Source: a virus. From it: a DNA stretch of 36,364 bases. Location: IMG/VR virus record IMGVR_UViG_3300048836_001233, positions 1 through 36,364 of that record; one strand, written 5' to 3'. The notes below the pieces were generated by a model. That model saw nothing but the letters and a program-made list of their open reading frames with translations. It made no database searches and was not told the DNA's origin. Shown here piece by piece: positions 1-36,364 of the stretch. How positions within the stretch are numbered: position 1 is the stretch's first letter; the number at the start of each line of letters is the position of its first letter. The position numbers were made by a program, and so were the translations under genes.

Positions 1-1092
1 TTAAGATGTTTTCCTGAAGGGAATAATTTCAGCCAATCTTTCAACTTTAACTTTTGCATCTTTACCACCGGCCTGTGCATAAAACATCTCGGTTACCGAC
101 ACCGAACTATGACCAAGAAATGCTTGAATATCCTGCAGGGCTATTCCCATATCCCTGAGAGACTGAGCGTAAACATGCCGGAGATCATGAAAGTGTAGAT
201 TTGTACCATTCGGCAGCGGATTAAAAGACAGCTTATTCCGGACTCTTTCAAAAGCGTTCCTTAACCACTCTTCGGACTTCCACTCCTGAAAGACTCTTCC
301 CTGTTTATCGAATGCCTTCTCTCTTCTCTCCTGAAGATGCTCAACAAGAAAATCCGGTACCGCTACAATTCGACTCTTCTTATTCTTTGTGGTGCTAGCC
401 CGGAGAAATATTCGTGAGTGTTTAAAATCAATATCTTTCCACTCAAGATTAAAAACCTCACCACGCCTGAACCCTGATGATAAAGCAATGAGGACAGCTG
501 AAAAAATAGAATCCCCCTCTGCTCTTGCGGTGTTCATTAATTCCTGAAGCTGTTCAGGTGTTAAAAAAACTTCTCTCTGATTATCGGTCCTGAGTTTCTG
601 CCTGAAGCATGGATTAACTTTATCAAACAATTCTCTCTCGATGCAATAGGTAAAGAACCTGGACAACTCCGCTATCTCTCTGTTTATCGATTTAAAAGAA
701 AGAGGTTGACCGCCCCTCTGCTTGCGTTGACCTTTACGCCAACTGATGTAATCCAAAACGTCAGATCTCTTGAAATCAGAAAGCAAAATTTCGCTGTCAT
801 AACAACTCTTGAAATATTTTAAAATATTCAGAGTGTAAGCGTAAGATCTTTTTGAATAACAATTCTCTGCATATTTTAAATATGTGTCATAGATTTCAAA
901 GAACTTGTACTGCTGCAGTTCCGATGTACCTGAAAGAATTGAATCCTCCCAATCCCTGAAGATCGCAGCGACTGCCGACCTCCTGCAGGTTTCAACTCTC
1001 CGATAACGCTCATCCTTAAACCGGACATCGAATAGAAACTTTACATAACCTTTCTCAACACCACTCTGATCCTTGACTTCTCTGTATCCCAT
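1..1092 (-). CDS. int: Tyrosine site-specific integrase (phage)
   Basis: Phage integrase of the tyrosine recombinase family, 363 aa, which would catalyse attP x attB strand exchange. Residues ~60-155 form a SAM-like core-binding domain and ~175-340 the catalytic domain. The full catalytic set is visible: R209 in SGFRRGE, a lysine near 236-238, H302-D-L-R305, H328 in LGHS and nucleophile Y338. The N-terminal ~50 residues look like an arm-type DNA-binding domain. It is read leftward, downstream of the excisionase-like gene, so both probably share the promoter near 1380-1409. The stop codon is at base 1, so the attachment site most likely lies just outside the left edge. It appears intact. Confidence 0.95.
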   Translation of the reverse strand: MGYREVKDQSGVEKGYVKFLFDVRFKDERYRRVETCRRSAVAAIFRDWEDSILSGTSELQQYKFFEIYDTYLKYAENCYSKRSYAYTLNILKYFKSCYDSEILLSDFKRSDVLDYISWRKGQRKQRGGQPLSFKSINREIAELSRFFTYCIERELFDKVNPCFRQKLRTDNQREVFLTPEQLQELMNTARAEGDSIFSAVLIALSSGFRRGEVFNLEWKDIDFKHSRIFLRASTTKNKKSRIVAVPDFLVEHLQERREKAFDKQGRVFQEWKSEEWLRNAFERVRNKLSFNPLPNGTNLHFHDLRHVYAQSLRDMGIALQDIQAFLGHSSVSVTEMFYAQAGGKDAKVKVERLAEIIPFRKTS

Positions 1093-1118
1093 AAAACCCT
1101 CCTTTGAAAAAAGGGAAC

Positions 1119-1160
1119 AAGTGGGTTACATTGCAATAAGCTCACAACATAGGCCCACTT
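1119..1160. other. Inverted repeat between excisionase and integrase genes
   Basis: AAGTGGG at 1119-1125 pairs with CCCACTT at 1154-1160 (7 bp, 28-nt loop). It lies in the leader between the excisionase-like gene and the integrase. On the minus strand a short T-run follows a few bases later, so it could weakly attenuate transcription into int, or be an arm-type protein site. The long loop makes either reading uncertain. Confidence 0.25.
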
Positions 1161-1176
1161 TAAGATTAGTCAATAT

Positions 1177-1353
1177 TTATTTGACCAGGTGATTATGTTT
1201 GATTGCAGCAATGACCTCATCGGGGTCGAAGAGATACGACTTTTTAGACGGTGAGTACGCCGGGATCCTTTTTTCTCTCACCATTTTGCGGATAGTCCAG
1301 ATAGGAACTCCAATTATTTCTGACAGCTTATCTGATGTAACCAATTGACTCAT
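1177..1353 (-). CDS. Excisionase-like small HTH DNA-binding protein
   Basis: A 58-aa protein with a winged-helix/MerR-like fold of the excisionase (HTH_17) type. It begins with a TSDKLSEIIGVPIWTIRKMV helix-turn-helix, then a basic stretch, a predicted wing (SYLFDPDEV) and a terminal helix. Such proteins bind target DNA at phage att sites or promoters and bias the integrase toward excision. I chose the ATG at 1353 because AAAGGAGG sits just upstream of it; a longer frame from 1371 would start inside that ribosome-binding site. It lies immediately upstream of int and downstream of a promoter resembling the rightward early promoter. It could instead be a small transcription regulator. Confidence 0.75.
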   Translation of the reverse strand: MSQLVTSDKLSEIIGVPIWTIRKMVREKRIPAYSPSKKSYLFDPDEVIAAIKHNHLVK

Positions 1354-1379
1354 TGACACTCCTCCTTTCAATATATAGA

Positions 1380-1409
1380 CCGATAGTCCAATATATTAAA
1401 ACGTGTCAA
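1380..1409 (-). promoter_or_regulatory. Leftward promoter for excisionase/integrase
   Basis: On the minus strand, TTGACA (1409-1404), an 18-bp spacer and TATCGG (1385-1380). The -35 is consensus and the -10 poor. The same arrangement, with about 22 of 28 positions identical, occurs at 2124-2153 facing the other way. The predicted start is ~20 nt upstream of the excisionase ATG, with the AAAGGAGG site between them. Confidence 0.55.
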
Positions 1410-1434
1410 TCTTATTTTACAATATATTTGCACA
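1385..1434. promoter_or_regulatory. Pair of operator-like half-sites, left side of switch
   Basis: TAATATATTGGACTA (minus strand, 1399-1385) and AATATATTTGCACAC (plus strand, 1420-1434) match the half-site motif of the rightward operator (TATATATTTGCACTAT). The minus-strand copy lies within the spacer of the leftward promoter, so a bound repressor would block it. The copies point away from each other here but toward each other at the right operator. Confidence 0.5.
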
Positions 1435-1565
1435 CTTGAAGTAAATAATTAAAAATCACAAAAAAATAAACACAATCATGCTTTATTTTAAAGTTTCTGT
1501 AACAACTTTTGCTCTAAGGATTCTCTTTATTTAACTTTATTTTTTATAATTAAAATAATGTTTTT

Positions 1566-1589
1566 TATATAGTAAAAATTTACTATATA
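1566..1589. repeat. Perfect 11-bp AT-rich inverted repeat
   Basis: TATATAGTAAA at 1566-1576 and its exact reverse complement at 1579-1589, separated by AA. It sits directly beside the hairpin at 1590-1615, downstream of the repressor gene. It could be a second terminator stem, a regulator site or a cruciform. Confidence 0.6.
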
Positions 1590-1615
1590 AGGATGAGGCA
1601 CGGAGGCTTCATCCT
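1590..1615 (-). terminator. Strong hairpin, probable repressor terminator
   Basis: A 10-bp stem (1590-1599 with 1606-1615, one G-U pair) closes a 6-nt loop ACGGAG. It lies 67 nt past the repressor stop. On the minus strand it is followed by an A/T-rich stretch rather than a clean U-run, so termination may be imperfect or helped by the adjacent palindrome. Confidence 0.5.
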
Positions 1616-1639
1616 CAGATTTATTTAAGGAGTAAATTC

Positions 1640-1789
1640 ATGGAGGAATTTAAAGTAACAAGTAAACTAATCATCAAAGAAATCATTGAGATTGTTTTGA
1701 TTGTAAAAGAGCAGCTTTTAGAGTTTTCATTGCTGCCAGAATCTGGTTATAAAACAGATTCTTCACTTCCGCAGGAAGAGGCTGGATAA
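1640..1789 (+). CDS. Doubtful 49-aa protein, antisense to repressor 3' end
   Basis: An ATG at 1640 follows a good AAGGAG site at 1628-1633 and opens a 49-codon frame starting MEEFKVTSKLIIKEIIEI, an amphipathic helix-like segment. The last ~107 nt run antisense to the end of the repressor gene. The hairpin at 1590-1615 lies just upstream, in what would be its leader. No family is recognised. The ribosome-binding site is the only real support; it may be chance in AT-rich DNA. Confidence 0.22.
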   Translation: MEEFKVTSKLIIKEIIEIVLIVKEQLLEFSLLPESGYKTDSSLPQEEAG

Positions 1790-2036
1790 CCTTCCCTATT
1801 TCAAGCCATTCCGGATCTATACCCATAAATTCTTCAACATTTTTGTCACTCATAAAGAATCTATAAATTGGCATATCTATTGCATTACATACAGATTCTA
1901 TCCCGTCAAGTGGAGGGAATTCAGAATTAATCCAGAATGATATAGTTGATTTAGAAACACCTATTTTATCGGCCAATTCTGCCTGATTAAATTCAGAGAT
2001 TTTTATCAGTTCACGTAACCTGCTTCCGTATTTCAT
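1683..2036 (-). CDS. CI-like XRE-family repressor
   Basis: A 117-aa protein with an N-terminal XRE/Cro-type helix-turn-helix at residues ~5-60: the NQAELADKIGVSKSTISFW segment contains the classic helix 2, turn and recognition helix. A short C-terminal region (~65-117) lacks any visible LexA/S24 self-cleavage domain (no Ala-Gly cleavage site or Ser/Lys dyad), so induction would have to work by something other than RecA-assisted cleavage. The frame is open upstream to 2153, but the ATG at 2036 is preceded by a GAGGT site and matches where the homologous domain starts. It is flanked by two outward promoters that share an operator-like motif, the arrangement of a lysogeny switch repressor. Confidence 0.85.
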   Translation of the reverse strand: MKYGSRLRELIKISEFNQAELADKIGVSKSTISFWINSEFPPLDGIESVCNAIDMPIYRFFMSDKNVEEFMGIDPEWLEIGKVIQPLPAEVKNLFYNQILAAMKTLKAALLQSKQSQ

Positions 2037-2061
2037 ATCTACCTCACAATATTTTAAAAGT

Positions 2062-2090
2062 ACTATATTATACAACTTTCGTAGTTTCAA
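2062..2090 (-). promoter_or_regulatory. Repressor promoter
   Basis: On the minus strand, TTGAAA (2090-2085), a 17-bp spacer and TATAGT (2067-2062), about 20 nt before the repressor ribosome-binding site. It points away from the rightward promoter and leaves ~35 bp between the two -35 boxes. Confidence 0.55.
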
Positions 2091-2123
2091 GTATAAAAAT
2101 TCAGGAATATAATATTTTTTATA

Positions 2124-2153
2124 TTGACACGTTTTATATATTTGCACTATCAA
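2124..2153 (+). promoter_or_regulatory. Rightward early promoter
   Basis: TTGACA (2124-2129), an 18-bp spacer and TATCAA (2148-2153). The layout is the same as the leftward promoter at 1380-1409, including the sequence TTGACACGTTTTA in both. The operator inverted repeat 2135-2174 covers its -10 and start. It would drive the recombination/replication operon beginning at 2186. Confidence 0.6.
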
Positions 2154-2174
2154 ACATAATAGTTCAAATATATA
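2135..2174. promoter_or_regulatory. Repressor operator (near-perfect inverted repeat)
   Basis: TATATATTTGCACTAT at 2135-2150 and, on the other strand, TATATATTTGAACTAT at 2174-2159: 15 of 16 positions match, separated by 8 bp. It overlaps the -10 and transcription start of the rightward promoter. Related single copies lie at the leftward promoter. That it is bound by the adjacent XRE repressor is inference from position. Confidence 0.65.
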
Positions 2175-2185
2175 GGAGTGTAGAA

Positions 2186-2341
2186 ATGGAACACATTACA
2201 ACAAACATCCTGATTGATCCAAAAAACTTCGAACGTTTTAAAATCATAAACATTAAACGCAAGGAAAAAACAGGTGAAGCAATCGGAAGACTGATTTCAG
2301 CGGACGTTCTACAAAATAGCAATCTCCTCATGGTGGAATGA
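2186..2341 (+). CDS. 51-aa possible ribbon-helix-helix regulator
   Basis: The first gene of the rightward operon. The ATG follows an AGGAG site within TATAGGAGTG at 2171-2180. The protein has a short strand-like start (ITTNILIDPKNF) followed by basic helices (KIINIKRKEKTGEAIGRLISAD), reminiscent of small Arc/CopG ribbon-helix-helix proteins. In that position it could act as a Cro-like counterpart to the repressor. No family match was tested, so the function is a guess from size, charge and place. Confidence 0.55.
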   Translation: MEHITTNILIDPKNFERFKIINIKRKEKTGEAIGRLISADVLQNSNLLMVE

Positions 2342-2373
2342 TATGAACGACACGAAGAGGAGGAATTTTAAAA

Positions 2374-2532
2374 ATGAACACTCGCTTTGATCGAAACGCG
2401 TACAATACATCCCGCTCAAAATGTAAAGTATGTAAAAATCCAGCCGTTGTACCACACACAGGTGAGAAGCCATATTGTGTCAGATGTAATATTTCAATAC
2501 CAGAATGGATGATATCCGGGAGAGGAAGATGA
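2374..2532 (+). CDS. 52-aa zinc-ribbon-like small protein
   Basis: The start ATG is preceded by AGGAGG at 2358-2363. The protein carries two CxxC knuckles (C-K-V-C at residues 17-20 and C-V-R-C at 35-38) spaced as in a single zinc ribbon, in a basic background. The TGEKPYC linker-like stretch resembles zinc-finger proteins. Small phage proteins of this type are often DNA- or RNA-binding accessory factors. Its stop overlaps the next start (ATGA). The specific role is unknown. Confidence 0.6.
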   Translation: MNTRFDRNAYNTSRSKCKVCKNPAVVPHTGEKPYCVRCNISIPEWMISGRGR

Positions 2533-2630
2533 TTATTAAAACAACAATACCGCTTCACGGTACTACCCCGTTACTGATTAATCGTAAAGAAGGCATTACA
2601 TATTACTACTATCGAAAGGTGAAGTCATGA
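2529..2630 (+). CDS. 33-aa hypothetical protein, translationally coupled
   Basis: A very short frame that starts in the stop of the previous gene (ATGA) and ends in the start of the bet gene (ATGA again). It encodes MIIKTTIPLHGTTPLLINRK followed by a Tyr-rich, basic tail. No family is recognised. The double ATGA overlaps support translation, possibly mainly as a coupling peptide that leads ribosomes to the recombinase start. Confidence 0.45.
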   Translation: MIIKTTIPLHGTTPLLINRKEGITYYYYRKVKS

Positions 2631-3451
2631 GTGAATTGATAAAATCAGAACAGCACGAAGTAATCACCGCAGAGAAGATCAATGAGTATATGAATGTATT
2701 CGGAATTGCGGCGAACCTGACAGATATAGAGAAGAAACAATTTACCGAAGTGGCAACAGCCTATCAGCTGAATCCATTTAAGCGTGAGATTTACTGCATC
2801 CCCTACATGAGCAATGTTCAAAAGCCGGACGGATCATGGGTTAAGGAACGTAAACTTTCAATCATTACCGGGTATGAAACGTATTTAAAAAGAGCTGAAA
2901 GACTTGGCAGACTCAATGGATGGAATGTTCAGGTCGCCGGTGATGGAGACAAACGTATTGCCCGGATCACTATTCACCGGAAGGATTGGCAGCATCCATT
3001 CACTCACGATGTTCATCTTTTGGAGTACAAAGAGAATAATAAAATGTGGAAAGAAAAACCGATGACCATGTTGAAGAAAGTGGCAATGGCGCAGGGGTTT
3101 AGACTTGCTTTCCCGGATGAAATGGGAGGCCTCCCCTATGCTGAAGAAGAACTCCCTGATAATATGACAACAGAGACAAAACAACCGGATCCCCCTGCAC
3201 CGCCAATTCCCGACGTTACACCCGATGCACTTAAGAATGATAAAGGTGAGATCGAGCTTGAGAATGGTAATCATGAAGACGCCATGAAGAAACTCGGAGA
3301 ATGCAGGTGTGAACCTCACATTCAAACATTCATTAAGCTCAGACAGAAACGGATCTGGAAAGAAACTGAACTCAAAGTACAGGATGATTTTATAACTGTA
3401 CTCAGAGACCAGTGGAAAATTGAAGCCGATGCAGCTGCTAATATCAAATAA
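2627..3451 (+). CDS. bet: Phage single-strand annealing protein (Bet/RecT family)
   Basis: A 274-aa recombinase of the Bet/RecT family, which anneals complementary ssDNA during phage recombination and replication. The conserved core covers about residues 30-180, with segments such as AYQLNPFKREIY, SIITGYETYLKRAER and the MLKKVAMAQGFRLAFPDE helix typical of the family. After a Pro-rich linker at ~185-200 comes a charged C-terminal region (~205-274). The start overlaps the preceding tiny gene (ATGA). No partner exonuclease gene is evident next to it; the following 149-aa gene does not look like one. A long open frame on the opposite strand (2885-3502) is a shadow. Confidence 0.9.
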   Translation: MSELIKSEQHEVITAEKINEYMNVFGIAANLTDIEKKQFTEVATAYQLNPFKREIYCIPYMSNVQKPDGSWVKERKLSIITGYETYLKRAERLGRLNGWNVQVAGDGDKRIARITIHRKDWQHPFTHDVHLLEYKENNKMWKEKPMTMLKKVAMAQGFRLAFPDEMGGLPYAEEELPDNMTTETKQPDPPAPPIPDVTPDALKNDKGEIELENGNHEDAMKKLGECRCEPHIQTFIKLRQKRIWKETELKVQDDFITVLRDQWKIEADAAANIK

Positions 3452-3462
3452 GGAGACATAAC

Positions 3463-3912
3463 ATGTACGATATAATAACACAAATTTCTGATAATCTAAC
3501 ACTTAATGAAGTCGGTTTAAATCCGAATGCATATCCGGAAGAAGTTGCCGCAGCAGGCTTTGATGTAGTCAAAGAGATAGAAGCACAATTAAAAATCTAC
3601 AAGCAGAACCTCGGCGCAAGCCTGATGAACCGGATGAATAATGATAACGCCACAAAACTGATATTCGTTGATGTTAAAGGGAATAAAAAAACTCTGACCT
3701 TAAAGAAAGGATCAATGAAGCTTAACAGTTCCATTAAGAATTATGAAGAGTACATAAAAAAATCAGGTTATGTGCCGGAGATGCTGGGAGAATACCTCTT
3801 CGAACCGTTCTCCTGGGGAAAGATCAAAGAGATCCGCAAACAGGGCGGAGAGCTCCAGGTTCTCTGTGATGAGATCTACCAGGAAGGGAATCCGAGCATT
3901 GAGATTAAATAA
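3463..3912 (+). CDS. 149-aa hypothetical protein of the recombination module
   Basis: An ordinary well-expressed early gene: an AAGGAGA site precedes the ATG and it lies 11 nt after bet. The N-terminal half is helical (residues ~20-65, with KEIEAQLKIYKQNLG). The middle contains a short basic beta segment (KLIFVDVKGNKKTLTLKKGS) and the end is acidic. No nuclease signature or other family was recognised. Placement between the annealing protein and a replication-initiator-like protein suggests a DNA metabolism accessory role, but nothing in the sequence proves it. Confidence 0.7.
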   Translation: MYDIITQISDNLTLNEVGLNPNAYPEEVAAAGFDVVKEIEAQLKIYKQNLGASLMNRMNNDNATKLIFVDVKGNKKTLTLKKGSMKLNSSIKNYEEYIKKSGYVPEMLGEYLFEPFSWGKIKEIRKQGGELQVLCDEIYQEGNPSIEIK

Positions 3913-3913
3913 T

Positions 3914-4561
3914 ATGCGCGATAATCAGAAATCTTATTACGCCATCATACCGGCAAATGTCCGTTATGATAAAAGGCTGCCTGCAAATGCCAAACTTTTA
4001 TACGGAGAGATAACAGCGCTTTGTAATGAAAAAGGTTATTGCTGGGCGAGTAATGCCTATTTTGCAAAGCTTTATGATGTGTCAAACAGGTCGATCACCT
4101 CATGGTTAAAGAGCCTTAAAGATAATGGTTACATTAAGATTGATATTATCTATCGCGAGGGTACAGAAGAAATCCTCCATAGGTATGTAAGTATTCTTCA
4201 TGGGGGTATAGAAGAAAAACAGCACACCCCTATAGAAGCAGACTTCCAGGATAATACTACAGTTATTAATAATACAATTAATACTACATGTGAAGAAGGG
4301 GAAAAGCGCAAACGCTTTATCCCGCCCACACATGAGGAGATCGCCGAGTACTGCAACAGTAACCCCTACCCTATAAACATTGAATCCTTTATCGACTTTT
4401 ACAAATCGAAAGGATGGAAAATTGGAAATAACAAAATGTCTGACTGGAAGGCCGCCGTCCGGAACTGGCACAGAAGGGATAATGATAAACCGCCGGGGAA
4501 ATTAAAACCGAGCATTCAGGACAACTTAAAACGATTTGAGGAGATGGAACGTGAACTATAA
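3914..4561 (+). CDS. Helix-turn-helix replication initiator-like protein
   Basis: A 215-aa protein. Residues ~5-95 form a winged HTH of the type found at the start of phage O-like/DnaD-like initiators: RLPANAKLLYGEITALCNEKGYCWASNAYFAKLYDVSNRSITSWLKSLKDNGYI, then a wing. A variable linker (~105-130) leads to a C-terminal helical segment (~135-195) containing WKIGNNKMSDWKAAVRNWHRR, seen in many phage replication proteins. It probably binds the phage origin and recruits the helicase. It starts 1 nt after the preceding stop and overlaps the next gene's GTG start, so it belongs to the same operon. A frame open further upstream (from 3770) has no support. Confidence 0.75.
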   Translation: MRDNQKSYYAIIPANVRYDKRLPANAKLLYGEITALCNEKGYCWASNAYFAKLYDVSNRSITSWLKSLKDNGYIKIDIIYREGTEEILHRYVSILHGGIEEKQHTPIEADFQDNTTVINNTINTTCEEGEKRKRFIPPTHEEIAEYCNSNPYPINIESFIDFYKSKGWKIGNNKMSDWKAAVRNWHRRDNDKPPGKLKPSIQDNLKRFEEMEREL

Positions 4562-5147
4562 AGAATTTATGACAGCACTTGTTGATGTTTATGGTGTTTA
4601 TGCTTCACCGATGCTTGAGAAATTGACTTTTAAATATATCAAAGAGAGATGGATCGAATCGGATCTTGAAGATGTATTCAAAAGATTGATCCTCTTGAAA
4701 TCAGCGAAGTTTAAAACACCACCTGACCCGGCAGAGTTTGAAGAGATATTCTTTAAAAAATCCGGAAGAGAACCAGAGGCAGAAGCATTGGTATGGTGGG
4801 ATGATCTAAATAAAAAAGCGAATTCATGGCGAGACTGCATTATATCCGACATCCGGGCACAGGCAGCTCTTGAATCGATGGGCGGCTGGATCTGGTTCTG
4901 CCAGAGATTGAAGTCTGATGAGAACGGAAAAGATTTAGACCAGTGGCACAGAAAGGCTTTTGTTGATCTGTTCAAACTTTATACCGAGAATCCCACGGAT
5001 CGATCACCAAAAATGTTTTCAGGATTAAGTGAAATAGTTAAACCGCCGGTGATGATTGGTGATACAGAGAAATGTTTAAAGATACAGCAGATAAATAACA
5101 CAGTGACGCAGCATATAGAGAATATGACAAGGGAGATGAGGATATAA
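4551..5147 (+). CDS. Possible replication accessory / helicase-loader-type protein
   Basis: A 198-aa protein. I chose the GTG at 4551 because a GAGGAG site lies at the right distance; the frame can also open at a TTG at 4536, inside that site. A helical N-terminal half (YKEFMTALVDVYGVYASPMLEKL) is followed by an aromatic region (VWWDDLNKKANSWRDCI) and RAQAALESMGGWIWFCQRL. The GGW motif and overall layout recall DUF6475-like proteins next to phage replication initiators. It directly follows the initiator-like gene and precedes ssb, the usual slot for a helicase loader. No Walker motif is present, so an AAA+ DnaC-type loader is excluded. Confidence 0.6.
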   Translation: MNYKEFMTALVDVYGVYASPMLEKLTFKYIKERWIESDLEDVFKRLILLKSAKFKTPPDPAEFEEIFFKKSGREPEAEALVWWDDLNKKANSWRDCIISDIRAQAALESMGGWIWFCQRLKSDENGKDLDQWHRKAFVDLFKLYTENPTDRSPKMFSGLSEIVKPPVMIGDTEKCLKIQQINNTVTQHIENMTREMRI

Positions 5148-5148
5148 T

Positions 5149-5595
5149 ATGGCAACAGATATAAACAGAGTAACAATCATCGGGAGACTCACAAGGGATC
5201 CGGAGATGAAGCACACACCGGCCGGAACTTCGGTATGCAGCTTTGCTATTGCGAACGGTAAAACGTTTTCACAGAACGGAGAGAAGAAGGAACAGGTCTC
5301 TTATTTTGACTGTGTGGCATGGTCCAAACTTGCTGACGTGATAGTTGAATACTGCAAGAAAGGACACAGGGTCGCCATCGAAGGGAGGCTTGTTCAACGC
5401 AGATGGCAGGATGATAATGGGAATAGCAGATCGAAAGTTGAGATACAGGTGGAGAATATGCAATTCCTCCAGGGCAAATCAGGAGAGGCACAGCCGGAAC
5501 AACCGGCACCGAATACCGGAAACTTAATGAACGGTACAGATATGACCGGTCAGGTTTTTGATAATCCTTTTGCAGATGACGACATCCCCTTTTGA
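5149..5595 (+). CDS. ssb: Single-stranded DNA-binding protein
   Basis: A 148-aa SSB. The OB-fold covers residues 1-~108: INRVTIIGRLTRDPEMKHTPAG, then SYFDCVAWSKLADVIVEYCKKGHRVAIEGRL and KVEIQVENMQFL, all typical. A Pro/Gln/Asn linker and an acidic tip ending DNPFADDDIPF follow; this is the usual docking tail for replication and repair partners. The start lies just after the preceding stop. It is a full-length, canonical SSB that would coat ssDNA at phage replication forks and work with the Bet protein upstream. Confidence 0.96.
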   Translation: MATDINRVTIIGRLTRDPEMKHTPAGTSVCSFAIANGKTFSQNGEKKEQVSYFDCVAWSKLADVIVEYCKKGHRVAIEGRLVQRRWQDDNGNSRSKVEIQVENMQFLQGKSGEAQPEQPAPNTGNLMNGTDMTGQVFDNPFADDDIPF

Positions 5596-5603
5596 GGTTA
5601 ACA

Positions 5604-5897
5604 ATGAAAACTGATAAAATTATTATCCGTAGAGATAAGGGGAACTCTTTAAACATCCCCGGGGTTTGCCTCTGTTCACGAATCAGGTTTGATAACAAAG
5701 GTGTACCTTTCCGGGAGTATCAGATTGATCACAGTCAAATTGAAGCGATCATTGAGGGATATGAAAAACATGCTAAGTTTTTGAATGATTATATCAGAAA
5801 ACTTAGCAGTATTATCAATGAAAAGCAGCTGGATAAACAAAATACAATGAATCAAATTGAAACCGGCAACAGATTCGGTGGCGGATATGGAGACTAA
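5604..5897 (+). CDS. 97-aa hypothetical early protein
   Basis: The ATG at 5604 follows a GAGGT site that overlaps the end of ssb. The protein begins with a basic beta-type segment (KTDKIIIRRDKGNSLNIPG), then has a central helix (IEAIIEGYEKHAKFLNDYIRKLSSIINEKQ) suited to a coiled coil, and ends in a Gly-rich tail. No family is recognised. It is part of the early operon between ssb and a DUF1367-like gene. Confidence 0.65.
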   Translation: MKTDKIIIRRDKGNSLNIPGVCLCSRIRFDNKGVPFREYQIDHSQIEAIIEGYEKHAKFLNDYIRKLSSIINEKQLDKQNTMNQIETGNRFGGGYGD

Positions 5898-5900
5898 CAG

Positions 5901-6362
5901 ATGAAGATATCATTATTAAAAAAGCCTGTTCTTCCGGAAGATGTGGGGATGATTGTCCTGGTACCGGTTATGCCCTCCGATATGGACTTTATTAAGAAGT
6001 TCGGTGATGGGGAAATTTTACAGGCTGAAGTTAAGAGAGACCGGTTTTATCCCTTAACTCAGAAATATTGGGCTTTATGTAATCTGGTTGCTCAGAATTA
6101 CCGGAGAGATGGACTTGAGATGCTTGATAACAAGAATATTGTTGATGAGTATATTAAGCTTAAACTTAATGTGATTGAAAGCAGGATTGTTTTCCCGGAT
6201 GGAAGGGTTCATGTTAAGACCGGTAGTATTGCGCATAAGGCGAAGGATAAGGATGAATTTCAGGAGTTTTATAACAGAGCTGTTGAGGTTATGGAGTGGA
6301 TCTCCGGGATACCGAGGCATGAGTTAGAGTTTAACTGGCATGAGTATGAGTGTAGCATATAA
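5901..6362 (+). CDS. DUF1367-like phage protein
   Basis: A 153-aa protein that resembles the DUF1367 family, small phage proteins found near replication and recombination genes. The recognisable stretch is FIKKFGDGEILQAEVKRDRF followed by PLTQKYWALCNLVAQN (residues ~30-70). A beta region (VIESRIVFPDGRVHVKTGSIAHKAK) and a C-terminal helix ending ISGIPRHELEF follow. Biochemical function is unknown for the family. It is the last gene of the early operon; its stop lies 19 nt from the end of a minus-strand gene, with no clear terminator between them. Confidence 0.6.
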   Translation: MKISLLKKPVLPEDVGMIVLVPVMPSDMDFIKKFGDGEILQAEVKRDRFYPLTQKYWALCNLVAQNYRRDGLEMLDNKNIVDEYIKLKLNVIESRIVFPDGRVHVKTGSIAHKAKDKDEFQEFYNRAVEVMEWISGIPRHELEFNWHEYECSI

Positions 6363-6381
6363 TAACTGCAAAAAATTCTAG

Positions 6382-8133
6382 CTAAAAATCAATCAATGTT
6401 TTTTTAAAGTAGTTACTGTTTATATATAGATTCCATATTGGCCAATTTTTAAAATTCTTTTTTTTCGCTTCATCAAAAGTTTCAAAAATATGCTCAAACT
6501 TTTCAAAATATTCCATCAAGATGTAGGTACAACAAATTGTATCCACATCTTCAAGACTTTTTGATTCTATATCCAGTAAAATTTTTATTTCGTCTTTTGT
6601 TAGAAACCGTTCTCTTTTTATTAGTTGAAATTTATTGACTATATATGAGTTCTTATTCTTGTCGTTTATTTCAGTGCCATTAATCAATTCATTTATAGAA
6701 TTAGCTAAAATTAAAAAATCTTTATTCGATGTTTCATCATATATTTTAATACAACTCAACATGAAAAATTCATAATTAGGGAAAGCCCGGACATCATAAT
6801 ATTTAATCAATTCTTCAGCGGCTTCTTTAAAAAAACCATCAATAGTTTTTACATGCTCCAATGTTGTTAATGCTAAATATCTACTGCAAGGAATGGGAAC
6901 CTCATCATTATGATTCTTTATCATAAAATCTGCTTTAAAAATACTATCTAAAAAAAAGTTATAAGCTTTAAATGACGAACCTTCAGTTTTTTGAAGATAA
7001 ATAAGTTTTGTAGTATTAAAGAGACTTATTATTTGCAAAAATTGATCCTTACCGTTATTAAGTTGAATTTCTTTATTTTCGATAAATAATTTAATTAGTT
7101 TTGCTAGTAACGCATCTTTGTCATTGAGCATTTGCAAAGTCAATGTATCATATTTAATCCGGAAAATATCTAGTAGTTCAAGAGTATTTTCAAATAATAA
7201 AAGACTATTTTCAAAATTGTTACCTAATTTTATTGAAATTTTTTCAAACATGTAATCTTCAATACAAAAGTGCCTGGCTTCCACTAATCCTGACAAAAAA
7301 CGAAAAGCTTTGAGACAGTCTATAAAGAGATTCTCATCATTATAATTAATCTGTATGGATGCAACATTATCAGCAACTTTAATTCTTAAAACAGGATTAA
7401 ATTGAATATATGAGGACCCATCAAGAGCTTTTGTACTGATAATTTCTTCAAAGTAAACTTTTTTATCAATATGAACTTGGCTATTTTTTTTTATACTTAC
7501 GCTACCAAATTTTATATTGCAAGGTATTGTAATATTCTTTTCTTGTTTATATACAAAGCAGTTTTCTGACAATATTGAATCAGCAAACGAACCTTCATTT
7601 ATTGTATCTATAATAAAATCCGCTTCTTCGTTTTTTAATACTTCAATATCAATAATATTATTTACGTTGTACTGTAGTGAACGATTTTTTAAGAAATGAT
7701 GACACCTGCTTTCAAATGACTGAATATTGGCGATTGATTCTAATTTTATAGATATAGATGCATTTTTATTTTTTTTATTATCAAGCATAGCTTTAATTGT
7801 GACCGGAAGTAGTAAACGTAAATAGATTTTATAACATGTTGTTTCAGTAAATATAGGTCTTATAAGGATAATACCTCCTTCCTTATAATAATTTCTCAAA
7901 TCTGTTTTCTTCACAGAAAAAGTTTCTTTTCTTTTAATTTTTCGTTTTGCAGATTTTAATTGAACCGGAATTCTACCCTTTATATTGTCTTTGTTATGAT
8001 TATCTGAATTATAAACAATGATTTCACCATCCCAGGATGGGTATTTATCATTTGAATTTATCATTGGTTCAAACAATAAACTCTGGGAAATAAAATTTTT
8101 AAAAGCAGTTATACCATCATCTTCAATAGTCAT
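6382..8133 (-). CDS. DUF4365-like putative nuclease-domain protein
   Basis: A 583-aa protein. The N-terminal ~150 residues look like a DUF4365 domain with a PD-(D/E)xK nuclease signature: PSWDGEIIVY (acidic pair), then RIPVQLKSAK (Q-x-K) and the DLRNYYKEGGIILIRPIF core strand. The remaining ~430 residues are alpha/beta, AT-rich and unrecognised. It starts 3 nt after the stop of the type IIG enzyme, with GAAGGA as ribosome-binding site inside that gene's end, so the two are translationally coupled. The pairing suggests a partner in defence, for example an extra effector or modifier, rather than a standard restriction subunit. The nuclease fold is inferred from motif spacing; activity is untested. 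Confidence 0.6.
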   Translation of the reverse strand: MTIEDDGITAFKNFISQSLLFEPMINSNDKYPSWDGEIIVYNSDNHNKDNIKGRIPVQLKSAKRKIKRKETFSVKKTDLRNYYKEGGIILIRPIFTETTCYKIYLRLLLPVTIKAMLDNKKNKNASISIKLESIANIQSFESRCHHFLKNRSLQYNVNNIIDIEVLKNEEADFIIDTINEGSFADSILSENCFVYKQEKNITIPCNIKFGSVSIKKNSQVHIDKKVYFEEIISTKALDGSSYIQFNPVLRIKVADNVASIQINYNDENLFIDCLKAFRFLSGLVEARHFCIEDYMFEKISIKLGNNFENSLLLFENTLELLDIFRIKYDTLTLQMLNDKDALLAKLIKLFIENKEIQLNNGKDQFLQIISLFNTTKLIYLQKTEGSSFKAYNFFLDSIFKADFMIKNHNDEVPIPCSRYLALTTLEHVKTIDGFFKEAAEELIKYYDVRAFPNYEFFMLSCIKIYDETSNKDFLILANSINELINGTEINDKNKNSYIVNKFQLIKRERFLTKDEIKILLDIESKSLEDVDTICCTYILMEYFEKFEHIFETFDEAKKKNFKNWPIWNLYINSNYFKKTLIDF

Positions 8134-8136
8134 GAA

Positions 8137-10962
8137 TCAATTTCCTTCAACAATCCTGATCTCTTCGTCAGTAAGCCCATAGAGTTTATAAACAAGATCA
8201 TCTACCAGACTTTCAAGATAAGATATCTTTCTTAAAATTTGTTGTTTTTCATGATCAGTAATCATTTTACTAATTATTTCATTTGATCTAATTATTAATT
8301 CAATATTAGTGGTTATTTTTTCTTCAGTATCTTTATCTGCGATTTTTATAGGCAATGATTTTAACTGACTAACTTTTATTTGCGGAAAAGCATCTGAACC
8401 TTCATCATAAAAATTACGGATAAAATAAGCCATCAATTTACTACCAAGAATACCCGCTAAATATCTTGAAGAAGTATTATCTGATTTGGGCTTTGTTATA
8501 TAGACTTGTTGATCTGCAATAGAGTTTTTTGTTTCCACTGTTAGAACTAGTCTCTCACCAAGAATCTTTCTGGAATAAATACGATCACCTTCAAAAAATT
8601 CAGGCTGTCTAGGCTCAGCTAACCATGGGCCATATTTGATATATTCTGTTTCAATTGTTGGTGTATACCTTTTAAGATCTTTACCGTAGATAAATGGACG
8701 ATAATCATCAAGTTTTTCTTTTGAGTTATAAGGCCTTAATTCAACATCCTTTTGGATTTGCGCACCATTGGAAAAAGCACTTCGTCCATAACCACCAACT
8801 CGATATGGGTGAACGCCTCTTGTAATTTCTGCTAGATCAGATAACGGAACATTATCCAGTTGAATCTTGCATAACAAATCATAACCATTTTGGCCTAATG
8901 ATGTTGAAATAGGTTGATCCCCATTAATAAATTGTTTGACAGGTAAATCAAATTTTTCTTTATAAGTATTTTCTTCAATAGAACTAATTTTAAAAAATTC
9001 GGTTGGGCTTCCCTTTTGCATTGTATAAACGATTGTATCAACAGTAATACCAGGGAAAACATTTTTTGGAACTGTTGTTATTATAAGATTTTTAGAATGT
9101 GAGAGAATAAAATTTCTTGTAGTTTTTGAATAGGTGTTTGTTAACCATACATTTGGAACGATTTGACCGATATATGATTCCGTATTCCCTAGAAGATAAG
9201 ATTTTTCCATAAATATCGAAAACATGTCTAATTGATATGGTGAACTTTTATATTTGTTACCTAAATAATCTTTTTGTAAATCACTAATTCCGAGAGCTTT
9301 CCAATCCCTACCAAAAACATACGGTGGATTTCCAATTACACAATCAAAACCACCGTTAATAAATACTAACGAGAACTCATTATTCCAATCAAAGGGATTA
9401 AGATTCTTTTCTTCATCTCTTGAAATCTCAAATTTACCATCATAAATATCTAATCCGATAAGGCTATTCCCGCATTTAATATTATCAGTCATATCGGGCA
9501 GTACATGCCCTTTTATAAAAAAGAGATCCCGTTCCCCCTTATCAAAACCATCATCGAGCATCTTTAAATATAAACTCATTATTGCAACCTCAGTTGCCTC
9601 CTTGTCTATATCCACTCCAAAAATATTGTCCCTCAAAATCGAACCACGTTTGTCAAGATTGACCTTAAGTTCTCCATCTTTTGTAATGTAATAATCCTTT
9701 TTATAGGCTTTATCAGATTTGTTTTTAGCATACCATTTCGCATGATAATCGAGCAAATAAGAATAAGCTCCGAGAAGAAAGCTTCCGGATCCGCATGCAG
9801 GATCGACAATTTTTATTTTTTTAATCTCTTCCGGATTAAGTCCTTCAATCTTTTTACCAACTGTATTTTCAACAATATAATTTACAATGTATTCCGGAGT
9901 ATAATAAACACCACCTGCTTTCCGCACCTCAATTTTTTCTTCGATTTTTGCCTGATGGTTTTCCGTAAGTCTTATTTTACTGCCGAGAAACTTTTCATAT
10001 ATTCGCCCCAGTATTTCAGGTTCTATAACATCGAATTGGAATGGTGAAACAGGGTAGCACATGTTTTTAATAATATCTTTAATTGTCTTATCATCAACTA
10101 TAAGCTCTTCGGAGAAATGTTTTTTAAAAAGAAGCCCATTGTAAACATTATCAAGTGAGTTGAATAACGGTATTATGCTTTTATAAATGTTTTCCGTTTT
10201 TTTTGTTTTATCAAGTAGACTGTTTTCCGGTTCTATCTCCCGGTCTTCGAGATTACGGATAAACAATAACCGGTCGAGTATTCTCTGTACTGCTTCGTTT
10301 AGTTCATCTACTGCAAGCTCTTTATTTCTTATGGCAATATTTCTCGCCAAATCCTCTCGCCATCCGGTTATCTGCTCAAGGAAATCAACATCCATTGTTT
10401 TAGTATTCTTATCGATTTTACCGCGAAGAGCTTCGATGCTTCCGGCGGCAACTGCTTCTTTTGAAAACGTATCCCAGAGGAGGTCCCAATTATCAAGATA
10501 ACCAGTATAATCAAAACAATGCTTTTTCAACAGTTCACGGTCGGTGTTATTAAAATCGGGTGCTTTTAATACATTGAATACCCGAAACTCTTCAAAGTCA
10601 GTGAGAATTACAATTGGAGCTTTGCCGTTGGTTGAATAAGCGTAACGTTTTGACTGGTAGATTGAGCTTTTATCGTTCACCAGATCGATGCTTGCTTCTT
10701 TAGCCTCTACAAAAAATTTCAACTTTCCGTTTATTTTAAAAGCATAATCTACTTTCTTTGTACCTGAATTATCCTTTTGTGAAAATTCGCGGACAACTTC
10801 ATAATGACTCTTCATGTTCCAGCCGAGGGCTTCAAAAAAAACATCTATATAATTGGAACGTATATTGGTTTCACCATGTCCCTTTTTCTTTAGAACAAGT
10901 GCGTTTTTCTCAAAGTCTTCAACTCGTTGTTCTATGATTTTTCTGCCGGTTTCTTTTTTCAT
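8137..10962 (-). CDS. Type IIG restriction-modification enzyme (Eco57I-like)
   Basis: A 941-aa fusion of endonuclease, N6-adenine methyltransferase and specificity domain. An N-terminal PD-(D/E)xK region has D72 (KKVDYAF) and E86-A-K88 (FFVEAKEA). A helical connector spans ~180-340. The methyltransferase has motif I DPACGSGSF near residue 388 and catalytic motif IV NPPY near 545. The C-terminal ~300 residues carry a target-recognition-like region (DNVPLSDLAEITRGVHPYRVG; IYSRKILGERLVLTVET). The length is normal for the family and no frameshift is seen, so the enzyme looks functional. It lies antisense to the phage early and late operons, an accessory position. In a lysogen it would methylate the host genome and cut incoming unmodified DNA. 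Confidence 0.9.
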   Translation of the reverse strand: MKKETGRKIIEQRVEDFEKNALVLKKKGHGETNIRSNYIDVFFEALGWNMKSHYEVVREFSQKDNSGTKKVDYAFKINGKLKFFVEAKEASIDLVNDKSSIYQSKRYAYSTNGKAPIVILTDFEEFRVFNVLKAPDFNNTDRELLKKHCFDYTGYLDNWDLLWDTFSKEAVAAGSIEALRGKIDKNTKTMDVDFLEQITGWREDLARNIAIRNKELAVDELNEAVQRILDRLLFIRNLEDREIEPENSLLDKTKKTENIYKSIIPLFNSLDNVYNGLLFKKHFSEELIVDDKTIKDIIKNMCYPVSPFQFDVIEPEILGRIYEKFLGSKIRLTENHQAKIEEKIEVRKAGGVYYTPEYIVNYIVENTVGKKIEGLNPEEIKKIKIVDPACGSGSFLLGAYSYLLDYHAKWYAKNKSDKAYKKDYYITKDGELKVNLDKRGSILRDNIFGVDIDKEATEVAIMSLYLKMLDDGFDKGERDLFFIKGHVLPDMTDNIKCGNSLIGLDIYDGKFEISRDEEKNLNPFDWNNEFSLVFINGGFDCVIGNPPYVFGRDWKALGISDLQKDYLGNKYKSSPYQLDMFSIFMEKSYLLGNTESYIGQIVPNVWLTNTYSKTTRNFILSHSKNLIITTVPKNVFPGITVDTIVYTMQKGSPTEFFKISSIEENTYKEKFDLPVKQFINGDQPISTSLGQNGYDLLCKIQLDNVPLSDLAEITRGVHPYRVGGYGRSAFSNGAQIQKDVELRPYNSKEKLDDYRPFIYGKDLKRYTPTIETEYIKYGPWLAEPRQPEFFEGDRIYSRKILGERLVLTVETKNSIADQQVYITKPKSDNTSSRYLAGILGSKLMAYFIRNFYDEGSDAFPQIKVSQLKSLPIKIADKDTEEKITTNIELIIRSNEIISKMITDHEKQQILRKISYLESLVDDLVYKLYGLTDEEIRIVEGN

Positions 10963-11098
10963 TGTTTAACTTCCATTTCTCTTTTTGATAAAAACTAGAA
11001 AAGTATGATGAATTTGCATATACTATTAAGTAGAATTTAATTATCAAGTATTAATTGTTTCTGTGAATAATCCGATACTACCGAAACGAGGAATAATT

Positions 11099-11272
11099 AT
11101 GTATTTAAAAGACTGCAAAAAATGTAAGCACTACATTGTTCATGAAAATTATTCTGTTATGTGCTTTTATTATGAGGATCTTCCGATGGCAAGAACGCTG
11201 CTACCAGGGAACAAAGAAATAGATGGTTTTATCATAGACTGTCCGATTGAGCCGAAGATTGTAAGGCACTGA
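11099..11272 (+). CDS. 57-aa cysteine-containing hypothetical protein
   Basis: The ATG at 11099 follows CGAGGAATAATT; a GTG at 11063 is in frame but has no ribosome-binding site. The protein starts MYLKDCKKCKHYIVHENYSV and has C6-x2-C9, C22 and C48, a pattern that could bind one metal, as seen in short host proteins describing cysteine-knuckle folds. It is the only plus-strand gene in the accessory island. Function unknown. Confidence 0.5.
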   Translation: MYLKDCKKCKHYIVHENYSVMCFYYEDLPMARTLLPGNKEIDGFIIDCPIEPKIVRH

Positions 11273-11347
11273 ATATTACATATTAAATCTTATTTTACCG
11301 ATTAACACATTAGTTCTCCGAACAGACAACGATAACATTTAAAATCA

Positions 11348-12217
11348 TTAAAAGCGAAACTTATTAGAACTCCGTCTAATTTTCTTGCAATTTAAACAAA
11401 TAGTTGCATGATATTTTTTATTTGTTTTTTTATCAATTCTCATTTCAAAATTTACGCCCCTTGATTCTGCCGTTTTAATTTCATTTTCGTTGAAATCAAT
11501 TGAATTATGAATACCAAAAACATGATTTACTTTTATATAACTTGTTATTTTTAGCCTCAAACAACCTTGACAGATCTCAGGGAAAACCATTATTTCTCTT
11601 GTTATCTTATTATTTTTATAATTTGAACATTGTTGATTAAGGCAAAAATTAACAATATCTGGATCGACAATTTTTTTTTCAATATCATATAAATCTTCTT
11701 CAGATGACAAATTTATCTGTATAAGAATTATATTATTCATTGTATAAAATTCTAAAACCTGTTCTTCCGGCTTATGCGAAACCACAATTTCAATAACAGC
11801 AATTACATTTTCTTCTTTATCCAATAAAGCAATATCAGGCTGACAAACTTTCAAATTATATTCTTCTTTTATTGATGCAACATTTTCCAATAAATTTCCA
11901 GAATGTTTGACATAACAATAATTACAAATCCAATTCATTACTAATGTTTTATTATCTGATCGATATTTTTCAAATAAATCAATTAACATCTTTTTAAATG
12001 AATAGTGTAAAACACCTTCGGGCGTACAATTTGTGGTTAATTCATTATGAGCAAAATGAGGTCGCTTTGATCCTTTACCAGTTTTACCGCTTTTTCTTAA
12101 AATCAAATCATTATTACATAAAGGGCAATAATAACTTATCCCCTTTTTCGCATTGTCAATGTGAATCAGATTACCGTTTTTATCTAAAGCTGTTGTATAT
12201 AATATTTCTTTAACCAT
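11348..12217 (-). CDS. CoiA-like nuclease-domain protein
   Basis: A 289-aa protein resembling the CoiA/competence-nuclease family. A zinc-binding N-terminal part has C31-x2-C34 followed by PHFAH (H54, H57) and H71. A PD-(D/E)xK-type core has QPDIALLD (D128) and AVIEIVVSHKP (E143). Additional Cys pairs (98/101; further pairs near 192-220 and 275) suggest more zinc sites. CoiA proteins are tied to DNA uptake and recombination; phage- and island-borne relatives are mostly uncharacterised and a defence or mobility role is possible. It is followed 14 nt upstream on the genome by a membrane-protein gene in the same orientation. Activity is inferred only from motifs. Confidence 0.65.
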   Translation of the reverse strand: MVKEILYTTALDKNGNLIHIDNAKKGISYYCPLCNNDLILRKSGKTGKGSKRPHFAHNELTTNCTPEGVLHYSFKKMLIDLFEKYRSDNKTLVMNWICNYCYVKHSGNLLENVASIKEEYNLKVCQPDIALLDKEENVIAVIEIVVSHKPEEQVLEFYTMNNIILIQINLSSEEDLYDIEKKIVDPDIVNFCLNQQCSNYKNNKITREIMVFPEICQGCLRLKITSYIKVNHVFGIHNSIDFNENEIKTAESRGVNFEMRIDKKTNKKYHATICLNCKKIRRSSNKFRF

Positions 12218-12231
12218 AATTATTTATAATA

Positions 12232-12888
12232 TCAAAAAAAATTTATAATAATCTCCAAGAATTGATTATAACCTAAAACTATTGTCATAATGCCACTGAC
12301 AAACCCAATCAACGCAATTATTCCAGTTATTACTTTAAAAATTCTATTACCAACAAAAGCATCAAAGATTCTCTCAGTAATAATACCAAACATCAAAAAA
12401 ATCATAAATGGTACTGAAAGAATTTTGCCCCAACCTGTTTTATATAAAATAATCGGATTTTTCATACTACTAATAATATCATGTATCTTTTTTTCATAAT
12501 CTCCAGCATTTCTTAATAATGCATCATTGACATATCCTGCTAATTGTAATGCTTGCGATCTTAAAACTGGCTGTGATAGATATGTTTTAATCTGTCCTAA
12601 TCCAGTTAGTATTAAAGTATAGTTATTTATTATACCTCTATCAAATGGTTGCTGAACGGTCATCAATCCTTGACGACCTAATTGACTTTGCATCTGATTT
12701 GAATTTTTTATCATATAACTGTATGATTCAAAATCTGTTCCATAGCTTTTTATGTAGATATTGAATTTATTTAGGAAAGTGTTAACAAACGACAATTTTT
12801 CTTCGCATCGATTTTTATCTAGCAATTGTGCTATTAATGAAACAATGATTGGAACAACAATCCAAAAAATTGAAATTATGTATCTCAT
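12232..12888 (-). CDS. Three-helix membrane protein, hypothetical
   Basis: A 218-aa protein with one N-terminal membrane segment (residues ~4-23, ISIFWIVVPIIVSLIAQLL), a hydrophilic middle domain (~25-150) and two C-terminal segments around 155-175 and 188-210. The middle contains helices with QSQLGRQGLMTVQQ and a Leu-rich stretch. No family is recognised. It lies 14 nt upstream of the CoiA-like gene on the same strand, so the two are probably co-transcribed. A membrane protein paired with a nuclease-like protein would fit an abortive-infection arrangement, but this is speculation. Confidence 0.6.
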   Translation of the reverse strand: MRYIISIFWIVVPIIVSLIAQLLDKNRCEEKLSFVNTFLNKFNIYIKSYGTDFESYSYMIKNSNQMQSQLGRQGLMTVQQPFDRGIINNYTLILTGLGQIKTYLSQPVLRSQALQLAGYVNDALLRNAGDYEKKIHDIISSMKNPIILYKTGWGKILSVPFMIFLMFGIITERIFDAFVGNRIFKVITGIIALIGFVSGIMTIVLGYNQFLEIIINFF

Positions 12889-13032
12889 GTTTTCCCTCTT
12901 TGATAATTTAGCCGATGTGTCATTCCAGAATGTTTTCTATGTCACCGGAATTCATTTGCACATTACGTATAAGCTTTATTATGTACTTTTGCCCTGTTTA
13001 CAGTTAACGTTTTTTTAATTAAATATCTATAA

Positions 13033-13220
13033 TTAAACTTTAGTTAATCTTGTATCAACCTTAGCAAAGTATTCCGATAATGATTTATTTACTCGGATGT
13101 ATTCGTCAGAAATTAAATTTTCCTTCAAAATGGTCTTCTCTAAAATTGCTATTTCATCATGAGAATAATAACGATTTAATATCTCTACCACCTTTACATC
13201 ATCTAGTATGATTTTAAAAA
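13033..13220 (-). pseudogene. Out-of-frame 3' extension of the membrane/TPR-like gene
   Basis: Past the stop at 13203, the -1 frame stays open and reads like the rest of the same protein: DDVKVVEILNRYYSHDEIAI, then LEKTILKENLISDEYIRVNK and an ending DTRLTKV at 13033. Joining at the run of six A (plus strand, 13216-13221) would give an extended C-terminus of about 60 residues. No start codon with a ribosome-binding site is visible for it alone. It is either a one-base loss in a homopolymer (real or sequencing error) or a -1 frameshift product; the run reads TTTTTTA on the coding strand, a slippery-type heptamer. Confidence 0.55.
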
Positions 13221-14108
13221 ATCTCTTGATGAAATAAGACTACCGGCAACTTGATCTTTATAAATAGAATTTAATAAATTGTAAGCCATATCTTTATTAC
13301 CAATATGATATTCGCATAGGGCAAGGTAATTTTGATAAAGTGAATTATCACTTGGGAATTTCTTTTTATATAGTTTTATTATTTTTTTGCATTTTGAAAA
13401 TTGGAAAGAATAATAATAAAATTGAATTTTGTATAAAATACAATCCCTGTTATAAAATTTATTTTTAGTTAAAACTATATTTTGCAAAGTTGTAAAAAGT
13501 TCATATAGTTTGAAAAAATTGTCCACTCTATAATAAATTATTGAAACAAGAGGATATAACTTTTGTCCTCCTATAATAAATTCTGCATTTTTGCTTGCTA
13601 TATCTTCATCGTAATCGTATCTTTTTAATTCCTCCCTTATTTGTTCTAATAGTAATATCTCTTTTGATGAAACATATTGACTAAAATTAAAAATCTTACT
13701 GATTAAAAGATCAATTTTATTTGAATTTTCATAAATCTCTTCACCTATAGGTATTAAGTATTTATTTACATTGGAATCAAATAAATAATTTTCATTTAAA
13801 CATTTATTTTGAAGACCTAATTTAATGTTATTTTTGGTTAATTTATTACCTCTAATTTTATCTTGGAAATATGATGGTGAGTTTTTATGATGCATCATTA
13901 TTAAATCAAAAATGTGAAACAAACTAGTATAGACATATAATAAATCTACTTCTATAACGGGTCGAAGTTTTCTTTTTCTATTATTCCGGGGTAGATATGA
14001 AAAAACTAGCCAAAAAATTAATGCCGATATAATCGATAATAAAAGTGGATAGAAAAAAATACTATTCTTAGCCCAACAATTAAGTTCTTGAATTATTTTT
14101 ATAAACAT
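13203..14108 (-). CDS. Membrane-anchored protein with helical repeats, probably truncated by frameshift
   Basis: A 301-aa product with one membrane segment at residues ~16-39 (SIFFYPLLLSIISALIFWLVFSYL), a basic stop-transfer (RNNRKRKLR) and a long helical cytosolic region. Residues ~225-290 look like TPR repeats (KIQFYYYSFQFSKCKKIIKLYKK; YQNYLALCEYHIGNKDMAYNLL). The reading frame stops soon after a T6 run, and the -1 frame continues a plausible C-terminus to 13033. The start follows AAAGGTTAAAG. No family is recognised. It lies next to an attC-like repeat and a YaaC-like gene within the AT-rich minus-strand island. Confidence 0.55.
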   Translation of the reverse strand: MFIKIIQELNCWAKNSIFFYPLLLSIISALIFWLVFSYLPRNNRKRKLRPVIEVDLLYVYTSLFHIFDLIMMHHKNSPSYFQDKIRGNKLTKNNIKLGLQNKCLNENYLFDSNVNKYLIPIGEEIYENSNKIDLLISKIFNFSQYVSSKEILLLEQIREELKRYDYDEDIASKNAEFIIGGQKLYPLVSIIYYRVDNFFKLYELFTTLQNIVLTKNKFYNRDCILYKIQFYYYSFQFSKCKKIIKLYKKKFPSDNSLYQNYLALCEYHIGNKDMAYNLLNSIYKDQVAGSLISSRDFLKSY

Positions 14109-14219
14109 CTTTAACCTTTTAGCTTTAATTATTGAAGCATCATTTAGTGTAGCTTTAATATTTTTTGCATACCACTATTCAATGCCAGTTTAACTGTATA
14201 TTATCACCTTATTACATTC

Positions 14220-14343
14220 ACATGGCAATTGCACATAACACCCTGCTTGCCGATGTTGCACGACCTTTTGCGTAATGTTGTGAAGGCCAAGCCGATACTC
14301 CGACGCAGCGTTGTAAGCGTTGTTATGCGTAGTTTGCATCAAA
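14220..14343. repeat. attC-like imperfect inverted repeat element
   Basis: An imperfectly palindromic stretch about 105-110 bp long, bounded by CACATAAC near 14226 and GTTGTTATGCG at 14319-14329. These ends are inversely related, as are the core sites of integron attC elements, and the length is in the attC range. About 43 bp of it (14286-14328) recur at 35153-35197 with roughly 85% identity. It lies immediately 3' of the YaaC-like gene, which is where a cassette carries its attC. No integron integrase is in the window, so the call rests on form only. Confidence 0.45.
14323..14340 (+). repeat. Left arm of 18-bp inverted repeat flanking YaaC-like gene
   Basis: TTATGCGTAGTTTGCATC here and, on the other strand at 15418-15401, TTATGCGTAATTTGCATC: 17 of 18 match. 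The arms closely bracket one gene (its stop is 3 nt away, its start 13 nt from the other arm). This would fit cassette boundaries or the ends of a small mobile unit. Confidence 0.7.
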
Positions 14344-15387
14344 TTAAGATCTATGCAACGTACCAGTTGGATAAATCATATGAAACTCTTCAGTTATAAA
14401 ATTAAGAAAATAATTTGGGAATGAACGATTCATCATTGAAAGTGATTTTTTTAACTCCCAATATTTTTCTTTTTTAGAAATAATTTCCAACCAATGTCTA
14501 GGATAATATCTTACAAGGTTACTTGCAATAAATGATATCATATAAAGAATTTCAATCTGATAAAATGGTAATTTTGTTGAATCATTTGCTTCCACAAAAG
14601 GTACTATAAAACTTTCATTATTAAATCGTTTCTCTGGTACAAACTCAGGCAATTCTTCAATATCATCAAATTCAAAAAAAATTGGAAAGCCGGCCATACT
14701 TACAACAAATACATTATGAGTTTGAAATTTTTCAAAATTAAACTTTGCATAATTACTTTTTGCTATTTCGAAAGTCTCTTTTTCTTGTTTTCCATGCAAT
14801 CTTATTGCAATATGAAATTCTTTTTTAATATGTTGATCATCAGCTTTTTTTAGAAAATTAATTTTTGATATTGGCATTGCATTCGAATACCCATAATCAA
14901 ACAAATCAATATTGCTTGATAACAATTCTTTCAAAGAAATAATTTTATTTAAATATAATTCTTTACTTATTGGTCTTGGCAACGATTGTATTAAATAATA
15001 AAATGTTCCTTCTTGAATTCTTACTTTAATGTTTTCTAATCCGATTATTTTTGGATCATCAATCACTATCTGTAATCCATGACCATGCTTTAGTGATTCG
15101 TTATTCAATCGAGTTTGAATTAAAACTAATATTTTACTTAAGGTCGAAAATGAATAGAATTGTAATAATGGTGAAGACTCTATCATTGTATTAGTAGATG
15201 CAATATATAGATCATGGCTTTGTTTTAAATAGTAGTGAAACATCTCATAAGTATCAGGCTTATAACAATAGCTCTTTATTGTATTTAATTTTTCAGGATA
15301 TAGGCAAAGTGGTATCAAATCCCAAAGTTCTTTAATTGGATTCTCATTCATCCAAAGGTTATCTTTAAAATTATAAGTTAAATACAT
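14344..15387 (-). CDS. YaaC-like protein
   Basis: A 347-aa protein resembling the YaaC family (named from a Bacillus subtilis protein of unknown function; relatives occur in many accessory regions). Hallmarks are NPIKELWDLIPLCLY near the start, YYLKQSHDLYIASTNTMIESSPLLQFYSFSTLSK at ~52-84, HGHGLQIV at ~101-108 and, near the end, ISFIASNLVRYYPRHWLEII. It is fully helical in appearance and lacks catalytic motifs. The start follows AAGGA. It is a single-gene unit enclosed by an 18-bp inverted repeat, with an attC-like element downstream. The role is unknown; the setting suggests mobile cargo, possibly defence. Confidence 0.6.
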   Translation of the reverse strand: MYLTYNFKDNLWMNENPIKELWDLIPLCLYPEKLNTIKSYCYKPDTYEMFHYYLKQSHDLYIASTNTMIESSPLLQFYSFSTLSKILVLIQTRLNNESLKHGHGLQIVIDDPKIIGLENIKVRIQEGTFYYLIQSLPRPISKELYLNKIISLKELLSSNIDLFDYGYSNAMPISKINFLKKADDQHIKKEFHIAIRLHGKQEKETFEIAKSNYAKFNFEKFQTHNVFVVSMAGFPIFFEFDDIEELPEFVPEKRFNNESFIVPFVEANDSTKLPFYQIEILYMISFIASNLVRYYPRHWLEIISKKEKYWELKKSLSMMNRSFPNYFLNFITEEFHMIYPTGTLHRS

Positions 15388-15400
15388 AAATTATCCTTAT

Positions 15401-15418
15401 GATGCAAATTACGCATAA
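15401..15418 (-). repeat. Right arm of 18-bp inverted repeat flanking YaaC-like gene
   Basis: The partner of 14323-14340 (17 of 18 bp). It lies 13 nt before the YaaC-like start codon and immediately beside another perfect inverted repeat at 15423-15450. On the minus strand it reads GCGTTATGCG, as at the 3' end of many integron attC sites. Confidence 0.7.
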
Positions 15419-15422
15419 CGCA

Positions 15423-15450
15423 AGTATATACGCAGTACATCGTATATACT
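15423..15450. repeat. Perfect 10-bp inverted repeat, 8-bp spacer
   Basis: AGTATATACG (15423-15432) and CGTATATACT (15441-15450). It lies between the YaaC-like unit and the first late-region promoter. It could be a regulator operator or part of a recombination site. Confidence 0.65.
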
Positions 15451-15457
15451 CAACTGA

Positions 15458-15506
15458 AAGAATGATTGACGAATTTTTGCGCATAGTCTAACTATAAATC
15501 ATTCTT
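15458..15506. promoter_or_regulatory. Promoter enclosed by a perfect 10-bp inverted repeat
   Basis: TTGACG (15466-15471), 17 bp and TAACTA (15489-15494) form a plausible promoter toward the HNH-like gene. AAGAATGATT (15458-15467) and AATCATTCTT (15497-15506) are exact inverted copies placed on either side. AATGATTGAC with a following AATT also occurs at the next promoter (15762-15775), so both may respond to the same factor. Confidence 0.4.
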
Positions 15507-15526
15507 AAAACTCTGCTAAATAAACC

Positions 15527-15766
15527 ATGGACAAGAACATCAATCAAATCTGTGAATTCTGCCGAATCCGGAAATCCGATCACCAGCACCACAAACTCTC
15601 ACAAACAAAACTTTTCCGGAAAATTTATCCGGAATTCATCGATCATCCCGACAATCTACTGCACTACTGTGCAACGTGTCACAACAATAAATCAATAACA
15701 AAATGGTCTGAGAGAGAATTTTGTGAACATTTTAATATAAAAATGCGTAGTAAAAGTGGAAAATGA
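15527..15766 (+). CDS. HNH-like zinc-binding protein near terminase
   Basis: A 79-aa protein with C-x2-C (ICEFC, residues 9-12), an HHK segment (DHQHHKLSQTK, ~19-29) and a second C-x2-C-H (YCATCHN, ~47-53), followed by a basic tail. This is the layout of small HNH endonuclease or HNH-derived zinc domains, often encoded just upstream of phage terminases, where they support DNA packaging. The final HNH histidine is not clearly placed, so catalytic activity is uncertain. No strong ribosome-binding site is seen before the ATG. It is the first gene of the late region. Confidence 0.6.
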   Translation: MDKNINQICEFCRIRKSDHQHHKLSQTKLFRKIYPEFIDHPDNLLHYCATCHNNKSITKWSEREFCEHFNIKMRSKSGK

Positions 15767-15812
15767 TTGACAATTAATTAGCATTTTAGTATTTGCTATA
15801 CAGCTAATTAAT
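15767..15812 (+). promoter_or_regulatory. Candidate late promoter with operator-like inverted repeat
   Basis: TTGACA (15767-15772), a 17-bp spacer and TATTTG (15790-15795), 28 nt before the terminase ATG. A perfect inverted repeat, ATTAATTAGC (15773-15782) and GCTAATTAAT (15803-15812), fills part of the spacer and the start region, a layout suited to repression or activation by a dimer. Confidence 0.5.
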
Positions 15813-15822
15813 CACTTGCACC

Positions 15823-17454
15823 ATGAAAGTCTTTGACACAACTTCTTTCTTAACCCTTGTCGAGCCGGTACTTATCCGGCTTGGCATTCACTCCATTGAT
15901 TTCAAATATGACTACGAAGCTCTATGCAAAGAGCTTAACGAACTTGAAAAGAAAAACTATTCCGGATATTTAAAACAGGTAAGGCAGATTGCAGAGGATG
16001 ATTTTTTCTTCTTTGCCTGGTACGTTTTAGGCTTACCGCTTGAACACCCTTACCTTCTTGCAAGGTGCTATGAAATTCAGGATAACATTGACGAAAAGTA
16101 TTTATATATCTCCGCTGCACGGGATCACTGGAAGTCTGTTCTTAACACAATAGCCTTTCCTATTTGGCAAACCACTCTTGACCCTAACCAGACATTCGCC
16201 ATACTCAGCTTCCAGAGGGATAAATCTCTTGGCCAGCTGATGTCTATTAAACAGATCCTTGAAACAAACCCTCTGCTGCATTTAATCTGGCCGGATATAT
16301 TCTTCGAGAAGAAACAGCAGGCGACTAAATGGAATATATACAGCGGTTTATTTGTCCAGCGTTCAAGCACGGTAAAGGAAGGGACATATACCGCATGGGG
16401 ACTTGTGGAGAACAGCCCTGTATCGAATCACTTTGACTGGTTATTCGTCGATGACCCTGTTACCCTGGACAACTCCGCTTCAACAGAGCAGATCGAAAAG
16501 GTTAAAAAAGCATACCGGATGATGGCCGGTTACGGAACACGAAGGGTAAGAATCCGGACTATAACGACCAGGTACGATGTAAATGACATATCCGCGGATC
16601 TTCTAAAAGATAAGCGATATAAGAAAATAGTTGTCCCTGCCGAAGTTGATATCAATGGCAAGGCTAAACTTGACGGTATCCCTGTATTTAAAACAAGGGA
16701 AGAGCTTGATAATATAAGGCTTGATTTTGGAGATGCTGATTATTGCGCTCAGATGCTGCAGGACCCGACAGCTTCAAGAGAGCGAGGACTCGACCTTGCC
16801 TGGTTGAACTATTACGATGAACTCCCTACAACAATGACAAAATATCTCTTCTGTGATCCTGCAGGGAGTAAAGATAAAACCTCTGACTCAACTGTAATAG
16901 CTATAATCGGCTGCACATTCATGAGACAATTCTTTTTAGTAGATATGATCCGCGACAAGCTTGATGTATATGAACGTTTCCAGATGCTTAAGGAGATGTA
17001 TCAGAAGCATGATCCGTATGACGCTTACTATGAGAAACAGGCTTTAAACTCAGATCTTGAAGTCTTTGAAAGAGAGATGGAGCGCGAGAAGTTCTATTTC
17101 CCCATAGAGAAATTCCAGTCAAACGAAACCGGTGCAAAGAGAAAGCGAATAAAGGCATTCGGCGGACTCCTCCGGAAAAAAGAATTCTTCCTGCCGGAAA
17201 AGATTTATTACACAGACATTACAGATGTTGAAAGAGAACTGATCTCCGAATTCATAAACGAAGAATACACCAAATATCCGCACAATAAAGCTCATGATGA
17301 CATGCTCGACTGCATGGCAATGATTCAGAATGTCGATGTGGTATTCCCCGAAGAAGACACAGAGGAGCAGCCGAAAAAGGTCGAAGGCCGTAAACACCCG
17401 GCATTTATAAAACAGGAGAAAGGGACTTCCTGGCAATCATCCTTTGTATTTTAA
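15823..17454 (+). CDS. Terminase large subunit
   Basis: A 543-aa packaging motor. The ATPase half has a divergent Walker A-like loop (SAARDHWKS, residues ~98-105) and a Walker B strand WLFVDD near 207-212 with a following coupling motif. The nuclease half (RNase H fold) has FCDPAGS near 343, a central acidic region and AHDDMLDCMA near 490. It would cut concatemeric DNA and drive it through the portal encoded 3 nt downstream. The length is normal. It is preceded by a candidate late promoter and an HNH-like gene; the small subunit candidate is, unusually, downstream of the portal. Confidence 0.9.
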   Translation: MKVFDTTSFLTLVEPVLIRLGIHSIDFKYDYEALCKELNELEKKNYSGYLKQVRQIAEDDFFFFAWYVLGLPLEHPYLLARCYEIQDNIDEKYLYISAARDHWKSVLNTIAFPIWQTTLDPNQTFAILSFQRDKSLGQLMSIKQILETNPLLHLIWPDIFFEKKQQATKWNIYSGLFVQRSSTVKEGTYTAWGLVENSPVSNHFDWLFVDDPVTLDNSASTEQIEKVKKAYRMMAGYGTRRVRIRTITTRYDVNDISADLLKDKRYKKIVVPAEVDINGKAKLDGIPVFKTREELDNIRLDFGDADYCAQMLQDPTASRERGLDLAWLNYYDELPTTMTKYLFCDPAGSKDKTSDSTVIAIIGCTFMRQFFLVDMIRDKLDVYERFQMLKEMYQKHDPYDAYYEKQALNSDLEVFEREMEREKFYFPIEKFQSNETGAKRKRIKAFGGLLRKKEFFLPEKIYYTDITDVERELISEFINEEYTKYPHNKAHDDMLDCMAMIQNVDVVFPEEDTEEQPKKVEGRKHPAFIKQEKGTSWQSSFVF

Positions 17455-17456
17455 TC

Positions 17457-19235
17457 ATGAAAGAAAAAGATCTTATTAAAATTATAAATGAAGCTTCAGC
17501 GGAAGCTAAAAGCACATGGCAGCCTCTTTTTGATAACATCGAAAAGGAAAATGATTTCACCGTGGGAAACCAGTGGGAACATGGAGACGCTAAACGGATC
17601 AGAAGTGCCGATGCAATCCCGGTTGTAATCAATATAATCAAGAAACAGGTGGATTCACTCGTGGGAAAACGCCTTGCAACTCTCACTGACCTCAGAGCCT
17701 ATCCGATTGAATTTAACGATGATGTTATTTCCGACATGCTGACCAAAACTCTTAAATGGGTAACAGATTCATGCAACGCTCAAACGACAATAACCTCATC
17801 CCATAAAGACCAGATAATCGGCGGCCTTGGATGGCTGCATACATATATTGATTTCTCTGAGGATTATCTTTCCGGAGATATTAAGATATCTCATGAAGCA
17901 TACAGTAATATACTTCCAGATCCGCACTTTCGTAATCTTGATCTATCCGATGCGGATTATATAATCCGTTACAAGCTCATATCCAAATCAGCGTTAAAAC
18001 TCCAGTTCCCCGATAAAGCCGAAGAAATTGAATCGCTCAAAGGGGATGGAGACTCGATATTTAAATTCAACAAAGTTGACGGCACCCGGAACAGCCGTGT
18101 AGTCGTCAAGGAATACTGGTACAGAACAACTTCCAGGAAGCAGCTGATAGTCAACAAGTACGACACCTCCGACTCCGAAGAATGGGGAGGAGATAAAGAC
18201 CGGCTGAAGGTATTCTTACGGATCAATCCGGATTTCATGCTCGTTGAAAAGAATGTTCAACAGATACGCCTGGCCACACTTGCAGATGGAAAGCTTTTAT
18301 TACAGGATGTTCCAAACCCTTACAGTAAAAAGCCGTATTTCCCGTTTATCCCGATTATCGGCTATTACAATTCAAGCACAAAGGAATGGAAGGATAAGAT
18401 CGCCGGGCACGTCAGGGCACTACTCTTCCCGCAGATGGAAAAGAATGCTCGCAGATCTGCAATGCTCACCGTGACCATGAAGTTCCCACGCATGGCCTGG
18501 AAGATGGAAGAGGGAGCGGTTAAGGATATAAGCGACCTGAAGCGAATGGGTGGTCGTGAGGGAGTTATCGTTCATAGACCGGGGAGAAACCTTGATTTGG
18601 TTACACAAACAGGACTCCCCACCTCCGAGGTTCAGTTAGAGCAGATGTTCAGCAACGATTTAAGCCAGGTAGGACTTGTACCGGAAGTAATCGGTTCACC
18701 GTCAGACCTTTCATCGGCAAAAGCAATGTCACTTGTCCAGGCATCGGGATTAATCCCTGTCGCGGAGTTGAATGAACATCTTAACTTCGCGCTCAGACTG
18801 CTTGGACAGCAGATTATAGATCTCTCACTTGAACACTTTGAAGACAGTAAATTCCAGTTAATATGCGGAGATTCCTTTCAGATTGATCCGGCAATGCTGG
18901 AAAAAGCCCGGAAGAGTACCCGGTTCGATATAAAAGTCGATGAAACAACTCAATCTGTAACCTCACAAATGGCGGCTTATGAATCGATTATGCAGGGTGT
19001 ACAGCACGGTGTCCAAGTTCCATATATCACACAGATAGAACAAAACCCGTACTTACCCTCAGATATAAAAAAGAAGTGCATTGAGCAATACCAGCAGCAG
19101 CAACAGCAGCAGATGGAGGCAGAACAGGCGCAGCAGAGACAACAGACCGAACTTGCACAGCAGCAGATGGCAATGCAGCATCAGCAGGCCATGGCTAAAA
19201 TACAGAGCTCTCAGCATGTACAGGGAGGTATGTAA
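17457..19235 (+). CDS. Portal protein (P22-like)
   Basis: A 592-aa portal of the P22 type, forming the dodecameric vertex for DNA passage. Characteristic stretches are NDFTVGNQW near the start, RSADAIPVVINIIKKQVDSLVG (~50-72), ILPDPHFRNLDLSDADYIIR (~145-165) and GLPTSEVQLEQMFSNDLSQVGLVPEVIGSPSD (~380-411). The C-terminal ~50 residues are almost pure Gln-rich coil (poly-Q with QQMA repeats), reminiscent of the long helical barrel of P22-type portals. Its stop overlaps the next start (TAATG). Confidence 0.9.
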   Translation: MKEKDLIKIINEASAEAKSTWQPLFDNIEKENDFTVGNQWEHGDAKRIRSADAIPVVINIIKKQVDSLVGKRLATLTDLRAYPIEFNDDVISDMLTKTLKWVTDSCNAQTTITSSHKDQIIGGLGWLHTYIDFSEDYLSGDIKISHEAYSNILPDPHFRNLDLSDADYIIRYKLISKSALKLQFPDKAEEIESLKGDGDSIFKFNKVDGTRNSRVVVKEYWYRTTSRKQLIVNKYDTSDSEEWGGDKDRLKVFLRINPDFMLVEKNVQQIRLATLADGKLLLQDVPNPYSKKPYFPFIPIIGYYNSSTKEWKDKIAGHVRALLFPQMEKNARRSAMLTVTMKFPRMAWKMEEGAVKDISDLKRMGGREGVIVHRPGRNLDLVTQTGLPTSEVQLEQMFSNDLSQVGLVPEVIGSPSDLSSAKAMSLVQASGLIPVAELNEHLNFALRLLGQQIIDLSLEHFEDSKFQLICGDSFQIDPAMLEKARKSTRFDIKVDETTQSVTSQMAAYESIMQGVQHGVQVPYITQIEQNPYLPSDIKKKCIEQYQQQQQQQMEAEQAQQRQQTELAQQQMAMQHQQAMAKIQSSQHVQGGM

Positions 19236-19687
19236 TGTCAAGACCTCTTACAATGAAGTTTGAAGATTTAAAAGGTAAGAAGTTTCCAATCATTGGTGAT
19301 GAATCAGAATTCGAACTCGATTGGAAAGAAACCCTGGAGCACATGGGGAAAGAAGGAGCAAGCGCGGCCGGATTATATACCTCAATAAGACTGACAAAGA
19401 GAATCCACGACAGGTTATATGCGGATACTGAAGAGTATCGGGATGTATTCGATTACGCCACCGATCTATCCAAGACCTACTGGATCGATACCATGGGTAA
19501 GAAGATCTTCAAGGATAGAAACCTTAACAGTGCGATCTACGCAATCCAGGTGAGAAACCGTTTCGGATGGAAACAGCAGGATGACCAAAAGCCGGCACCT
19601 CCTCCCAAAGAACCGGAACAGCCGGGAGTTGACTTAATCGCAAAGCATAAAAAGCCAAAACCGGAAATAGAGCAAACAACAAACTGA
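19235..19687 (+). CDS. Possible terminase small subunit / packaging protein
   Basis: A 150-aa protein. The segment ITKRIHDRLYADTEEYRDVFDYA-type helix (~45-75), then WIDTMGKKIFKDRNLNSAIYAIQVRNRFGWKQ (~87-116) resembles phage small terminase proteins, which bind pac DNA and end in a fold with an RFGW-like signature. A Pro/Lys-rich tail follows. It overlaps the portal stop (TAATG), an unusual place; small terminase is normally upstream of the large one. Alternatively it is a head completion protein. No HTH is obvious. Confidence 0.5.
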   Translation: MSRPLTMKFEDLKGKKFPIIGDESEFELDWKETLEHMGKEGASAAGLYTSIRLTKRIHDRLYADTEEYRDVFDYATDLSKTYWIDTMGKKIFKDRNLNSAIYAIQVRNRFGWKQQDDQKPAPPPKEPEQPGVDLIAKHKKPKPEIEQTTN

Positions 19688-19701
19688 AAAGGTGAAATTA
19701 T

Positions 19702-20433
19702 ATGTCGGATGAATATCAGGAAACGGTAGAAGAAGAACAGGCGACTACGGCCATTGATAAAGAAGGCTCCTCTGTTGATGAGGGGATTGAACAAAGTATA
19801 GATAACGAAGAGATACAGAGCGACATACCGGACGCTCCGCAGGGAAAATATGTACCTCTTGAAGTAGTGGAATCTATGCGCGAACAGGCAAGAGAACTGA
19901 AAGCACACAATGAACAGCTTTTGCAGCTTATGTTGTCAAATCAAAGACAGCAGCCGCAGGAACAACAGAAACAGGAAGAGCAGTTCCAGTTTGCAGATGA
20001 TGACTTTCTCACAGGGGCACAGCTCAAAGCGGTACTTGCACAACAGCAGGAAAAGTCAAATCAGCAGCAGCAGGCTTTTCAGGATCAGCAGAGAGAGGCG
20101 TATATCGCTGAACAGAAGCAAGTCTATATGAGCCAGTACCCCGATTACAATGATGTTATCGGTGCTGTAAATGCGGAAGCTCAGAAAGACCCTGCCATGG
20201 CAGAGATTATCATGCGGACAAAAAATCCCGTAGAGACGGCTTACAGATTCGGGAAACTACTCAGAGGTGAAAGCATTGGCGAGGTGAAAACCGTTAAAGA
20301 AAAAGTCTCCCAGGAGAACAAGATTAAACAGAATCTTGCGCAGGCAAGAACACTAAGTACCGTCAAAGGAACAGCGGTAAAGACCGAAGAAGATGACTTT
20401 GACGCACTCTACAACAAAATTAAAGGATACTAA
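19702..20433 (+). CDS. Capsid scaffolding protein
   Basis: A 243-aa acidic, Gln-rich, mostly helical protein directly upstream of the major capsid gene. Residues 1-50 are strongly acidic (EYQETVEEEQATTAIDKEG), ~55-75 form a coiled-coil helix (VVESMREQARELKAHNEQLL) and ~76-140 are Gln-rich. The C-terminal part has mixed charge (VKTVKEKVSQENKIKQN) and ends in DFDALYNKIKGY. No catalytic serine of a prohead protease is visible. Composition and position are typical of scaffolds that template procapsid assembly and then leave. Confidence 0.75.
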   Translation: MSDEYQETVEEEQATTAIDKEGSSVDEGIEQSIDNEEIQSDIPDAPQGKYVPLEVVESMREQARELKAHNEQLLQLMLSNQRQQPQEQQKQEEQFQFADDDFLTGAQLKAVLAQQQEKSNQQQQAFQDQQREAYIAEQKQVYMSQYPDYNDVIGAVNAEAQKDPAMAEIIMRTKNPVETAYRFGKLLRGESIGEVKTVKEKVSQENKIKQNLAQARTLSTVKGTAVKTEEDDFDALYNKIKGY

Positions 20434-20446
20434 AAGGTAAAAGAAT

Positions 20447-21433
20447 ATGCCGGATAACATTGTAACAATAGCGGATATGAAGAATCCGAATGAATTTTTT
20501 CAAAAGGTTCTTCTTCGAAGAATCAAATACGATTCTGTCTTTGAACAGTTCGCTCTTAAAGGAAAAGTCGAAGGGATGGAATTTGTAAGCTGGTTCAGGG
20601 TAAACAGACTTAATCCCGGTACACCAACACAACTTGGCGATACCAACCCCTCACCTCTTCAGATTACAACCGACAAGATCACCGGACAGGTGGGATGGTA
20701 TGGAGCATACGCGAAGATCGGTCGCAAAGCCAAGAAGATTGACCCGGTAAAGGCAACCACCGAATACACGGAAGTTGTGGGAGACCATGGCAGAGAAACC
20801 CGTGAGATGATTATGAGAGATTCAATAATCTCCGGTGCAACCTCTGTATATTACGCCGGTGCAGTAGCCGGAAGAGCGAACGTCAGCGGAGTATTTGCCA
20901 ATGCGGATTTGAAAAGGATCTTCAAGGGACTTGAAAAACAGGGAGCAGAAAAGATCACAGAGATTGTTGTCGGTGCGGCTAAAGACGGTACACGCCCGGT
21001 TGAAGCCTGTTATATAATGATAGTCGATTCAGACCAGGCACTTGATGTAAGAGCCCTCACCGGATTTACAAAATGCGCTGACTATTCAGATCCTTCCGTA
21101 AGATTTAAGAATGAATTCGGAGCTTGCGAAGGTTTCAGATTCATTTCTTCAAACTTTATGACAGGCGTAATTGTACCTGGTGCCGGTTCAACTACCGTGG
21201 CGGGAAAAATATCAACAAACACCACAAACTGTGATGTTTACAGAGGGATTGCTCTTGGAAAGGAAGCCTTCGGAATTGCAGATCTTGAAACAATGGAATC
21301 AATCCTGAAGACAGAAAATGAGATCGGCGGTCCTCTAAACATGTTCGCTACTACCGGGTATATAATGGCCATGACTTCAAAGGCTCTTAATCCTCAGTGG
21401 TTCACAATTTACGAAACAGCAGCAAGCGTTTAA
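20447..21433 (+). CDS. Major capsid protein (N4-gp56-like)
   Basis: A 328-aa protein whose start and body match N4-gp56 family major capsid proteins (HK97 fold): FFQKVLLRRIKYDSVFEQFA, then GKVEGMEFVSWFRVNRLNPGTPTQLGD, GWYGAYAKIGRKAKKIDPVK and EACYIMIVDSDQALDVRALTGFTK. A C-terminal beta region has IADLETMESILKTENEIGGPL. It lies 13 nt after the scaffold. A hairpin follows its stop (21441-21464). The combination of an N4-gp56-like coat with a P22-like portal is a mosaic. Confidence 0.85.
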   Translation: MPDNIVTIADMKNPNEFFQKVLLRRIKYDSVFEQFALKGKVEGMEFVSWFRVNRLNPGTPTQLGDTNPSPLQITTDKITGQVGWYGAYAKIGRKAKKIDPVKATTEYTEVVGDHGRETREMIMRDSIISGATSVYYAGAVAGRANVSGVFANADLKRIFKGLEKQGAEKITEIVVGAAKDGTRPVEACYIMIVDSDQALDVRALTGFTKCADYSDPSVRFKNEFGACEGFRFISSNFMTGVIVPGAGSTTVAGKISTNTTNCDVYRGIALGKEAFGIADLETMESILKTENEIGGPLNMFATTGYIMAMTSKALNPQWFTIYETAASV

Positions 21434-21440
21434 GCAAAAT

Positions 21441-21464
21441 AGCGGAGGTGTAAAAACTTCCGCT
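21441..21464 (+). terminator. Hairpin after the capsid gene
   Basis: AGCGGAGG (21441-21448) pairs with CTTCCGCT (21457-21464), 8 bp with one G-U, closing an 8-nt loop, 8 nt after the capsid stop. No U-run follows, so it is more likely to stabilise or process the very abundant capsid mRNA than to terminate it fully. Confidence 0.4.
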
Positions 21465-21483
21465 TAATCAAATCAATAGGACA

Positions 21484-21783
21484 ATGGATATGGAAAAATA
21501 TACTCACTCAGACACCAAAAACGGAACAGGCGTGGCAATGTCATTTAATTGCGGCTTCAGACCTAAGTATGTAAAAGCCATGAATGTCGGTCCCGGGCTT
21601 TCCAGCCTGGAAGCGACAGACTTAATGGCTGCAGGATCGGGATTCAAGGAAATTTCAACAGGTGTTAAATCCTTTATCTCAACCGGAGGAATTACAATTA
21701 CAGATTACGGTTTTATTCTCGGAGCGGATGCAAACGTGAATATAGCCGGTCAGGCAATTCATGTAGTTGCTCATAGAATGTAA
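21484..21783 (+). CDS. Small capsid-decoration-like protein
   Basis: A 99-aa, beta-rich protein. The core reads CGFRPKYVKAMNVGPG, then MAAGSGFKEISTGVKSF and GITITDYGFILGADANVNIAGQ, with an end AIHVVAHR. Beta strands alternate with turns, as in small head-decoration or spike-type proteins placed just after the capsid gene. An in-frame second ATG at 21490 is an equally possible start, since only a weak AGG lies upstream. A specific role is inferred from position. Confidence 0.55.
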   Translation: MDMEKYTHSDTKNGTGVAMSFNCGFRPKYVKAMNVGPGLSSLEATDLMAAGSGFKEISTGVKSFISTGGITITDYGFILGADANVNIAGQAIHVVAHRM

Positions 21784-21791
21784 AGAAGATC

Positions 21792-21807
21792 CTCCGGGAA
21801 ACCGGAG
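21792..21807 (+). terminator. GNRA-tetraloop hairpin between head genes
   Basis: CTCCGG (21792-21797), loop GAAA and CCGGAG (21802-21807): a perfect 6-bp stem with a stable GNRA loop, no U-run after it. It lies between two small head genes. Probably an RNA stability or partial termination signal that sets transcript levels after the capsid. Confidence 0.4.
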
Positions 21808-21836
21808 AGATAAATCAATAGTAGAGGGATAATATT

Positions 21837-22136
21837 ATGGCAGAAGATAAGCCAGTCAAAGAAGTTAAAGCAGCAAAGGAAGTTAAAAAATACAGAGTCA
21901 TTGGAAAAGAACCGGGTGCTTCAATGAACGGAGTTATTACATGCTTTATCAACGGCATAAAATATAACATTAATGAGAATGAACCGGTAGAGCTCAATGA
22001 TGCAGTTCTTTCATATCTCAAAGATGCAAGAGTAACCATTCATAAAGAGACCGGAGCGGAAGCCGATGACGCTGTAAATATAGAACAGGGCTTTATGATA
22101 AACGTCAAAAAGAAATTCGAAGTTCTGGAAGTCTAG
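21837..22136 (+). CDS. 99-aa hypothetical head protein
   Basis: Starts after AGAGGGATAATATT. A Lys/Glu-rich N-terminus (MAEDKPVKEVKAAKEVKK) precedes a likely beta domain with GVITCFINGIKYNINENEPVELNDAVLSYLKDA, a pattern common in small phage head proteins adjacent to connector genes. No catalytic feature. Function not recognised. Confidence 0.6.
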   Translation: MAEDKPVKEVKAAKEVKKYRVIGKEPGASMNGVITCFINGIKYNINENEPVELNDAVLSYLKDARVTIHKETGAEADDAVNIEQGFMINVKKKFEVLEV

Positions 22137-22140
22137 GTAA

Positions 22141-22683
22141 ATGACGTTTGCACAGATATACGATGCAGTCTGCAACCTGGTATATGGGGATGTAACAGCC
22201 TCCCCTGTACCGGCGGCAGAAGTGCCCTTTATTCAGATCCTTATTCTTCAGAAACATCATGAAGTTCAGCAGAACTATAACTTCTGGTTTAACAGAGTCC
22301 GGACAACATTTGATCTGATTGCAGGGGTAGATACTTATGCACTACCAGAAAACTATAAAGAACTGATCAGCATTGATTATGAAGGATCAGCTGAATTTGT
22401 AAATAACGATATAGTTTTCACTGAGACTCCGACAGAAGACAAAACCGTGCAATTCGATCTTTGGAAATTCCTCCCTTCTCCTCTTGTATGGAACGGAACT
22501 TTTGCAGATAATGTTACGCTGTATTGCCACATGGGGATTATCTACATGGTTACTGCAATTATGATGCTGAAGAGAGACGAAAAGGCCGCTGCAGGATCAT
22601 ATCTGGAAATCGCGAATCAATCACTGGAATCTGTATATGCGGAAGATTACGGACGAAGACAATCACCGGGAGCGATTTTTTAA
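22141..22683 (+). CDS. Head-to-tail adaptor/connector protein (gp4/gp6-like)
   Basis: A 180-aa, mostly helical protein resembling podovirus adaptor proteins that close the portal after packaging. It opens with TFAQIYDAVCNLVYGDV and contains QILILQKHHEVQQNYNFWF, then RTTFDLIAGVDTYALPENYKELISIDYEG, a sequence pattern common in this class, and a C-terminal helix MLKRDEKAAAGSYLEIANQSLESVY. It lies 4 nt after the previous gene and directly before the lysis cassette. Confidence 0.65.
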   Translation: MTFAQIYDAVCNLVYGDVTASPVPAAEVPFIQILILQKHHEVQQNYNFWFNRVRTTFDLIAGVDTYALPENYKELISIDYEGSAEFVNNDIVFTETPTEDKTVQFDLWKFLPSPLVWNGTFADNVTLYCHMGIIYMVTAIMMLKRDEKAAAGSYLEIANQSLESVYAEDYGRRQSPGAIF

Positions 22684-22938
22684 ATGGATAATATAATAAT
22701 CAAATTCTGGCCGGTGATAATTGCAGTGATATCTGTAATTGTCTGGTTAGCAAGACTGGAAAGTAAAGTAAAAAAACATGATACGGATATTCAGGAAGTA
22801 AAGAGTGATAACAAAGAAGAGATCCGGGAGATAAACCGAAAGCTCGACAATATGGCCTCTGAGCTGACTAAAATCTGTATCAGCTTTTCTGAACTCTCCG
22901 GATATATAAAAGGGAAAGAATGCAATGATAATCAATAA
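22684..22938 (+). CDS. Holin-like membrane protein with coiled coil
   Basis: An 84-aa protein: a single N-terminal membrane helix (residues ~6-24, IKFWPVIIAVISVIVWLARL) followed by a highly charged coiled coil (~25-65). It starts at the connector stop and its end overlaps the amidase start by 14 nt, the place of a holin or spanin-like protein in a lysis cassette. One transmembrane segment plus coiled coil also resembles XhlA/i-spanin-type proteins, so holin is not certain. Confidence 0.55.
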   Translation: MDNIIIKFWPVIIAVISVIVWLARLESKVKKHDTDIQEVKSDNKEEIREINRKLDNMASELTKICISFSELSGYIKGKECNDNQ

Positions 22939-23458
22939 CGACAATGATCTTATTCTTAAATACGGAAATCCCCCATCAAGACAGGTTGATGTAGTAACAG
23001 AAATCGTCATTCATCATACTGCCGGTGTTGGAACATGGCAGGGACTTAAAAACTGGTTTACCTCCGATAAATGCGAAAGGAAGGATCAGTATAAAAGATT
23101 CATCGGCTTCACTCACTATTACATCGAAAAGAACGGAACTGTTTTTCAACCCTTCTTTCTTGATTCATGGATGTATCATTCATGTTCTGGCAAGCACGAT
23201 AAAGAGACTATAGGGATTGAACTTATACATAGCACGGGTGAATTCACCGATTCTCAATATACCGCCCTTACCGATCTGATTGAATATATATACCAGTCAT
23301 GTCCGATTAAAACAATCGTAAGTCATGATTACAACTATATGCATTATTCAGGCAGAGCAAAAGGATGTCCATCAAAATGGTTCAACTGGAACAGACTTTC
23401 AACAATGCTTGAAGAGAAAGGGATCAAGCCTCTTTTTCAATCATTCAGTGGAGTATAA
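22925..23458 (+). CDS. N-acetylmuramoyl-L-alanine amidase (endolysin)
   Basis: A 177-aa amidase_2/T7-lysozyme-type enzyme that cleaves the MurNAc-L-Ala bond of peptidoglycan. Zinc ligands are H30 in EIVIHHTAG, one of H134/H140 in the SHDYNYMHY segment, and C148 in AKGCPS; K146 corresponds to the T7 lysozyme catalytic lysine. The FTHYYIEKNGTVFQP segment (~62-77) is typical. There is no signal peptide, so it depends on a holin. It starts within the preceding gene. Confidence 0.9.
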   Translation: MIINNDNDLILKYGNPPSRQVDVVTEIVIHHTAGVGTWQGLKNWFTSDKCERKDQYKRFIGFTHYYIEKNGTVFQPFFLDSWMYHSCSGKHDKETIGIELIHSTGEFTDSQYTALTDLIEYIYQSCPIKTIVSHDYNYMHYSGRAKGCPSKWFNWNRLSTMLEEKGIKPLFQSFSGV

Positions 23459-23459
23459 T

Positions 23460-23648
23460 ATGAAAAACCCACAAAAATATTTCAACAAAATCGGCAGCAG
23501 AAAGTTTCAGGTGCTATTGATCGGTATAGTTCTTTTTCTGTTCAGATCACAATCATTTACCGGAGACCATATGGTAATACTCATGAGCGTATACATGGGA
23601 GTTAATGTCGCCGGAAAATTCGCAAATAACAACAGAGGTGAAGAATGA
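23460..23648 (+). CDS. 62-aa membrane protein of lysis cassette
   Basis: The ATG at 23460 is directly after the amidase stop. The protein is short, with a basic N-terminus and hydrophobic stretches at ~17-30 (FQVLLIGIVLFLFR) and ~38-52 (HMVILMSVYMGVNVAG), consistent with a two-helix holin. Its end overlaps the lipoprotein start. An open frame extends upstream in the amidase gene but lacks support. It is the better holin candidate of the two small membrane proteins here. Confidence 0.6.
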   Translation: MKNPQKYFNKIGSRKFQVLLIGIVLFLFRSQSFTGDHMVILMSVYMGVNVAGKFANNNRGEE

Positions 23649-23908
23649 GAAAGTTAACAATTATATCAGTATTACTTCTACTGGTGTTTACAGCATGTCA
23701 GCAGGCTCCGGTAATGCAGAAAGATGAAATCCCGGCCTGCTTTGACGCAAGAGAATGTGATTACCGGAATCAAAAAGATCCGTCAAAATGCGCGGATGAC
23801 CATAAAGAATGCAGAGCAGTGCGAAGATATAAATACTGCAAAGATCCCGACAACAGATGGAAAGATTGTAAAGAGCAGGAATGCTGGGACAAACTTAACA
23901 GTAAATAA
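23645..23908 (+). CDS. Cysteine-rich lipoprotein of lysis cassette
   Basis: An 87-aa lipoprotein: signal peptide with basic start (MRKL), hydrophobic core and lipobox FTAC (C18). The mature part is short, charged and unusually Cys-rich, with seven further cysteines at 32, 38, 49, 56, 65, 75 and 80. Its position after the endolysin suggests an outer-membrane spanin (Rz1-like), yet Rz1 proteins are Pro-rich rather than Cys-rich. A superinfection-exclusion or envelope protein is another option. Its stop lies close before the next gene. Confidence 0.55.
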   Translation: MRKLTIISVLLLLVFTACQQAPVMQKDEIPACFDARECDYRNQKDPSKCADDHKECRAVRRYKYCKDPDNRWKDCKEQECWDKLNSK

Positions 23909-23914
23909 AGAATT

Positions 23915-24262
23915 ATGTTAAACGAATATAAAACATCGACTCCACTCCCTACTGATTACTTCAGCCAGGTATTTGCGAATATTCGCCTGATCAGGACACT
24001 GTTTGAAGAAAGATATATACTCGATCACTCCTTGAACAAAACCGATCTGAATCCGATCGACGGACACAATTGGCTTACTATGAAGGAAATCACAGTAGAT
24101 CTGTTGAGTGACAAGATGCCGTACCCCATGAATCACGTGACAGGATTAGCTGAGCTCCCGGCAGAGTCTATTATTCTTTTCTTTAAGAATGTAAGCGGCA
24201 CCCCAAAGCTTTGCTATGCTAATAAAATCAATGGAGTATTAAGGGAGACTATAATATGCTAA
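23915..24262 (+). CDS. Short tail-fibre-like protein, paralogue of next gene
   Basis: A 115-aa protein whose N-terminal part (VFANIRLIRTLFEERYILDHS, then NPIDGHNWLTMKE) resembles the N-terminus of the next gene (HIRDLKIDLKERFEQDHFMD, then DGYHRKLT), and whose end (PKLCYANKINGVLRETI) parallels its ELCFYKNQNGIVEIQLT. The motif of a short adaptor ending in F-E-x-D-H and D-G-x-H is common at the start of phage tail fibre and receptor-binding proteins. The final 7 nt overlap the next gene. Probably a tail-tip or fibre adaptor. Confidence 0.5.
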   Translation: MLNEYKTSTPLPTDYFSQVFANIRLIRTLFEERYILDHSLNKTDLNPIDGHNWLTMKEITVDLLSDKMPYPMNHVTGLAELPAESIILFFKNVSGTPKLCYANKINGVLRETIIC

Positions 24263-25047
24263 GTAGAATATGGAACAGTAATATACCATTTGATGATGAA
24301 CTTGCCGGTGATGGAGATGATCATATCAGGGATTTAAAAATTGATCTGAAAGAACGCTTTGAACAGGATCACTTTATGGATGGAGTAATTGATCCACTTC
24401 AAGGAAATTGTGATGGCTACCATAGAAAACTTACATTATTCCCGCAAATAGCTCCGGTATCAATTCTGCCAGGTGCTGGAATTCTACAATCGACATTAAA
24501 AAATTCCAAACCGGAATTATGCTTTTATAAAAATCAAAACGGAATAGTAGAAATACAGCTAACAAAAGACAATCATTTAAATATTGATGACTTTGTTTTC
24601 CTTAATAAAGAAACTCTTGCAGCTTCAGAGGGAGTTTCTATTATCAAGTCATTTAGTCAAAGCCAACAAAGTGTAACCCTTTCTGCAAGCAAACGCATGT
24701 TTGTACTTGTAGACTTCTTAACATTTGGAGAAACATCAATCGGATCTGGACTAAATTGTAGCGGATATATTAAGCATAACGATATCACTCTATATTCAAC
24801 TAACGGAGCTGGCACTGTTCGAACTGAACATCCATTATACGGAACACTTGTGAGTGGTTATAATTATTTACTTTTTATGGAACCTGGCAACACATTTACT
24901 TTTCATCTTCAAACTCCCGGTGCCCGCTTAACACAGTATCAACAGCAGCCGGGTGTATACATAGGCAGTTTGGCTTCTTTCAAAATTACCGCTGTTCCTC
25001 TTGCAACTTACCATGACACAACGCACGGGATTATAACAATAATTTAA
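24256..25047 (+). CDS. Tail fibre / receptor-binding-type protein
   Basis: A 263-aa protein. Residues 1-60 match the phage tail fibre attachment pattern (MLSRIWNSNIPFDDELAGDGDDHIRDLK, then ERFEQDHFMDG and CDGYHRKLT). Residues ~60-110 form a short spacer and ~120-263 a beta-rich domain (SVTLSASKRMFVLVDFLTFGE; SGLNCSGYIKHNDITLYS; TFTFHLQTPGA) likely to be the distal binding head. The short length suggests it relies on partner proteins or a simple spike. Stop overlaps the next small gene (TAATG). Confidence 0.55.
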   Translation: MLSRIWNSNIPFDDELAGDGDDHIRDLKIDLKERFEQDHFMDGVIDPLQGNCDGYHRKLTLFPQIAPVSILPGAGILQSTLKNSKPELCFYKNQNGIVEIQLTKDNHLNIDDFVFLNKETLAASEGVSIIKSFSQSQQSVTLSASKRMFVLVDFLTFGETSIGSGLNCSGYIKHNDITLYSTNGAGTVRTEHPLYGTLVSGYNYLLFMEPGNTFTFHLQTPGARLTQYQQQPGVYIGSLASFKITAVPLATYHDTTHGIITII

Positions 25048-25208
25048 TGGCAAGTAATCCGAACATATCTCTTCCACAAATACCGAAGGAATTTGACCCG
25101 ATACTCAGGGATTATCTTACTTCACTGGCTAAAATACTGACCAGCAAACAGTTAGATGATTATACTACTACAGAAAATTTAAAAAAAAGAATAAGCGATC
25201 TGGAATAA
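25047..25208 (+). CDS. 53-aa coiled-coil-like small protein
   Basis: Starts in the stop of the preceding gene (TAATG). It opens MASNPNISLPQIPKEFDPIL, then has a hydrophobic helix (LRDYLTSLAKILTSKQL) and an amphipathic end (TTENLKKRISDLE). It ends 2 nt before the next gene. The coupling on both sides supports translation. No family; perhaps a chaperone or small structural peptide of the tail fibre. Confidence 0.6.
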   Translation: MASNPNISLPQIPKEFDPILRDYLTSLAKILTSKQLDDYTTTENLKKRISDLE

Positions 25209-25210
25209 TA

Positions 25211-27853
25211 ATGTACCATACAAACCCCATCACCTTCACTTCAATTATGAAAGATATTCCTGCAAGAAAACTGCAGGACAATATTCTTCAAACGGGAGAG
25301 AATATAATATTTGATAACGGTGTTATTAAAACCAGATACGGCCTTGCGTCAATCGGAGGAAGTTCACTCCCGCTTTCAGATAAAATAACAGGAGTCAGTT
25401 TATACAAAAAGTTAAGAGTAACAGACAGATACCTGATTGCTTTTACCTGCAGAGATATATATGTACTCAATAAAAAAAATAGTAAATGGGAGTTAAAAAC
25501 CCGTAACCACAGTTCAGGATTAATCACATCTTCCGGAACAGGTAACAGGATAATAACTCTTCAGGATACAGTTTTATGCACAGGAACTCTATTTAATGGT
25601 TCAGACAGAATCACACTCGATTCCGTTTCAGGTGTATCAGCTGGAATGAGTATCACTGGTGACGGGATCCCTGATAAGACATCAATTCTGGCGATCAGTG
25701 GAACTCAATTAACATTGTCGAATAAGTGCAGCCGGAAGATGACACCGGCTGGAATACTCACTATCAATAGTTACATTATTTCATCTTTATCAAGTACATC
25801 AGGCTTAGCTGTAGGTATGCCGATTTCTGGCGACAACATACCCGAAGGTACGACTATTACGGCTATAGGTACCGGGACTGTAACTCTAAGCAAAAAAGCA
25901 TATTCCGACACGGCTGTTACGGGAAACATAACTTCGGGAAGCAATCTGATAACCGGTATTAATAACCTCACCGGCATTAAAGAAGGTCAAATAATATCCG
26001 GTACCGGAATCCCTGCAAACACAACAATTCTTTCAAAAAACGGGAACACTCTTCAACTTAGCAATAATGCAAGTGCAACAACAGCGGCACTTGCATTAAC
26101 TATAACAGATGTAAAAACAACAACTCTGTCATCACCAGCGTTCGCGCTTGCCGGAGTTCCGGTTATAATTGCCTGGATGCTCTGGAAGAATTCAGAATGG
26201 ACACAACAGGGATTGTATCAGATCTCATTTGATTCATCAACTCTTGAAAGCTGCAATACCTGGCACACCGTGGATAAAATAACCAGCAATAAGCAGCTTA
26301 CACTTACTGTTGATTTACCAGCTGCCAAAACTAATTCGGTGTATTGTCTTAGACTCTGTTATGCAGGAGATGAGGATGATACCTGGAATGCATGTTATCC
26401 TTATTTTGATGATGCTAATGACAGGATTATTCTTGTAACAAATTCAGGTATTGATGCGATACAGACGTGGGATGGTACGGGTTACTTTACAGATTTTAAG
26501 AATTACTCAAACCGTGCAAAATATATCGGTTTTTTCGGTTCAGTAGGATATGAGCATGTAGTATTTGCAAACATCTATGATACAGGTTCAGGAAAGATTT
26601 TTGAACAAACTATTGAATGGTGCGAAGCAGGCGGTGGACTTGTATTCAATGGAGGATATGCGGAACTGCTTGATTCTACAGAACCGATCGTTGGTATTGT
26701 CCCCTTCGGATCGAGGCTCTTTATTTATAAATCAGGCTCCATAAGTATAGGTGATCCGAATCCAAACGGAGGGAATGAAAATCCGTTTTATATAACTCAG
26801 AATGCTGTTGAATATGGAACGCCGTCAATCAGAACTGTATGCAATACCGGTAAGTATCATGTATTTTTCTCAGGTAATGATATACGTATGTTCGACGGCC
26901 ACAATTATGATATACTCAGCGAAGGTAATTCACAGTTTATAGTCAATAATATCAACAGGGAGTATCAGCACAGATCCTTTGCTTTCATTATACCAGAACA
27001 GAATCTCTACTGCCTGTTCCTCCCGTTCAAGCCAAGTCAAAACTGCAATGTTTGTATAGTGTTCAACTATCTGACTGGATCATGGACATACTGGACATTG
27101 CAGGATTCTGCTGGCAATACTCTCTATCCTTTAAGTAAAGGAAAATATAACCGGACTTATGCTCCCCGCTGGTGTGACCTGTATGTCAAGCCCACTGGTG
27201 ATTTAACCTCCGGAAGTAATCTGATAACTAATCTCAGCAACATGGCCAATATTGCAGTCGGTATGAAGGTAGTCGGAAATGGTATTCCGGATGAATCATA
27301 TATAATCTCAATAAACGGATCCATTATTGCATTAACACCGGGCAAAAACGCTACCTCCACAGCAACCGGAGTACAGTTTAAAATTGGATATAGCGCATCA
27401 AAGATGAACCAGAGATGGTCCGATTTAATTTCTGATGAAAGATATACACGGATAATTTTTGGAGATACTACCGGGAATCTATATGACTTCGCGATGGATT
27501 ACAATACCGATAATGATCATTCAATTAAATCATCATTTATGACAAAGGACTACGACCTTAACAAAGCCGGATATGACTTTCGTATGCTGGAATGCACTCT
27601 GGCGATGCAATTAAAAGATAACTTTACACCGGCAACAATTGAAGTAAGAGCATCCGTTGACTTCAGCCGTAACTGGTCAGCATGGATAACAGTACCCCTG
27701 GATGGACTTGATACATACATGGAGAAAAAAGTAAATTTTAATATGGTAGGGAAACAGGTTAGATTCGAGATCAGAATGAGTAATCCTCTGATATTTGAAT
27801 CAATGAATATAGGCTTTAATGCTCAATACAATAGTATGAAATTTGACAATTAA
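25211..27853 (+). CDS. Tail/DNA-stabilisation protein (P22 gp10-like) with inserted repeats
   Basis: An 880-aa protein that reads like the gp10/tail-nozzle class of podoviruses, a beta-propeller ring below the connector: opening motif (QDNILQTGENIIFDNGVIKTRYGLASIGGS), a RLFIYKSGSISIGDPN segment (~503-518), VFNYLTGSWTYWTL (~616-630) and a closing SVDFSRNWSAWITVPLDGL. P22 gp10 is about 470 aa; the excess length comes from Ser/Thr/Gly-rich repeats at ~125-300 (three copies) and one more at ~660-725, each with a G-x-x-I-x-G-x-G-I-P-x-x-T-x-I core. Probably exposed decoration loops. Confidence 0.65.
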   Translation: MYHTNPITFTSIMKDIPARKLQDNILQTGENIIFDNGVIKTRYGLASIGGSSLPLSDKITGVSLYKKLRVTDRYLIAFTCRDIYVLNKKNSKWELKTRNHSSGLITSSGTGNRIITLQDTVLCTGTLFNGSDRITLDSVSGVSAGMSITGDGIPDKTSILAISGTQLTLSNKCSRKMTPAGILTINSYIISSLSSTSGLAVGMPISGDNIPEGTTITAIGTGTVTLSKKAYSDTAVTGNITSGSNLITGINNLTGIKEGQIISGTGIPANTTILSKNGNTLQLSNNASATTAALALTITDVKTTTLSSPAFALAGVPVIIAWMLWKNSEWTQQGLYQISFDSSTLESCNTWHTVDKITSNKQLTLTVDLPAAKTNSVYCLRLCYAGDEDDTWNACYPYFDDANDRIILVTNSGIDAIQTWDGTGYFTDFKNYSNRAKYIGFFGSVGYEHVVFANIYDTGSGKIFEQTIEWCEAGGGLVFNGGYAELLDSTEPIVGIVPFGSRLFIYKSGSISIGDPNPNGGNENPFYITQNAVEYGTPSIRTVCNTGKYHVFFSGNDIRMFDGHNYDILSEGNSQFIVNNINREYQHRSFAFIIPEQNLYCLFLPFKPSQNCNVCIVFNYLTGSWTYWTLQDSAGNTLYPLSKGKYNRTYAPRWCDLYVKPTGDLTSGSNLITNLSNMANIAVGMKVVGNGIPDESYIISINGSIIALTPGKNATSTATGVQFKIGYSASKMNQRWSDLISDERYTRIIFGDTTGNLYDFAMDYNTDNDHSIKSSFMTKDYDLNKAGYDFRMLECTLAMQLKDNFTPATIEVRASVDFSRNWSAWITVPLDGLDTYMEKKVNFNMVGKQVRFEIRMSNPLIFESMNIGFNAQYNSMKFDN

Positions 27854-27864
27854 GAGGTAGTTTT

Positions 27865-28413
27865 ATGGGATTTATGGACTCACTTTTTGGCGGGACAGAA
27901 CAGGCATCAACACAGACTCGAGAGCAGAGAGCATTACTAAAGCAGCAGGCTGCACTGCAGCAGCAGTCTAATGCACAGGCATACTCTACACTGAACGGTA
28001 TAGCAAGTAATCCTGACAATGCATATGAATATAATGCAGATAACGGAGCAGCAGCTTTTAAAGCAGGTGTCATAAATCCTGCGCTGCAGCAGCTTAATCA
28101 GCAAATAGGAAATAATCAACATAGTTCAATGCTGCACAGTTCAGCTAATATGTACGGACAGAATCAACTCAAACAGAACACTATGAATAATCTTAATAAT
28201 TTGCAATACCAGGACAATCTGCAGCAACAGCAGATGAAACAGCAGGGAAAGACCGACGCATACAGCAGACAGTTGCAGTCTTTAGGTCAGCTTATGGGCG
28301 GTAATGCTTCAGTGCTCGGGACTCAGGCGGTATCTTTACAGAAAAAACCCGGAATAATTGACGGTATAACTGCCGCGACAGGAGCTGCGAGCGGTATTAT
28401 GAGCTTAATGTAA
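27865..28413 (+). CDS. Gln-rich internal virion / ejection protein
   Basis: A 182-aa protein with GAGG as ribosome-binding site. It begins MGFMDSLFGG and is very rich in Gln and Asn (LLKQQAALQQQSNAQAYS; LQYQDNLQQQQMKQQG). A short hydrophobic C-terminus (IDGITAATGAASGIMSLM) could insert in a membrane. Size, composition and place before two large proteins fit the smallest of the three ejection proteins of P22-type phages, injected with the DNA to build a channel across the envelope. Confidence 0.6.
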   Translation: MGFMDSLFGGTEQASTQTREQRALLKQQAALQQQSNAQAYSTLNGIASNPDNAYEYNADNGAAAFKAGVINPALQQLNQQIGNNQHSSMLHSSANMYGQNQLKQNTMNNLNNLQYQDNLQQQQMKQQGKTDAYSRQLQSLGQLMGGNASVLGTQAVSLQKKPGIIDGITAATGAASGIMSLM

Positions 28414-28429
28414 CAGGAGACATGACAGC

Positions 28430-29665
28430 ATGGCACAATATATAGACACCGTTTCATCTACATTACAAAACTTCAATGACTCCATGCGCAGCCTGCAGGA
28501 CATGAAGAGAAATACGATTGCTCAAAAGTTGCAGCTTGCTGATCTGCTGAACAGACAAGGTAAGAATCTTGAAGCGGAAAAGGCTTTAAAAGGGGCACAG
28601 AGTTACGGTCTGTCATCACTGTTTGCAGATGCACCAAAAGAATGGCAAGCTCAGAATCCGTTTTCTCAAAAAGATATGCAGATAAAGAGTTTACAATCGC
28701 TCAAGGATGTACCGACAAACGCATCTCAAGATCAAGGCGCGATACTGGCTGACTTGAAAGTAACAAATCCCGATATGTATAATTTTATGATTAAACAGGA
28801 AGCGGATAAAAAGGCCGAAAGTTTACTTGAATCCACAAGTCCAGACAACAACTCATCGGGGAATATACTCCCGTATGATACACATGTAAACGCATCCGAT
28901 AAACAGTTAACAAGTCAGTCTTCGGAGTTCGAGAAACTTCGAAGTTTGTACAAACAATCAGTGCAGGAACGTGAAAGGATAAATGCTCCGATAATTCAGG
29001 CGAACAATGAAGCTACAGCATACAACAAACAGGCCGAAGTTTTTAATAAAAACAATGTAAAGTCATTCGGCGGTAATGAAGTAGACCAGCAACAGGGATT
29101 GATAAAGAATACACTCTCCGCGGTTAAAAATGGCGGCGGTATGGATGCTTATATGAAATACCTTGCAACTACTAAAGCCATTGATGATCACTACCAGCAT
29201 AACAATAAAGCACTCCCCCCTGAATACTTCGGATTAGGTGGAAAAGGAAAAGGTGGAGGTACTTCCGACCAGTATCTTTACGGGGACTCCGAACAGGTTA
29301 TTGATATCCCCAAATCCGAGATGTCAACATCGGCAAAAAGAGAAGCATATATTCAGAAAATGTACCCTGACATATACGCAAAAGGAACGATCCTCAAGAA
29401 AGCCGGAACAAACTCCGGTGAAACTCTCAATCCGCTGCAGAAGGAACAGCTTAAAGCATCCGCTAATGAAAATGATATGATGTTCAAAGCCGCTGCAGCC
29501 CAGGCATGGAATGAAGCTGATCCTGATGGGGTAAATATATTCAACAAAAAAGAGAGAGCTGAGCTTGCGAACAGATCATTACCCTCAGACAATCCGTATA
29601 AGTTTGACGAGAATGGAAACATAGTCAGAGGTAACGGTAATGTCGCTGTTAAGCCCTGGAAGTAA
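28430..29665 (+). CDS. Internal virion / ejection protein, medium
   Basis: A 411-aa protein starting after AGGAGA. A helical N-terminus (NFNDSMRSLQDMKRNTIAQKLQLADLLN) is followed by a Ser/Asn/Asp-rich linker, a long helical middle (~160-260), a Gly/Lys-rich loop near 270 and a Asn/Gly-rich end. There are no membrane segments or catalytic motifs. It lies between the Gln-rich and the 1393-aa proteins, the middle slot of the ejection set. Function is inferred from order only. Confidence 0.55.
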   Translation: MAQYIDTVSSTLQNFNDSMRSLQDMKRNTIAQKLQLADLLNRQGKNLEAEKALKGAQSYGLSSLFADAPKEWQAQNPFSQKDMQIKSLQSLKDVPTNASQDQGAILADLKVTNPDMYNFMIKQEADKKAESLLESTSPDNNSSGNILPYDTHVNASDKQLTSQSSEFEKLRSLYKQSVQERERINAPIIQANNEATAYNKQAEVFNKNNVKSFGGNEVDQQQGLIKNTLSAVKNGGGMDAYMKYLATTKAIDDHYQHNNKALPPEYFGLGGKGKGGGTSDQYLYGDSEQVIDIPKSEMSTSAKREAYIQKMYPDIYAKGTILKKAGTNSGETLNPLQKEQLKASANENDMMFKAAAAQAWNEADPDGVNIFNKKERAELANRSLPSDNPYKFDENGNIVRGNGNVAVKPWK

Positions 29666-29668
29666 TCT

Positions 29669-32600
29669 ATGAAATGGGAAGAAGTTATAAAGAATCCGGA
29701 TTATCAGAAGCTTTCAGTTCCAGAAAAGCAGCAGTGGAGAAAGGAATATTTTGATGATATAGTAAAGCCTCAGATAAAACCGGAACAATACGACTCCTCA
29801 TGGAACGAGTTTACCGCTGATGCCGATAAAATGGAAGCTGTTAAATCTCAGCCATCATACGCAATACCCGGAGCAGATAGAAAACCGGCATTTTCTGACA
29901 TTGACCCTAAAATATTATCCGACATGATTAAACGCGGAGAGCGCGACAAGGGCTTTTCTGCTGCAATGAATAAAGGGCGATATAACTCAACTACTGCATC
30001 ACTAACAGAGGCTTATAATCTCCATGATAAATCAGTGGAAGGAATAAAGAAGGTTCGGGAGGAGAACTGGCAACCGGAAACAAGATCTGAAAAAATCGGG
30101 AATAATATTGGTGCAATAGTCGCCGACCTTCCTCTTTATGCTGCAGGAGGAGTAATTGGAGGACCAGGAGGCGCATTCGCCCTACCGGCAGCACTCCGCA
30201 AACTTGCAGAAGAGAAAGAGAAATCCGGCGGTAAAATAAATCTTGATATGAAGGGTGTTGACTCAGCGGTTGCAATCGCAAAGGAGATACCGAAAGAATG
30301 GATAAAAGGAGAATTGCTCGGACTTGCCGGGAAGACAGGAGGTGTAGTTGCTGATAAGCTTGGTAGAGGCATACTTGCAAAGGCAGCTGGTGATGTTGCC
30401 GCTCTTCCTGTAGAAACAGCAGCACTGCTTGGAGCTGATAAGGTTTTAAACAATACTTCAATTACAGCGGATACAATCCTTGAAACACTCGGTACTGTCG
30501 GAGTATTAAAATTCTCAGGAGCATTTCCCGGAGCGGTAAAAACCGCATGGGATACAGCATTAAGCAAAGGAATTCCCGCCGAAAAAATTGCTGAAAATCT
30601 GAAGAATGAAAAAGTCGGAACAATGCAGGACGAAATATCCGGAAAGGAAGCTATAGATCGTGCAGTCGTAATGACCGAAAAACAGATCGAAGCTGAAAGA
30701 GTCTCCCGGATCCAGAATGAAATAATCGATAAACAGATTCTCTCAAACTATAAAGACGGTAAAGCACCTGAACAGATCATAAAGCTTAATCAGATCCCGA
30801 AAGAGTACAGATCATATATCCTGGATCAAACCGAAACCGGAGGGTGGAGGTTTAAGCCGGAAGTGTTGGAGGAAGTGAACAATAGAATCAACACCAAAGA
30901 CCCATTTACAGCAGCGCGCTATGAAGATGTACTCCCCTCACCACTCAGAGATATGACCGCAAGAGAAGGTCAAAGACTTGCGGATGAACATGTCAAAAAG
31001 AAAACAGAACTTACAATGGCAAAAGCAAATCTTGAACAGTTTGAAGCACAGAAGCAATCTCTACATGAATCATATATGAAAGATGAAGTAAATAATCTCC
31101 TGGGTAATTACCGCAGATTTGAGAGATCCGGCGCGGCGCGTGACAAGATGGATCAGGTAATAGACTATGCTAAATCTGTAATGACACAGGAAGAGCAGAT
31201 AAGAGTGGCAAATGAACCATCCGCTCTCATGGATCATATCGACATTAAAGAATCCGGATATTCAGAATTAAAACCGACATACCAGGACGCAGTTAAAAAA
31301 GAGATTATCGCAGAGCTGCAGATGAAAACCGGATATATCCCCCGGAACGTCATGGAGTCAGCGTTAAGAGTAGCGGACAATAGAACTGCAAAAGAGGGAA
31401 AACCATACGAGAAGGCAGTCAAAGATCTTGAACATGGAATAAAAGCGATATCGGAACATCCCGATTACCAGGCACACATCAAGAGAAATATCGAGAAATC
31501 ACCATATAGAATACAGGAAGAACTTAAACCAAAACTTGCAGATATTAATACTCAGATTGAAAAGATGAAAGAATCTCACCGTGTTAATTATCAGAAAGCA
31601 ATGGGTGAATCTGAATCATTCGGAGAGATGAATCGAAGCAATGCAGAATATTTCGGGAAAGATCACATGGACGGCATGATGGAGTTTGCAGTCAAAACAC
31701 CGGAAGAGCTTGCAGCAAACTTTGAGAAAGCTAATTTCATGGATAAAGAGTTTAAGCAGAAAGGATGGTCTCCGGACATGCTTAAAAACAAGGCCAGGGT
31801 AATTGCCTCAGTCCTTGGAGATAAAGTTTACAGAAATTTTGTTATACCACTCAGACAAGCTGAACATAATTTCGTAGTTGAGAGCCAGAAATACAAAGAC
31901 TGGATAAAGGAACAAACAAAACAGTTCACACCAAAAGAAAGACATGAACTCGGTGTACACTTCAGCGCACAGATGGAACAGGGAAAAATGACACTTGATG
32001 CAATGAACGCACGATTAAAAGAGAAACACATCTCTAAAGATTTTCCAAAATGGAGTGCGGAAAAACAGAACGAATATATACGGAAGCTTGACATCAAACT
32101 GAAAGATAAATACTTAATCCCGAAAACATTTGAAGAGCTCTCTCCGAAACAGCAAGAAGCAGTAATTGAGATCCGCAAAATTCAGTCCGTAATGTTTGAA
32201 AGAATAAATGCAGCCAGGGCAGAATCCGGTCTTGACCCTCTTACAAAAGTTGAGGATTACTTTACATTCATTCGCAAATTCAGCACACTTGAAGAGCTTG
32301 GATATGATCCCATGAAGGTCAGTGCCGAACAATTTGAATCGACTAAAATTTCTGACTTCAAAACTCGTGGTCTTGCATATCAATTCGGGAAAGAAAGGGT
32401 AAACAGTGTAAGGGATATAGAGACAGATGCGTTCCATGTTCTTGACAAGTATCTCACAAGCACCCTCAGAACGGTTCACATGACCCCGGTTATTGGTAAG
32501 CTCAGAGCCGGTCTTGATATTAATGACAAAATGGCATTAACCAATCCGAACGCTCACCAATATTTGCACGATACACTTGATTATGTATCCGGAAAGAAGA

Positions 32601-33850
32601 TATCAGAATCATCCGCGAGGATGAACAATATGGCCAATTGGGTGAATCACAATTTAGGTGTTTTTATCCTGACATATAACTTTAATTCCGCCATCATACA
32701 GCCCACGGCGGTGGTTAATACAATCGGACTACTTGGTCCTAAAGCGGTCGGCAGAGGGCTTGCAGATTTCAAAAGTTCCGCTATGCGTGATTTTGCCATG
32801 GAGAAAAGCAAGGTATTAAAAGCCAGAATGCACGATGTCACAATCGAAGAGATGACGAAAGGTTTTCATGGAGCAGTCGGCAAACTCAAAGGGAAAGCCG
32901 CGGACTTCGGCACCCTCCCCTTGCGATATCTTGACCTTAAAACAGCACAGATAACATGGCTATCCGGCTTCAGATATGGCCAGGATATCCTTAAACTCAC
33001 AGACCGGGAAGCGGTTTTATTCGCCGATGATACAGTTATAAGCTCTCAAGGGTCAGCAGCTCGAATAGACCTTGCACCGGCTCAGCATACCCCTCTGGGT
33101 AAGTCGCTAACCCTGTTTAATACATTTGTGATAAATAATCTCAACTTCCTCACTACCGACATTACTGGAATCACTAAAACCAATAGGCTTGTTTCTGAAG
33201 GTGTAACAAAAAACACCTCAATCGGTGAAAGGCAATTCATCCGGATGACTGGTAAGAACGAATACAACGTATACGAGAAAGGAAAACAGCACAGTACCAG
33301 GGAGGGACTTGAAAAACTTGTAACATTGGCAGCTGCAGGATTTATCGCCAATACCATGTATGAGCTTGCAGGATTAAAAGCCCCGACAATAGCCCCTGTC
33401 TCAGCAGCATACGAAGGTTTTACCGGGCAGTCATGGGTGGATGCAATGAAAGGTGAACAACCAGATAATAATGAAGGTCAGCTCATGGGAGCTCTTGCAG
33501 GAACATTAAGAGAGTTCGCAAGCATTGTTCCTATTGCCGGAGGATCCCCGCGATACGGCGGCGATTCAGTAGCCGGAGCAGTTGGTGGTCTTGTAGTTGA
33601 AACAATGAACTCAATGGCAGGGAAACCGGGTAGTAAACCATGGTGGTATTTAGCGAGCAAATGGATGGGAGTACCGGGAGGTCAGCAAGTGTGGAAAATT
33701 GCAAAATACCTATCCCGAGAAGAAAAGTCAGATGAAAAAGATGCAAGAAAATCAGCGCACCCGGTCGAATCGATGAAACGGGAGATACACAAAAACAATC
33801 CGTACTTTCAGCAAAGAAAAGAAATGAGAAAGCAGATGAGGAGATCCTAA
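29669..33850 (+). CDS. Large ejection / internal virion protein (1393 aa)
   Basis: The largest gene of the window. Residues ~145-180 form a Gly/Ala-rich hydrophobic patch (AAGGVIGGPGGAFALPAAL), possibly membrane active; ~220-290 is Ala/Val-rich helical; ~400-850 is a long charged helical region with coiled-coil segments. A later part (~980-1160) has TYNFNSAIIQPTAVVNTIG and APAQHTPLGKSLTLFNTFVINNLNFL, recalling the large polyvalent-type domains in phage giant internal proteins. No transglycosylase motif was seen. It probably forms the injected conduit through the envelope, as the largest ejection protein does in P22-type phages. The end is Ser/Gly/Pro-rich and then basic. Confidence 0.55.
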   Translation: MKWEEVIKNPDYQKLSVPEKQQWRKEYFDDIVKPQIKPEQYDSSWNEFTADADKMEAVKSQPSYAIPGADRKPAFSDIDPKILSDMIKRGERDKGFSAAMNKGRYNSTTASLTEAYNLHDKSVEGIKKVREENWQPETRSEKIGNNIGAIVADLPLYAAGGVIGGPGGAFALPAALRKLAEEKEKSGGKINLDMKGVDSAVAIAKEIPKEWIKGELLGLAGKTGGVVADKLGRGILAKAAGDVAALPVETAALLGADKVLNNTSITADTILETLGTVGVLKFSGAFPGAVKTAWDTALSKGIPAEKIAENLKNEKVGTMQDEISGKEAIDRAVVMTEKQIEAERVSRIQNEIIDKQILSNYKDGKAPEQIIKLNQIPKEYRSYILDQTETGGWRFKPEVLEEVNNRINTKDPFTAARYEDVLPSPLRDMTAREGQRLADEHVKKKTELTMAKANLEQFEAQKQSLHESYMKDEVNNLLGNYRRFERSGAARDKMDQVIDYAKSVMTQEEQIRVANEPSALMDHIDIKESGYSELKPTYQDAVKKEIIAELQMKTGYIPRNVMESALRVADNRTAKEGKPYEKAVKDLEHGIKAISEHPDYQAHIKRNIEKSPYRIQEELKPKLADINTQIEKMKESHRVNYQKAMGESESFGEMNRSNAEYFGKDHMDGMMEFAVKTPEELAANFEKANFMDKEFKQKGWSPDMLKNKARVIASVLGDKVYRNFVIPLRQAEHNFVVESQKYKDWIKEQTKQFTPKERHELGVHFSAQMEQGKMTLDAMNARLKEKHISKDFPKWSAEKQNEYIRKLDIKLKDKYLIPKTFEELSPKQQEAVIEIRKIQSVMFERINAARAESGLDPLTKVEDYFTFIRKFSTLEELGYDPMKVSAEQFESTKISDFKTRGLAYQFGKERVNSVRDIETDAFHVLDKYLTSTLRTVHMTPVIGKLRAGLDINDKMALTNPNAHQYLHDTLDYVSGKKISESSARMNNMANWVNHNLGVFILTYNFNSAIIQPTAVVNTIGLLGPKAVGRGLADFKSSAMRDFAMEKSKVLKARMHDVTIEEMTKGFHGAVGKLKGKAADFGTLPLRYLDLKTAQITWLSGFRYGQDILKLTDREAVLFADDTVISSQGSAARIDLAPAQHTPLGKSLTLFNTFVINNLNFLTTDITGITKTNRLVSEGVTKNTSIGERQFIRMTGKNEYNVYEKGKQHSTREGLEKLVTLAAAGFIANTMYELAGLKAPTIAPVSAAYEGFTGQSWVDAMKGEQPDNNEGQLMGALAGTLREFASIVPIAGGSPRYGGDSVAGAVGGLVVETMNSMAGKPGSKPWWYLASKWMGVPGGQQVWKIAKYLSREEKSDEKDARKSAHPVESMKREIHKNNPYFQQRKEMRKQMRRS

Positions 33851-33852
33851 AA

Positions 33853-34650
33853 ATGCAGACAGATATAAAACAAAACCTTGCAATAGCAATCCAGGCTAAA
33901 TTCAACATACCGGAATTCCTGATCCTGGACACATTCACAGAGCAGAAAAGACTAGAAATCGAAATGTCACCGAATTACGAAGTCAAAGATGGAATTGCAA
34001 TTCAAGTTTCGGACATAGACATCGACCAAGTGTTTTATATTCGTGACGGAGAATTCCACTACCCGACATTATTCATTAATGACAGGCACTTACTCTCCGG
34101 AAGACAGGGAGGAATTTTACCGTCAAATCTTGTAACCGCATTTCCCGGACAAATTATAAAGAAGAATCAATTAACCGCGCTTCAGCGCATAATTCCGGAT
34201 CATTCAGGATACATTACCATCTCTTTATCCCTGATAGATGGTAAACTATACTTCAAGGATCTCCTCTTAGGTATAATACCGGACTATATCCCTCACCTTC
34301 AGGCACTACACAACGAACCAGACCCGGCCTGGTTCCATCATAACCTTGAGGATATGAAGCTAGAGCCGCAAAAAGGAATGTCGGCAAGCTGCAGACTCTT
34401 CACCTACCCTTATGGAGAAGGGAATCGCCAAATAATCGAGCAGTTCCCGGATATAGATGTAATCCTTACCGGAGATTGTTACATAACTTTGAAGCATTCA
34501 CAGAAGCCCCACATTAAAGACTTATGGATTGATCTATATAAATCACTTTCTGATCCATATTACGTTCATAACGGTCTTGTATTCAATCCGGATGGAGGAA
34601 TTAAGGCAAGGAAGGTCTATAATTCTATAAAAAAGGCACATCTTTTGTGA
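33853..34650 (+). CDS. 265-aa protein at end of late operon, weakly ATP-grasp-like
   Basis: Starts after GAGGAGATCC, 3 nt past the large protein. Alpha/beta in appearance: QVSDIDIDQVFYIRDGEFHY, then FINDRHLLSGRQGGILPSNL, then HSGYITISLSLIDGKLYFKDLLLG. The pattern of a glycine-rich SGRQGG turn followed by a GYITISLSLIDGKLYFKDL strand pair faintly resembles the PurD/ATP-grasp C-terminal half, a similarity I cannot test here. It might instead be a tailspike assembly or virion protein. It is the last gene of the late operon. Confidence 0.4.
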   Translation: MQTDIKQNLAIAIQAKFNIPEFLILDTFTEQKRLEIEMSPNYEVKDGIAIQVSDIDIDQVFYIRDGEFHYPTLFINDRHLLSGRQGGILPSNLVTAFPGQIIKKNQLTALQRIIPDHSGYITISLSLIDGKLYFKDLLLGIIPDYIPHLQALHNEPDPAWFHHNLEDMKLEPQKGMSASCRLFTYPYGEGNRQIIEQFPDIDVILTGDCYITLKHSQKPHIKDLWIDLYKSLSDPYYVHNGLVFNPDGGIKARKVYNSIKKAHLL

Positions 34651-34709
34651 AATCAGATTCGGGGAGACATTATATTTTGACTTTGAACATCGAATTTAAT
34701 AATCTAATT

Positions 34710-34715
34710 TATAAT
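34710..34715 (+). promoter_or_regulatory. Possible promoter -10 for the response regulator
   Basis: TATAAT, followed by ACTG, 34 nt before the start codon. No consensus -35 lies at the right distance (TTGAAC is 21 bp upstream), so the promoter is uncertain. It marks the transition from the phage late operon to flanking DNA. Confidence 0.35.
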
Positions 34716-34748
34716 ACTGTTGGATGAAACCTAAATGTGGAAGATATT

Positions 34749-35108
34749 ATGCCAAAATTATTAATTGTAGAAGATGATGAACATCTAAGAGAGCTATACA
34801 AAGAGGAACTAACTGATGAAGGTTATGAAATTGCTATTGCTTCTAATGGTCTTGAAGCCATAGAGATAATTAAAAAAGAATGGGTTGATCTTATAATAAT
34901 GGACATAAGTATGCCTGAAATGGACGGAATAGTGACTCTTGGGAAACTAATTGCAGATGAAAGAAAAATACCAGTGATAATTTACACAGCTTACTCAAAT
35001 TACAAAAGTAATTTTATGACCTGGACTGCTGCTGCTTATCTAACAAAGTCATCCAATCTCGATGAACTTAAAAAGAAGATTAATAATCTTCTTGCTCGAC
35101 AAAAATAA
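34749..35108 (+). CDS. REC-only (CheY-like) response regulator
   Basis: A 119-aa receiver domain with no output domain. Key residues are all present: the acidic pair E8/D9/D10, phospho-acceptor D52 (LIIMD), T80 and K100, on the MPKLLIVEDDEHLRELYKEE fold. It would be phosphorylated by a histidine kinase and act by protein contact. I use the ATG at 34749 with GGAAG before it; a GTG at 34737 is also in frame. Probably a host gene and so evidence that the prophage ends between 34650 and here, though phage capture is not excluded. Confidence 0.85.
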   Translation: MPKLLIVEDDEHLRELYKEELTDEGYEIAIASNGLEAIEIIKKEWVDLIIMDISMPEMDGIVTLGKLIADERKIPVIIYTAYSNYKSNFMTWTAAAYLTKSSNLDELKKKINNLLARQK

Positions 35109-35152
35109 AAATATGGTAAACTACGGTTTATATAAAATTAAATTGTCCGCAA

Positions 35153-35197
35153 GCCAAGCCAGCACTCCGTCGCAGCGTTGTAAACGTTGTTATATGA
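35153..35197. repeat. Half attC-like element, copy of 14286-14328
   Basis: About 43 bp that share roughly 85% identity with the repeat beside the YaaC-like gene, in the same orientation: both contain CGCAGCGTTGTAA, then CGTTGTTAT. The other half of the element is missing here. It lies 3' of a minus-strand gene (35262-35615), as at the first copy. Confidence 0.6.
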
Positions 35198-35217
35198 CGA
35201 TGCCCCACCTTTTTAAG

Positions 35218-35250
35218 TTTGCAAGCAAAACGCGATGTTGAGCTTGCAAA
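35218..35250. repeat. Perfect 9-bp hairpin
   Basis: TTTGCAAGC (35218-35226) and GCTTGCAAA (35242-35250), 15-nt loop. It lies between the half attC-like element and the stop of the minus-strand gene. No U-run follows on either strand. It could be a 3' mRNA stem or part of the recombination-like element. Confidence 0.5.
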
Positions 35251-35261
35251 TTATAGAATTG

Positions 35262-35615
35262 TTATGGTTTTTCAGAAATAACTTCAGTACCATAAATGCA
35301 AATTAAATTAGATACACCCATAGTCGGTAATATCCGGTTCTCGGGTAAAACATCATTGAAAACTCGTTTATTGCCATTATCATCTATGATTACTAATGCT
35401 TTTTTTGCATATTGCTGGTTATCTCTAAAAATACCTTTTGAATCAATTATTTGATTAAACCATTGTTCAATAATTGGCATTGATTCTGATGTTGATAAAG
35501 TTAGAGTAATTTTACAATCACCTGAATTAACATTAAATTTAATCAATTTTAATTCCCAACAATTTACTATTCTATTTTGATTATCTGGGTAAATATCCAT
35601 AATTTTAACAAACAT
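35262..35615 (-). CDS. 117-aa hypothetical protein, possible cassette gene
   Basis: Starts after AAGGAGAAAAATAA. Beta-rich, with KITLTLSTSESMPIIEQWFNQI and an ending LPTMGVSNLICIYGTEVI. No family recognised. Its stop is followed by a hairpin and an attC-like half-element, which suggests it was acquired as a cassette or lies in an island flanking the prophage. It is AT-rich like the minus-strand cargo of the prophage. Confidence 0.55.
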   Translation of the reverse strand: MFVKIMDIYPDNQNRIVNCWELKLIKFNVNSGDCKITLTLSTSESMPIIEQWFNQIIDSKGIFRDNQQYAKKALVIIDDNGNKRVFNDVLPENRILPTMGVSNLICIYGTEVISEKP

Positions 35616-35701
35616 TTATTTTTCTCCTTTTAAAAAAACCTATGTGCACTCTTGGAAAATACATATAATTTTTAATAGCTTTAAATGTTAATGAATTTTA
35701 T

Positions 35702-36364
35702 CTAATTGATTTTAAAAGTGTCCCAGTTTCCATTCCATTCAGTAATTATATTTATCAATACTGGCTTAACATTGTCACCAGAGACATGAATTGTATATTT
35801 AAACGTACCCTTTTCGCCTTCAAGAAGACTTTTATAGCTATATAAGTCTTCTTGAATCTGAACTTTATATTCACTTGGCTCTGTAATAATTATAACATTG
35901 ATAAATTGTGATATATTTTTAGATAAATCCAGCGGATTATATTTGTCCTTTTCCTCTTTTTTGGCAGCCCAAGATAATTGGAGACTATCTTTATAATGAG
36001 TAGGCTCAAACTTTCCACTTGGATTCATTTTTTGTACATTTACTAGATATGCTCGACATTGCTTCGCAATACCACAACCAGTGTTTATTACCTCAGCTCT
36101 AATATAATGAACGGTCTTATTATTCTTTTGTATTTCTGTTTTATAAGCATAATCATCATTGTTAAATTTGAGTTTAAGCTTTGGTCCATAAAAAAAATAT
36201 TTAATTGGCACTATAAGTATTGGTGCAAATAAAGCGGATATAAAACCTATAAATCCACCAATTATCAACTGCCAGTTTGAAGATGATTTACTCTGAAGAA
36301 TTGAAATTATCTGAGAGATGTGGTCATTGAACAATATAATTTGTTCCAATATTTTAATTTCCAT
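35702..36364 (-). CDS. Membrane-anchored hypothetical protein
   Basis: A 220-aa protein with a single membrane segment at ~33-57 (LIIGGFIGFISALFAPILIVPIKYFF) and a C-terminal beta-rich domain facing away from it (NTGCGIAKQCRAYLVNVQK; INVIIITEPSEYKVQIQ), like an immunoglobulin-type fold. The start codon is the last three bases of the window; a further upstream start cannot be excluded. Unknown function, probably outside the prophage. Confidence 0.55.
   Translation of the reverse strand: MEIKILEQIILFNDHISQIISILQSKSSSNWQLIIGGFIGFISALFAPILIVPIKYFFYGPKLKLKFNNDDYAYKTEIQKNNKTVHYIRAEVINTGCGIAKQCRAYLVNVQKMNPSGKFEPTHYKDSLQLSWAAKKEEKDKYNPLDLSKNISQFINVIIITEPSEYKVQIQEDLYSYKSLLEGEKGTFKYTIHVSGDNVKPVLINIITEWNGNWDTFKIN

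Follow-up and report, generated by a model that had tools for sequence, protein, structure and literature searches.

Features of the Phage Locus

The window (the whole stretch of DNA analysed) is an IMG/VR virus record of 36,364 bases without flanking host DNA, and the search of its own genome covered this window only. The features below are predicted from the sequence; R1 is the covariance model of attC sites described in the next section.

1-1092, minus strand: phage tyrosine integrase (PF00589, E 2e-27)
12966-12978, minus strand: attC stub ending cassette B, TAAAGCTTATACG, recognized by eye against the start of the R1 attC, CAAAGCTTATACG, and missed by the model
12979-14238, minus strand: probable cassette B, with a gene (13203-14108) without a family match; starts with G|TTATGTGC at the attC R' box
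14232-14329, minus strand: full-length attC between cassettes A and B, which holds repeat copy 1 (R1, 43.6 bits)
14323-15418, minus strand: complete gene cassette A, ends complementary at 18/19 nt
14344-15387, minus strand: gene of cassette A, YaaC-like protein of 347 aa (PF14175, E 3.7e-24)
15419-15494, minus strand: attI-like site of the phage, crossover G at 15419, resembling the host attI L179
35153-35196, minus strand: repeat copy 2, an attC reduced to its 5' (R''-L'') half (R1, 10.1 bits)
35262-35615, minus strand: gene ending at copy 2 (by position and strand), without a Pfam match

The YaaC-like gene belongs to a variable slot between a ninB-like gene (ending at 6362) and the HNH gene (15527) with the terminase genes; a type IIG restriction-modification protein and other genes are found in the same slot. 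Compared with a CALIN, an integrase-less cluster of two or more neighbouring attCs, the window has one full attC site, the 13-nt stub and the distant half site, and no IntI is encoded there. The phage tyrosine integrase was ruled out as an integron integrase (TIGR02249, 56.5 bits against a cut-off of 265).

Close relatives, as judged by the terminase, comprise three viral contigs (L003, L004 and L005, 73-78%) and two genomes, both from Spirochaetota: HGW-Spirochaetae-5 (L084 in genome G001, 83%) and UBA5763 (L085 in genome G002), the contig of the latter matching L005 throughout. Gene order is conserved between the window phage and its relatives. Judging by the related prophages, the host would be a spirochaete. 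The slot of L084 holds a related large protein and a TIR-domain-like gene (by eye) and shows no clear attCs, and that of L005 holds two methyltransferase-like genes (by eye). Type IIG-like restriction-modification proteins occur in one cargo slot of two related prophages (window 8137-10962, a strong PADLOC match; L084:3755-6511).

Identity of the Repeat

An earlier sequence-only reading of this DNA had reported a pair of segments, about 85% identical and in equal orientation, each at the 3' end of a minus-strand gene. Both points hold: the copies at 14286-14326 and 35153-35193 match at 36 of 41 positions (88%), and one of them lies 3' of each of the genes 14344-15387 and 35262-35615. A 22-nt core, searched through the whole window with up to three mismatches, is found at no third place, and dinucleotide shuffles of the window gave 0 occurrences, that is, none by chance. 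Exact scans of the viral and genome collections with a 23-nt core returned no match; further attC patterns matched only L005 among the viral contigs searched. A tRNA or an Rfam RNA was ruled out as the identity of the repeat, neither search giving a match there.

R1 was built from 18 full sites in genomes of the spirochaete order, the window being left out; one of the 18 is the attC of the G001 prophage (L111:9672-9770). In the aligned sites, 12 of the 25 stem pairs are altered on both sides, a value reached in 0 of 500 shuffles, and compensatory cells number 42 against 11 ± 3 in shuffles. In the window, R1 matches 14232-14329 (minus strand) at 43.6 bits (E 7.7e-10) over model positions 1-100 of 100, which confirms the attC-like nature earlier ascribed to the segment. 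Copy 1, aligned to R1 over its whole length, has the paired arms R''-L'' and L'-R' and both outer triplets, AAC and GTT (GCATAAC ... GTTATGT), and copy 2 has AAC only. The extent first given to the repeat was only partly right: the pair is real, while copy 1 belongs to the larger full site and copy 2 amounts to half a site. By this comparison, the segment shared by the two copies corresponds to the R''-L'' half of an attC such as those of spirochaete cassette arrays, and its identity can be regarded as established.

The L' arm of copy 1 is partly degenerate and direct folding is no better than shuffles, so the attC identity of this copy rests on homology. A home-made scanner for AAC/GTT stems could not separate known attCs from shuffles, and the covariance model was used instead.

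With a full-length attC as the query, 18 sites were found in G001 and 5 in G002, and at least one match in 16 of the 46 genomes of the order. The search for further copies that the sequence-only reading had proposed thus gave, in the genomes of relatives, up to 18 per genome, tied to gene ends, and its suggestion that the phage has cassettes in common with host-type arrays is borne out.

Cassettes and attI-like Sites of the Phages

On the minus strand cassette A starts with G|TTATGCGTAATTTGCATCA and ends with TGATGCAAACTACGCATAA|C; these ends are complementary at 18 of 19 nt, the sole mismatch being position 10. A gene with its attC, bounded by G|TT crossover points, is found both here (14323-15418) and in the sister phage L005 (7553-8411), where the cassette occupies the equivalent slot and shows the same ends and the same position 10. 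Cassette structure and the slot shared with the sister phage are thereby regarded as established from the comparison of the two phages. The end of cassette B is complementary to its start at 14 of 18 nt, the best place in the window, with chance places reaching 13. As read from these boundaries, the window belongs to a spirochaete phage that carries one or more complete cassettes along with fragments of further ones.

The attI-like site comprises the 75 nt that precede cassette A, upstream of the phage HNH gene. Against the host attI L179, 15419-15494 scores 42 (0 of 300 shuffles; 14 hosts compared, p uncorrected). The two attI-like sites of L005 are similar to L194 and L179 and to each other (14 hosts compared for each, p uncorrected). 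The attI-like similarity is likewise taken as established at this level. The attI sequences of the two known hosts (L159 and L173) are not the closest to the site of the window, and a candidate attI of L004 gave no match to the 14 host attI. The left end of L005 (79-183; 408-500) has a further weak attC (23.5 bits) and the second attI-like site.

In L004 (1527-3484), three cassettes carry genes on the plus strand, opposite to the polarity of the R1 attC (minus). Their position-10 letters are reversed, which agrees with the placement of the attC on the minus strand by R1.

Copy 2 and the Right End

Homology of copy 2 to attC ends at about 35150, and the gene 35262-35615 is probably the gene of a broken cassette. 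Copy 2 had been placed in the right flank of the prophage. This placement is not shown by the record, which has no flanks, and the G001 sister prophage has an attC (L111:9672-9770) inside its right end, between the last late gene and attR; by analogy with that prophage, copy 2 is probably inside the right accessory region of the phage. A direct repeat of 77 bp (91%) that covers the 3' end of a tRNA-Pro gene marks both limits of the sister prophage (~40 kb; L110:8495-8567, L111:15228-15304). This prophage thus occupies a tRNA gene, and the proposal that the prophage sits inside a cassette array is not upheld.

In this phage family, genes for two-component signalling are found repeatedly towards the right end (window 34737-35108; L111:9970-11634; L113:13402-13767), and the response regulator of the window shares 78% identity with a chromosomal one of G001 (L112:1610-1960) outside the prophage. 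Similar small exported-looking genes are present twice in one prophage (L111:9234-9662 and L084:7295-7735), one of them directly adjoining an attC.

Cassette Ends in Host Arrays

For comparison, 21 host cassettes were cut mechanically between consecutive R1 matches. Their starts and ends are generally complementary at positions 1-8 and 11-18, but position 10 is matched in 10%. Long arms are present in 15 of the 21, 13 of these 15 reading A in the start and G in the complemented end; pairings of starts and ends from different cassettes reach the same threshold in 4.8%. Nine class 1 cassettes, taken as a control, are complementary over 6-11 nt and match at position 10 in 67%; at positions 11-18 they match at 3.0 of 8, whereas the spirochaete cassettes reach about 6 of 8. 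Cassettes of this spirochaete order are thus characterized, as far as their sequences go, by ends that are complementary over ~18 nt save for a constant A/G mismatch at position 10, and host arrays with the attC and ends found in the phage are established to the same degree. This position-10 mismatch would appear as A·C on the top strand and as a T·G wobble on the bottom strand, which may aid strand choice.

Recombinases beside Host Arrays

Profile TIGR02249 detected a canonical IntI over the cut-off in 2 of the 46 genomes of the order. The search for an integron integrase suggested earlier, run on G001 and G002, gave no canonical IntI over the cut-off. Many other TIGR02249 matches, about 355-390 aa long, have no counterpart of profile positions ~180-230. 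When aligned to the canonical IntIs of G007 and G008, both of which have I2, 22 of 22 recombinases examined have no I2 stretch. The host arrays are therefore not canonical integrons, which possess an integrase with the I2 helix. In an alignment of fifteen recombinases of one subgroup, a HARP domain was detected in eight at E < 0.01, and that of L160 exceeds the Pfam cut-off (26.2 bits). The best sequence relatives of these HARP-Xer proteins among solved structures are XerA / XerC-like (PDB 4a8e, 5hxy). No prior description of a HARP domain joined to a tyrosine recombinase was found in the literature covered, which excludes most subscription journals and preprints, and a prior description is possible.

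Downstream of the stop codons, a repeated-motif tract followed by G|TT[A/G] was seen by eye in 14 of 18 cases, which places an attI next to the integrase gene, as expected of wide-sense integrons. In four contigs the sequence breaks off 88-96 nt past the recombinase stop, at or just beyond the G|TT point, as expected if the first cassette varies within the population. The other wide-sense element, attC-bearing cassettes beside the integrase, is present in L159, L160 and L194. L160 contains, in order, the recombinase, attI, a methyltransferase-like cassette (ends 20/21 complementary) and attC; L159 contains the recombinase, attI, several cassettes and attC beside rpmH-rnpA-yidD-yidC (by eye). 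The presence of I2-less recombinases beside arrays is thus established in sequence terms. A second I2-less subgroup without HARP (L161:4346-5179, L188:5786-7000) has attCs on the divergent side, like classical integrons.

R1 matches occur at 6 of 26 I2-less recombinase loci and at 0 of 20 XerC/D-like control loci (p 0.025), where four of the six positive loci (L159-L162) had been picked for nearby attCs and fed the model, L188 and L194 alone being independent, and where many contigs end beside the gene, so that most of the 26 loci give no verdict on arrays. All 11 genomes with strong attCs encode an I2-less recombinase, while 29 of the full set of 46 do so (p 0.003). Both tests are post hoc, use related genomes and depend on genome classes assigned by hand; they support a link between recombinase and attC and do not prove it.

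Origin of the Phage Cassettes

The phage likely carries an integrase-less integron platform in its cargo slot, which was probably filled via a host integron recombinase. A host recombinase supplied in trans would recombine the phage's attI-like site with an attC folded from a single strand, and the cassette would enter there; copy 2 would be the broken attC of another cassette near the right end. Since the phage encodes no integron recombinase of its own, the enzyme would most likely be the HARP-Xer recombinase that adjoins the arrays of related hosts. We infer both the recombination and its enzyme, as well as any benefit that the cassettes may bring to the phage or the host. This reading draws on the R1 match with the window excluded, on the covariation of the stem and on the ends of cassette A, which are like those of host cassettes and unlike class 1. 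It draws equally on the cassette in the equivalent slot of L005, the attC inside the G001 prophage and the attI-like similarity, as well as on the gene order of L160 and L159, the lack of a canonical IntI in G001 and G002 and the phage integrase not being an IntI. Counted against it are the degenerate L' arm and the folding of copy 1, the attI of L159 and L173 not being the closest, the polarity of L004 and its lack of an attI-like site, the indirect assignment of the host, and the post hoc nature of the association between recombinase and attC among related genomes.

Fragments of host arrays could instead have been captured by illegitimate or homologous recombination, the attCs being passive and no integron recombinase acting on the phage. 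Two of the sites, copy 2 and the stub of cassette B, are indeed broken, the slot of L084 is occupied without clear attCs, and similar capture has been suggested for other phages (Qi et al. 2023, PMC9892861). However, cassette A is whole and its G|TT boundaries are exact, and L005 has at the equivalent place a different complete cassette starting at an attI-like sequence; passive capture is judged unlikely. Somewhat less probable still is the movement of cassettes by a canonical IntI with the I2 helix, as in Treponema, with the HARP-Xer genes as bystanders. Such an IntI does exist in 2 of the 46 genomes, and metagenome-assembled genomes may be incomplete; but none exceeds the cut-off in G001, in G002 or in 44 of the 46 genomes, the sequence around both IntIs has no R1-type attC (both lie near contig ends), and the attI tract and cassettes directly follow the HARP-Xer genes.

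The late genes are flanked by two copies in equal orientation, which could also be the phage's own recombination sites, excising or inverting 21 kb. This is highly improbable: copy 2 has no L'/R' half, a 41-nt stretch at 88% identity offers little for homologous recombination to act on, and host arrays hold many more copies, all of them associated with gene ends. The excision of the 21 kb between the copies, proposed in the sequence-only reading, is not borne out either, since two working attCs would be required and copy 2 (10.1 bits) is a half site.

Comparison with Known Integrons

Phage-borne attC sites are already known: phages with attC sites and CALINs, methyltransferase cassettes included, have been described, and IntI1 was shown to act on five of the six phage attCs assayed (Qi et al. 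2023, PMC9892861). Those phages resemble the present one in that attCs and cassettes occur with no integrase; methyltransferase cassettes are present in some of them, as they are in the sister phage L005, and one prophage has attCs at its ends. They differ in their hosts. In the present phage the cassettes follow an attI-like site and the attC is of the spirochaete-array type, and the arrays lie beside I2-less recombinases.

In the chromosomal integrons of Treponema, also in spirochaete hosts, intI is transcribed toward attI (Wu et al. 2013, PMC3607928) and in the cassette direction, as here. The Treponema integrases were placed in the intI tree, whereas the recombinases described here have no I2 stretch and carry a HARP-like domain; the IntI of G008 (410 aa, a Treponema-like length) has I2. 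Class 1 integrons share the G|TT crossover, the R''/R' boxes and one attC per cassette, but the complementarity of their ends covers 6-11 nt with no fixed position-10 mismatch, and IntI1 has I2. XerA / XerC-like recombinases share a catalytic domain without I2, whereas HARP-Xer proteins have an extra N-terminal HARP-like domain, with an attI tract and cassettes adjoining the gene. I2 has been reported as necessary for cassette capture, present in no other protein and absent from Xer proteins (eLife 2020, PMC7790495).

On balance, the data lean towards a second kind of integron in Spirochaetota. Its integrase would be of the Xer type with an N-terminal HARP-like domain and no I2, and the ends of its cassettes would be complementary over ~18 nt except for one fixed mismatch, 10 nt from the crossover, that could favour bottom-strand folding; phages would carry attI and cassettes, the host enzyme acting in trans. 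If true, arrays served by an I2-less recombinase would represent either a second solution to single-strand recombination or a pre-I2 state, and the origin of integrons would become testable. The fixed mismatch at position 10 offers a specific, testable structural rule, and the link with phages would provide a route for such cassettes between hosts.
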